Shown here piece after piece: positions 1 to 64,000 of a DNA stretch of 64,000 nucleotides (positions within the stretch are counted from its first letter, which is position 1; the number at the start of each line of letters is the position of its first letter). The position numbers and the translations under genes are program-made. The notes beneath the pieces are model-generated. The model was not told where the DNA came from and did not search any database. It saw nothing but the letters and a program-made list of their open reading frames with translations. Source of the DNA: Thelephora terrestris (Eukaryota; Basidiomycota; Agaricomycetes; Thelephorales; Thelephoraceae); assembly GCA_015956445.1 (NCBI GenBank), contig WIUZ02000004.1:2480001-2544000 (forward strand), read 5' to 3'.

Positions 1-201
1 CTTGGGTAGCACTTGTATAGCTCGTTGTGGATTCGCTGGGAATAGTACGCGCGTGTGTGTGTTTCGAATGATTGGTGTGAAGGATAAAGAATGTGAAGCA
101 TTCAAAACATAAGAATTGGTAAGAAGAGTTCGAAGAAAGAGCGTGTTATAAAAAGTTTAAAAATACCATGTTCCTGACATTCAGGATAATGCCTGCAAGG
201 G

Positions 202-840
202 TCATTTTTCTCTGCTTGTTGTGTCAGCCATGAAGATACACCAAGCAAGCAAACGTACAATCTCTGCCAACCGCACTGGGCTCACTCTCTGCCTTGCCTT
301 CATCCCAAACTCTGAATCCTCCTCTTCATCAGCATCTCCTTCATCAACGTCCATCCTGATATCTTGCTCACAACCGCCTGGCTTTGATCCACCACAGATT
401 CCAGTGAGGAACGAAGAGAGTGCTGGGGCATCTGAATCAATCCTCTTCCACATTTTCTCCAAGTTGGATTCAAGGATTTGGTCTGTAGATAGGTGTGCCG
501 CTGGAAGATGCCAGGAGATCTCATCGTGGTCCTTCTCAAACGGCGAGAGCTCTGGTGCAGTGACCGAAGCAAAAAACTCGCCGAGCGATGCCCTCGCTTT
601 GTCATCCTGGTTGAAGTAAGGGCGAAGTGCCTCGAGTATGTCTGGTATCTCTGTCACCATCGTGGTGCCGAACGAGCTCGTCGGGTCCCGAAGTGCACTC
701 GTTATGAGGGTTCCAAAGGTCATTCCCCTTGAATTGAGGATCTCTTGAACCTCCTGTAGAAGATCTGTGGAGGGCCGTCTGGAAGCCGCGGCCGAAAATT
801 CGTGGAACATCGAGCCCGTCTGTCGAGCGGGTTGAGTCAC
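202..840 (-). pseudogene. N-terminal fragment of a transposon-derived-like protein (possibly DUF6589 family)
   Basis: An uninterrupted 212-codon frame starting at the ATG at 840. It has an N-terminal helical segment (LLQEVQEILNSRG), a region rich in Asp/Glu near residues 165-180 and a final stretch (VRLAEIVRLLAWCIF) that resembles the segment before the catalytic region of large agaricomycete DUF6589 proteins. The family assignment is from memory of that general pattern and is weak. The frame stops at 202, and bases 1-201 show no clear continuation, so the gene is a fragment or lacks its 3' exons. The KDZ transposon inserted about 125 bp upstream of the start codon, which separates the frame from its original promoter region (now beyond 11,523). 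Confidence 0.35.
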
Positions 841-964
841 TCCTTATCGGCGCTCCGATCAATCCAGAAAATACAAAATGTCACGTGAGGAGCGACCGAT
901 TTTAATTTTCGTCAATGCGAACCTCCCTAATCGGTTTTGTTTACGGATGTTTGAAGCCAGCCGT

Positions 965-972
965 CCGTGAAC
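965..972. repeat. Left target-site duplication of the KDZ element
   Basis: CCGTGAAC directly abuts the outer end of the left TIR and is repeated exactly next to the right TIR at 11,516-11,523. Confidence 0.85.
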
Positions 973-1620
973 CACCTCGTTCTCACAAGATCGATGCCTA
1001 AGTAGGGGATGTAAAGAAGCAGATATGCACTGCCTACCGAGGGGAAATTTTCGGTGCATCTTTCTCTTCGAGATCGATTCGAAAAAAACCCTTTTTAGGT
1101 AACACACTCCTTTCCCTTTTTGCGAGGCTCTCGCGCCAACCTCGCGCGTTCCAAAATTCTACCAAGTCAAACCACACGTGATCCGGTTACTGAACTTTCC
1201 GTGGGAGCGAACTGCCGGCAGACCGGCACGGGCAAACCGAGGGGTGGTGCTGGCCGGGTCATGCAAAGGTGGATTAGGTTTCTCCCTAGGCTTATCTTCT
1301 ATAGCGTAGGTTAATCTACAATAATAAACACATAGGTTCCATGACTTATTGGTCTCAGTCGCGTCCAAGGGTTCGTGTATTCCCCCCTCCTGCGTCCAGT
1401 GGGAGGCGTGGCACGTGTCTGCCCTGCACGTGATTCCGCCATCAATTTGTTGATGCGATTGCAATATCTTCTCACGGGTGCCAGCTCACTTATCGCCCCC
1501 TCATCAGTCGCACGCTCAGGGTTCAAGGTGAGCGACTGCTCTCTCTCTTAGACCGCGTCTTACGCCACGGACGTCTGCCAGGCCCAAGGCAAAGGTTTGG
1601 AAGATGCAGGGGATCTCACA
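973..1620. repeat. Left terminal inverted repeat of the KDZ element
   Basis: About 648 bp that match the reverse complement of 10,874-11,515 with few substitutions and one small indel (extra bases near 1,127-1,141). Similarity fades only after about 1,620. The repeat contains two CACGTG E-box-like sites (about 1,410-1,432). Its inner end is homologous to the first codons of the transposase, but the ATG is AGG here (1,580-1,582). The next in-frame ATG (1,604) begins the left passenger gene. Confidence 0.9.
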
Positions 1621-2960
1621 ATTGGAATTCTGGTGGTCTCAGCCAACAGAGAAAGCCAGTTTCCTCATCTGTGTCGCAACTTTCCGGTGCCACTATATCA
1701 ATGCGAAAAATCGCACCATTCCCCTCTCCACCTCCCACCATCAGAGCCCCAAGATGTACTGGGTGGTATTAGGCCGTGGTGATCCCAGCGTGTTTTCGCA
1801 GGATAGACTGTGAGTACACTCTTTCTCAATCGTGAACCTCACTGACGGACCGTCACAGCCCCCGGATAGAACCGAAATTTATAGGTCGCAAGTCACCGCC
1901 GTTCCCAGTCTACGTTCAATGCACCTCTATCAGGCAGGGGCACGAAGTCGCTTCCTTCGACATGGAACTTGAGCGGTTGCGTGCGGCTAGACCCACGCCC
2001 AAAAGACTCGCTTCCTTGCTCTACGTCTCGCCTCAGCTTCCAGATGCTATGACTGAACCTGATCTCTGGTTCGCCATTCTCAATGGGGTTTCATTCAAGG
2101 GTATTTTGCTCTCGGCTGCGTGAGTTCCAAGATACACGCCTCGTTCGATGACCTGAACTAACTTGATTACAGCGACAAAGAGGAGCAGACAAAGAAACAC
2201 GAATGGGCTAGTGTCCGCACAGTTCACAATCTCCGCGACGCCCTTATCCATATCGTCCTCGGCGGCGACAACGAGGCTTTTGACGAGGTTACTCAAATCC
2301 GTCTCTCCCTCCCTATGGACCGCCTCTCATTGGTGGCAGCCTCTTACCACGACAGTAGGGCACCAGGTAAAGTCGTTTTCCCGCATCACTGTTCACATTG
2401 CTCACAATAAGCTTCGCAGAGCGCGCGGGGTCATACCTCAACGTCTCTAGGAGCCGCGCGGATTCAGATAGCCCTACTGAAAGTACCGGTAAGTATCAAG
2501 ATCATGTAACGCCCTAAGGGTCAAAAGCTGACAGTCCCACTATATCGTAGTGAGCTCCTCCACCATTTCTTCTCCTTCAACCATCAAAACCAACCACGTC
2601 ATTGAAAGGGGCCGCAAACCAACCTCTCACCATGCTACCCGTTCTCACCCGACCCGCTCCAAGAAGTCCACCTCACCCCACAGGGTGTACAAGTATATCC
2701 GGAGTTCCGCGGGGGTCGTTGGTTCCATCACCGATCCTTCGGGCGTAGCTTTGTTCGACTTTTCCGACGTCGAAAATGTTGTTGGCGCGATGCGTGCCCG
2801 ATACCTTGAAGCTCATGGATATGGGGCAGAGACCGTTCACATGATTGTAGATGCTTACGGGTCTGCTAACAGGATGGAGGACTTTGTTGCTCGGGCGTCC
2901 GGCTGCGGGATGTCGGTTGTGGAGCTAGAATGGTTTTGGGAATTCTCTTGGTCCTTTTAG
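1604..2960 (+). CDS. Unrecognised KDZ passenger protein, 379 aa, five exons
   Basis: Exons 1604-1809, 1859-2119, 2173-2366, 2420-2488 and 2551-2960 join in phase with GT-AG introns and give 379 residues. I do not recognise the product. The N-terminal region contains MYWVVLGRGDPSVFSQDRL, loosely reminiscent of the small RNase H1 N-terminal/viroplasmin-type RNA-DNA hybrid-binding module (WxVxxGRxPxVF), but that is only a guess. The middle is a predicted alpha/beta stretch. A Ser/Thr/Lys-rich linker follows (exon 5 start). The C-terminal domain includes FDFSDVENVVGAMRARYLEA and ends in aromatics (VVELEWFWEFSW). The start lies in TIR sequence in the same frame as the paralogous transposase N-terminus. 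No HxD...H dioxygenase signature is visible, so it is not TET/JBP. Confidence 0.7.
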
Positions 2961-3228
2961 CAAATGTATTGACGAGTATTTCTTGTGCTTGGAAACAGGA
3001 GTCGTGTGCTCTTATTATATATGCCACCCCCATTCCCTTATCCACGCCCGGAGCGGAGCAACAAATTGGTTGCCTGTGTGATGCGTTATGCTAAATTTAC
3101 AGGTACTTTCTTAGACATGAAATCTCCTCTCTTAACATCCCGCGCATTCTCAGGACCTTCTTATAAATATTCTTTTTGCAGTGACATGGGAGAGGACGCC
3201 TCTCCACCCCCCACCACTCTGTCCGACC

Positions 3229-5121
3229 ATGGCTCACGCGTCGCCCCCTGACCCCAACACTGTTTCCCGTCATCACGCAGTTGTGAAGAAGGCGCCTAAG
3301 CTCACGACCAACAAGACGTTCACTTTCTGGCGGAGGAGGACACAGCAACGAAAGCCGAAGCGCGCTCTCACTGCAGGCGACCGTCTGGTCCAAGCGAAGA
3401 AACGCGAGCAGTACCGTCTTGAGTACCGAGACGCTTTGGAGGAAGGCCAGGCCACGATACGAGAGCTCGCTGAAGGCCTTCGGAATCGCTTCGGGAAGTA
3501 CAGTGTGGAACATTACTACAATGAACTGATACACCGGGCCCATACGTCGTGGTCAGTGAGGAAGGTAAACGGATGGAACGCGTACCAAAAGCTTGAGTTA
3601 GAGAGAATGAAAAGTAAGTCACCCGGAACATCTATTGTGGGTTTTCTAACATGCACCTTCCAGGCGAAGCTGGTGAAGACGCGTCACAGATTAACTTGAC
3701 AGAAGTCAATAAGCAGATCAGTGAAAAGTGGAAGACCCTCTCACCTGTTGAACGCGAGGACATTACTGCCGAGGCAATTCAAAGGATCGAAGAGCAGCGT
3801 GTGGGCAAGAAGCTCACGGCACACAGCGTCCCACTCAACGCGTTTCATGATGCAAGGAGCACACTCCAGTCCATCGAGACCCAGGTAAAGTGCTTTCATT
3901 CGTTAGTCTGCACGTTCTAAACCTCCCTAGTTAGCACAGCTGAACGCAAGAACCGGTCTCGAATACCTGTTGGTGGCCTGTCGCTCTACTACGGAGGACT
4001 TCATCAAACCCTATGCCTACTACTCAAGTGATACAATCCTGGGGTTCTTCAACTCGTCGATGAAACGATCAGTCGATGACTTCTCACTTCAAATCGAGGC
4101 CTACGTGATGTCCGGTTTAAAAGGTATGCCTCACTTGTTTCCTGCGTGCTCCCGGGTTGTCTTCTAATGGGTCTGGTCCAGGCATCGTTGAAAATTCCAA
4201 GTTGCAGACTCTAGACCTCAAGAAAAGAACGGCCGCGTTGATTGGTCAGAAGCTACGTGAGTGCAGACCCTTGTATGTTATTTTCTCAAACACGAATTGT
4301 CATTGGTAGGGGCTATCACCGGTGTTGCCGACCTCCGCATGCAGTACGATCGATTCGACGATCTCATCACTGAGAAGTACGATGTCGTCATCAAAAACTG
4401 GCCGCTCGGACAAAAATTTCGCAATCCAAGCGTTGCTCTCACCCGCATTGAGTTGGGAGTCCTCCTCAATTCATGGGAATCAGGGGCGACCCGATTCGTG
4501 AAACTTTCTGCGGAAGAAAAGCGTGCCTGGAAGAACGAACGCTTTTCATCCAAAGTCACGATGATGTCATTGCCGCCCGCTGCTTCCATTCCATCCGCTT
4601 CTTCAGCTTCCCCCGCCCTCAATCCCATCACACTGTCCCCTTCCGCCTCTACGGAACTCCCAGCGACATTGTCTCAAGTCTCTGTTCCGGCTGAAATGGT
4701 GCTATTCACCGAGCTTGCCGAACAGGTCGCCCCACCGCCTACCTCCAACGACGCCGAAATCACTTTGATCACACCTTCGACAACTCAACTGCCAGCACCC
4801 CCCGAACTCCTTGCGGAAATCATACGTCTAGACCCTACCCTGCAGGCGATTGATCCTGCCCTCATTATGGCAGGTGTGACACAGGGTTTCCATCATCCAA
4901 CGACCGTCAGCCCAGTTTCAACCCTCAATAATCCTCCACTCCTCAGTCCTCCCATTACCCGCAAGAAACGAGACCGGGGAGCGTTTGAGGTCGTCACGCC
5001 GGAACTCTTCGGTACGCGCATGGCCAAGGTACCACGGAAAGGGCAGAAGGATAAGCGAGCAAAGAAGTCAGTGGCAGGTAGAGAGAATATTCCTCTAGTT
5101 GAGGGTACAGGCGGCCAGTGA
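3229..5121 (+). CDS. Divergent HMG-box protein of the KDZ transposon, 561 aa
   Basis: Five exons (3229-3613, 3664-3884, 3931-4123, 4182-4256, 4310-5121) join in phase to 561 codons. The N-terminus is basic (KTFTFWRRRTQQRKPKR). Around residues 118-180 an HMG-box-like module is visible: WNAYQKLELERMK, then INLTEVNKQISEKWKTLSP followed by helix-3-like residues EREDITAEAIQRIEEQR. A helical middle region follows, then a Ser/Pro-rich low-complexity stretch (exon 5) and a basic tail (RKKRDRG, KVPRKGQKDKRAKK) that looks like a nuclear signal. Divergent HMG proteins are known companions of basidiomycete KDZ transposons. A role in binding element DNA or bending it for the transposase is inferred. The ATG at 3,229 is preferred because it opens the longest frame compatible with exon 2. 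Confidence 0.8.
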
Positions 5122-7329
5122 GGACGCCCATGAGGACGCCTACAATGATCCTATTTTCGTCGCAATAATGTACTTAAAATACCGAACAATTCATTTCTTG
5201 TTGCTTCCCGAAGCTTGATTTACGCCCCAGGGCCGTTGCGAGATTGATCGAAAATTCCTCTTTGGGAAAATAGACTCCCCCGGTGAGCAGAGAGGTCCAC
5301 GAGAAAGCCTTTCGTCACCAAGTCGAAGGATCGTTCTTCTCTCTGCTTACGCGCCATTCATCCCGCTCACAACACAAGGTCCGTGACTCAAGTCCGCGCT
5401 AAGGTGTACATTGCAACACGTTTGCGCCACAAATCCCAAGCGCGTCAGGTAGAATGAGTGCTGGCGGTGACAATGATTTTTCCCCATTTTCAGTCTGAAG
5501 GTTGGTACGTTAGAGCGTGTATTTTATGTAGAAGTTCATTGTACATTATAGATTACACGTCATTCGTGTACGCTAGCATTAATTTATTCGAGATAATCTT
5601 CCAGAAGGAGAGGGCTACAACATCGGGGCGACAGATGAATCGATGATCTTCTACCACATTCTCGAGACACAACTTTGAGAACTTGTGGAGAACTTGTGTT
5701 ATTCTAACCGTCTGTTATTAAAAATGTAACACACACGGTAGTTAAGTCTATGACAGTAATCTACTAAATTTACAGGCCACCCAACCGTGCACGTTGTGCC
5801 AGGTAACCAGTGAGCCTGGGGAGCATTATCGGACACTTGAAGATCGCACGATCAGTGCCACACACAGAATTCCGGTGTGGGCGCCAACATGATCAGCCTC
5901 AGATTTGCCTTTCGCCGACAACGCAATACTGAGCCGGTTCAGCTGTAAATGCTAAAAAGCACTTGTATGTACGCAAAGAATATATGTGTGGAATTTCAGA
6001 ATGGGAAAATAAGTATTTATGTTGACCCCCCAGACTGCCATTGCGTCCAGTTCCGCACTTGAACAAGTGGACATTTCAGGAATGGGGGAGAGGACCACTA
6101 GCGGGTTTTTTACAAGCTAAAAGTGAGGTCATAGGGGGTGTAATCCCAGGTGTTTTTACAGCGTGGTAAGATACATAAAAGTGTCAGCATCCGGAACTCG
6201 CATTTTTCGTGGTGTATCCCTTTCCCCATATACCACGATCTAACTCGTTTCATTTGTATACCCACAGTACTAGAATACATGAATTACATCTAAATAAAAT
6301 GTAGCTAGGCTCCAACACACGAATTGTCCAATGTAATGTCATGCAATAAGCAAAAACCTGCGGGGTATTTTCAGGGGGACATAAAACACAAAATCCTAGA
6401 TGACGTACTGATCGTTGCGCCGAAATACAAGCGGTTTCGGGGGCGTATATAAGACATAGATACCACCCAGAATCGAGCCGAAACAGGCCGAAAGTCTCAA
6501 CAGAGGTGGTGGAAAATAGAGCGAGAGGTTTGATGAAAGGTAGTGATACAGGAAACAGTACTCACTTTGCACGCGCAAAAAGATGCGGAATCCCTAGGTG
6601 ATGAAAGCTTATATAAGCTCCAATGACTCCTGCACAACGGAGAGGCGATAGGAACAGTACAGGAGCACACATAGACCCCATGAAGGGAGATGCGTGCACC
6701 GGCCTCTACTAAGGTACAGGCAGCATGCAGAAGGTGTCATTCCACTGAAATTGATATCTATAATGTGTGAGAAGAATCCTGAACGATAAGAACGGCGTAC
6801 AGGATGTGGAGATGGAAGATGAGTGGGAAATGTGTCCACATTTCCCGAGGCAGGAAATGTAGACGCGATGGCGCGGCAGTACAGCGATTTCCTCGCGAAT
6901 GAGCACCTGAATCACCACTCCAAACGGCGGAGGAACCGCTCTCCGTGTTCTGGCATAATCGCAAATTTTGCGATTTTGACCGCCCTGGAGTGGGGGCCGA
7001 AAACCCGACGGAACGAGCCCAAAGTGGGCTTGATTCCTTTCGTTTGGGTCGTGAGAATCGAGACCTGGAAGTAATAAGTTAATACTCACGTGTTAAACAT
7101 GGGGTGTGAACAATCGCGAGAGGACAATCGCGAGAGGCAAACCAAGGATAACTGCGATTAGGTAAACAGGATCACACGAAATCTCGGAATGGCCATCAAG
7201 TTCCCATGATCACACAGTGACAACGCGGGTGGAGTCCCAGCGCTTTCACCTCTGCGAATGTGCCATGTGTGAGCAATGAATATTCGAATCGTGTATATGT
7301 GTAGTTTAATGACGTTAAAAGGGAGCTGG
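5122..7329. other. Intergenic spacer between convergent KDZ genes
   Basis: About 2.2 kb between the 3' ends of the HMG gene and the transposase. No frame with coding character or plausible splicing is seen. It is comparatively AT-rich. One short direct repeat is present: ACAATCGCGAGAGG twice near 7,110-7,137. Confidence 0.6.
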
Positions 7330-10300
7330 TCACAAGCTTGAAACAAAAGTTATAAGTCCGTCGAGCTGGTCAGTTTCTGCTTCGTCAATCTCTTCACCTC
7401 CACCATCCTTCAAGCCATCAATGTCGTCATCGCCATCCCCAATCACGTAACCACAACCTGCAAGTTTTCCGATGTCCGCGCACGATGGGTGAGTCCCCTT
7501 TCTAGAGCCGAGTGTTCTGCTGCCGGTGAAACCATCAAGTTCAAATGTGCACCTGATTCGCTCCAGGAGGAAGGCGTTCACGCGACGACGACGCACACAA
7601 TACTCCCTTGTTGCACCGAGGATGGAGTCGTTTCTGTTGATTAATCCCTTGAGGACGTCGTCGAACTTGCGGTCTTCATCGTAGATCGAAGTGTACAGGC
7701 GGCGAACTTCGACGTTACACCGATCGATTTCTTCACGGGCACGACGGACACGGAGAAACTTTTTGATGGCCTCGCGAACGACTGGGTTTGCCCAGGGGGC
7801 GTTGGTTATGTCGTGCCTAGTATTGCGTAGTAGATTGAATTCATCGAGGAAACTATAGTGGGAGACTTGGGACCAATCGAGTGGAGGTCGTGGAGGATCG
7901 AGAGCACGTGCGGCGCGGTTGTATGCCTCGGTGGCACTGCGGATGGTCTTACATCGTGTTTGGAGTGACTTGGCGAGATGTGTACGAGCCTTGTAACCTA
8001 AGAAACGATCAGACAATGAAACCTTTTAGATTCACACATACCAATACCACTAAGATTGAGCCTGTGAAGCTCGAAGAGCCTCTGTACAACAAGACGTTGC
8101 AGGTGATTGAGAGCCTGATGATATCGCCGTTCGTGAATGTAGCATGCGGTCTCCACATACTCTGGTGTATCTGGCGTCCATCGTTTGGCTATCCCCATCT
8201 GGACTTCGAGTTCCAATACCTGACGGAGGAGTCGGTCTTGGCGCTCTTGAGCATACCGTCGTTCGGATTCGAGGCGACGAGTTCTTGATAACTCAGAGCT
8301 GTAGGTGGTGGGGGTAGGGGCGTCACCGGAAGGGAGATTGAATTGATAGTCGTAGGGGACAGCATTGAGGAACTTCGCTGACGATGTTTCAGCCCGAGAT
8401 CTACAGATATGTATTGTTAGATGGAGCCGCGCATTGAAATGGAAATATGCTTACGTTGCAGAGTCGAGGTCTTGGAGGAGTTCGACGTATGTGACGGCAT
8501 GGATGTCCCAGGGTGATTCTTCGCCGATCGTTTCGAAGAACTCAGCTTGTTGATGATGCCAAGTTTCAAGATCGGATAAGCTGATTCCTAACGCGTGTGC
8601 AGTCTCCTCGACAGCAGGGCCCTCAACATCAATGATCGATAGTGCCTGCCTGTAATTGTTGAAAAGCATCGAGGCCAGGTTTTGGTATTTGTCGTCGTCC
8701 CACTGTTGGAGAAACATGTCAATGAAGACACGCCGATGGTATGCCGATGCATATCTTGTGACGGCAGCAACTTGATTTGAGGAACTGAAGATCCGCTCCA
8801 TGGTTTCAAGGTCTTCGAGACCCATCCCATCGATCACGTTTGGATGGTTCTTCGTCTGGCATGTGAAATTGTGAGAGTAGCCATGGAAGGCGTTCACACA
8901 GCAACGGGACTCTGACTCATCAAACTTTGGTCCAAGTGAACTAGATGCGATCGTTTTCTTGAAGACGCAACCGATGTCGTAACCCTGGAGGAGGCGTGGA
9001 CCAAGGGTTTGTAGTGCTCGGGCTGTGATTGCGAGTGGGTACTTGGATCTGTGAGGAATGGGATAGTCAGTAGGAGAGAGAAGGTGGAGTGTAGAACGTA
9101 CTGTTCGCCACTTCGAATCATGTCAGCGACCCACAAGAAAAATCCGTGTCGGCATGCACTTGCAAAGAGACCAGTCTCCGCGAAGACTCCCCACATACGT
9201 TTCTTCGAATCCGATTGCGCCGCCTTCCAGTTGTTGGCACACGCCCCCTGATCTGGACTCTCACTATTTGTGGAGTCCTGCTCTTCGCCATTGTCGCTCG
9301 TGCTGTCCTCAAAGTTTTCATCTCTCGCGCTTCCTGGTCTGACTTCCCTCGCCCATTGGTCTACTTCCTCGGTTGGAATGTAGTAGTCGCTGTCCAGGAA
9401 GCAGCGCGTATCACCTATTTCCCGAGCACCAACGCGTGCGATGCGCTTTAAGGAGTCATTGCCGTCAATGGCGTACATGCGTCGAAAGATGAGGTTAGGC
9501 TCATCGTTGAGCTGTGCCAGCAATTAGTCATGAAGAGGGGGAAAGCATGGGTGCTTCATACCTCGTATGAGCAAGCAGGACATGCGTTCAATACACGCCA
9601 GTCTGGCCCATCCTGACTAAGTGATGCCTTTACGCGCTGATTGACAACCCTGATGATATCCAGGTAGACGTCGAACGCATCGGCGAACATGCGGCGGTAC
9701 CTTGGACGATATGGGATCTATTGACAGGTGAGTGTGACAAATTGAGCGTGACAAACCATCAGTGGAGATAAGACGTACCAAGTAAAGGTCGGAGATTACC
9801 TTTACAAAGGCCTCCACACTGAACGATGGCTTCCGTCGGCGCAAAACTCGATAGAGTTCAAGCGTCTTGATGGAAATCGCCACAGAGGGTTTGAATGGTG
9901 CGTTTCCAACAAACCCCATCTCAGCAAGTGCTGATGCAGTCGTGTCTTCACCTGTAGACAAGATGGCAATCTTGATTGAAGTTGAGAGTGTATAGATGTC
10001 GATGGTGGTTATCTCTAACTCAATGTTAGGCGAAGGAGGGTTGTAGCCACTGGTGCCGCCATCGGGGCAAGGTGGAGCAGGGTTTGTGCAGGCAGAGGGG
10101 ACGGGAGCGTTGTTTTCAAGGTCGTTGTTGACGAACGGGTTGGTGTCGCCAGTTGGGATAACATTGGACGCGTTATTGTTGGCGGTGGTTTCAGTGGAAG
10201 CAGGCGCGGCAGGGGTGGTGTCAGGAAGGATTGTGTGATCAAGACCACTGCCGGCAGAGTGAGTGGGGAGTAGGGGGGAAGCTTCTGCAACTCTGTTGGA

Positions 10301-10919
10301 GGACGAGGGTGGAGGTGGCTGAGTAGGCGTGACGTTAACGCCGTGGTTGTACTTCCACCGCAGGTAGGCTTCTACCATCCCAGCAATGAGCGGTCGCCAG
10401 TTCTGATGGAAACCAGTCAAGCGATGTTTCCACGTCCGCTGGTCACGTTGAAATCTTGCACTACAAACGATGTTGAAGTTAGCTATGAAATGAGGGAGGA
10501 CCCTAGTGAGTGTACGTACAATGGTCGTAGAGTCTCACGAATCTCCTCGAAGAAGGCGTTGTCACCATTTGTGCGTTGTTTTAAGGAGTCGAGGTCTACA
10601 TCATCTGCTGTATTACCCTGAGACAGCGTGTCTGTATCATCAACTGGCATATCTTGAAGGTCAGCGATGGCCTGCCTATCGTCGGGGTTAAGCCCTAGAA
10701 ATACATATTAGCATATAAAACATGGGCAGGGGTAAATCAACGGAACTCACTCGAGAATTGCTTATTGAAATCCATCCTGCTCTTCTCTCGTTCGACAGCC
10801 ATTGCGGACATGTTGTGGACCGTTGGTGGTCTGTTTCGTATGAACCTACTCTTAGATGGTTGTGACGTGTTCACGGATCGTGAGACCCCACGCCTCTTCA
10901 GAATCTTCGCCTTGGGCAT
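7330..10919 (-). CDS. KDZ transposase, 1,070 aa, eight exons
   Basis: Exons 10919-10751, 10694-10520, 10460-9779, 9717-9562, 9511-9102, 9048-8455, 8400-8042 and 7997-7330 join in phase to 1,070 codons. KDZ landmarks in order: the segment FHQNWRPLIAGMVEAYLRWKY; a long Pro/Asn-rich linker; a zinc-type CPAC motif; DGNDSLKR, which includes a predicted RNase H-fold acidic residue; the block CRHGFFLWVADMIRSGEQ with its continuation YPLAI; GYDIGCVFKKT; CCVNAFHGYSHNFTCQ with Cys/His residues; GMGLEDLETMERIFS; and the C-terminal LVVQRLFELHRLNLSGIGYK. KDZ enzymes cut and join transposon DNA through a divergent RNase H fold with zinc-chelating inserts. The start codon lies within the right TIR. No break was found, so it may be functional. 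Confidence 0.92.
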
Positions 10920-11515
10920 GGCAGATGTCCGTGGCGTAAGGCGCGGTCTAAGAGAGAGAGCAGTCGCTTATCCTGAATCTTGAGCGCGCGACTGATGAGG
11001 GGGGCGATAAGTGAGCTGGCACCCGTGAGAAGATATTGCAATCGCATCAACAAATCGATGGCGGAATCACGTGCAGGGCAGACACGTGCCACGCCTCCCA
11101 CTGGACGCAGGAGGGGGGAATACACGAACCCTTGGACGCGACTGAGACCCATAAGTCATGGAACCTATGTGTTTATTATTGTAGATTAACCTACGCTATA
11201 GAAGATAAGCCTAGGGAGAAACCTAATCCACCTTTGCATGACCCGGCAGCACCACCCCTCGGTTTGCCCGTGCCGGTCTGCCGGCAGTTCGCTCCCATGG
11301 AAAGTTCAGTAACCGGATCACGTGTGGTTTGACTTGGTGGAATTTTGGAACGCGCGAAGGCCTCACAAAAAGGGAAAGGAATGTGTTACCAAAAAAGGGT
11401 TTTTTTCGAATCGATCTCGAAGAGAAAGATGCACCGAAAATTTCCCCTCGGTAGGCAGTGCATATCTGCTTCTTTACATCCCCTACTTAGGCATCGATCT
11501 TGTGAGAACGAGGTG
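10874..11515. repeat. Right terminal inverted repeat of the KDZ element, containing the transposase start
   Basis: Inverted copy of 973-1,620. Its inner part includes the transposase start codon at 10,919 and about 15 codons, so the presumed transposase promoter and leader lie within the TIR. Confidence 0.9.
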
Positions 11516-11523
11516 CCGTGAAC
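11516..11523. repeat. Right target-site duplication of the KDZ element
   Basis: CCGTGAAC, an exact copy of 965-972, lies directly outside the right TIR. Confidence 0.85.
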
Positions 11524-11890
11524 GGACAAGACCTCTAAGTTCGACTAAAAAAGGAAAATTTTCGAAGCTACCGCACAGACCCTTCCTCACGCCATCGGAT
11601 TTGTTCGTTCACCGACGGCTGGGTAGGAGCCTGGGTTTGCCCATGCGTACGTCGTCGATCTGCCGTTTGGAGTCCTCTTGCCGCGTTATCGGAATCCTCC
11701 GATCTTCACCCGCAATCTCCGGATTCCCTTTTCCGCCTGCTCCGATAGCACCACTCAGCCCCCCCACCGCTGAGTTCGTTCTGCACTCTTGGACGATTAC
11801 CGGGGATGGGGCGGATCAGGTTTTCCGCCGACAGAGAGGTGTTCTCGTGACGGCTAGGCGCTGGCCGAAACCACGATCAACTGCGCACTC
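11524..11890. other. Spacer with a short GTPase-like fragment
   Basis: Sequence continuous with 841-972 before the KDZ insertion, with no gene evident. The stretch at about 11,775-11,862 matches internal parts of the GTPase pseudogenes at 13,845-13,925 and 52,450-52,545 (the segment ending gacagag...ctcgtgacg), so it is a small leftover of another GTPase copy. Confidence 0.5.
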
Positions 11891-13330
11891 TCCTTCAGAA
11901 TTCTCCTCCCTTCACTCCCCTCTCAAAGCTTCATCGCATATCCCGCGCTTTGAACTATTGATATGGCTCCCCTACGACCATCGTTTCTCTCCGCCAGCAC
12001 CCTGAGAGCACAAACTTCAAGCACCGTCTAAGACCTGAATGCTGCGTGGGGTCACAGACCACCGGGTAAGTTGCCAACGCCATTATTGTTCCTCCGTCGG
12101 AGCTAACCTGCGCAGAAATCTCGCGTCGGAACCGACGAAGCAGGCGGCCTCATCAAGGATTACACCGACGCGACACACTCGCATTCCACCCGGCGCGTTC
12201 AGGACGTTCTCACTCAATTTTTTGCAGTAAGTGCGTACCGTTTTGTTTACACTCTTCCCGCGTGTGATGGAGTCCGACCTCTTAGCTCCGGTCAGACCGA
12301 CTTGGACTGGTCCAACCTCGAAAACCGCATGGTCGGCGACGATCAAGAGGCCAGAAGCCTCCAGAAGCTCGCGGATAGTGGAGATTTCTCTCGCAGATGC
12401 CTCTACAAAGGTTCAGAAGCATAACCAACGTGCGTGAAGCGCAGACCTCTGTTTTTTTGTGCATATGAAACTTATCGAAGTCTGTTTTACAGGCGATGTC
12501 CTGTTGTTACAAAGGTTCGCATGCATTCCTCGTGGCTTCTTCGTCCCACCGTTCGAACCCGAGGTGCTGTCTTTTCGCAATGAGAAGACCACGCCCAAGT
12601 TCCTCTGGGATTCCGTGACCTCTGTAACCTGGACACCTTCAGCGAGCAGGCCCGGAAAGATCTTGTGCCTGCACCCACAACACTGTCGATCACGAGTTGG
12701 ATCGGGTCCTCAGGCTCCTTCGAATGGCTAGAAGTTGTTCGGATCCGGTGCCTTCCTCTTCTGCGATTCATCTGCACGGGACATATGCTCAGGCTCTTGG
12801 TAAATCAGGGGCGAGAGGTGGACGAGCGTCACGATCGAGGTGTATTTTGCCCATATATCCTGTCTATGCTTCGCGATCTGGGGTTGGGTTCATTCACCCT
12901 TTCCCATACGAGATCACTTCAGTTTGGGGACGTCATTCTTGGGTATCCAGGATTGATCAGCCTCGCCCCTACCCTCGATTGACTTTACAAAACCCTCCTC
13001 GTGGGTTCACCGCACACGCCGTTTCGACCTTGGCACATTCACACTGTGTCGGGGGTTTGGCCGGTGCCTAACAGTATTTTTTGTACCCGATACCGCTTGA
13101 AACAACGTGATTGCTTTATGCACCTACTGGTCGCTTGCGGAAGTGTGGAAACCCCGACGCTGGTTCGCCTTAAACGACCCCCTCCTGAGCCAGAACACAC
13201 CGTGAACATCATTCAACTACTTGGAGACCCAATCGCTCTTTTTTTGGGCTTGTCATCAACCCGAGTAAACGCGGCAGGAAGCCTCCGGACCTCGACGGTG
13301 TTATTTTGCTGTCGGTGTGCTCACACGAAA
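11890..13330 (+). pseudogene. Gene X remnant, copy A (unrecognised family)
   Basis: One of five decayed copies of an unrecognised gene (others near 17.3, 50.5, 54.3 and 56.7 kb). The order of similar blocks is the same in all: a leader with tctcaaag...atcccgcg; a short basic first exon corresponding to APRKHTES...NFKKHR in better copies; an intron after a GGGTAAGT-type donor; an exon of the type TRPHSTRRIQN; and a later exon with PSEPGEPSFRREFETM-like sequence. Copy A has frames broken in several places, so no product can be predicted. Its 3' part (12,840-13,320) matches copy C at 51,480-51,900. It lies head-on to GTPase copy A. Confidence 0.55.
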
Positions 13331-13385
13331 TCACGAGTCTGAATTAACAGAACAACGGGGCATTTTGAACAAAGTTCGAAGTGTT

Positions 13386-14740
13386 TTACATAGGTATCAC
13401 CCACGAGGCTAAACAAGATAACGTCCACGAGAAAACGACTGCCCTATGTAATGAAGGTATGCCCAAGTCTTGAGGAAACCCGTCGAGGAGAGTCGGGGAT
13501 CTTGCAACGCACGTGGTTGACCTCCTTTGCGTGTTCGAGTCCCCTCCTCCTTTGATGCTGCGGCATTTGATCGGAGCGTGTCCGTAGGCTCGTCGACCCA
13601 TCCTTTGTAGTTGGATGCCATCCCCTTGCTGTCGTTCTAGATCTCTTTGCTCGTCAGCCCCAATGCCTGGATACTCTACCCATGTCAAGTCCCTTCACGG
13701 TCGCTTCATCCTTGTCCCCTACCGCATGCTCCGTATCATCCCGAGGCACTCTCATCTCCTGTCGGTGTCTCGATTTGAGCGTTGAGTCCCTGTTCAGCGG
13801 CAGTCGCGGTGATATCCTTGCGTTCATCGACGAGTTCGTTCTCGATCTGCAGTGATCAGGAGCGATTACCGGAGATGAGGCGGTTAAGTCTCCGCCGACA
13901 GAGCGTTACTCTCGTGACGTCTTATCCCGGTTGCCTCTTCCGAGAATGACCTTGAAGGAATTCTTCAACTTGGCCTCTCGCTTGTTACCAGCCTCGAGCT
14001 TCACTGGTCCCGTCGCGCTGATGCCCCAGGAGCGCTGCAGCCACAGAGCTTCCGGGACACACCAAACTCCTTCCTCGACGTCAACATCCTGGAAATCTTG
14101 GAGTCGGAGATCGGTGGAAGTAAGGGACACCAGCGAGCTTTCTACCTCGTTGGCGTCTGGACATGGTGACATGCGATTACAACACGATACATCCTACGTA
14201 GGGTTCAACCGATTTTATTGGCGACGGACTGAGTTTCAATTCAACTTACGACTTGTGTGGCATGCTGCGAACATAGACACCCTCTGTCTTGCAGGGCGAG
14301 GCATAGTCGAGCCAGGGAGTGTCGATCAAGACGACACGACGACCGGCTGGATCGAAGCATCCGTAACTTGAGTCGGGTTCGAGCAAGATTGTAACCTTTT
14401 GCTAATACCGAGGTTAGGATTGCCTGAAATTGATGAATCGTGTGCATCGTGGCGGGGCCAGCTGGAAGGCATGTGATGAGCTTCCTTTGGGATCCACAGG
14501 TAAAGCAGGAGGAAGCCAGTACGCACGAAAGACTTTCTCTTTCCTCGTTGCACCATGACTCCGTCGAATAAGATCAATCTGCCGATCGTCTGAAATTCGA
14601 TGAGGAGTTCGATGAGGAGCGAAGTAAGTTGAGGGTCCAGGAGACGTGAACGATGGAGATGAACGCAGAAAACGCGGAACTTCAATGCCGCGGTTACTTC
14701 GGGGACATCAGTCCGCAATGGCTACCTCTGGGGTGCCTGG
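13386..14740 (-). pseudogene. P-loop GTPase pseudogene, copy A
   Basis: Decayed copy of the agaricomycete P-loop (AIG1/dynamin-like G-domain) family with a coiled-coil tail. Visible remnants reading leftward: a degenerate P-loop area near 14,430-14,465; ISGNPNLGIS near 14,400; the Walker B/G3 region RRVVLIDTP at about 14,310-14,345; a GISATGPV-type remnant of the conserved strand after G4; and the coiled-coil tail near 13,600-13,800. Frame changes and stops interrupt it several times. Intact relatives bind GTP in the cytosol and are hugely expanded in mushrooms, with roles unknown. The upstream part (14,460-14,740) matches the same position in copies B and C and is probably leader sequence. 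Confidence 0.65.
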
Positions 14741-15179
14741 GATAGCTGCTTCAGGAGCGCCCGCATCCTACAAAGGGAGCGGTAGGACGCAAAACCAACC
14801 GCGTGTAAAATAAAGCCCAAGGACATGGCTACGACAGATCTGGACCCTCAGCGGGTGTCTAGCGCATCGTGCTCTGCCCTGCTCTGGGGGCGCGGTGACG
14901 CGTGAGTGGGTACCACACCAGGGCTAATTTTTGGACGCGTCTGGAGAGCTTCCCCCTTCGACGGCCTCCGTACCCATTTGTTTACGACGACCAGACAGCC
15001 GTCAATGTTGGGAGAATTTGTGGCAGCTGCATCTGTGAGTCGATGGAGGTTACGCCTAGCGACCCTTAGGAAGTGAAACTTGAGTGCAGAGAAAATAAGG
15101 CGATGCGAATAGGAGAAGGAGAGTTCATTACTGTCGAGTATTCCAGACGAGACTTAGATGCCTGCGCGCTTCATGTTGG
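14741..15179. other. Intergenic region between GTPase copy A and the NLR 5' remnant
   Basis: No gene seen. It matches the equivalent region before NLR1 (20,400-20,850) and before the remnant at 53,300-53,780, so it is the presumed divergent promoter region of the GTPase/NLR pair in each array unit. Confidence 0.55.
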
Positions 15180-15366
15180 ATGGAGGTGCGAACAACGCCA
15201 CGAATCCCGCGTTCCCGTCTTATCTGCCACCTCCCCATCATCTAAGCCTATCTACGCCAAATCAGCGACAACCTGGGACTGCGAGAGTCCTTCGGCGTAC
15301 CGAAACGCCTCCTTCGAAAGCAAGGAGTGAGATTGGCCTCACCGAGGGCGCAGGCGAAGTTGATCA
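15180..15366 (+). pseudogene. NLR 5'-end remnant (first exon only)
   Basis: Matches the leader and first exon of NLR1 (20,890-21,060): the line tctgccacctccccatcatct followed by a degraded version of the GLRDFLGIPKGHRRER-type N-terminus and a [12 protein letters not shown] segment. It is cut off at about 15,366, where sequence switches directly to the 3' part of an antisense acetyl-CoA synthetase copy. The rest of this NLR has been lost, probably by deletion within the array. Confidence 0.65.
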
Positions 15367-16975
15367 GGCCTTGTCCGGACACTGGGTCGATGCCGAAGAA
15401 GGGCACAGTAGCAGATCCTGGATTTGTTTCGATGGCGCCGGGGAGTGGCGTAATCGTGAATCGATCCGGTCTCGGTTGCCACCGAGTGTCAACGATGGCA
15501 CATTGCTTATTTCCGACGTACTCGTCACATCAATCCCAAGCTTCGGGGTCGATAGGTTCACTGACACTACCCAGCACTCTGACCGTGCTGAGGTCAGCTT
15601 GGGTGTGGCGTTCACCGAGACGACGAAGGAGACGGATGACGGTGGGAGCAGTGTAGAATTGGGTGATCTTGCGCTTCTCGACAAATGGCCAATAACGGGA
15701 TGGAGTGGGGTAGACAGGGGTAGACTCGAGGACGATGGTGGTGACACCGTTGAGAAGAGAGCCTTAGACGATGTATCCGATTAAATATGAGACGAGAAGT
15801 TGCAGTGGCGTAAGATATAAGACTTACGCTTGACCAGTGACCAGCCGACATCGGACACGCACGCAAACCTGTCCCCGGGGTGGATAAAAAAGGCGTAGTT
15901 GACTGTCAGCGCGGCTCCGAGAAGGTATCTAGCAGCGGCGTGGATGACACCGTTTCGATGGATCCAGAGGCCTAAGAACGTCGAGAAGCACTGTCAGCGA
16001 CAGTCTATGGATGGATGATAGCCTTCCAATGCTCACATGAAGGATGAACAACGGGTCTTCAACGGACATAACCTCCGGCTGAGAGTGGTTGGAGACCTTG
16101 GGGGTCGATTCATGCCACCACTTGTCGCGTCCCTCAGTCCTGGAAACACTGTTTCCATCCTCCTCTGGACAAGAACATGCTCGACCTCGGGGCACTTCAA
16201 AACAAGGGACTTGTGTGATATGGCCTCAAAGCGGCTCGAAAGAGAAACCAGCGAAGACGACGGAGTGAACGACACTGATACGAGCGCAGGCCCAGAAAGT
16301 GACAGCAGGCCTGTAGACGGAACCAGTGTCGCCCTTCGTTAAACCCGTGGTACTGAGGACGTTGGCTACGCTGCAAGCTTTGCGGAGAAGCTGAGTATTG
16401 GTGATCCGCAGCCTTCGCCCGGTTCATCGGCTCCGTACGTGATCGGGGTCTATTCGGAGTCAAGGAAATGTTTTTGGGTTTGCGATGGAATGTCGCGGAA
16501 CGGAAGTGGAGAGATAATCAATATATCACGTTGAGGTTGAGAATGCTGATATCGTTGCAATCGCCGGCGACACGGTTGCTGGAGTGCTGCTGGACTGTTG
16601 CGAGACGACGGTGGACCTCCGAGACGAACCTGATGAGCACATCGGTTTTATGAAGCGTTGAGACCACCTTCGGGGAACCAGACGATGTCTCCCGTCTCGA
16701 AGCTAGCAGAACGAGCAGTCTTGAACGGACGATCCGAGTAAAGAGTTTCCCTGGCGATCTGTAGGCGTAACGATACTCAGTGTGGGGTGGGTATAGACAG
16801 ATGGGTAAGGACGTACCTGTGCCCACAATTCGCCTGAGCCCTCTCCGACAGTCTTTCCGTGGTGAACACGATAGCCCCGATATCCGGACCAACGTGTGGC
16901 TTTTTGTTGGTCGTTAACGCGAGGGACGATGGTGTGAGTTGGGATGGATTGATGCCAAGAACTACTCTTTCGGAG
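15367..16975 (-). pseudogene. Acetyl-CoA synthetase pseudogene, copy B
   Basis: Reading leftward from about 16,975, fragments follow the order of acetyl-CoA synthetase: VGEGSGELWAQ, intron, [52 protein letters not shown] (where the AMP-binding loop should follow), and near 15,400-15,560 [19 protein letters not shown] and PFFGIDPV. The intact enzyme makes acetyl-CoA from acetate, ATP and CoA. This copy has many frame disruptions, keeps recognisable intron positions (so it is a DNA-level duplicate and not a retrocopy), and lacks the C-terminal domain. Long open frames on the opposite strand (15,158-15,784) are by-products of its base composition. Confidence 0.8.
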
Positions 16976-17300
16976 ACGACACGTTGAAATCTGAAACGCG
17001 TACTTTTCCCTCGAATCACCATCGGCCACACTGGCTGGGCAAACGATCTCATGATTTCACCCATTGCGTTTACAAGTAAGAAGGAATTCACTCCCGAGTG
17101 CCCCCAACGCCTCCGTGCTTCGCAGTGAAGCACTCGTGAAATTCTCATCGCCAGAAACGCCATGAGATCGCGTGTATTCGTGAGCTCCCACTGCGAGTTT
17201 ATGATAAAGTACCGCAGAATGAATGAAAAATCGTGGCAAGTTACTGTCGATATTCCGACCAGGTGACGACAGTTGGTCGGATGTTGGAATTGATCGTGAA
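16976..17300. other. Array spacer between ACS and gene X
   Basis: No gene. The stretch 17,090-17,270 (cttcgcagtgaag...ctcatcgccagaaac...) recurs at 50,310-50,460, 54,060-54,250 and partly at 56,220-56,260, always just before a gene X copy. It is a good marker for the unit boundary. Confidence 0.6.
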
Positions 17301-18770
17301 GGGGTAGGCGCTGGCCAAGACCACGATGATCTCCTTCCTCCCCTGACGCCCTTCTCAAAGCATCCTCACCTTTCTCGCGCGTTAACTTCTTGATTTGGTT
17401 CCCCAAAAATTATTCTCTCCGCAAGCACACGGAGTCCAAAAACTCTAAGAAGCACCGGTCGACACCCAAACAGGTTTGTGAGGTCACCGGTCACGGTCCA
17501 CTGGGTCGGTCGTCATCGAAGAAACCGCACAGAAGTCTCGTATTGGAGAAGACCAGGCGTTCGGCCACATCAAGAACTGCTTCAACGCGACACGCTTGCG
17601 TTTCGCCAAGGAATCGTCTGCCGCGTTCAGAACGACCTCACTCATTTTTTCCAGCAAGGTTGGTCGGTCTTGGCTACTCACTCCACTGTGCGCCCTCGAG
17701 ATCCCGGACGGAACGACGGTTTGACCTACACTGGTGTCTCGCACACCAGCCCTGGCCAGGCTGACTTGGACTTCCCTAACGCCGATCCAACTGTCGACGG
17801 CTGCGTAGTTCATGACGGTCAAGAGTATGATGATCAGAAGGATACACGGCCACGGGCATTTGAGACTTCTCTCGCCGACTCCCAAATGAAGCTTCGCAAG
17901 CCTAAGTAACGTAAGTGACGATCAAGCGTTCGTTTCTTCAAGCTTCATCCGTAAGGTGCTTATAAGAGTCTCTCGTTACAGGCAAGGCTCGTGGCTACGA
18001 AGTTCTTCCCACCCGTCCCTTGAGTGTCCTCCGTCCCGCCATCCGAACCCGGAGAGCAAACTTTCCACCGCGAGTTCGAGACCATGTCCAACTTCAGCTG
18101 TGATGCCGTGACCTCCGATAACATCAGCGCCTTCAGTGAAGAGGACTGGCAAGATCTCGAGTCCGCCTACACCCTCGATTACGAGTTGGGCTGGGACCTG
18201 AAGCTCTTTCGAATGGCTCGAAATGATTCTGATTCGATTTTAGCGTTCTTCCCCTTCCACGACTTCCTCGCAGAGGACATACTTTCAGGCCCTCGTCAAA
18301 GGTGAGTGACATACGGACGAACGTCAAGATTGACTCGACGTACATCCAGCGTGTTCTTGCCGATTTGTAGTCATTGTCGTTTATCTGTTCATCTTAGGTC
18401 GTTCGACATCGCTTGAGTTTGAAGATGCTATTCTCCATACCTCTGTATCTATATAGACCCTTGGTCGGGTTTATGAACCTTTCTTTACGGAGCAGGCGCA
18501 CTGTTTTTGACCCGAGCGCATCGATATAGCCTTGAAGTTGTCTCAATGCCATCTGAAACAACTCGATTGCTTCGTTCGTCCGTTGGTTACGCGTGCAGAA
18601 TCGCAGACTTCCCGGCCGCCGGCGATGGCTCACCTTCAACGATCCATCCTGAACTGCACGTCGTGAGGAGGGTTCAACTGCTTGAGGTCTCAAGTTCTCA
18701 TTTCTAGATCCGGCGTTGAGGCTGACCACCAAACGCAACCGAAGGCCTCGTACCGCTGTAAGCAAAGTAC
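17301..18770 (+). pseudogene. Gene X remnant, copy B
   Basis: Best-preserved middle section of gene X: a basic exon (HTESKNSKKHRSTPKQ), then in one frame CRVQNDLTHFFQQGWSVLA, GVSHTSPGQADLDFPNADP and a segment ending SLADSQMKLRKPK (17,478-17,909). It continues after an intron with FHREFETMSNFSCDAVTSDN and LESAYTLDYELGWDLKLFRM (18,024-18,305). Conservation of the reading frame between copies B, D and E implies that the ancestor was protein coding. I cannot name the family. At least the first exon is out of frame with the second, so this copy is broken. Confidence 0.55.
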
Positions 18771-19050
18771 AAAAAATTAACTGATATCAAGGCGGTATGT
18801 TGCCTTTCAAGTAACCGCCCAAGTCAGTGCCCTACACCGACCGAATCTGTGATTTTTGTCGCATTTCATTGAATCCAAGGCGCGAGATGTTTCAAAGCCC
18901 GTGGAGTCAGGAATTTGATAAGATAGTGGGAAGTTTCGTGCGAGTTCAATGCGACTTTTCTACACGAGCACCACATGCGAGGCTAAACGTCGAAGAAATG
19001 GAATAAAAACCAGTCCTACAAGTCGACGCCATCAAAGTACGCTGTGATCC

Positions 19051-20340
19051 TCAGAGAAACCCGTCACGGAGACGGTCGAGAACTCTAGCTTGTCTGTATC
19101 CTCGAGCTTTCAATTTCAACGCCCGGAGTGTGTCCTTGATCTGGTTGATCTGTAGTTTGTAGTGGGATGCCATCCTCTTGCTGTCGTCCAGTAACCATTC
19201 GACCTTCATTTTCAACCTCTGGATTTCCACGTCTAGTTCCCTCCTGGGCTCCTTGTCCTTGTCCTTTAACGCCTGCTCCAAACCCTCCCTGGGCACCCGC
19301 ATTTGCTCTCGGTGTCTCTCCATTTGGGCGTTGAGCTCCCTGGTCAGCTCCTCGCCCGCGGCAGTGTCTGGGATCGCCTTGCCTTCATCGAAGACCTCCT
19401 TCTGGATGTACAGCGGCAAGGGGTTATCACCGAAGGAGGAGACGGACGACTCTTTCCGCAGAGAGATCGGTATTCTCGTGACGTGCCATCCGAGTGCCCT
19501 TGTCGAGGACCGGCTTGAAGAAATCATCCTCCCTCTTCAACTCGGCCTCACGTTCTTTACCGACCTCGACGTCCACTTTTCCCCACATGTTGGTGACGAT
19601 GACGACGTTCTAGAGAGAGCATTGTCGTCGCAGAGCTTCCGGGAATCACAAAGTTCCTCCTCGATATTCCGGTCATCTTGAGGTCAGAGATCCGGTGGAA
19701 ATAAAGGACCCCGGCAAGCTTCTTGCCCCCCCCTCGTATCTGCAAACAGACGATGTAGTCGAGACGTAATGCACCGTGCGTGGGAAAGGTTCAGCCTTCA
19801 TCTTAATTCACAAGGGGCTGGGTTTGAGCCTCACCTACGAGTTTTCGAGGAAGGCCGCGATCATATCGAGGACGCCTACGTCGCTGAGCGAGGTGTCGTC
19901 GAACCCGGGAGCATCGATCAGAACCACACGACGCCCGGCTGTGTCCCCATCGACGTTCTGAACTTCTCCATCATCTCGAGACATCCGTTGCATTCCGTGC
20001 CAACACTAAGCACGAAGAAAACATCCAAGCCCTTTTCCGCACGAGGAAGCTTACTTCTTGCCAGTAAGAAACTAGCGTTCTCCTGGTCCCTTGTCTTTTT
20101 CTTCTTGCGGCGCGCTCATCGTCTCAGTTTGAGGCCAATCTCCATCTCCCTGAGAGTCCAGCTGACAATCGTGTGGATGAGCTAGCTCTGCGATCCGCCC
20201 TCGATGCAGAAAAAAAGTCAAGTACGCACGAATGGCTTGCCCGTTTCTCGTTGCAACATAAATCCGTCGAATAAGACAAATTGGCAAATTTCCTGGATTC
20301 GATGAGAGGCGAAGAAAGTTGAGGGTGCGGGAGACGTGAT
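19051..20340 (-). pseudogene. P-loop GTPase pseudogene, copy B
   Basis: The clearest GTPase remnant. From right to left: the G3 strand RRVVLIDAPGFDDTSLSDVG with LDMIAAFLE at about 19,850-19,940; KKLAGVLYFHRISDLKM (about 19,690-19,740); CGD and NVVIVTNMWG-like sequence near 19,580-19,640; then an open 158-codon stretch (19,527-19,051) with a GKAIPDTAAGEELTRELNAQ motif and a long charged coiled coil. These landmarks match the abundant agaricomycete G-domain family. The frames are interrupted and no intact P-loop is visible near 20,100-20,240, so it cannot make an active GTPase. It stands between gene X copy B and NLR1. Confidence 0.75.
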
Positions 20341-20941
20341 CAGGGGAGATGAATGAATAAAACATGGGACCCCAATGTCGCGGTTACTACTTCGGGGACA
20401 TCGATCCGCGATGGCCACCTCTGGGTGCCCGCGATAGCTGCTTCTGGAGCACCCGCATGCGGTAGTACGCGTGTTGGAGAGAGCACGGCTACGAAAGTCT
20501 TGGACCCGGAGGGTGTCCAGCGTATCGCGTTCTGCCCTTTTCGAGGGGCGCGATGGCGTGTGAGTAGGTACCGCACGATGACAACCTTCAGGACACGTCG
20601 GAAGACCTTCCCCCTTCAACGTTCTCCGCACCCGTTCGCTTACGACGACCATACGGTCACGCAGCGGTCGCATCCATGAGACGTGGTTGAAGGACACGCG
20701 CGACCCTCAGAAATTGAAACTCGAGTGTCCTGCGAGGCGTAAGCATTGACTACAGACGCAACAAGGCAAGGAAATCAGAGGAGGGTGGTATTTCACTGGC
20801 AAGAGATGAAAGTTCGCCCATCCGCAGACGGGGATTTTCCGCGCTTAGCGTTTGTTGGCCGAAAAAGCGAAAAACGGCACGAGTCCCACGTGTCCGTCTT
20901 ATCTGCTGCCACCCCATCATCTACAACGAATCAACGACAAA
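20341..20941. other. Upstream region of NLR1
   Basis: About 600 bp with no gene, homologous to 14,700-15,180 and 53,260-53,800. The leader just before the NLR1 start (tctgctgccaccccatcatct) is shared by all NLR 5' ends in the window. Confidence 0.5.
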
Positions 20942-23900
20942 ATGGGTTTGCGAGATTTCCTCGGGATACCGAAAGGCCATCGTCGAGAGCGGAGCACAGC
21001 TAGGAGCGAGATGAGCCCCACCGAGGGCACAGGAGAACTTGATCTGGCCCTGCCAAGTCTCACGGCGGAATCAGCTCCAGATCTTCAGATCGATGCCTCG
21101 AGTTCGACGACTCCTAGTCCCTCTGCTGCTCGCTATCAGCAATCAAACGGTATGCAAACGATTTCTTTCTAGATCGTCTATTTGACCGCTCTTCTCTGTT
21201 CGGCGCAGACCGCCGTTCCATTCCCGATCGATTTCGATCCATTCTCAACAGGGGATACAGCAAATTCACAAAATCCTTCAATACCATCGCATATCCCACG
21301 ACCAAATTACTCCTCCGTGGGGTCAGAGACTGCGCAGATGCATTTCCTCCGCTCAAGTCTGTCGCGGGAGGGCTCTGTTTCATCCTCGAAAATTGCGAGG
21401 TATGCATCTTCCCCTGCATCTGTTATTCAAGTCGCTCAGAGACGCGCCAGAAAACAAGAGCAAATAAGCAATCGATAGAATCATTAGAGCCCCGAATACG
21501 TGCGCTCGCTGGGTCACTCTGTGCACCTGTTCTCAAGGGTGACACCGAAGAGCAATCAAGAAGAAATGATCTCGAACGGTTAGACCATGCGCCACAGTAC
21601 CAGGTGCTGGCTCCTCTGACATACGCTCACTAGGAAACTGCGAGCTGTTAATCAAGGCCTGGACCTGATGGCAAAACAAGGGAACATCGAAGCCTTTTTT
21701 AGCAATCTCAAGAACGCCGATAGGCTTAACGGACTGGTTGAGGACATCCGCAATGCAATGTTAGATTATCAGGTATGTCTCAAAGATGCACCACTCGCAC
21801 CTCTGACGTTCGCTTTAGACCTCTCTACAGCAAGATATCTATAACAAGAATTGTCAGCTTATTGTGTGCCCCACCCCTGTGCTTTTACCCCAACAGACTA
21901 ATCAATGAATAGGAATCTGCGGACCTTGCCATTCTTGACAGGATGTATCACACCCCGGATGCTGGATACCACTATGGGAACAGGCAGGGATGCTTAGGTG
22001 GAACAAGGCACGACGTCCTCAGGGAAATTGGGCATTGGTTGACAAACAAACAAGACCAACGTGTTTTCTGGTTGAACGGCCTGGCCGGGACCGGAAAATC
22101 TACCATTGCGCAAACATTTGCCGAAACAAGTTTTGCAGACGGAAAGCTCGGGGCAAGCTTCTTCTGTTCACGAGACTTTGTGGACCGGAGCAATCTCCAG
22201 ATGATCTTTCCAACCCTTGCATTCCAGCTTGCCTACAGCTATCCCCATTTCCGTCAGCAGTTGCTACGGGTCTTGAAGGCAACACCCCATGTTGGACAGG
22301 AGTCCCTCTGCTCACAGATGGAGAAGCTCATTGTTGGTCCCCTCAAGGCTGCCTCCATCTCAACCCTTATCATCATTGATGCCCTTGACGAGTGCAAGGA
22401 TAAAGAACCTGCATCTGCCATCCTTTCCATGCTCTCCCGCTATACAGATGAAATCCCCAATGTTAAATTCTTTATCACCGGACGTCCGGAACCCCCCATC
22501 CGCTCTGGGTTCCGTCTTAAACCACTCCGCCCTATCACAGAAGTGCTCAGGCTCCATGATGTAGAGCGATCATCTGTTGATGCAGATATCAAACTATATC
22601 TCAGGACTCAGCTGGCCAAGATTGCTGAGACAAGGAGTGACTGTGACTTGACAGAGAAATGGCCAAGCTCAGATAACCTTGATGTTCTCTGCAAGAAGGC
22701 TGCTGGCCTGTTCATCTTTGCCTCAACAGTTGTCAAATTTGTTTCATCCCGAAACCACACCCCCACTGAGAGGCTCACCCTCATCATCTCCCTCCCACAC
22801 AATACTGCCCACGAAGGAAAGTCAGGGGTGGATCTCCTCTACACCCAGGTCCTAGAGCAAGCTTCCCACAGCGTAGACCCAAGTGATCAGGAATTCTACT
22901 CCCGATTCAAGACTGTTCTTGGAACAGTTGTGCTAGTGTTCAACCCTCTTTCAACACGGGCGCTCTCAGACCTCCTCAAAATACCCAACATCTCCACCAC
23001 CCTCCATTCTCTCCACTCTCTCCTCCTCATACCAGGCCCAGGGAAGACCAATGATTCAATTCAAGCATTCCACAAGTCATTTCCTGACTTTCTCACAGAT
23101 ACTAGCCGATGTGGGGGAAAGTGGTTTTTTGTGGAGCCAGAGGTTCATCATGTGGAAATTGTGCTGTCATGCCTCAGGTTGATGGAGGAAAGGTTGAAGA
23201 GAAACATTTGTGACCTTGAAGACCATTGTTCTCTTAGTGAGGTGAAGGACCTTTCCACCCTAAAAACCAATAACATTGGAGATGCCCTGGAATATGCCTG
23301 CCACTTTTGGACAAAGCACCTTGTGGAGATCCCTGGAAGTAGCCCCAATGCCAAAAAAATAGCAGAGGCAATAGATGAATTCTCTACAACAAACTTGTTG
23401 TATTGGATTGAGGTCCTTGTGCTTACAGGAAAACTTGGTGTTGGAGTTTATGCCATGAATGATGTTGAGAAATGGTGTGCTTTGGTGAGTGCTTTTCAAA
23501 CCATCTACTGAAAGCCATACTGATGTTCCTTTAGGCAAGAATTGAGTGCAAGTGGACAAATGACACCCAACGCTTCCTGTTGGAATACTTTGATATCATC
23601 CACAACTCTCCTTCTCAGATATACCATTATGCCCTCCCATTTTCTCCTCCCTCATCATGGCTTCAAAAGTGCTACAGTGCAGAACTCTCCAATGAAGTCA
23701 AAGTGAGGGGAGTTCCACTTGGATGGGGAACATGTTCTCGAACTGTTGCTCTTGGCAGTGACCCACAGTCTATCTCACACTGGAACAACACTGTTGCAGT
23801 TGGCCTGGAATCTCGGGATATCATCATCCTGGATGCAGTTACTGGCAGCCAAACTGCTGTCCTTTCTGGTCACACTGATTGGGTTAGAGCTTCTACCTTC

Positions 23901-25358
23901 TCATCAGATGGGATGTTTTTTGTCTCTGGAAGTGATGATAAGACTGTCAAACTCTGGGATGTGCAAACTGGTGGAGTCATCAAGACATTTGATGGTCACA
24001 AAGCTTATGTCATGTCTGTTTCCATCTCAACAAACTCTGCTATGATTGCCTCAGGGGATGATAGTGGAACAATCTTCCTGTGGAACCATCAGACAGGGGA
24101 ACACATCTGTATGATTGAGCAAGAACAGAGTGTAGACTATGTCACCTTCTCTCCAAAAAACCCCCAACACCTCATATCTGTATCTGCTGGGAAGATTTGG
24201 CATTGGGACATAAATGGCCATCAGATTGGCTCAGCATATGATGGTTCTTGCATTGCTTTCTCCCCAGATGGTACTCAATTTGTTTGGTGCAATGGAGACG
24301 CAGTCACAGTCCAACACTCTGATACTAGAGTGACTGTAGCTGAATTCTCTGTGGCTGGTCAATACATTGAAAGATGCTGTTTCTCCCCTGACAGCAGGCT
24401 TGTTGCAGTTGCTACTAGGCATATGATGATCTGTGTCTGGGATACTACCAGCCCAGATTCTCACCCCATAGAGCAATTCACCATACCATCTGGTATTCAG
24501 GGCATTGTGTTCTGTTCTCCCTCCACTCTGATCTCAGCATCTGGGGATGCATCAGTCAGGTTTTGGCAGATTGGTGTTCCACAAACAGACCAAGTTGTCT
24601 CTGATCAAAAGTCCACTCCACCTACTTCAGCTCCAATCAAGTCTATCAGTCTGAACCCAGGGAATGGGATTGTGATCTCAAGTGATTGCTATGGGGTAGT
24701 AAAGACCTGGGATATCTTGACTGGCCTCTGCAAAGCATCCTTCCAGACCCCAGCTGGTAATAACTTGAGAGACGTCCAGCTGACAGATGGGAAGCTAATC
24801 ATGGTTTGGCATGAGAGTGGGAAGATTCACATCTGGGACACTGAGAAAGCTGAACTCCTCCAAACAGTAGAGGTCCCACAGTGCCAGAGCCTCAGGATAT
24901 CAGGGGATGGGTCAAAGGTTCTTTGTCTGAGTGATCGCACTGTCATTGAAGTGTGGTCAATATGGACAGGAGAGGGCATGGGCAAAGTTGAGTTGGAAGA
25001 GTGGGCATATGGAAATCTCTTCTATTTGGATGGCTCAAAAATCTGGATTGAGCTTAGAAACTCTTCTGTCCAAGGGTGGGACTTTGGAATCTCAGGCTCC
25101 TCCCCAGCCCCACTGCCCAACACACCCATAGAGGAATCTTGTCTGCAATTCACCAGAAATCCCCCTCAGATCACAAACAAAATCACTGGAAAAGTGGTTT
25201 TCCAACTGTTTGGGAGGTATGCAGAACCTGAGGTGGCACAGTGGGATGGACAATATCTGGTTGCTGGCTATGAAACTGGAGAGGTTTTGATTTTGGATTT
25301 CTGTCATCTGTATCCTCAGAAAGAATCTATAGTGTATTGTCTCTGTGACTGGATTTGA
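20942..25358 (+). CDS. NACHT-WD40 NOD-like receptor NLR1, 1,368 aa
   Basis: Exons 20942-21149, 21209-21399, 21451-21578, 21634-21772, 21819-21863, 21913-23484 and 23535-25358 join in phase to 1,368 codons. The N-terminal region has an Arg/Lys-rich start (MGLRDFLGIPKG), then helices including CADAFPPLKSVAGGLCFILE and ANKQSIESLEPRI, resembling the helical-bundle (HeLo/MLKL-like) N-termini common in mushroom NLRs. The NACHT domain has Walker A GLAGTGKST, sensor-type FFCSRD, Walker B LIIIDALDE and the FFITGRPEPPI strand. A WD40 beta-propeller fills the last exon (VSGSDDKTVKLWDVQTGG and similar). Such STAND proteins are innate-immunity or incompatibility receptors that oligomerise on ligand sensing; the ligand here is unknown. 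A CACTA element lies about 490 bp downstream. Confidence 0.9.
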
Positions 25359-25851
25359 TGTTCTCTGGTATGAATATGTTTTAGATAGGAAGGGGTGCAA
25401 ATGCAATGTGGTCTAACCATCATCTTTTTCAGTCTGGGAAAGACTAAATAAAACAGAAGGTGAGTCTTATCATGGCCGGCTAAATTTATCACATTGAACA
25501 AAGGGTAAGATAGCTGAGGTGTGGCACCCTCAACTACATTACATTCCACCCCAGCTTGACAAGCTGATGACATGTATTTTGATATCTATCAGCCCTTATG
25601 GCACCCCCAACAACCCTCCCAGGAACTAATCATGATGACTTGAGCTTGGTTGTTCAATATAGTCAAACAGATACACCCTGTAGACTTTGGGCTTGTACTG
25701 TTGAAGACACCCTTTGAAAGGGAGGGGAATTATTCACCTTCATTTTGGAACAAACAGATCAATGTTTCTGAGGTGTTGATGCAGATGCCAGCAGGAAAAT
25801 GAATAGTGCCCTCCATCAAAGTGCTTGTTGTGGATCTTGGACAGTCATTCA
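25359..25851. other. NLR1 3' flank, homologous to the NLR2 3' flank
   Basis: Closely matches 63,301-63,775 (both include ggaaggggtgcaaatgcaa and gactaaataaaacagaagg, a likely polyadenylation area). Homology stops where the CACTA element begins. A 28-bp stretch near 25,816-25,843 is absent beside NLR2. No gene is seen. Confidence 0.75.
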
Positions 25852-25902
25852 CACTGTAGAAATGAAGTTGGTCAAATAATTTACCAATGAATTTGACCAA
25901 CA
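25852..25902. repeat. Left terminus and subterminal motifs of the CACTA element
   Basis: CACTGTAGAAATGAAG at the end, followed by TTGGTCAA (25,868-25,875) and the inverted TTGACCAA (25,893-25,900). The same motif occurs near the right terminus. Confidence 0.65.
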
Positions 25903-27056
25903 TTTGGGACCCCCTTCCTCACTCGGCACGTTGGGAATTTTTTTACCAAAAAAGGTACCGTTTCACCAACACCACGTGGCGTGCGCGGTCCAATGATCTT
26001 TCGAGGATCTTGCGGGATCTTGCAGGCTCTTGCCCAATAGAAATAATAGTAATTATTGCTGTAATTCATGCCAATCGTACGGACGGATACACAGGTCACG
26101 TATTTTGGGTCGGAGGAAGTAGAGATAACATATGAGAATGATCAAGGAGAGTAGAGCATTCGTGCCCTGTTCGTATGGAACCAGCAAATGGGATCGAAGA
26201 TCGTCCGCATCCGTGTTTGCGCGGGGTCAAGAAACTTAGGCGAACGTGGGTGAGCTAGGAAACCGAGGGATGTTCGGGACGGGATACGAACCTTTTGGTA
26301 GCAACGACGGGATAACCATCATCCACCCGGGGGGGAACTTTGGCCGCGTCGTCGTTGGTGGGGGTTGCTGCCATCGTCGCTGTTGCCGAGGCCGTCGTTG
26401 TTTTCGTCATTGTCGTCGTCGTCGGCGTAGCCATAGCCATGGCGGTCTTCATCATCACAGTTGTCGTCACTGTTGTCATCCCTGTTCATGGCGCCACTTC
26501 CTGGGATGAAGTGGATGAATTGTAGTTGCGTTGGGGGTGGAGTATGTTGAGCAGGTAGAGTATATTCTATACTACTACATGGCGTACTCTAATCCTTACC
26601 TGAGAGGGGAAGATATAGTAGTGCAAGTGGGAGAGAGAGAGAGAGAAGCGATTGGTTGATCTATAGACACATGAGGGGTATATATACTTATCTACTCTAT
26701 TAACGTCACATCTATACAGTGTGACTGATGCATGGTCCGTGCGGCGGCTTAAGGCACGCGCGTTATACCGATCGATTGGGTCACTGATGTGACACCGTCC
26801 TTTGGGTTGCTTATTCAGCGCTCTCCGGCATCGGCTCTCACACGAAGCGGTGGAGCCGGTTGACCCGTTGCCGGGCACAGACCTTCGGTTCAACAGAGTA
26901 AATTGATGAAGTGCTGGAGGTGAACTTTTGGACGAGCGGGAGGGATGTGTTGTTGGGATAGGCTGCATAGCGTGTTCCGAATTGTTGGGATCGTGAGCTC
27001 GCACGTCTGCTAGGACGACGCATGAAGTCGAGAGGACGAAGGATGAGAGGGGTTGG
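25903..27056. other. CACTA interior with an Asp/Asn-coding low-complexity tract
   Basis: Contains a GTC/CGT-rich tract at about 26,330-26,490. Read on the minus strand it encodes an Asp/Asn-rich run (NDENNDGLGNSDDG type). It may be the end of the minus-strand gene at 27,057-28,901 through further exons: a possible donor near 27,064 and acceptor near 27,020 would extend that frame. A (GA)n tract lies at 26,629-26,645. Nothing else is supported. Confidence 0.35.
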
Positions 27057-28901
27057 TCACTGACCTTGATGCCTTCTGCCGTTCGTGTTGAGGTATTGCC
27101 ATGCAGGTGGGAGGAGGCGGGAATCATATTCGGCCTGATGTTGGTTCACAGCCGCATTCGCGTTTAGTTGTTGCCCGTAAGGCCAGGGTGTGGGCGCGTT
27201 CCACATGCTCGGGTATCCGGGTAGGATACCGTGGCCTACACCCCCAGGACTGAAGGGCTGTGGAGGGGCTGTGATGGTAAATAGAATCAAAGAACAAGAA
27301 TTCAGGGAGGTTTGCAGCCTGACCTTGATTTGAAACCCTGCTCGCAGTGTCCTGTTGTCGTTGGGGATCGCGATGTTCATTTTGCATCTGCGGGTACCCG
27401 GAGATCGGGGGGACTTCCTGACATCAGTAGCATTCAACCGAAGGGGTGTAGGATTAGGTTGATGCTCACGTAGGGGAGGATTTGCCCAGTGTTGCATGCT
27501 GCTTGATGCATCAGACAAAGGGAAGTTGAGTGGATTGTACGGGAAGGGTGAGGGTTGCACGGAGTCGTCAAACGGGAGTTGGGGTGCACTAGAGGCTAGG
27601 TGGGTGGGATAGTTAGACGGCGGCGCAGGGTCCCAGTAGGGTCCTCCGTGGCTGGTGAACCCAACTGAGTCGGTTGTGGTTGATGGCCCTGGTGGTAAGA
27701 CGGGAATTCGCTCGTCCTCACCGTGGTCATGGTCGTCACTGTCGTTGCCATTACCATCATGGTTGTTGTGGTCTGGTGCCGGCGTCCGGTTTCGCTTTGA
27801 TGAACGTGCAGGGAACCGAGCGCCTCGAGGAGCGTTTGGGTTTCGCTTCGAAGAGTTTGCGGCCAGGTAACGTCGGTTCTCTGGGACCTCCCTCAGTCGT
27901 CTCCTGTACAAGTCCTTTCGCCAGCTTCCAGCAGTCCCCCTGGCTGCATCCAATACGGCCCATCGCCCATACTCGTCCATGAATGGGATTCGTGGATTGT
28001 TCCTCACCTGTTTGTTCCGAGACGTGGTTTGATAGCGGGAAGGTCACATGCTTACCTCATCCACCAACCAGTCGGAAAATCGCTTCGGGACATTGTCGAA
28101 ATCAATCCACACGCCTTCCCCACACTGTTTCATGGCGAATCGGACGTGCTCCTGGGGTAACTGGTAGTTAGTGATGGGGAGGGGATTCAACAAGCCACTG
28201 ACCCGGAATTGATTGTAAGCGCTCCTCCTCTCCTCGGTGGTGTGAAGTTCCATGGCTTTCTTCAACCCTATCTTCGAAAGATTTTTTGGCCTTGACTCGT
28301 ATCTCCTCGGGCGGGTTCGTGGTGGTTTGGCATGTTTGGTTGAATGGTGGGGCGGGCAGCGGGGTTGATGGGAGTAAGGCGGGTTCGGTGGTGGCCTGGC
28401 TTGCCGAACCGAAGGATCTGTTGGATTGGGTGAGGGTTGTGGGGGCGCCGGTCTTTGGAACTGGGGAATTGGTTCACCGAATGGGGTATTCCGGATCAGG
28501 TTTGTGGGCGCGGGTGCAACTTGTTGCAGCCAATCAGATCCACGGTCATGCGAAGTATCTGACGATGATATGGTGGGGGACGCTGACGCAGGATAACCTC
28601 GAGTGAGGTGGTGGGAAGGGGAAGGGTTGTGAGGGAGGTGACCGTACCTGCAGTCGATAGGGGTTGGACCACATTCCTTTCGGCCGCGCTTGGTGGGTGC
28701 TCCTCGTCAGCTCTGAACAAGGTCGTAGGAAATTGACAATGAGAGGGCGGTGTCTTGCACGCACCGTGCAACATTGCTAGTTCGGACCCCTCGGCTCCGT
28801 CGCCCACTGCCTCTTGCACTCTCCCGTTGAGATCCTTGGGGTGGGCCCTTGTTCCCCGTGTTGCCTTGTGTTGCTGCTGCTCGGCGGGTCGTTGGTGTCA
28901 T
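27057..28901 (-). CDS. Unrecognised protein in the CACTA element, about 529 aa, five exons
   Basis: Exons 28901-28765, 28712-28648, 28558-28056, 28007-27324 and 27257-27057 join in phase to a 529-residue product with no internal stop. I do not recognise it. The N-terminal 140 residues are Arg/Pro-rich and probably disordered. A compact central domain contains LNPLPITNYQLPQEHVRFAM, KQCGEGVWIDFDNVPKRFSD and GRWAVLDAARGTAGSWRKDL. The C-terminal half is basic (SKRNPNAPRGAR), then acidic/His-rich and Pro-rich. It is divergently placed 1.7 kb from the Tnp2 transposase, the position of an accessory TnpA-like gene, so a DNA-binding helper is one possibility; a captured host gene is another. The 3' end is uncertain. 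Confidence 0.5.
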
Positions 28902-30613
28902 GCTGGCCTTGGGGTTCTCCTACTTTCTGTGAGAGAAGATGATCGTTGGAGTGAAGCGTGGGTACAAGTGATCTGGGGACTTGGCCGCATTTTTATCTCA
29001 GCCGTGTGGTTCGATCGACGGTTTCGTGCTCCGTGGTGCTTCTGTCTTGGACACTACGGAAACCTCAATCTTCACATTTAGACCCTTGTGGGCCTCTAGG
29101 GGGATTTCCTGGTATGCTTTCTCGGTTTCTGTTAAACCCAATCAGCGCGAACGCCCGTGTCCCACAATGTGCAGTCTTCGTGCCAGCAATCGCAATCAGC
29201 GCGAACTTCGCCTGTTCTCCCACCCATGGACTTTTACCAAGGCCTACAACCTCCAGAGGTTTCCCCACTGGAGCAACATTGCGTCCAGTTTCCTTTCAAC
29301 CTGCAGTGTGGGGTACGGCTGGGTAGAGGACGACCGAAGACGACCGCCGGAAAATGGGTGTCATTTTATGTTTTATGGGTGAGGGGGCCCGAGCGCGGAG
29401 AGATAGCGGTCAACAGCGCTTTGTTTCTGACTCTGGTTGGGACAGTTGGTTTGTCGAGAACCGGGATGCTCCTCCGTTTGTGGAGGAACCCCGACTCGAC
29501 CCGTGGGGGCAGTTTGCAAAAGGTGACTAACACCCTTGACTCCATCTCATTTCCTCTAAACATTCGCTTAACCCGTCCGCTCCAGCACGTCCATGAACAA
29601 CCCACATTCGGCAGGTGGTGGCACTGGCGGCGGGGATACCGGTGGAGGGAAGAGATGTTGAAATCATAACAAACAGCATCAACCGCCCAACAACTCCCAT
29701 GAAGTTGCTTCATCAGCCGAAAAATGGAAAAACGAGGACGCAGTGGGGGGACTGGAAGCAGCAGGATGACCCGAACCCCAACAAGTTTGTGTTCCGTTCA
29801 TCCGCTTTGCTCGAGGCATCTTCTGAAGCCGTAAGAATTTTAAGCTGGACACGGCGCGAAACGAATCTATCGTTGAAGCTAATTAAATAACACTCAAGCG
29901 TCGAACTCAGCGCTCGAGATCACGGTCCGTGTCACTCATGAACTCCTTCCACTCTCGGCGGAGCTCTCATGGAGGACGGTCGTGGTCACGGTCGCCATCT
30001 CTAAAGCGGTTACAACATAGTATCGGACCTTCAAGGCACGATTCGGGTCCCATCAACAAGTGTCAGGATTGAAAGCAAACCCGGTTTGTTGACAATCAAC
30101 AGAATCACGACAGAGGACGTGTTCGGCAGAGGAGTCCGTCTCCTGCGTATTCCCCTTCATCGAGAAGTGTTAGTTCTGCCTCAAGTCAAAGCTCCGGGGC
30201 TGGGGAACAACCGCGGACGTTGCATCGTCTTCTGACGGCAACTAGCGTTCGTGACATTGTCATTACGTTGTCAATGTTGATGTCCAAAACTGCTCCCCCA
30301 CAGGACCACTCCCCGAAGAGCGGGTGTCCGGTTCGGCCTCACCCTTGAAGACTTGGAGCGAGTGCGATGGAGAGAATCAAGGAGGGCTGTTAGCCTGCCA
30401 AAGACAGATAAATGCTGCTGCGGAGAACCAATGGATGGCTTTTGGGTCAACTTGCTTGCTCCCAAAGCTCATTGCCTTTACATACCGTTGTATCGAGCTC
30501 ATTTAATGTTGACTCGGTGACGCGAGTCATCAAGTGAAGTTGCACGTGAGAAACCTCGTTAGGAACCTTCCTCTACCAACAACCACTTCGCTGCCTGCTC
30601 GCTGACCACAAAA
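28902..30613. other. CACTA interior with possible coding remnants
   Basis: No intact gene. On the plus strand 29,157-29,340 reads Gln/Pro-rich, and around 29,900-30,290 a frame with stops encodes Arg/Ser-rich sequence (RSRSRSVSLMNSF, RQRSPSPAYSPSSRSVSS), which suggests an old disordered-protein gene. The immediate upstream region of the Tnp2 start (30,500-30,613) shows no clear TATA box. Confidence 0.3.
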
Positions 30614-33600
30614 ATGCCGCGTAAAGTCCTCTGCGAATGTTGTGGCGAGTTGGTCACTCCGTTTGTGGCAAAAAAACATAGGGAAGCTAAGGACCAAGAG
30701 CAATATCTTGAGTCTCTCGGCCGTGGTCCTGTGTACGCCGCAGATCCAATCCCCCCCATTACGGCGGAGAGCATCTTTGGACCTCCTTCACCCCCCGGCG
30801 TACCCGCCGATTTTGGTGGTGATATGAATGTCGACGAAGACACTTTACCTACTGAGCCATTCCCACCTTCACTAACCACTGCCCCTGACCTCCACCCCCC
30901 CTCACGTCACCGACCGGTTCTCGATGACGACTTTGAACCCAACGACAACTCAAACAGTAGCCTGGGTCCACCAGAATCATATGATGAAGACCTTGAGAGG
31001 TCGGCTCGAGAGGAGGAGGAGCGACAGGCTGATGAAAGCTCTGGACAATTTTTGTCAGAGGAGCATCGCAATCTCGAGGAAATCGAATATGGTGAGCTGC
31101 TAGTGGTGAAGAATTATACAAAGAGGTGTTCACTGCATTATACAGAGGGCAACCTTCATGAATATGACATTGCGGTCTGCAAGGCTTTTGCCTGGTTTAT
31201 TCGATCCGGTGTTTCCAAGCGGATGTTTTCAGCGATCCCGCAGGGACTCTCTGGCTTTGTCAACAAAGATCTACCCTCACCCTATGTCCTACGTGCTCGT
31301 GCGAAAGAACTTGCGGGAGTCGAACCAGTGCGATATGACTGCTGCATAAATTCCCACATCTGCTTCACTGGACGCTACAGCTCCTTGGACAAATGCCCAC
31401 ACTGCAATGAGCCACGATTCAGTGGACACGATTCACGTGGAAAACCCCGCCCTCGACGGCAATTCCTCTACATCCCAATCATCCCACAGTTACGTGCCTT
31501 CGTCGAGAGCGTTCATATGGCCAAGTTGATGCGATACCGGAGCACACGGGCACACACTCCTGGTGTCTTCTCTGACATCTTCGATGGCGAATACTACCAA
31601 CAACTGCGGTCCTCACCAATTGAAGTCCACGGCAAATCGGTTGATCCACCCGCCAACTACTTTGAGGACGACCGGGACATCGCACTTGGATTATCGACCG
31701 ATGGTTATGGAATCTTCTCCTGTGGTCAGGCAACTGCTTGGCCCCTCATTGTCTCCGTTTACAACCTCCCTCCTGAACTTCGTGTCCACATCAAGCACAT
31801 CCTAGCGCTTGGTGTTATTCCTGGCCCCAACAAACCAGCAGAGATAGACTCATTCCTTACCCCCTTCCATGAGGAACTCTCCCAACTTGCCAAGGGTGTG
31901 GATGCCTATGATGCCCAATACAGAGACATGGTCCTCTTCCGTGCTTTCCTTATCATCCTTTTTGGCGATTTTCCGGCAGTTGCCATGCTGATGAATATGA
32001 AAGGTGTCAATGGCATCTCACCCTGTAGGAACTGCAAAATTGTGGCAATCCCCATGCCCAGCGACACCAATCGAACCCACTATATTCCCCTCACCACAGA
32101 CCTTACAAGCCTTGGCCGGAACCATGTTGAGCTTATGGCTGCTGCTAGACAGGTTGATGAGGCAGAGACTGTTACAGCTGCGAAGAAGATAGCCAAGGAG
32201 ACCGGCATCAAAGGAACCCCCCTCTTGTCTACACTTGACTCTCTGTCCTTCCCTCAATCGTTCCCTCTTGATTTCATGCACATTGTCTGGGAGAATGTTA
32301 TCAAGACTCTTGTTGGCCTCTGGACTGGCGATTACAAGAAGATCAATGAAGGAAAGGAGTGTTACCAGATCAGTGCCAGTGCATGGAAAGCCATTGGTGC
32401 TGATGGAGCAGCTTCTGGATCAACTATTCCCTCAGCATATTCTCCACGGATCCCTGATATCTCAAAGAAGGGCTCCTACCTCTCAGCTGACATGTGGTCA
32501 TTCTGGGCCCTGTACATTGCCCCAGTCCTCCTGCGAAACCAGTTTGAGAAGCCTGAATACTTCACCCACTTTATCAAACTAGTCCGCCTTCTCCACATCT
32601 GTTTGCAATTTGAGATCTCTGCATCTGAGATTGAAGAACTCCAGAAAGGCTTTAGGGAATGGGTTGAGGAATATAAAAGGTAAGAACCCCCTGAGTTCAT
32701 CCTGAGAGCGATGCTAATAGAAAGCAGGATTTACTACCAGGATGATCCCAGTCGTCTCCCAGTCTGCACTCTTCCAATCCATAGCCTCCTCCACATCACA
32801 GACTGTATCAAGGGCTGGGGACCAGTTTGGTGTTATTGGGCATTCCCTATGGAGCGGTTCTGTGGCTACCTGAAGCATGGTGGAATAACCGGCAAGCGCT
32901 ATCCCTACAGCAACCTTGACAGGCATGTCCTGGACTGGGCTACTCTCTGGCACATTGGAAGCATCTATAACATCTATGATGAACTGGAATTCAAACCACC
33001 AGTGGTTCGGCATCAGAGGTTCATTGGTTGTGGGTATCATCATATTCCTGTCACTGCATATGTGCTGACTATTACTCTGGATAGATGAGACCTGTGAACT
33101 TGTGGGCAAATGCAAATTGTCACAGTCTCTCTATAAACAGGGGGGCACAGTGTTCATCCCAGCCATGGACAGGGCTATCAAAGAGTGGTTCTCAAGGCTC
33201 AGTCTCCCATCAGCTGCAATGCCTGAATGCCTGAGAGCTGCCAGTCTCCAGGAGTGGAAAAAGGTCAAGAGGATTGACTCAGAAGCTGGGGACATCATGT
33301 GTGCTGGTGCTCATTGTAGTGGAAGGGATTCAAGAGACAGTGTATATATCAGGGTAGGTCTCCACATGTGACTCTCCACTTGTCCCTTCCTCACATCTCC
33401 TCAGTTTCAGGTGCCTGGCACAAATGGCCAAACAGTGACCCACTATGGGAAACTGCAGCACATCCTCACCATCACTTTGCCTGACAGCAGTACAGACCAT
33501 CAACCCTTGGGGCCCACTGACTCAATTTTTGCATTGATCCACAGATGTGATCTAAAGCAAGATGATCCCCAGCTGGCTGGCCTTGATATCCACTTTTTTT

Positions 33601-33756
33601 TCCAAAGAGAGGGAATCATTTGATGTCACTGACATCACAGGGGTCCAGTGCCTTGTTGGGCGTGTAAAGGCAGGGGGAAACTCCTGGGCAATCATAGATC
33701 GGAGTGGAAAGTTGGCCCGTGCGGTTTTTGAAGAGCTAGGTGATGAAGAGCACTAG
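30614..33756 (+). pseudogene. Tnp2-type (Plavaka, CACTA superfamily) transposase with one C-terminal frameshift
   Basis: Exons 30614-32679, 32728-33026, 33085-33353 and 33405-33756 are in phase. The protein starts with a zinc-finger-like segment (CECCGELVTPFVAKKH), then an acidic linker and the Tnp2 core: YDCCINSHICFTGRYSSLDKC with CPHCNEPRF, GLSTDGYGIF containing a predicted catalytic Asp, LILFGDFPAV-type segment, GISPCRNCKI, LDFMHIVWENVIKTL, and YWAFPMERFCGYLK in exon 2. The C-terminal domain ends in CLVGRVKAGGNSWAIIDRSG. An eight-T run (33,594-33,601) puts the last 50 or so codons out of frame; seven T would restore the family's usual LDIHFFSK sequence, so this is a one-base frameshift or a sequencing error. 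Otherwise the gene is open over about 900 codons. Confidence 0.88.
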
Positions 33757-34023
33757 CCAGTTAGCTAGATAAGTAACCTGAAGGGTATGTTTGATATGGG
33801 ACTTTCTCAAATCTATTGCAATGTTCAATGTTCCAATTACTCCAATTACGGTCACAATAGAGGAGATTATGGTCGAGGGGTTGGGCATATTACATGTTTT
33901 ATTTTTACAGCAAGGATAACAGCCTGAAACATTAGAGCCCGTGCAGCCTTCAGATGAAATAATGATCTGATAATGCTCCAGTTGTATTGTACGTGGTCTC
34001 CATTGTTATACATTGTTTGATAT
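33757..34023. other. 3' region of the Tnp2 gene
   Basis: AT-rich non-coding sequence after the transposase; nothing further seen. Confidence 0.4.
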
Positions 34024-34322
34024 TGAACCCCAATAGCTTTTTTTTGTGCTTTGGGGGAGAAACCACATGCCCTGAGTTGATTCCCAAATTTATAGACCTT
34101 AGCAATAAGGGGATAAGTCCACAAGAGCATGGGTCTGCCATGTTCTCAGTCACCAGCCATGTCACATGACATAATTAAATATGGCACCCTGATAGCTTTT
34201 TTTTGTATTTTAGGAGAGAAACCACATGCCCTGAGTTGATTCCCAAGTTTTGGGACCTTAGCAATAAGGGGATAAGCCCACAAGAGCATGGGTCTCGGCC
34301 ACCATCCATGTCACATGACATA
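34024..34322. repeat. Two tandem copies of a roughly 140-bp repeat
   Basis: 34,024-34,172 and 34,185-34,322 share aatagc/gatagc + T-run + gggagagaaaccacatgccctgagttgattccca, gaccttagcaataaggggata and a common end catgtcacatgacata. They lie 3' of the Tnp2 gene and could be subterminal repeats of a smaller element. Non-coding. Confidence 0.75.
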
Positions 34323-35455
34323 TAAAAATCGGAGTGTTATTGTCACAAACACGTGACATGTTGGGCAAGATCAGACAAATAATTCAAGACATTGGTCTTA
34401 TTCGCAGTCGTAGTAGTAATACAAAGAGAACTAGTGAAAGAATTAAACAAGGAGGAAAGGATCAATCTTACGCAGTCCTGATCTATGGGACAACGATGCA
34501 CAAAATGGAAAGGATTATATACGGACTGAGGACAGTACGTTGTAGTGCCTCCAGTTCTGGGGATGTGGATTCTGAGGTTTTCTGTCCTCAGTCCTCATTC
34601 CTCCTCTTCGCTTTTCCTCCCCTTCGCAACCTTCGCAACCTCCGGAACATCCTCCTCTTCGGAACTTCTTCTTCTTCGCCAGAGCTTCCTATTCACCAGA
34701 GCTTCCTCTTTGTGAACTTCCTCTTCGCCAGAGCTTCCTCTCCTTCGCCGGAGCTTCCTCTTCCCCAGAAAACTTCCCCCTTTGCTTAGTTCCCCCTTTA
34801 TGATGACTTTTCCCTTTCATGACAACTTTCCCCTTTTCTCCTCTTCCCCTATGACTTCACCATTGCATCATAGGTCCCTATTTCGCAGTTTTCCTCCTTT
34901 CTTCTCTGGAACCTTCTCAGAGCAGACCCTAGTATATATATCCTGTACTAGCTACTCTGGAGATCATTGCGCTCCATCCTATTGAAGTCCAGTCAGCCAT
35001 GTTCCCCTCCTCCTAGTCTGAAGCTTTGCTCTAGTCCCCTCGTTGTCCCCAGTGTCTTCTTGCTTTCCTCAGTGTCTTCCCCTAGTGTTCTCTGCTCCCC
35101 TCGTCGAATCTTCCCTTCGGAACCCCTCGGAACTCTTTCGGAACTCTTGCGATCTCTCTGCTTTTCTTGCTTTGTCTCTAGCTCTCTTCTGGTATCTCCA
35201 CCTTTGTGCTTTCTTCGCAACTGTTCCCCAGTCGCTGCTTGGAGTTCCTTGACACTGTACAACCTAGGACCCACCTTCACAGGAACTCTCTGGGCCTTGA
35301 TCCTCTGCCACCACGGAGGTCCCCTAGAAGAACCCCTGTTCAACGTGTAGTCCCGAGATACCAGATCCACCCAGCAGTCCCAGCATCCCAAAACATTGTG
35401 CTCCAAGCCATCGAACATATTCCTCCTCACTGAATCTAGCCCTTCACGAACTAGA
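34323..35455. other. CT-rich LTR-like fossil region
   Basis: A pyrimidine-rich stretch built from variants of gagcttcctcttcgcc (34,590-34,780), followed by a TATATATA box-like sequence (34,930) and further CT-rich leader-like sequence. This resembles the control region of an old LTR retroelement, but no paired LTR ends could be fixed. Open frames here are low complexity. Confidence 0.3.
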
Positions 35456-36205
35456 TCAAATCCATACTTTTCCTGAAGACTCGCCACTTCCAACTTCAGC
35501 CACATTCGAACTTGGCGACTCTTGCTCGATGGGTGACACCGCTGTCCAGTACGAGTCATCGGACTCTTGCGCTCTTTCTTCGAGGTCCTTGCCACCATCT
35601 GAGGAACTGGGGCAGGACTCCAGGGAGGGGACTGAGGAAGAGGGACTCCTTGATCCTGGTGGTGTCGGAGGGACAACGGGGGAGTGAGGAGCGGGGTCAG
35701 TGCAATATGCCCCTCGGCACTGGTGCCCGAAATACTGGAAGAGAGATTCCTGGAACGGTTTCCAATGTTCCAAGGCGAAGTGAGTGAAGTCCTCGTTAAG
35801 ACTGTTAACGACAACATACATGACATCCATCCTGCTCTCCAACTTCCTAATACGCTCCTCCCTCTCTCACTCCATCGCATCCACTAATGGAGAGACACCA
35901 GGGGCCCATAGTTGAGCACGGTTAGGGTCTTTGTAACCGACTTCCTCCCAAACTTGAGGAGGAGCATTGTGAGCAGACAAGAACTCCATGGCAACCCGGT
36001 TGTCATGGGCGATGTTAGCAGGGGAGTCGTACAAGTGCTGAGTGGGGTCGTAAGGGGTGTCGTCCTTGTAGGAGACGGAGACAAAGGGGGTAGCTTCAGC
36101 ATTTGAGAGACATAGTAGCAGAGGTTGTTTGTAAGAGGGGAGAGTTGCTGTGAGTTGGTGGGAGTGGAAAAGAGGCGATGGGGAGAAAGGACCAAACCAT
36201 GCCAC
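35456..36205 (-). pseudogene. Unrecognised protein remnant with a coiled-coil segment, in LTR-like fossil surroundings
   Basis: The minus strand reads a segment with HDNRVAMEFLSAHNAPPQVW and GYKDPNRAQLWAPGVSPL, followed by a heptad-like stretch (IRKLESRMDVMYVVVNSL), a FQESLFQYFGHQCRGAYC segment and a Ser/Pro-rich tail. It looks broken. The product is not recognised; it could be a gag-like or accessory protein of a non-autonomous retroelement or a small host gene. LTR-like sequences lie on both sides. Confidence 0.35.
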
Positions 36206-36249
36206 GGACTAAATACGTCCAGATCGATGGGGCACCCAAACGGGTAAAG

Positions 36250-37060
36250 ACAATACGCCATTACTCATTATTATCCCAAAAAGGATAAACGAACCCTCAA
36301 CCCTAATCGTGATTCCATCAGACACTGAGAAATCCCCGTCGATCATGAGAAATCCCCATCACTCTTCTATTGCCACCGTAAAAACGCGAGAAATCCCCAT
36401 CAACCATGGGAAATCCCCACCAGTCTTCTATTACTACCATGAAACATGAGAAATCCCCATTGTACTCCTAATGACTCATCCGCTATTGTTCCCCTATTTG
36501 CACTCGTCATTAGTCGTTCTAAGTCCCACTTCTCTGACTCATTCACCCTGCCCTAAACTACGCACAGACCATGTTGATTCCTGTTTGACTCATTGTACGA
36601 TTACTAAGCCTGTAGAGGATTGAGTATATAAGGAAGAGCATTCGCTCCTTTCTTTTCCCCATTCTCAATCTCTTCTGTACTCTCCTACCAACTGCTCAAT
36701 AAAACAAAGTAAGCTGAGGAATTCTCCTCACGCATTACTCTTATCTGACTCATTCAAGCAGGAATTCTCCTGCTAGTGTATGTTCAGTGCTCCTAACCCC
36801 TTTCCCTCTACCAGTCCCGTTCCTCGCCCGGTCATCCCAGACGCTCGACGCTCCATCTGGGAGTATAAACTCATTAGGAGTTTACAGCTTAATAGAACCT
36901 CCGGTCTATTAGCCCATCACCCTTATTATCGACCTTTCACCGCCCTCGACACTGTGATGATTTCGCCGTTTACCCCCTTTCATTTCCTTTATTTAACGCC
37001 TCATCACCACTAAGTCAGTTGGTGCCCTGCCCTAAACACGGCGGTAAACTGTTTATTATG
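36250..37060. mobile_element. Possible old solo LTR
   Basis: Non-coding sequence with promoter- and terminator-like parts in LTR order: a repeat cluster, ACGCACAGACCATG (36,556), TATATAAGG (about 36,634), AATAAAA (about 36,701), and a primer-binding-like TTGGTGCCCTGCCC at about 37,019. The ACGCACAGACCATG motif and a downstream TATA recur near 39,537-39,640, so related LTRs probably occur twice. No coding part (gag-pol) was seen. Old fossil. Confidence 0.35.
36327..36460. repeat. Five copies of GRGAAATCCCC
   Basis: GAGAAATCCCC or GGGAAATCCCC starts at about 36,327, 36,347, 36,388, 36,408 and 36,448, partly with the shared spacer cttctatt. The irregular spacing resembles an enhancer-like array in the U3 part of an LTR. 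Confidence 0.7.
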
Positions 37061-37412
37061 CAGTATGCACTATGCTTAACGACTCAAAGTCCAATACGTG
37101 GAACGTGCTACTAGTCAAGATACCCCAGAAGACCCGAGGTATAATACGTGAACATGTACCGGCGGACCTTTGTATGAAGATCCCCCCTACCTGGCCCTCC
37201 GTTGCCCCTGGACGACTAGTAGATATTCAGGCTACCGACAACAAGGGATGTATTAATAAGTGTCGCGCGCTGACCTCTCGCAGAAGTCAACCGACTTATT
37301 AATCTGACCCTTGGATTGGACTTATGAAAACCATTATGCTTTACGACTCATGGATCACGCGCAATAAACAAGAAAGAGGATTCATTGGAAGCCACCAGTA
37401 CAAAAGAGTTAT
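37061..37412. other. Spacer, no gene seen
   Basis: About 350 bp between the LTR-like segment and the coiled-coil gene; nothing recognisable. Confidence 0.4.
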
Positions 37413-38717
37413 CTAATCAATATCTCTTCGAATCCTTTGTACTACTTCCAATGCCGATCTCACCAACTCCTCGTTCAACCAGTTCTGCTCCCGGATCTCG
37501 TTCGGGTCCACGTCCGACAAATCATCGTAATCTGGAAGCTCCGTATCAGAGTTTGGTTCACTATCGGGAACGAACTCAGCGTATGGATCATACTCCAGAG
37601 CAGGCCATTGACGGCGACTACCCCAAGGAGTAGAAACGAACTCAGGACAAGGAGTGTCCCTACGGACGACTCCTACGTTCTGATAGAATTCGTCGCTCCT
37701 GATTTCAATGACCTCATCATCGATGGGAACCAACCTGTTCTCATGACGGACCAATAAACGAGCGGGCGGCGACTCAGCCCGATTAGGGATGATCGGTGAC
37801 CCGGCCCGATGCGGAACCTCCAACTCCTCTTCTTCGATCTGGACCTCCGGCTCGTTACACCTTCTCTGGAGATCCCGGACTTCTCCGGTCAACTCGGAGA
37901 CACGACGAGTAAGGCGAACCTAACAGGAACAGGGTTAGAAGATGACAACTATCTTCGATCCCAGTCCCAGTACCTTATCGTCTTCCAATTCCCCGGTCTT
38001 TGAAACGAGACTCCGGACCAAGTCCTTTAAAGTGATCACCTCTCCCTAAAGGAAATGTTAGGTTAGAGATGTCCAATATCTCCTGACCCCACATTTACCT
38101 TCAACCTGTCGATCGCCATACCATGTTGCTCTTGCTCATCTTCGATCTTCAAGATGCCCTCGTGACATCCAAGGAACTCCTTCTCCAACTTCTCGATCTC
38201 TTCGCGACGACCATCAACTCGCTCATTAACATGAGCAATCTCATCCATCAACATGGACCCAACGTTACCCGTATGGATAACGCTGGCCTCCAACACGGAG
38301 TTGAAGGTCTCATTAGTTTCCGTGACGAACTTGACACCCCTGTTAAGGAGTTCGGTTGCATAGGGGTTCGTCTCGATATGCGCCAACTTGCGCCGAGACA
38401 CCCTACGAGAAGCCTGGATAAAATCCCTAAAACCTAAAGCGGAACGTCAGTAGACACGCCAAATATGTCAACCGGCATCCCGAACCTAAGTCGGTGAAAC
38501 CCTCATTAGGGTCGGCGGTGGCGGTCCGGTCCATGACGTTTCCCAGAGTGGGATAAGGGCGGGAAGCATCCCGACGAGCATGAGAGAAGCGGTCAATGTT
38601 AAAGTTGTTCTCCTGAACAGGAGAATAGGAAGAAGAACGGCGGGTGGGAACACGAGTAGAGGCACGAGGCATGTTGGCTATGAGTAACAAAGGGAGGTTT
38701 GTTGGAAGACCAGTCAT
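37413..38717 (-). CDS. Unrecognised coiled-coil protein, 381 aa, four exons
   Basis: Exons 38717-38486, 38433-38099, 38045-37974 and 37919-37413 join in phase to 381 codons (366 if the inner ATG at 38,672 is used). The N-terminus is Arg/Ser-rich (MPRASTRVPTRRSSS). Residues from about 80 to 190 form heptad-type coiled coils (VNERVDGRREEIEKLEKEF and KDLVRSLVSKTGELEDDK). A C-terminal acidic/Pro region contains EVQIEEEELEVPHRAGSP and ends with NEELVRSALEVVQRIRRDID. The splice signals are good except for a weaker GTTCGG donor in exon 1. Product unknown. It sits between LTR-like fossils, so it may be cargo of a retroelement-derived unit or a small captured gene. Confidence 0.5.
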
Positions 38718-39863
38718 CCAACCCCCTTTGGTTATATACCAAATGCCACGCCCCTTCTACGACTCAGGAGTTGAGTCATCATTTCTATTGTTTACTGCGC
38801 ATGACCCACATGACATCATATGCCCCTATTTCTTAGTCATATGCTCCCCTTTTGCCATTGGCTGTTAGTCAGTCATTACCTTGCTTGCAAGGTTTCCCTG
38901 ACCCCCCTAAATTATAAGCGCGTGTTGTCTGGCTATATGAACATTTTGACGGTTCACATGTTGAGATAGTAGAATCGGCACTGGCCCTGGCAAATCAATA
39001 ATCCCAGCGGCCGCTACTCTGCCTTCAATCAACGCCGGTCCCGTTGGTGTCTGATATCAATTCCCTTATGAATCTCACTGGTTGAGACCTTGAGGTCCTG
39101 AGAGCGTGAATTTGGGTAGCTGGCTCACACTGAGTTTGCGTAGTCTTGTCACCATGCCATACCCCGGATGTTGTGTTGCGTGTGGCGCCTTTCCAATGTG
39201 CGGTTGCTGAGCTCGTCGCCGGTTGAGCGCAACGGGTCCAATATGAGCCGTCTCCGGAGTTTGCTCCTGGAGTTGTATTTACACCACCATCAGATAATCA
39301 TACTTGTCCATGTACACATGCAGATGATATTTGTGAAAATATATAGGAATACACGTACTCCTATTGACAAGCAAGGTTTATGTCGACATCAAGTCGGCAT
39401 TTTTCTAGTACCCACATTCCTTCCGAACATTCCCAGGCTACGTCATGCTTTGTAACTGCTTTGTAATGCTCTCAAATTGCTATTGGCCACCACACTTTCG
39501 TTTATCAGCTGATAATTTGTAGCATTAGTCACCACGTAACGCACAGACCATGCAGTGCTGCGCATGGACCATGTTTGTCTGTGTTTGTATCTTTAGGGTA
39601 GTTACATGTCACTGTCACGTCACAAATCTAAGTAGTATATATACTCAGAGTAGTTTAGCCTGTACTCCTTAGATTTGTTATCATCAGACTCTCCGTGACC
39701 TCTACTGCTGTGTGCTTAGAGCAAGAGTGTTTGAAGACCCTTGTCTCCTTCTTTCTCCCCCTCTCCAATCTAGTCTGTGAAGAGACTTCTGATATCCCTG
39801 GGTTTTCAACAGGGTTATAACTGTGTGTTTAACCCCTGAGTGTGATAGGTTTGGATAGCAAGA
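38718..39863. mobile_element. Second LTR-like fossil segment
   Basis: Non-coding. It includes TTGGTGTCTGATATC (about 39,043), similar to the primer-binding-like site of the first LTR-like segment, and a promoter-like part with ACGCACAGACCATG (39,538), TATATATACTC (about 39,636) and a CT-rich tract (about 39,740-39,775). Boundaries could not be set and no internal coding region was found. Old and probably partial. Confidence 0.3.
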
Positions 39864-40325
39864 GTGCTATTGAACTGTAGAGGTCGCGTCGGCCTGACAG
39901 ACACCAGAGTCACTACTCCTCCCTTCCTATTAGGAGCTGATCATCAATTCCTTTGGAAATCTGATCTCACTGAAAGTGTGCTAGCCACCATTTATTTCAG
40001 TATCAGTCTGGCCTTATATTTCCCTACTCCTCGTATTCACCTCACCACCAACGTTCACACTCATTGCCCTGCAATTATCGTCCTCTGGTGGGACATACCA
40101 ACTGAACTCCCTTTTGCTATTATAGATTACTTGACTAGTTTCGAACGACTCAACGACCAAGACTTCGAACCTTTCATTCAGCACCTGGTTGAATTTTGCA
40201 GCGACTACAACTCCCCCATTCACCCATATCAATTCGAGTCGCCACTCGCTCTTGATATTCCCCCTCGTCTCTACTCCAGGAACCCCGTCTTTCAAACCCC
40301 GACCCGACACACCCTATCCCGCTAA
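39864..40325 (+). CDS. Short unrecognised open frame
   Basis: 153 codons without a stop, containing WWDIPTELPFAIIDYLTSFE and FEPFIQHLVEFCSDYNSP. Amino-acid use looks protein-like in the middle, less so at the N-terminus (which overlaps LTR-like sequence), so the real start may be an inner ATG or an upstream splice. No family recognised. Confidence 0.3.
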   Translation: MLLNCRGRVGLTDTRVTTPPFLLGADHQFLWKSDLTESVLATIYFSISLALYFPTPRIHLTTNVHTHCPAIIVLWWDIPTELPFAIIDYLTSFERLNDQDFEPFIQHLVEFCSDYNSPIHPYQFESPLALDIPPRLYSRNPVFQTPTRHTLSR

Positions 40326-40658
40326 TCCTCTAGCACCCCACAAACAGTAAGCAGGCCTTCAACCCTGACAGTTATCAGATCAGATCATGTGACGACAAAC
40401 TACGATTTTAGAGTCACTCCTTTCAGTATTCTTGTGAATTTCTGACCACTCTCGTCACCCCAAGATTTCGGACGCTCCCATGAGCATTTGATTCAAGAAG
40501 AAAAGCCGGCTTGACTCGAGGAGTCCAAAAGCAAATGCCACTAAAATAACGCTGACTCGATCGGCAGGAGGAAGTGAATGTGGAATTTCCGCAGGTGGCT
40601 GTGTCAAAGGAATATAAATCGCGCCTGTGGCTGCAACCCGAATGGAAAACCCATCACC

Positions 40659-42671
40659 ATGTTCTTCAGCACCCCCAGACCGACAAATCCACGAAAGAAA
40701 GACGGCAATACGCCAATGACTAGGAAGCGTCGGAGAGAACTTGGGGTGGAGCTTGGAGCAGGCAACGACTCTGCCGGTGTTGATTCCGCAGAGGTGGAGA
40801 CCCCGATCCATGCAGGGAAACGGGCGAAAAATCCTCAACGGTGGCACCGAAACAGACTCCGCTCGCTGAGTTGAAGCTGGAAGGCCGCCGTAACTCGATG
40901 GAATCTCCTCCGCAGAATGCTCGGAGGGGCCTGCGATCTTCCTATGTCGGGCTCCCTACGCCGATTACAAGCTCACGCGGTGTATCTAGGCTGAGAGCAA
41001 ACGACCCTTCAAAGGTTTTAGTGAGGACGACCCCGGAGCCTCCAGAACCTGAACCCATCGGCATTTCTTCCTCGCCGTTATTGCCGCTAACCGATCTCCA
41101 GGATTCATCTCCCCGCTCTCAGGCTCCTGCTCAGAACTCATCTCCCATCTTCAATGTTCCCGCGCTTCCTCTTCATACTCCACGCCATCAGCGTGTAGGG
41201 GATACAAAGTCTGGTTCGAGCCCACCGCACCACCCTGCAATGGCTGTAGATTCCGAAGAAGAGCTGGTCCCCATGTCTCAGTCACAGGATTTGAAACCAT
41301 TCATCATCTCCCCTCCACGTCCAGGAGGGTCTTCCCTTCTCAAAGACACCACACCAAAGTCACTGCGACAATTGCAAGGTTACATCAAGCGAGCCATGCA
41401 GCCGTTGCCCTCCATCTTAGCTACAATGCAAGCCGGAGGCTATACTGGAACGCAGGAGAGCGATGTCGTTGCTACCTCTCAAATGGAGGAAACCGAGTTG
41501 CGGATACTCCGTTCTGCTCAGGTTGGACCGTCGAGGGCTCTGGCTTCCAGCTCACCCCCGAACAAACGAAACAAAGTTTCAAGTCATCACGAACCTCCGT
41601 CGTCAGTACGGAGTGGCGTTTTGAGAACTCCCACGAAGATCACCGGTCTCCCTCGCGATTGGAAGGTGCATGTCATGAGGTGAGCATCCATCCTACAAAC
41701 TCAAGGCCCTGGGTAACGAGAGAACCCACAGTCCCGTTACTGGGTTTTTATCCCCCAAGAGGTACACTCCCACTCGTCGCAGTGAAGGTGGTCCTTCCAC
41801 GAGCTCCCTACCTCCCTCTTTGATTCCCCCATCGACTGAGCCGTATGAGTCCGGTCGCGACGACACCGCCCTCGACTTTGTTCAATACCAAACTACACCC
41901 ATGAAGCGCAGATCATTGATGGATTCTCCGACGAAGGAAATAAAGTTGTTTGAGAGCCAGGTGACGCATAGCCCGACGTGGAGCCAACCGAGGTCTTTTG
42001 AGAGATGGAGACTTAGAGATCTTCTCGATAGCCAGCGTGCTTTCGGTGACGGGAAGGCAGGTTTGGAGGCCGAGGCCGAAGGTCGAGAACCAGGCGAGGG
42101 GTTGGCAACAAATGGAGATGAGTTGGAGGAGTCGGAGAGAGCGGCGATGATGGCTAGCTCTATGACCGAAGCAGACAGCCAGGACTTGATCGAGTGGTTT
42201 GCGAGGGTCCGCCCAGAGCTCAAGTTTGTAGGGAGGGCGCCACAGTCCAAGTCTAGCAACTCCTCACTCGGGTCGAACAAATCGGGCCCCGACTCGGCCA
42301 AGGACGATGCGAACGGGAATGGATCTGGGAGCCGAGTCGACCAGGTCGATACCGTCGTCGTCGACGACACGCCTCCCCCGAGCCAGGATTTCAAGAAGCC
42401 GGACAACGCGGATCCCATCACGAACCGGATTGAGAACGTGGGGAAGGTGTCGCCTGTCGAGACTTCTTCGAGCAGCCTCACGGAACCAGACTCTCAGAGC
42501 GGGGGTTCGAGGAAGACGCAAGACCAGGAGGACAGTCAGGGCGGTATAGGTGACTCCACCTTGGTTTTCTCGCAGCCCACGCTGGACCCGTTGATGGCGT
42601 TTTTGGATATGTTTGGGGGAGCGAGTAGCGTGGCTCGGGATTCGCAGTCGGTTATTGACATATCCGACTAG
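40659..42671 (+). CDS. Unrecognised nuclear-type disordered protein, possible frameshift near the 5' end
   Basis: An N-terminal frame from the ATG at 40,659 encodes a basic segment (RPTNPRKKDG, MTRKRRRELG) typical of nuclear signals. From about 40,820 the coding signal moves to another frame (VAPKQTPLAELKLEG) that stays open to 41,683. An intron (about 41,681-41,760) joins to YTPTRRSEGGPSTSS, and the frame then runs to the stop at 42,671. The product is Ser/Pro/Glu-rich with a helical stretch (LRQLQGYIKRAMQPLPSIL) and a C-terminal MAFLDMFGGASS segment. No good intron explains the first frame change, so there is a one-base frameshift or the true start is the ATG at about 40,898. Function unknown; nuclear location inferred from the basic motifs. 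Confidence 0.45.
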
Positions 42672-42893
42672 AGAGGGTTTGTTGCTTTGACTTTGCATTT
42701 TGCTTTCGATGCGTTCATCTTCGGACTTGCTGATCTTACAGTAGTCGCTTAGTGTGTGTAAACCAGAGTTGCCGGTATGCCACGTATCCAGGCGATTTGA
42801 AGTCGTTACACGGCAGTGAGGAAATTAATACACGGAGGGTAGGACGAACATTTCGAAAGCATACTAATAGTACAAAACCACATGCCAATAAAA
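42672..42893. other. Short spacer
   Basis: No gene seen. Confidence 0.4.
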
Positions 42894-43504
42894 TTACCTA
42901 TTTTCTTCCATAATGGGTTCCTCCGGAAGAGGGACAACAGCATTCGAGGGACCCGCGACCGCAGCCTCGGGGACCGGACTGGTGCCGTTATCGTTCGCAG
43001 GCTCATCAAACTCGCAGCGCCCACCCATCTCGAGATCGGCATCATCAACGCCCCCACCGTAGCACATGTCCACCGTTGCTTGCGCCACCGAATAAACGAT
43101 ACCCTCAACCATCGACATCGGGAGGCGCCAAGTGAAGACGAGCTCGTTGACCAGCTCGTTCACGCGTCCCATGATACGACGATCAGGGATCGACAGAGGC
43201 TTCCCGCAGCCGGTGTAGGTCAAAACATTGAGACCGGACCTGACGGCGTTGTGAATCGCTTCTGGGCCGCGAGATTCCCTCATTTTGAGTGCTCGGGAAT
43301 TCCACTGCTGAGTAAAGTAACGGGAACGTCCGAAAAAGGCTCAACCCAGCGCTCGAGCGTAACGTCAGATATGACACGAGAGTGCATGCCAGACCGGAGA
43401 TAACACTCTGGCGTCTCCCTGAATCCACGCGTTAACCCCCCACTCTCGCAGTGCGCCGTTCTACCAGAGAGCGTTTCTTCGAGAGGGAGTATACACGCAA
43501 ACAT
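42894..43504 (-). pseudogene. Unrecognised protein remnant
   Basis: Two overlapping minus-strand frames: 43,504-43,280 (LEETLSGRTAHCESGGLTRG, ERWVEPFSDVPVTLL) and 43,283-42,894 (LNVLTYTGCGKPLSIPD, VNELVNELVFTWRLPMSMVE, ending with an acidic/Pro tail). The two appear to continue each other across a frame change near 43,281, which suggests a broken gene. No family recognised. Confidence 0.35.
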
Positions 43505-44320
43505 CCCGGTCTGTGATCGTCGTGATTCACTGCGCTTCCGTGTTGGTATATGCCAAATGGCGTACCTTGGGGTCAGCGACTATGCTCATGTGAGCGTCTG
43601 CATCCTTCTCAAGCTTGAACTCGGATAGCAGCTCAAGAGAGCTATCTTCATCTAGACGAAACGACTTCTGCAGTTCAATGCTACGTCATACCATGGACTG
43701 CCACAGTAAATCGCCCCACGTACCATCTTGTTCTTGATTCCTGGTCTACTGGAGCCTCCGCCGCCTCCAAGGATCACTCCATTGGCCAAGATAGAAGCGA
43801 TAGACTACACTGGGAAGCCTTTGAGCGGGTGTGATGTGTGCTTTGCGCGCATGTTTAGAACGTTCAATTCCTACGGGCAATCAGAGGTGGGGACGTGGAA
43901 AATAGACTGAAAGTCACCTTGATGAGCACGGCCCACGTCCACCCACAGGGATAACGCGCGGTCAACCCCGGGCCACTCCCCACCACCACCCGCCTGACGA
44001 ATTATTGATTGAGTCAGACTACAGCAACCACACGGAGACCAGCTGCAAGCAAAAACGACCTGTCCCGAGAGAGTGAAATGGCAAACACATTGAGGCTGAT
44101 CAAGTGAATGATACGTGCCCCTGAGCTGATGGACACGTCGCACAACCCTCGAGAACTTCAACGGCCTGGAACGATGTCGTTTCGGTGGCTAAGCGCCAAC
44201 CGCGATCGTCCGTTCCTTGGTTCCGAGACACCGAACCCAAATTTGGCAATCGACCATAAGCGTTAGCGCCGACGAGCGGCATGGCCCACGACGAGGGCGG
44301 CCACTGTTTGACAACAAACC
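43505..44320. other. Non-coding region 3' of the Helitron-type helicase
   Basis: About 800 bp without a supported gene. It should hold the Helitron 3' end (a hairpin followed by CTRR on the minus strand) if the element is complete on that side, but I could not identify one with confidence. Confidence 0.35.
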
Positions 44321-46756
44321 TCAGCTGTTGCTAGGTTGGGCGTTGTTCCGTTTCCTTTTTTTTCCTGTTTCAATTGGCGCACCGTTTCTGCGCTTCGTTC
44401 CCCTGCCTACAGGACCTTGAAGCTGCGCCAGCGCCCTTCTTGCAAATTCTGCTTCTTCGTTCTCTGCGTACCTCAGGGTGGTCCGCCACTTCAACTCGGT
44501 GAGGCGGACAAACTCTTTCCTTAGATCTTCTGATCGCCTTTTGCTGATCTGTTTGACATCGAAATCTCGCAAGACTGCCAAGCCGGCGAGGCTCGTCGCT
44601 CTGGACACCATTACGTATGGAGGTTCCGTCCCAGAGCATCCTGCGAGGTCTACCACCACACGCTCCAAGGTCTTTCCTTGAGCCTTATGCGCGGTTATGG
44701 AAAACCCGGGTTCAATTGGAACCTGTCTCCGTTTGATAGTGCATCGTCTACCTGACGCGTTGTGTTCAAATTTCAGCTCGGTGACATCCGGCAAGACAGG
44801 AAAGTGGTGTTTTGGCAATTCCGGCATCTCTGTGTCGTCAGAACCTGGTATCTCAACAACGCACGACTGCAAGTACCGCCGTCCTTGAATGTCCGTCGTG
44901 TATCTCAATTTCCTCAAAATACCATGACTCCCATTCACAACACCTGCTGCAACATTGAAGTTTTGGTTTACCGCCACGGGCATTCCTATCACTAGGGGAA
45001 TACGCCTCAGTCTATGTTTGGTTTGCCCTGAGTGCAGCTCCTCCAACTTTTCAATCAGCGCGGGGTCTGAGATTACGTTCCTCTGGTACATGTCCACAGC
45101 GTGGTACCAATGCAACTGTTTGCCTGTTTGTTGCGCAAAGGCCTCAGTTGCCCGCCGGTTTATTGCATCCCTTGTTGTGTTGCTCGATACTATAACAGGT
45201 GCATTACACCAACTCTCATCATTGGGGGGAGTTTGACTCTGCAAACAGCGGGTTTGCAGCCGTTGATAGTCACTTTCATGACACACTCCGTCACGAAGCC
45301 TTTGCAAAAGGCCCACGAACACTTCGTTTTCAGTCCCATTTTGTCGCATGCTCTCGTGCAGCATCACAACGGTTTGGAAGGACAACCACAACAATCGTCC
45401 TAAAATCTTTCCTTGACCTCGGTTGGTAGACCCAGAGCCCAATAAAGAGGTGTTGATGTCTTTGTACAGGCGAGTGTCCCCTATCGGTGGCAGCTGTGCG
45501 AAATCTCCGGCTAGGATTATGTTAACACCGCCAAAGGCAGCTGTGTTTCCCTTCGCGCTCGTCAGTGCACGACTAACCTTGTGCAACATGTCACATCCCA
45601 ACATCGACACCTCATCAATGAACAGGTAATCAACACCGTCCCACATCTCAGCCAGGTCCCTTTTTGTCTTTGCGCTCATCTCCCGACCTGATTCGTTCAG
45701 CTGCAAAAGCGCGTGTAACGTCGCCCCTCCTATGTTTGTTGCTGCGACGCCGGTGTAGGCAGCCAGCCTGAAACGTCGTGTCTGCTTCTGGGCGGCGAAG
45801 AAATCACGCAAAGAGTTCACAACCCTCGACTTTCCGGTTCCCCCAGGTCCACCGAGGTACATCAAAAGCTGGTCGGCTCGTGCATGGAGTGTATGCTCTG
45901 CCACAATCTTGAAAGCGCGGTGCTGTTCTCGATTAAGCGTCCATTTCTCGGCCACCCCTTGCATCATGTCCGCAGAAGAAGCGCCAGCGTTGCTGTCCAG
46001 CAAGCTTTCACCCTCGTTCACAAGGGGAATATTGTCAGGGGAAATCTCCAAAGCAGCGGCACTGCTGATTGTCGTGGAAGCAACAGGCTCCTCTCCGTCC
46101 AAATGCTTGGTCCCCCTTTTCCAGGACGCTTTTCTTCGCTCATAGGCATCGCGCCATTCGTCTTCTAACCTCTCGTGGTCTGCCTCCAATACATCCTCTG
46201 CCACGCTGCTGTCGCTCGTCGGCATCACAGGTCGCAATGAAGAAAAAAAACCTGCTTTGGTGAGCACCTCCAGGCAATCCCTGGCTTCATTTGCTGCTTC
46301 TTCAAGCTTTCGGGAACACCCTCGATCCATTTCGTCGAGGTGATCTAACACTCCGGACATGTCAATGTCTTCAACATCGTTGCCAGGCAGAGGTTTCGGC
46401 CCACTGCGCGGGTGAGAGCCTCCTTGTTTTTCGCGGGCTCGCGTCTGCATGTGCTCGTTTCTGCTGTCGCGACACTCATGCAATACCTGCATATTGTTCA
46501 GGACGTTTAAGTGCTCTGGGCTAACAGTATTCATGAAGCCTTGGAAGTCCACCTCCCACGAAGACACGTGGCAACGAAGGTCGGCCACGTCCCGCCACGG
46601 TTTGAAGAGCATAAGCATCAAACGGCAATATCGGGGATAAATGTCAGGTTGATCACGGCGTGGCATTGCCGGGCCTATGGGCACGGGTACCACGGGTTCG
46701 TCTCGCATTCTGAGATGCTTAATGTTATACTCTTTATGACCGGCTAAGAAGAACAA
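44321..46756 (-). CDS. Helitron-type Pif1 helicase, 811 codons, Rep region missing
   Basis: A single uninterrupted frame. The N-terminal part matches the linker before the helicase in fungal Helitrons (VVPVPIGPAMPRRDQPD, YCRLMLMLFKPWRD, NNMQVLHECRDSRNEH). Helicase motifs follow: Walker A LGGPGGTGKSRVV, AYTGVAATNIGGATLH, Walker B YLFIDEVSML, motif III LAGDFAQLPPIGD, and C-terminal ITAHKAQGKTLERVVVDLAG and PYVMVSRATSLAGL. Pif1-type helicases unwind DNA 5' to 3' and in Helitrons act with a Rep (HUH) nuclease during rolling-circle transposition. The Rep domain and its HxH motif are absent upstream, where similarity ends near 46,770-46,830, so this is a 5'-truncated Helitron protein or a captured fragment inside the CACTA block. 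Confidence 0.85.
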   Translation of the reverse strand: MFFLAGHKEYNIKHLRMRDEPVVPVPIGPAMPRRDQPDIYPRYCRLMLMLFKPWRDVADLRCHVSSWEVDFQGFMNTVSPEHLNVLNNMQVLHECRDSRNEHMQTRAREKQGGSHPRSGPKPLPGNDVEDIDMSGVLDHLDEMDRGCSRKLEEAANEARDCLEVLTKAGFFSSLRPVMPTSDSSVAEDVLEADHERLEDEWRDAYERRKASWKRGTKHLDGEEPVASTTISSAAALEISPDNIPLVNEGESLLDSNAGASSADMMQGVAEKWTLNREQHRAFKIVAEHTLHARADQLLMYLGGPGGTGKSRVVNSLRDFFAAQKQTRRFRLAAYTGVAATNIGGATLHALLQLNESGREMSAKTKRDLAEMWDGVDYLFIDEVSMLGCDMLHKVSRALTSAKGNTAAFGGVNIILAGDFAQLPPIGDTRLYKDINTSLLGSGSTNRGQGKILGRLLWLSFQTVVMLHESMRQNGTENEVFVGLLQRLRDGVCHESDYQRLQTRCLQSQTPPNDESWCNAPVIVSSNTTRDAINRRATEAFAQQTGKQLHWYHAVDMYQRNVISDPALIEKLEELHSGQTKHRLRRIPLVIGMPVAVNQNFNVAAGVVNGSHGILRKLRYTTDIQGRRYLQSCVVEIPGSDDTEMPELPKHHFPVLPDVTELKFEHNASGRRCTIKRRQVPIEPGFSITAHKAQGKTLERVVVDLAGCSGTEPPYVMVSRATSLAGLAVLRDFDVKQISKRRSEDLRKEFVRLTELKWRTTLRYAENEEAEFARRALAQLQGPVGRGTKRRNGAPIETGKKRKRNNAQPSNS

Positions 46757-47273
46757 TCTCTCTTTTCTCTTACGTCCACGGGGATATGCCCACTGGACTC
46801 GAGTTCGCAGTTTACTTTCACATACTCGGAATAATAGTGCTCGGGGAACCTACGGAACGCTTCAGCCAGGAAGAATCTGAGGAAGCGCCGGAGGCATTCG
46901 GAGTCAGTCAAGTTGAAGAGGACTTGCCGGAAGAAGAGGAGGAGAGCAGCGAGGAGGAGCCCAAAACCGAGGAAAATTTCTTGTAGGCTGATATTGGATA
47001 CGTATTGTAAAAGTAGTGATGTTATGTTTGTATACGTACACTCTGCAAACACGAAAGGGTGAGGAATGACATTGGCAGCAAGCGCACCTCTCTAGTGGAG
47101 TCGGGCGAGCAGTAAAAGTTAGCCGTGAGGCGGGGAAGAAACTACGCTCGAAAAGGGCCGTGGGAAATAACCCCTAATCTTCCAGGGGATTTGGGTCGTT
47201 GGGCCAAGGACGGGAGAATTAAAACATCAAGACCCTCTCCCTTTCGGTCGTGGGGATAACAAATTCTTCAGAA
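46757..47273. other. Spacer between the Helitron fragment and the CACTA right end
   Basis: The first 70 bases continue the Helitron frame (RGRKRKERLFF). Beyond that no gene is supported; the open frames here are Glu/Leu-rich low complexity. Confidence 0.4.
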
Positions 47274-47338
47274 TTGACCAACCGTTGGTTGTTTGACCAA
47301 CGGTTGGTAAAAAATTGACTAAAGTCGTTCCCACAGTG
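47274..47338. repeat. Right terminus and palindromic subterminal motifs of the CACTA element
   Basis: Reverse-complement end CACTGTGGGAACGACTTTAG. Inside it are two near-palindromes, TTGACCAACCGTTGG (47,274-47,288) and TTGACCAACGGTTGG (47,293-47,307), which together form a larger hairpin. Confidence 0.65.
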
Positions 47339-47341
47339 TCA

Positions 47342-47570
47342 GAATGGTCGCTCTTCCCTAACACACACAGCAAGGTGGAAACTGATGGCAACACAACTGA
47401 AGATTGAGGCATTTGTACAGAAAACCCATTCCAGAGGAAAGTGGGCTCCATCCACCCCACCTTCATCCAAAGGAAATGTGCATGTTCGCACTTGGAAACT
47501 GCATACAACACATTTGAATTTATCACCCAAAGTACATCTTATCAATAAGAAAAAAGTTGCAATGGTTCAA
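47342..47570. other. Displaced NLR 3' flank
   Basis: Matches 63,776-63,990 closely (both contain caaggtgg, ggcatttgtacagaaaa, accatccaccccaccttc, ccaaagtacatcttatcaata). It is the continuation of the NLR1 3' flank on the other side of the CACTA element. Confidence 0.8.
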
Positions 47571-47703
47571 GACTACACAACAGGTTACCCAAGAAATTCC
47601 TCTTCAGCTCCTATAATGTACAAACCACCTCCCTCGCTCATTGAGAATCACCAAACACACTCCTCTTTACCAACCCAGTCAGTGTAGCAAAGGCGCCGGA
47701 GAT

Positions 47704-49976
47704 CTAGGATGAGGTGGCAACCTTAGCCTTGATGGCACCAACGACGCTGGGATCAGCCAAGGTGTTGAGGTCGCCCAGCTGGTCGCCCTCCCCTGCGGAA
47801 ATCTTGCGCATGATACGGCGCATGATCTTACCAGATCGGGTCTTGGGAAGGTCGGGAACGATGATGATCTTCTTTGGCGCGGCGAATGGCCCGATGACCT
47901 TCCTGACCTGAAGAATGAGCTCCTTAGCGAGGGAACCCTCGTCATTGGGGTTGTAGGTGAATTCGCTAGGGAAAGGGGGTTTGATGAGCTCGGAGTCTGC
48001 AAGGTTGGCGAGGAAATACATACGGCTTGAGGGTCACAAAGGCGTAGACGGTTTGGCCAGTGAGATTGTTGGAGATGCCGGTGACGGCAGTCTCAGCGAC
48101 GCCCCTGTGATGGATCAAGGCAGACTCGATCTCGGCAGTGGAGAGGCGGTGTCCCGAGACGTTGATGATATCTGAGTTCTGTTAGGCTTGCGCTCGTGAA
48201 GCGAGAGACGTTCGGGATACTGACCGTCTACGCGACCCTTGATCCAAATGTATCCGTGCTCATCGCAGCCCACACCATCGCCAGTATAGAAAAATCCTGG
48301 GTATGGCTAAACACGACGAGATCAGAGACAGCGTCGCACACAACGCAAATGAACGCAAACCCTCATATAGGTATCGAGATAACGGTTATTATCCTTCCAG
48401 ACCATCCTCGCAATAGACGGCCAGGGGTTCCTGATACACAGGATACCCTCAACACTGTTGCCCTCGAGGACTTCTCAGGACACTGGGTCGAGGATGACCG
48501 GCTCGATGCCGAAGAAAGGTACGGTAGCGGATCCCGGTTTCGTCTCGATGGCGCCGGGGAATGGCGTTATCATGATCGAACCGGTCTCGGTTTGCCACCA
48601 AGTGTCGACAATGGCACATTGCTTCTTTCCGACGTGCTCATTGTACCAGTCCCAAGCTTCAGGGTTGATAGGTTCACCGACGCTACCCAGCACTCAGACC
48701 GTGCTGAGGTCGTGGGCTTGGGTGTGGTGTTCGCCGAGACGACGGAGGAGACGGATGGCGGTGGGAGCGGTATAGAAATGGGTTATCTGGTGTTTCTCGA
48801 CGACCTGCCAATAACGGGATGGAGTGGGGTAGACCGGGGTAGACTCGAATACAGTGGTGGTGACGCCGTTGAGAAGAGGTCCGTAGACGATGTACCTGAT
48901 CAAATATAAGATCAGAGCAGGGGCGGAGGTTGTCAAAAGTACCAAACTTACGTGTGGCCGGTGATCCAGCCGACATCGGCCATGCATGCAAACTTGTCCT
49001 CGGGGTGGACATCGAAGACGTACTTGACGGTCAGCGCGGCTCCGAGAAGGTATCCGGCGGGAGTGTGGACGACACCCTTTGGCTTTCCGGTGGATCCAGA
49101 GGTCTAAAAATGTCGAGAAGCACCGTTAGCGACTGTTGTTGGACGGAAGATAAACTTCCGATGCTCACGTAAAGAATGAACAACGGGTCCTCAGAGGACA
49201 TAACCTCCGGCGGACAGTAGTTTGGAACCTTGAGGGTCTCTTCGTGCCACCACTTGTCGCGTCCCTCGGTCCAGGCAACGGTGTTTCCGGTCCTCCTCTG
49301 AACAAAAACATGCTCGACCTCGGGGCACTCCTTGAGAGCGGCATCGACGATGGCCTTGGTGGCAATGGCCTTTCCACCCCGTCGCCTCATCGGAGGTGAT
49401 CAAAACACGAGACTTGCAATCCTTGATGCGGTCTCGAAGCGACGCGGAGGAGAATCCAGCGAAGACGACGGAATGTATGGCGCCGATGCGAGTGCAGGCC
49501 AGGAAAGTGGCAACAGCGTGCCAGGTCATGGGCATTCAAACGGAGATGGTGTCGCCCTGCTTTATTCCCATAGCCTTCAGGATGTTAGCCGTGCTGGAAA
49601 CTCCGCGGAGAAGCTGAGCATGAGTGATTTCTCAGCCTTCGCCCGGCTCATCGGCTTCGTAGATGATTGCGGTCTATTGAAATTAGTGAGTTAGTGACAG
49701 AGCGTTGTGGAATGAAGGGGGGGGAATCGTGCAGAGCGACTGTATGGTTCGAGACGCTGAGACTGTCGGCACTGGCCGAGGCCATGGTCGCCGAAGCTGA
49801 AGCGCCGGTCGACTGTCGATGGGCAAGATGATGGCAGAAATGCGAACCTTATCGGGGTGGGTATAAGCCCATCGGTCGACACAGTTGTATGAGGCGTTGA
49901 GACCACCTTCGGGGAACCAGACGATGTCTCCATTCTCGAAGCTACCAGACCGAATGGTCTTGAACGGGCTTTCCAT
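47704..49976 (-). pseudogene. Acetyl-CoA synthetase pseudogene, copy C
   Basis: Most complete ACS copy. Right to left: [39 protein letters not shown], intron, [62 protein letters not shown], then [12 protein letters not shown] at an exon start, [59 protein letters not shown], and the C-terminal [15 protein letters not shown] with a stop at 47,704. Introns are retained. Defects seen: a two-base loss near 49,388, a TGA for Arg at 48,694-48,696 before VLGSVGE, and a TGA for Gly after VILDPVS near 48,475. The N-terminal ~50 residues of the family are absent. Not functional as read. The intact enzyme activates acetate to acetyl-CoA. Confidence 0.88.
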
Positions 49977-50519
49977 TGGTATTTAACACGAGGGGAGTTG
50001 GCTAAATTGATGTTGAGAATCAGCCGGGCGAAGGAACATAATAGGCGTCCATGTCATCCGCAAACCGGAGCCGAGAGCGGCACTGATCTGAAGATACGAG
50101 GACTCGATTGATTCAATTCCTCCAGCATATGTCCCATTCCCTAGCAGTCGTTCTCCGATTTCTTGAATATCCATGAACACGTCTTGGCAGTGCATTGGAA
50201 TTCCCAATACTGCGTAACCCGGATGCCTTATTCTTCGAGAACCCGCCTATCGCCGTGGCAAATTTAAAGCTGAAACGCGTTATCTCACCCGGTGTGTTCA
50301 TAAATCAATCCGCTCCACGAGTGCCGCCGCCCCTCCGTAATTCGCAGCGAATGATTGACCCAGAACCCGTTCATTCACGCCCATGAGTTCATGAACTCCC
50401 ACTGAGAGTTTACGACAAAGTACCGCGGATTGAAGGAAGTGGCGAATCGCTGACCCGTGTTGTCACCAGAGCTGGACATCTCTGATTTGCTGTAGAGTGA
50501 CGAGTAGTCGAAATGCGAG
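49977..50519. other. Array spacer with an unrecognised fragment
   Basis: Minus-strand 50,230-50,010 reads YAVLGIPMHCQDVFMDIQEI and SYLQISAALGSGLRMTW without stops, probably part of an unknown exon; no family recognised. 50,310-50,460 is the shared spacer that precedes gene X copies. Confidence 0.4.
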
Positions 50520-51960
50520 GTGATTCAATCGACAGAATGTTGGGATCGATGCATATGGCGATCAACCTGCGCTCTCTCCTTCCCTCTCCCAAAGTATCAT
50601 CACGTATCCCACGCGTAACTCATTGATGTGGCTCCCCGCAAGCACACGGAGTCCACAAACTTCAAGAAACGCCGTTTTACACCCAAATCCCGTCGTGAGC
50701 TCACAGACCACTGGGTAAGTTGTCAACGCCATCGTTTTTCGTGTCTTGGAGCTAACCTGCGCAAAAATCACGCGTCGGGAAAGACTAGGTAGACGGCCTC
50801 ATTAAGAATCACGCCAACGCTACACGACCACATTCAACCCGGCGCATCCAGAACCATCCCATTCCCAGAAGATCGCTTCGTCTTGCTCATTACACCTTTC
50901 CCTGGATTTCATTGAAGAAATCTCACGTACAATGGTGTTCCGCCCTTCAACGTTCTCAACATTGGTTGGACAGACCTGGACAGTTCCAACTTCGACGGAT
51001 GGTCAAGGGGCCAGAAGATCGCGTGGCCACGGACGGTGGAGATTTCTCTCGCAAACGCCTTGATCAAGGTTCGGAAGCATGTGATGACCAGCCCTCCGTA
51101 TCTTTTTGCACACGACACTTACTGAAGTCTCTTTTTACAGGCGACGTCTTGTGATTATGAAGGCCCACGTACATTCCTCACGTCCTACCTTTCGAACCCG
51201 AGCAGCCATCCATCCGCAATGAGAAGTCCACGTCCAACTTCCTCTGGGATTCCGTGACTTCTGGTAACCTCGACACCTCCAGCGAGCAGGTCCGGTAAGC
51301 TCTCCTGCCTACACCCACGATTACAACCACAATTACGAAATGGATCGGGTCCTCAAGCTCCTTCGAACGGCTAGAAATGAGTTGGATTCCGGTGCCTTCC
51401 TCTTCTTCAAATTTTTGCACAGGACATACGCTTAGGCCCTCGTTAACCAGGGGCGACAGGCGGACGAGCGTCGGGATATAGGTGTAGTTTGCACATGTAC
51501 CCTGTCGACGCTGCCCGATTTGCGGTCGTGTTCATTTACCCTCTCCCATACGAGATCAACTCGGTTTGGGGACGACATCTTTGGGTTTCTGGGGTTGATC
51601 AACATCGCCAGCACCCTTGATTCTGTTCACAAACCCCTCCTCGCGAGTTTAGTGGACGCGCTGTTTCGGCTCAGGGACATCCACACTGTATTTGAGTCTC
51701 GAACGATGCACAAGAGTATTTCTTGCAATTTGACAGTACTTGAAACAATGTGATTGCTTCATGCACCCATTGGTCACTTGCGGACCCGCGGAAATCCCGG
51801 CACTCGTTCGCGTTGAACAACCACTCCCTGGACCATATCACACCTTGAGGAGCATTCAACACCTGTTCAACTCCCGGGGCCAGCAACCAGCCTGAGTAAA
51901 CGCAGCAGGAGGCCTCCGGACCTCGAAGGTTTTATTCTGCTGTCGGTCTACTCACGCGAG
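50520..51960 (+). pseudogene. Gene X remnant, copy C
   Basis: Same block order as copy A, including the basic first exon (PRKHTESTNFKKRRFTPKS), a GTAAGT intron at about 50,715-50,767, an exon starting SRVGKD, and a 3' part shared with 12,840-13,320. Several stops and frame changes. Faces GTPase copy C. Confidence 0.55.
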
Positions 51961-51989
51961 ATCGCGGTTTTGAATTCATATGATAGTCG

Positions 51990-53260
51990 GGCATTTCAGG
52001 TTTCGTTACATGGGTATATGCACAAGGCTAGATAAGCCAACGTCCACGAGAGAAAACAACTGCCCCACATCTTGATGTCGTGGAAGTGATGTGTGCCCGA
52101 TCTGAGTAAAATCCGTCGCGGAAAGTCAGGGATCCTGGAACGCACATCGTCTTCTTCGCATAGTCGAGCTGCCTCCTTCTTTGAAGATGTGCCATTAGAA
52201 CGGACAGTGTCCCTGAACGCGTCGACCTGTCGTTTGTAGTCGGATGCCATCCCCCTGCTGTCGGTCTGAAACTCTTCGACCTCCATTGGATCCCCACTTC
52301 AAGTTCCTTCGCGAGCTGTTCATCCTTGTCCTCTACCGCCTGCTCCGTATCATCCCCATTCCTGTTGGTGCCTCGATTTGGGCGTTGAGCACCCTGTTCA
52401 GCTCCACGCCAGCGGCAGTCGCTGGGATACCCTTGCATTCATCTCCGAGATCGTTCTGGATCTGCAGTGGTCAGGGGCGATTGCCGGGGGATGAGGCGGA
52501 TAAATCTTCCCGCCAACAGAGCGGAGCTCTCGGGACGTCCTGTCCGAGCACCTCTACCGAGAATGGCCTCGAAGAAATTCTTCGACTTGACCTCTCGCTC
52601 GTTGCCAAGCTTGGAGTCCGTTGGCGTGTTGACGCCCAGGGGGGCGCTGTCGCCACAAAGCTTCCGGAATGCGCCAGACTCCTTCCTCGATGTCAATATC
52701 TCGGACATATTGGGGTCGGGGATCCGGTGGAAGTAAAGGATGCCAGAGAGCTTGCTTCCTCGTTCGTATCTGGATATGGTGGCGTGCGGTTACGACCCGA
52801 TACATCCTACATAGGGTTTAATCAAATTTTCTGGCGACCGACTGAGTTTGTACTTCACTTACAAGTCTGCGGGCCATGCGGAGATCGCCGTGTCGCTGGG
52901 CGAGGCACCGTCAATTTCGAGAGTATCCATCAAGATGACGCGATGAGCGGCTAGATCGAGAGCGTCCACAACTTGAGCCATGGTCGCGCAAGGTCGTAAC
53001 CTTTGCCAATGCCGAGGTTGGAATTGCCTGAGATCGATGAATAGCATGGATCGTGGCGGGGCCAGGTGACGGACGCGTGATAAATCCTCTTGGCGATCCA
53101 CCGTCGAAAAACAGTACGCACGAAAGTCTTTTCCATTTCTCATGGCACTGTGACTCCGTTGAACAAGATCAATCGACAGATTGTCTGAATTTGATGAGAG
53201 GCGAAGTAGGTTGAGGTCCAGAAAGACGTGATCAAGGGAGATGAAAGACCTAGAAAACAT
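51990..53260 (-). pseudogene. P-loop GTPase pseudogene, copy C
   Basis: Right to left: SISGNSNLGIGKGYDLARPW at about 53,010-53,060; the G3-equivalent AAHRVILMDTLEIDGASPSD, where the usual PGFDD motif is lost; a GAFRKLCGDSAP segment (52,640-52,690); LGNEREVKSKNFFEAILGRG; and the charged tail (LAKELEVGIQ-type) near 52,290-52,340. Loss of the G3 motif and frame breaks mean it is inactive. It sits between gene X copy C and an NLR 5' remnant, as in the other units. Confidence 0.7.
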
Positions 53261-53789
53261 GTAAAACCGATGCCGCAGTTACTTCGGGGACATCGGTCCG
53301 CAACGACCACCTCCGAGGTGCACGCGATGGTTGCTTCTGGAGCACTCGTATCCTACAAAGAGTACGGTAGGACGCAAACTCGTGTAAGAGAAAGCTCAAA
53401 GACACGACTATGACCCTCAGTGGGTGTCTAGCGTATCGTGCTCTGACCTGTTCGAGGAGCGTGGCGGCGCGTGATTGGGTACCGCACGAGGGCTAACTTT
53501 AGGATGCGTCTGGAAATCTTCCCCCTTCGACGGCCTCCGCGCCCGTTCGCTTATGACGACCATACGTCCGTCAACGTTGGGTAAAGTGGCGGTTGGATCT
53601 GTGCGTCGATGTGGGATACGCCTGGCGACCCTCAGGAAGCAAGAATGGACCATCCTGCAAGGCATCAGCGTTTGGTGAGGGTAAAACAAGGCCAGCGGAC
53701 TAGAGAAGGGTAGTTTCTCACTGGCCAGGGATGGGATTTAGAGTCTGCCCATCTGCAGACGGGTATTCCCCACGCTTAGCGTTTGGGGG
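53261..53789. other. Upstream region of the NLR 5' remnant
   Basis: Matches the regions before NLR1 and before 15,180; no gene seen. Confidence 0.5.
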
Positions 53790-54015
53790 CTTGGGGTGCG
53801 AAAAACGCCTCGAGTCCCACGCGTCCATCTATCTGCTGCCCACCCCATCATCTACACCGAATCAACGACAAAATTGAATTGCGAAATATCCTCGTGATAC
53901 CGAAAGGCCATCATCGAGAGCGAAGCATAGCAAGGAGCGGGATTTGCCCCGCCGAGGGCACAGGACAAGTTGTTCAGGCTTTCGACGCTGAATTCCAGCC
54001 CGCACTGGCCGAGCA
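53790..54015 (+). pseudogene. NLR 5'-end remnant (first exon only), second copy
   Basis: Contains the shared leader (ctgctgcccaccccatcatct) and a degraded first exon (LRNILVIPKGHHRERSIARS, PAEGTGQVVQAF). The equivalent of the NLR start ATG is changed to ATTG. Sequence then switches to the array spacer at about 54,050, so the rest of the NLR is deleted. Confidence 0.65.
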
Positions 54016-54059
54016 AACGATCCCCTGAACTCACCCAGTGCGGCGAGTAAAATCAAAAG

Positions 54060-56260
54060 AAGTGCGATTCACCAGTGCCGCCAAACCTCCACGCTTCGCA
54101 GTGAAGCCCTTGAAAAACTCTCATCGCCAGAAAGAAACACATGAAGTCGTGTGTGTTCATGAGCTCCCTCCGTGAGTTTACGATGAAGCATCGCGGAACG
54201 AAGGAAGAAAATCGTGACAAGTTGCTGTCCCACATTCCGACCGTTACGGTCTCAGAGCCAGTGACGACAGAATCGATCGATCGAAGGGCCTGTGCGGCGC
54301 ACTCTCCCGAGTCCCGGAGTCCATCTGAGCTCCCCTCTCTTCACAGCCCTCTCAAACCATCTTCACGTATCCCGCGCGTTGACCCAGCACACCAAGTCCA
54401 CAAACTTCCAGAAGCATTCTTCGACACCCAAACGGTTTCGTGGGGCTACCGACCGCCGGGTAAGTCGTCAGTGGAATTATTGTCAGCGTGTCGGAGCTCA
54501 TGAGCCGTGCAGATTGAATCTCGTATCGGAGAAGACCAGGCTCATTATGCATCAAGGATTATCTCAACGCGACACGCTTGCACTCCTCCAAAGAAACCGC
54601 CTGCCGCGTTCAGAACGACCTCACTCATCACTTCCAGCAAGATTGGTCGGTCTTGGCTACCTACTCTACTGGGCGTCATCGAAACCCAAGGCTGAACGGC
54701 AGTTTGTCCTACACTGGTGTCTCGCACACCAGCGCTGGCCAGCCTGACTTGGACTCCCCCAACGACGACCCAGTTGTCCACGGCTGCGCGGTCTATGACT
54801 GTTCAACAACGTTTGGCTGGTGACGAACGGCAGCTGAAAGCACAGGTAGACGAGTTGACTGAAGAACTGAAGGCAAACCAGCATCCGAATCGAATGCGAC
54901 TGATTCAAGAGGTGATCCCGGTACGGTTCCTCGCTACCTCGACGGCCACGGTCATTTGGGATTTCTCTCGCCGACTTCCCAATGAAGGTTCGCAAGCCTA
55001 AGCAACGCACGTGACGATCAACCTTTTGATTCTTCATCTGTGGGGTGCTTATCAGAGTCTCTTTTTACAGGCATGGCTCGTGGTCATGAAGTCCTCCCGT
55101 CCGTCTCTCGACTGCCTCCATCCCGCCATCCAAATCCGGAAAGCCATCTTCCCTCCACGAGTCTGAGATCATGTCTACCCTCAGCTGGGATGCCGTGGTC
55201 TCTGATAACCTCAGCATCTTCAGCGAAGAGGACTGGGAAAATCGCGAGTCCGTCTTAAACCAACGACACCCTCGATTACGAGTTGGATCGGGACCTCAAG
55301 CTCCTTCGAATGGCTCGAAATGATTCGGGTTCGAGCGCTTCTCCCACTTGCACCGCTCGCAGAGGACGTACGGCCCGGGCACCGTCAACAAGAGGTGACG
55401 TACGACGAACATCAAGATTGAAACGACGTACATCCAGCGAGTTCTTGCCGACTTGTCGTCGTTGTCGTTTATTCTTTGCCGTGCGACATCGCTCCAGCTT
55501 GAAGGTACTCTTCCTCGTTCCTTAAGGTCGATCCACTCTACCTATACCGTTGTTCGTGTTTATGAACCTTTCTTTGCGGAGTAGACGCACTGCCTTGACT
55601 CGAGCGCATCGGTGTAACTCTGAGGCTGTTTCGGCAAGGATTTAATAGATCTTTTCGTAATCAGATATCATCTGGAACAACCCTCGATTGCTTCGTTCAT
55701 CCGTCGGTCACCGTTGCGCGTGCGCACTCGCAGGACTCACGGCGGTGTTCACCTTATCCTAAACTGTGCTACATCGTGAGGAGCATTCAGCTACTTGGGG
55801 ACTCAAGTTCTCAGCTATAGAGCCAGTCCCGAGGCTAGCCATCAAACGCAACGAGGGCCTAATACCGCCGTCAAGACTGGTGACCGGAATCCGCTAACCG
55901 AAATCAATTGAAATCAAGGCGATGTATGTCGCATTACATGTAAGCGACCAAATTCAGCGCCCTACATCGACCTAACCTGTAATTTCACTGAACCCAAGGT
56001 GCAGGATTGCTCACTGCGCCTGCTATCATGTGCTATCGCTCGGTCCGCATGTGATCAGAATTTTGATGAGATAGTGGGAAATTTTGTACGTGTTTTACAC
56101 GAGCACCATACGAGGCGCGATGACACACCGTCTAAGAAATTAAAACAAAGGAAAAGTCCTGCAAGTCGACGCCATCGAGGTACACTGCAATCCTAGAGAA
56201 AACCCCGTCTATGCTGAGGAAGAGATTCCGAGTTCACGATTAAGTATCGTGGGATGGAGG
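54060..56260 (+). pseudogene. Gene X remnant, copy D, with its spacer
   Basis: Starts with the shared spacer (54,060-54,250), then the X leader. The middle exon reads CRVQNDLTHHFQQDWSVLAT and GVSHTSAGQPDLDSPNDDPV (54,578-54,823). A later part has ESVLNQ and YELDRDLKLLRMARNDSGS near 55,280. The 3' block at 55,960-56,200 matches 18,800-19,070. The frames are broken but the protein-level agreement with copy B is clear. Confidence 0.55.
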
Positions 56261-56389
56261 GAAGAAGCCCGACGAGTTGCTGCATGCCCCGGGACTGAGA
56301 TTGTCAGCAAAGGCCGACACGACCGTCGCTGATTGACGCATCTGCCGTCGACGAAGAAGATGGTGGCAGGACTTCAACAGGTTTTGGCT

Positions 56390-56545
56390 TGCTTACTGAC
56401 CGGAGGAGATGGAGACTGTGTCACCTTAATTGATCCCATGGTACTTAGTCAGGTTGGTTACTCTGCAAACCTCGCAGAGAAGCTGAACGTAGGTGACTGA
56501 CAGCCTTCGCTCGGTTCATCGCCCCCGTAAGTGGTTGCAATCTGT
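56390..56545 (-). pseudogene. Acetyl-CoA synthetase fragment, copy D
   Basis: A short piece equivalent to 16,340-16,460 and 49,555-49,680. On the minus strand GDEPSEG, then in the next frame VTYVQLLCEVCRVTNL and KYHGIN with GDTVS, matching the ACS stretch ahead of MPMTW. It is all that remains of ACS in this unit. Confidence 0.6.
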
Positions 56546-56599
56546 TTAGAGGATCCTTGACTCACGACATTATCAAACCTTGACAAGTTGCTGTCCCAC

Positions 56600-57830
56600 T
56601 CCGACTAAACCGACGCGCCATCGATTCATCACCAAGGAGTAGAGCTGGCTGGAGAGTGACGGCACTGGTGTTTTTGATGATTTCAGGACGTTGAAGATCA
56701 TCCGGGCTCTGAACGATGTGACGATCTGCATCCGATCGCTCTTGTTCTCCAAATCTCACCCTCTGAGCCCTCCTCTGAGTCCTTCTCAAAGCATCATCGC
56801 ATGTCCTGCGCGCTCGCTCCTTGATACGGCTCCCTGCCAGCTCATCGAGTCCAGAAACTCCGTTTGGCACCCAGATGCTGGCGTGAGGTCACAGGCTGCT
56901 GGGTTGGTCGTCAATACCATTGTTGTTCGTGCGTTGAAGCTAAACCGTGCAAAAATCTCGCGTTGGAACAGACCAGGCTTGCCCTCATTGAGAATAACAC
57001 CGACGCGGAAAGCTTGCACACAGTCCGGCGCATACAGAACAATCCCATTCGTCGGTTTTCGGCCAGGTTAGCCCAGCTTGTTACCGACCTGGACAGCTCC
57101 AGCGTCGACAGCCGCATGGTCGGAGATGGTCAAGAGGACTGCCACCAGAAGATCACGCGGCCATGGATGGACGGTGGAGATCTCTCTCACGGACGCCCGT
57201 CTCTTCCCGCGTGCAGGGTCTTGTGGTTATGGAATTCTCTCATCACTTGCACGACCTGCGTCTCACCATCCGAACTCGGGGAGCCATCCTTCCGCCGTGA
57301 GTTCGAGACTATGCTCAACTTCAGCTGGGATTCCATGATCCCTAATAACATCAGTGCGAAGCCTGGAAAGATCTCAAGTCTCTCTCGATACGGTCGATTA
57401 CGAGTTGGATCGGGGCCTCGAGTTTCTTCGGACAGCTAGAGGTGGTTCAGATTTTGGTACTTCTTCCCTTCCGCGACTATCCTACAGCAGTCATTCACTC
57501 GGGCCCTCGTCAACAAGAGGCGACGGGTGGACAAACATCGGGATTGAGGTGTAGTTTCTATGGCTTGCAGTGACATCTCACCTGTCGATGCTTTCTGATT
57601 TGGTGCCGTGGTCACTTGCCCGGTCACACGAGTTTGGGGACGACATTTTCGAGTATTCTGATGGTAATCAACCTTGCCTATGCCCTCGACAGGTGCCCCA
57701 CAGTATTTTTTGTAATTGGATACTATATGAAATAATTCGTTGCGGTCCGCGGAAATTACGACGTGACCCCTCCCTGAGCCGTATCACACAAAGAGTCATC
57801 CTTAAACTATTGGGGGTAGGCTGAACCGGG
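56600..57830 (+). pseudogene. Gene X remnant, copy E
   Basis: Has the X leader (56,760-56,860), the exon reading ALEQTRLALIENNTDAESLH and RIQNNPIRRF, then DLDSSSVDSRMVGDGQED, and the later segment PSELGEPSFRREFETMLNFS (56,864-57,439). These agree with copies B and D at the protein level. Frames are interrupted and no complete product can be predicted. Confidence 0.55.
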
Positions 57831-58588
57831 TATCCCGAGTACCCTCATCACGACCTCGGGACGTTCGCATCAACTCGCGAGGGCGAAGAGAGGGAGACAA
57901 ACCCTCATTACCTGAGAGGGCCCGGGCTTCTATCCGTTACAGGGGGATGTGACGAATGAAACGATGCGGCTCTTGGCTCGTTCGGACGTTGGGGTTCATA
58001 GGGTCCTTGGTGATGGCAGGCTTCTGGCATTTGGCAGAGGGAGGCTTTTGTTGAATTTTCGGGCGTCTTCGCGTTTCTCCCCTACGAACAAATGGATAAT
58101 GTGAGAGAGAGTCGTGGATGAAATGAGGGATATTTTTATGCCCAGCAGTTCGACGACTCTGAGACCTTGCGCGCCGGAGATGAGGGCTGGCTGGGCACAG
58201 GCGTGGGCCAGATGCAGGTTCGAGGTACGAGCCGAGTACGAGCCATATTCATTGGTGTTGGTGAGAACGTCTGGAGCCAAGTTGATGTGAGAAGTGGCGG
58301 TTGCATATATGTACCTCGGAGTCAACGAAGGCCGCATCAGAGGACCACCAGCAATCGCACGAGTGTGTTGAGGTCAGGTTATCAATTGAAGTTGTCGGCA
58401 TTGGGTGTTCCACAACCCCGGAGAGACAGGGAAATGCGAAATGGAGGATGTCGTTTGAAATCCAATTCTCCTCTGGACGGAAGAAACTCTGATATTTTCC
58501 AGCGTCTAGCAGTTTCCCAGAACGGAATCAGGCCACGAGGCCATCTATCTCTTATCAGCCCACCATCGACACCGAACTCACTACAAAA
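57831..58588. other. Upstream region of NLR2 with an unrecognised minus-strand frame
   Basis: Unlike other units, no GTPase remnant precedes NLR2. A minus-strand frame at 58,337-57,996 reads NLHLAHACAQPALISGAQGL and RVVELLGIK, then after a possible intron VGEKREDARKFNKSL. It may be the 3' end of an unknown gene. The leader just before NLR2 (about 58,540-58,588) is of the shared NLR type. Confidence 0.35.
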
Positions 58589-61500
58589 ATGGGATTGCGA
58601 GATCGTCTCCGTCGATTAAAAGACCGTCATCGAGAACGAAACAGGGCAAGGAACGAGACAGGTCCCATCGGGGAGCCAAGCGAAGTTGAACCCGTCGCGC
58701 CGCGCTCCACAGGGGAGCCAGCACCAGATCTCCGCATCGGCGACCCGAACCAACCGACTCCTGGGCCCTCGGCCTCTCGCACTCCGTATCCCAACGGTAC
58801 GCAGCCATTTAGTCACAAAAAGATCCATCTAATCGTACTTTTTCGCGCGACGCAGATTCCCCCTCCGCTTTTACTCAATCCCTGCCTGATTCTAGCGAAA
58901 AACAAACCACGGTCGCACCACGTCTCGTCGATCCAGCACCAGATCCGTACAATGTTGCCCCGACTCTACAAACAATCGAGCCCTCAGCTTCTCACGATCA
59001 GAAATCCAACGGTATGCGGCCTTTCGCTTCCCAAAACATCCGTCTAATCGTATTTCTTCGCTCTACCCAGATATCCCTTCCACTTCCATTCCATCCCAGC
59101 CTGATTCCGCCGAAAAACAAGGCGCACACACGGGACCCCCGAATCCTTCTAAAGAATCGCGTGCGGTAGATGCTGACAAGGACACCGGGAAGCTCAAGTC
59201 CCTCGCGTATTCCGTAGCTAAGACAATTCTCCTTGGGGTCAGAGAGTCCGCAGATGCATTCGGTCCACTCAAGTCTGTCGCCGGAGGTCTCTGTTTTATA
59301 TTGGACAATTACGAGGTACAGTCCTTCTCCCGCACTCGCGATCCCCAACGCTTAGAGTTGCACCAGCGAACGAAGGCAAACCAACAGTCAATAGAATCGT
59401 TGGCACCCCGGGTCCAGGAGGTTGCTCAGTTGGTCTACGCGCCTGTTTCTCCGAGTGATACCGATGAACAATTGAGGAGAGGCGTTCTGGAAGGGTAAGT
59501 CCATACCCTTCGATATTAGGCAACGACTCTGACGTATGAATCCCTAGCAAATTGCACGCCGTTGATCAAGATCTACACGGACTGATGGAGCAAGGAAAGG
59601 TCGAAGGTTTTTTCAGCAATGTTGAGAACACCGATAAAATTCGTGGACTGGTTGAGGACATCCGTGATGCGATGATTCAATATCAGGTTTGTTTTTGGCA
59701 ATACTCGCACTTCCCAGCACCTCTGACGTTCGCTTCAGACTTCATTACAGCAAGGTCTCTACAACAAGAGTTGCCAGCTTATTGTAAGGCCTGCTTCCCT
59801 GCTCCTGATCCTCACACGTTGATTGTTGAATAGGAATCTGTGGACCTCACCCTTCTCAATGGGATGTATCATGCTTTGGGCGCTGGCTACAGCAGCGGGA
59901 ACAGGCAGGGGTGCCTGAGGGGAACGAGGCAGGATGTACTTGGAGAGGTTCAACGCTGGTTGACAGACAAGCAGGATAAACGTGTGTTCTGGCTGAACGG
60001 CCTGGCCGGAACCGGAAAGTCCACTCTCGCTCAAACATTTGCTGAAACAAGCTTTGCGGATGGAAAACTTGGGGCAAGCTTCTTCTGCTCGCGGGATTTT
60101 GCGGAACGGAGTAACCTTCAGACAATCTTTCCAACTCTTGCATTCCAGCTTGCCTACAAGTATCCCTCTTTTCGTGGGAAGTTGTTGGAGGTCTTGAAAG
60201 CAATCCCAGATGTTGGACAGGAGTCCCTCTGCTCCCAGATGGAGAAACTCATCATCGGACCATTCAAAGCCTCCCCCACTGTCTCAACCCTCATCATCAT
60301 TGACGCCCTTGACGAGTGCAAGGACAAAGAACCTGCATCTGCCATCCTTTCCATCCTCTCACGCTACACCAAGGAAATCCCCAATGTCAAATTTTTCATC
60401 ACCGGACGTCCTGAACCCCCCATCCGCTCTGGGTTCCGTCTCAAACCACTCCGCCCTATCACAGAAGTGCTCAGGCTCCATGATGTAGAGCGATCATCTG
60501 TTGATGCAGATATCAAACTATATCTCAGGACTCAGCTGGCCAAGATTGTTGGGGCAAGGAGTGACTGTGACTTGACAGAGCAATGGCCAGGCCCAGACGA
60601 TCTCAATGTCCTCTGTGAGAAGGCTGCTGGCCTATTCATCTATGCCTCAACAGTTGTCAAATTTGTTGAATCCCCAAAACACCTTCCCACTCAGAGGCTT
60701 TCCCTCATCATCTCCCTCCCACAAAATACTTCACAGGAAGGAAAGTTAGGTGTTGATGTCCTCTACTCCCAGGTCCTGAATCAAGCCTCCCATGGTATAG
60801 ATCCAAGTGAGGAGGATTTCTATTCTGGTTTAAGGACTGTCATTGGAACAGTGGTGCTGGTGTTCAACCCTCTCTCAGTTAAAGCACTTTCAGACCTTCT
60901 CCCAAAGTCCAAAATCCCTACCACCCTCCGCCCCCTCCACTCCCTCCTCCTTGTACCAGAAACAGAGAAGACAGCAGACCCAGAGAAAAAAGCAGACCCA
61001 GTTCAAGCCTTTCACAAGTCGTTTCCCGACTTCCTCACAGATGCCAGCCGGTGCAGGGATGAGAAGTTTTTTGTGGAGCCAAAGGTTCATCATGCAGAGA
61101 TTTTGCTGTCATGCCTGAGGATAATGAAGGAAAGGTTGAAGAGAAACATCTGTGACCTTGAGGACCATATTGTTCTTAGTGAGGTGAAGAACCTTTCCAC
61201 CCAAAAAAGCAATAACATTGGAGATGCACTGGAATATGCCTGCCAGTTTTGGACAAAGCACCTTCTGGAGATCCCTGGAAGCAGCCCCCATGCCAAGAAA
61301 ATAGCAGAGGCAATAGATGAATTCTCTGCAACCAGCTTGTTGTATTGGATTGAAGTCCTTGTGCTTACAGGAAAACTTGGTGTTGGAGTTTATGCCATGA
61401 ATGATGTTGAGCAATGGTGTGCTTCGGTGAGTGTTATTTGAACCATTAACTGAGATTCAAACTGATGATTTTCTAGGTGGGAGTTGTGTGCAAGTGGACA

Positions 61501-63300
61501 AATGACACCCAACGCTTCCTGTTGGAAAATTTTGACATAATCCATGACTCTCCTTCTCAGATATTCCATTTCGCCCTCCCATCTTCTCCTTCCTCAACAT
61601 GGCTTCCCAAGTGCTACAGTGCAGAACTCTCCAATGAAATCAAAGTTAGGGGAGTTCCACTTGGGTGGGGAACATGTTCTCGAACTGTTGCTCTTGGCAG
61701 TGACCCACAGTCTATCTCACACTGGAACAACACTGTTGCAGTTGGCATGGATTCCGGGGCTATCATTCTCTTGGATGCGGTTACTGGCAGCCAAACTGCT
61801 GTCTTTTCTGGTCATACCGACTATGTTAGAGCTTCCACCTTCTCATCAGATGGAATTTTTTTCATCTCTGGAAGTGATGACATGTCTATTAAACTCTGGG
61901 ATGTGCAAACCGGTGGAGTCATCAAGACATTTAATGGTCACAAAAATTATGTCATGTCTGTTTCCATCTCAACAGACTCTGCTATGATTGCCTCAGGGGA
62001 TTATAGTGGAACAATCTACTTGTGGAATCATCAGACAGGGGAACACACCTGTATCATTGAGCAAGAAGATAGTATAGACTATGTCACCTTCTCTCCAACA
62101 ACCCCCCAACACCTCATATCTGTATCAGGGGGCAAGGTCAGGCAGTGGGACATCAATGGCCATCAGATTGGCTCAGCATATGATAGTTCTAGCATTGCTT
62201 TCTCCCCAGATGGTACTCAATATGTTTTGTGCAATGGAGATGCAGTCACAGTCCAACACTCTGATACTAGAGTGACTGTAGCTGAATTCTCTGTGGCTGG
62301 TGAAGTCATTGAAAGATGCTGTTTCTCCCCTGATGGCAGGCTTATTGCAGTCGCGACTGAGAATAAAATCTATGTCTGGGATACTACCAGCCCAGATTCT
62401 CACCCCATTGAGCAATTCACCATACCATATGATATTCGGGGCATTGTGTTCTGTTCTCCCTCCACTCTGATCTCAGCATCTTGGAATCGATCAGTCAGGT
62501 TTTGGCAGATTGGTGTTCCACAAACAGACCAAGTTGTCTCTGATCAAAAGTCCACTCCACCTCCTTCAGCTTCAATCAAGTCTATCAGTCTGAACCCAGA
62601 GAATGGGATTGTTATCTCAAGTGACAATGATGGGGTAGTAAAGACCTGGGATATCTTGACTGGCCTCTGCAAAGCATCCTTCCAGACCCCAGCTGGTGAT
62701 AACTTGAGAGATGTCCAGCTGACAGATGGGAAGCTAATCATGGTTTGGCATGAGAGTGGGAAGATTCACATCTGGGACACTGAGAAAGCTGAACTCCTCC
62801 AAACAGTAGAGGTCCCAGAGTGCAACAGCCTCAGGATATCAGGGGATGGGTCAAAGGTCCTTTGTCTGAGTGATCACACTGTCATTAAAGTGTGGTCAGT
62901 ATGGTCAGGAGAGGGCATGGGCAAAGTTGAGTTGAAAGAGGGGGCATATGGAAATTTCTTCTATTTGGATGGCTCAAAACTCTGGATTGAACTTGATGAC
63001 TCTTCGATACAAGGGTGGGACTTTGGAATCTCAGGCTCCTCCCCAGCCCCACTGCCCAACACACCCATAGAGAAATCTTGTCTGCAATTCACCAATGATC
63101 CCCCTAGGATTACAAACAAAATCACTGGAAAAGTGGTTTTCCAACTGTTTGGGAGGTATGCAGAACCTAGGGTGGCACAGTGGGATGGGAAATATCTGGT
63201 TGCTGGCTATAGAACTGGAGAGGTTTTGATTTTTGATTTCTGTCATCTGTATCCTCAGAAAGAATCTGTTGTTTATTGTCTCTGCGACTACAGTTTGTAG
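58589..63300 (+). CDS. NACHT-WD40 NOD-like receptor NLR2, 1,445 aa
   Basis: Exons 58589-58796, 58856-59011, 59071-59315, 59367-59494, 59548-59686, 59739-59783, 59834-61426 and 61477-63300 join in phase to 1,445 codons. Architecture as in NLR1: a basic N-terminus, a helical N-terminal domain (ESADAFGPLKSVAGGLCFIL, ANQQSIESLAPRV), NACHT with Walker A GLAGTGKSTLAQT and Walker B LIIIDALDECKD, a linker, and a WD40 propeller (ISGSDDMSIKLWDVQTGG and later blades). It has one more exon than NLR1 (58,856-59,011, acidic/Pro-rich linker), and a Lys/Glu insert near residue 625 of the protein (ETEKTADPEKKADP). No break found. The two receptors are close paralogues; the NACHT core is near identical while several WD40 loop residues differ. 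Presumed cytosolic sensor that triggers cell death or other defence; ligand unknown. Confidence 0.92.
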
Positions 63301-64000
63301 CTTTGTCTTCCTCTCTGGTATGAATGTGTTTTAGATAGGAAGGGGTGCAAATGCAACATGGTCTAATTATCATCTTTTTCAGTCTGGAAAAGACTAAATA
63401 AAACAGAAGGTTAGTCTTATCAGGGCCAGCTAAATCTATCACATCAGGCAAAGGGTAAGATAGCTGAGGTGTGGCACCCTCAACTACATTCCATTCCACC
63501 CTAGCTTGACAAACTGGTGATATGTATCTTGATATCTATCAACCTTTATGGCACCCCCAACAACCCTCCCAGGAACTAATCACAATGACTTGGGCTTGAT
63601 TGTTCAATACAGTCAAACAGATACACCCTGTAGTAGACTTTGGGCTTGTACCATTGAAGACATCCTTGAAAGGAAGGGGAATTATTCACCTTCATTTTGG
63701 GACAAACAGATTAATGTGTCTGAGGTGTGGATGCAGATTTCAGTAGGAACATGAATAGTCCCCTCCAGTTATTCAGAATGGTTGTTCTTCCCTAACACAC
63801 ATAGCAAGGTGGGACAGATGGCAACACAACTGGAGATCGAGGCATTTGTACAGAAAATCTGTTGCAGAGAAAGGTGGGCACCATCCACCCCACCTTCGTC
63901 TGGAGGAAATGTACATGTTCACACTTTGAAACTGCATACAACACATTGAGATCCATCACCCAAAGTACATCTTATCAATAAAGAATAAGTTGCAACAGTT
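63301..64000. other. NLR2 3' flank with intact CACTA target site
   Basis: 63,301-63,775 matches the NLR1 flank 25,359-25,851, and 63,776-63,990 matches 47,342-47,570. The single TCA at 63,773-63,775 is the unoccupied counterpart of the CACTA insertion point. No gene seen; by analogy an ACS copy may follow beyond the window. Confidence 0.8.

Follow-up and report, generated by a model that had tools for sequence, protein, structure and literature searches.

A 21,487-bp insertion beside a NACHT-WD40 gene, most likely a single EnSpm/CACTA element, with a Tnp2-type transposase gene and a PIF1-family helicase gene inside

The window analysed here, a stretch of 64,000 bp from Thelephora terrestris, carries a duplicated pair of NACHT-WD40 genes. 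In one copy the last long ORF is followed, some 490 bp downstream, by an insertion site; the corresponding site beside the second copy, NLR2, is unoccupied. The features are as follows.

25,849-25,851, no strand: left target-site duplication TCA, read in the sequence
25,852-47,338, no strand: CACTA/EnSpm element of 21,487 bp, delimited by its ends, the duplication and the empty-site alignment
25,852-25,902, plus: left terminal inverted repeat with a CACTGT core, extending imperfectly for about 50 bp
25,867-25,970, no strand: left subterminal repeats, three GTTGGTCAAA/TTTGACCAAC-like copies (at most one mismatch)
30,614-33,756, plus: Tnp2-type transposase gene (Transposase_21, PF02992; Pfam E = 7.6e-20), several exons by inspection
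35,459-36,208, minus: coding-like stretch in which a stop divides a single frame into ORFs of 136 and 113 codons
37,416-38,446, minus: gene-like unit with coding-like stretches of 168 codons (codon score 19.8) and 127 codons (24.7)
40,784-42,668, plus: coding-like stretch made up of two ORFs that overlap (299 and 330 codons)
42,897-43,340, minus: coding-like stretch of 148 codons (p = 0.000), on the helicase strand and downstream of that gene
44,321-46,849, minus: PIF1-family helicase, 842 codons from stop to stop (Pfam PIF1, E = 2.9e-23)
47,273-47,312, no strand: right subterminal repeats, three GTTGGTCAAA/TTTGACCAAC-like copies (at most one mismatch)
47,289-47,338, minus: right terminal inverted repeat, imperfect
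47,339-47,341, no strand: right target-site duplication TCA, read in the sequence
63,773-63,775, no strand: lone TCA at the paralogous unoccupied site, from the flank alignment

The existence of the insertion is confirmed. The left CACTGT begins at 25,852, the right ACAGTG finishes at 47,338, and TCA flanks both, as the first-pass annotation had noted; the single TCA that it had placed in the NLR2 flank is likewise found in the flank alignment. Its interval for the insertion, 25,844-47,346, was too wide by eight flanking bases on each side. The left flank is identical to that of NLR2 at 2,082 of 2,273 aligned bases (23,535-25,816, gaps excluded), and the right flank at 191 of 220 bases up to the end of the window. 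About 28 nt, which had escaped the earlier annotation, are found in the left flank only and are absent from the NLR2 flank; they end 8-10 nt to the left of the insertion site, their placement being ambiguous by 2 nt. The left junction therefore depends on a short block of 8 nt, GTCATTCA versus GTTATTCA, which match at seven of eight positions (for a single given 8-mer, about 0.0004 by chance), and, given this indel, is not perfectly clean.

A CACTGT...ACAGTG pair with a 3-bp duplication is by itself poor support for an element, and four such pairs, the outer one included, occur in the window. The outer pair is convincing because of its terminal similarity and its subterminal repeats. The terminal 25 bases of the two ends are identical at 18 positions, and among 942 CACT[AG]...[TC]AGTG pairs inside (span at least 150 bp) the outer pair alone unites this joint best match with a 3-bp duplication. 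Two further pairs also reach 18/25, both without a duplication, and the next-best duplication-bearing CACTA-like pair has a terminal identity of 13/25. Six of the eight copies of the GTTGGTCAAA-like motif in the window (at most one mismatch; the motif was chosen post hoc, once the ends had been inspected) lie within 130 bp of the element ends, three at each end. By local alignment, the similarity of the 80-bp ends is only moderately unusual, its score being reached by 3 of 5,000 mononucleotide shuffles and by 3 of 5,000 random pairs from the window.

The Tnp2 gene, whose putative exon borders come from frames read by inspection, occupies just about 3.1 kb, and its Transposase_21 match scores 71.5 bits against a cut-off of 28.6. 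Motif I (31,679-31,747, with STDGYGIF inside) is followed by GDFPA at 31,964, CRNC at 32,024, HSLLH at 32,780 and MER at 32,849. This order agrees with the rule given for EnSpm/CACTA in PMC12730594, a D-D-E triad whose second D and E enclose C(2)C and H(3-4)H; the catalytic residues are putative, being placed by motif rather than by alignment or structure. The frame appears to be disrupted near 33,600, ahead of the last coding stretch and close to the C terminus, and the codon-position signal of an inner exon of 98 codons is insignificant (p = 0.166). Against a codon table from the NLR ORFs, a small training set, the Tnp2 ORF scores +43 bits. A sub-cut-off DUF4218 match in the second Tnp2 ORF (E = 0.14) was set aside. 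No match was found in PDB at E ≤ 1, and no relative was confirmed in viral contigs or genome contigs; these collections are viral and prokaryote, so missing relatives say little on fungi.

The PIF1-family helicase is the only gene besides Tnp2 in the element with a curated Pfam match. Its ORF is uninterrupted, contains the motifs from Walker A to VSRAT, and has a codon-position signal both as a whole and over its first 286 codons. The first Met stands at 46,706-46,708, 47 codons past the opening of the frame, and the 5' end of the ORF is 489 bp from the right terminus. Among solved chains, the best match is one named PIF1 (E = 1.2e-24), with the Helitron Helraiser lower (E = 1.2e-12). The codon usage fits the NLR-ORF table badly (-126 bits, with the same small training set), which is in line with a different origin. 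For the N-terminal 286 aa, three PDB matches were found at E ≤ 10, the best at 0.45; this region may resemble Helitron RepHel proteins. A six-frame Pfam scan of the element (E ≤ 0.1) contains no Helitron_like_N (Rep) domain. No relative of the helicase or of its 110-aa N-terminal part was confirmed in viral contigs, nor of the latter in genome contigs of the viral and prokaryote collections, and tblastn in phages gave distant helicase matches only (419 records, each with less than 60% identity at its best place).

Helitrons lack terminal inverted repeats, make no target duplication, and end in CTRR with a hairpin at the 3' side. The element as a whole differs from them, with terminal inverted repeats and a target duplication and no Rep domain in that scan. 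For a Helitron nested inside it, a scan of the minus strand, made without a control, gave one weak candidate for a CTRR end with hairpin, at 42,344.

Four further stretches are coding-like. The best supported without an accepted Pfam match, and the sole one to pass both coding tests, is 37,416-38,446 (minus): its codon scores are above 16.4, the highest value among 20 simulated sequences, its codon-position signals have p values of 0.000 and 0.002 (500 permutations), and its Pfam matches are all below cut-off. An ORF antisense to it, 38,087-38,434, also scores 21.4. The stretch at 35,459-36,208 (minus) has codon-position signals (p = 0.004 and 0.000), codon scores inside the simulated range (15.3 and 11.0) and no Pfam match. 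In 40,784-42,668 (plus), the ORF of 330 codons exceeds the longest, of 314 codons, in 200 simulated sequences; codon-position signals are seen (p = 0.012 and 0.000), the codon scores (15.3 and 13.4) are inside the simulated range, and there is no Pfam match. The stretch at 42,897-43,340 is outside the best 40 codon scores and has no Pfam match. AlphaFold models made without alignments, that of 42,897-43,340 included, are too poor for use (mean pLDDT 50.0 and 34.4). A TnpA-like second DNA-binding protein was sought; coding-like ORFs are present, none with an accepted Pfam match.

Lacking a codon-position signal, the following ORFs were rejected as genes: 26,570-27,145, 27,060-28,043, 28,047-28,706 and 34,996-35,883 on the minus strand, and 29,136-29,666, 39,849-40,322 (p = 0.088), 41,053-41,820 and 42,843-43,400 (p = 0.062) on the plus strand. 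Such a signal is present in 28,499-28,897 (minus, p = 0.010), 46,747-47,091 (minus, p = 0.006) and 46,723-46,983 (plus, p = 0.000), which are not claimed as genes. Sub-cut-off Pfam matches to PRT_C (E = 0.0035, 42,809-43,159, minus) and DUF7500 (E = 0.0051, 34,996-35,883, minus), and weaker ones, were set aside. Of the intact unrecognised genes in the earlier description, one is recognisable, as the PIF1 helicase, and among the longest remaining ORFs several have no codon-position signal.

Taken together, the element is most likely a single EnSpm/CACTA insertion, and this assignment is well supported by a Tnp2/Transposase_21 gene, CAC...GTG ends, a 3-bp duplication and subterminal repeats at both ends. 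The fifth terminal base is G, not A. We estimate a probability of roughly three in four that it is one cut-and-paste transposon of 21,487 bp whose inner genes move jointly and whose helicase was secondarily acquired; the single transposon is supported by the matched ends, the 3-bp duplication, the unoccupied paralogous site and the Tnp2 gene inside. Tnp2 would bind and cut the CACTGT ends, aided by the subterminal GTTGGTCAAA repeats, so that all DNA between them, the PIF1-type helicase and the other genes included, would move jointly. The helicase would most likely be a gene, or part of one, acquired secondarily rather than core transposition machinery, its source perhaps a Helitron without its Rep domain. 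Judged on one copy, the element may be a cargo-carrying form, or the extra content may be captured debris.

The strongest competitor, a serious possibility if not the favoured one, is that a shorter CACTA element, with Tnp2 alone as its own gene, grew through later insertions nested in it or through captured fragments. The small share of the element taken by Tnp2 and the several long ORFs without codon-position signal agree with this, as does the G+C content, which shifts between 0.43 and 0.57 (1-kb windows) and could reflect nested insertions. On the other hand, none of the 942 pairs is a convincing nested CACTA-like element with good terminal identity and a duplication, given the 13/25 of the next-best one. 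Generic terminal-repeat scans, run without a shuffled control, gave 7 and 22 low-specificity candidates, and none of those listed (20 of the 22 in the second scan) was convincing by eye. The six-frame Pfam scan (E ≤ 0.1) contains no reverse transcriptase or other retrotransposon domain, and no transposon domain besides Transposase_21 and PIF1. Self-comparison at E ≤ 1 gives a single repeat pair of about 150 bp, which is tandem; hence there is no LTR-like pair. No Rfam match was found.

Rather unlikely, in our analysis, is a helicase-encoding CACTA lineage in which the PIF1 gene would be a working part, aiding excision, gap repair or replication of a long element. The 842 stop-free codons with their motifs and codon-position signal, the position of the gene between the element ends, and the precedents of KolobokH (PMC9587614) and of AcademH and KolobokH (PMC10799480) are consistent with such a role. 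However, a single copy was examined, the true start is uncertain with the first Met so far into the frame, and an ORF whose 5' end lies so near the right terminus, without a Rep domain, is what a truncated capture predicts. Both of these alternatives agree with the preferred reading on the insertion itself. It is very improbable that the two ends come from different elements, as a macrotransposon or a chance pairing, for although the fourfold occurrence of such end pairs in the window and the only moderately unusual end alignment would allow it, terminal and subterminal sequence is common to both ends and identical TCA on either side faces one TCA at the empty site. A macrotransposon formed from two closely related elements is compatible with the shared ends and the TCA evidence.

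If the helicase and the other genes travel along with the single transposon that we prefer, CACTA elements would have their own equivalent of the DDE transposons that bear a helicase, and the question of how a cut-and-paste element of more than 20 kb moves could naturally be asked here; if they do not, the insertion is a CACTA element that is large but ordinary and contains debris. Its position beside one of two duplicated NACHT-WD40 genes suggests that such elements reshape immune-receptor-like clusters. That there is a giant fungal CACTA lineage which has its own PIF1-family helicase and moves it jointly with several other genes, as a parallel to the Kolobok and Academ elements that bear helicases, is an unlikely proposition at present.

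The known systems were compared through excerpts of the sources cited. Plavaka elements have TGT..ACA ends with a 2-bp duplication (PlavakaA) or CATCA..TGATG ends (PlavakaB) (PMC12730594), and are excluded by CACTGT..ACAGTG with TCA. The TET-positive fungal EnSpm and Plavaka elements are CMC-type transposons that bear an accessory gene, and those of the EnSpm group have CAC..GTG ends and 3-bp duplications (PMC12730594); an accessory gene is in common, theirs being TET/JBP and that found here a helicase. A TET-positive EnSpm was rejected, as no TET/JBP match occurs in the six-frame Pfam scan (E ≤ 0.1), in which an intron-split gene could be missed. No CACTA element with a PIF1 helicase inside it is described in the titles and abstract openings of the open-licence literature matches listed, nor in the excerpts of PMC12411881 and PMC8504770.

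The first-pass annotation called the element very large for CACTA. Large it is; unprecedented it is not, and size by itself is not new (PMC2613891, PMC6431247). Tgmt* of soybean is a CACTA element of 20.5 kb (PMC2613891) and resembles ours in its length, its short and imperfect terminal repeats, the 3-bp duplication, the subterminal repeats and the Tnp2 transposase; it differs in having one large gene, 14.6 kb long, that combines transposase and DNA-binding functions, and a helicase is unmentioned in the excerpted description. The EnSpm elements of the red alga Chondrus crispus (16-20 kb, 4-5 ORFs; PMC6431247) are likewise enlarged with several ORFs, in a different host lineage. KolobokH, reported as fungi-only, is also a DDE transposon encoding a helicase, and Kolobok-1_CCri of a red alga has a RecQ helicase on the complementary strand (PMC9587614); AcademH and KolobokH helicases are named in PMC10799480. 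The helicase of KolobokH is, however, RecQ and its transposase Kolobok, whereas here they are PIF1 and Tnp2 (Transposase_21), which excludes KolobokH. Fungal Helitrons share the PIF1-type helicase, and truncated PIF1 helicases are mentioned for them (PMC4289320); in contrast, the element beside the NACHT-WD40 gene has no Rep and combines its helicase with inverted repeats and a target duplication.

The element lying downstream of NLR1, one of the two duplicated NACHT-WD40 genes, is a real, single and unusually large CACTA insertion, assigned to EnSpm/CACTA. The element and its coding features are located as follows (window coordinates).

25,852-47,338: CACTA/EnSpm element, 21,487 bp, starting with CACTGT and finishing with ACAGTG
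30,614 (start) to near 33,756 (end of last coding stretch), plus strand: Tnp2 transposase gene, from Pfam and motifs
35,459-36,208, minus strand: candidate coding stretch, from codon-position signal
37,416-38,446, minus strand: candidate coding unit, from codon-position signal and codon score
40,784-42,668, plus strand: candidate coding stretch, from codon-position signal
42,897-43,340, minus strand: candidate coding stretch, from codon-position signal
44,321-46,849, minus strand: helicase ORF, 842 codons stop to stop

TCA is read in the sequence on either side of the element, and in the flank of NLR2, the second NACHT-WD40 gene, the alignment places one TCA at 63,773-63,775. The insertion with its TCA duplication and the unoccupied site, both claimed in the first-pass annotation, are thus confirmed, with a difference of about 28 nt near the left junction. 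Identity to the NLR2 flank, computed on aligned bases with gaps left out, is 91.6% on the left (2,082 of 2,273 bases, 23,535 to 25,816); the right side, followed to the window end, has 86.8% (191 of 220). The ~28 nt (25,816-25,843) are present only on the left side, 8-10 nt from the site and with a placement ambiguous by 2 nt, so it is the short block GTCATTCA/GTTATTCA that places the exact left junction. A deletion in NLR2 could account for this difference, as could an older insertion or a footprint.

The two closely related NACHT (NPHP3_N)-WD40 genes (21,913-25,355 and 59,834-63,297; the domain scan of the latter covered its first half) each consist of two long ORFs, and the break between these, probably an intron, falls at a similar position in both genes. 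Stretches at 11,987-16,728 and 53,113-57,678 have 66-84% identity to DNA that lies either upstream of NLR1 (20,221-21,052) or to the right of the element (48,497-51,976), a likeness which suggests more partial paralogs in the cluster.

CACTGT...ACAGTG ends with a 3-bp duplication would not be convincing by themselves, because they occur four times in the window. The element contains 942 CACT[AG]...[TC]AGTG pairs, of which the outermost has 18 of 25 terminal bases identical together with the duplication; two others also reach 18, without duplication, and the next best pair with duplication has 13. The motif GTTGGTCAAA (≤ 1 mismatch) has eight copies in the 64 kb, seven of them in the element and six within 130 bp of its ends (7/61 with two mismatches allowed), counts which are descriptive because the motif was picked after the ends were inspected. 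In a less biased test, two 130-bp stretches were drawn at random from the window 20,000 times, and in 16 draws they had as many 8-mers in common as the two ends; the 20,000 include a few skipped overlapping draws, and duplications of the window itself can yield such pairs. The local alignment of the 80-bp ends was equalled 3 times in 5,000 both by shuffled sequences and by random pairs.

When the entire element was scanned against Pfam in six frames (E ≤ 0.1), Transposase_21 was found on the plus strand, PIF1 and related AAA models on the minus strand, and no other domain; in particular, there was no match to a Rep domain. In scans of 20 single ORFs the further matches all fell below curated cut-offs (PRT_C, E = 0.0035; DUF7500, E = 0.0051; others weaker). 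Tnp2 has Transposase_21 motif I in general form, followed in order by GDFPA, CRNC, HSLLH and MER; in PMC1636069, which gives the motif I rule, three of four fungal sequences deviate from it. The last coding stretch differs in frame from the preceding one, and no intron between the two was seen on the reading frames. The frame change may be a true disruption, or it may come from an assembly error or an overlooked intron, and the autonomy of this copy is therefore uncertain. Just past the gene lies a tandem pair of ~150-nt repeats (34,020-34,322; 83% identity).

The helicase has Walker A (GGPGGTGKS), DEVSM, GDFAQLPP, TAHKAQGKT and VSRAT, and its codon-position signal is seen alike in the entire ORF and in the first 286 codons. 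Among solved structures, a chain with the name ATP-dependent DNA helicase PIF1 matches it best (E = 1.2e-24); the Helitron Helraiser scores more weakly (E = 1.2e-12). Stretches like PRRD and FKPWR, found upstream of the helicase domain, may be typical of fungal Helitron proteins. The codon usage of the helicase fits the NLR-ORF table poorly (-126 bits, versus +43 for the Tnp2 ORF). Antisense to its start, a plus-strand stretch (46,723-46,983), acidic by reading of the sequence, passes both coding tests (score 18.8; p = 0.000).

The codon-position test covered 24 stretches, with host and known genes as references and p values uncorrected for multiple tests; the codon score had the NLR, Tnp2 and helicase ORFs as its training set, which makes it circular for these. 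An unknown gene at 37,416-38,446 is fairly well supported and the other three are tentative, because among the four only this unit clearly exceeds 20 simulated sequences in codon score (simulated maximum 16.4); the others are not above simulations or lie outside the best 40 rows. An ORF antisense to this unit also scores high. Across 200 sequences simulated with the same dinucleotide composition, the longest ORF is ≤ 314 codons, against 842, 706, 330 and 328 observed; the 328-codon ORF is without codon signal, so that length by itself is no proof of a gene.

Among the literature matches listed, no description of a PIF1 helicase within a CACTA element was found. The helicase makes this a CACTA variant worth checking; its content is known from one copy, and it may be the cargo-carrying form suggested in the first-pass annotation. 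A RecQ helicase is encoded by KolobokH (PMC9587614), and rust-fungus EnSpm elements combine CAC..GTG ends and 3-bp duplications with an accessory TET/JBP gene (PMC12730594). Large sizes are on record in soybean (a 20.5-kb CACTA; PMC2613891) and in red algae, whose EnSpm elements of 16-20 kb hold 4-5 ORFs (PMC6431247). In Chenopodium, a CACTA element of 16.5 kb includes a satellite array, and captured gene fragments are described in CACTA elements (PMC8978399).
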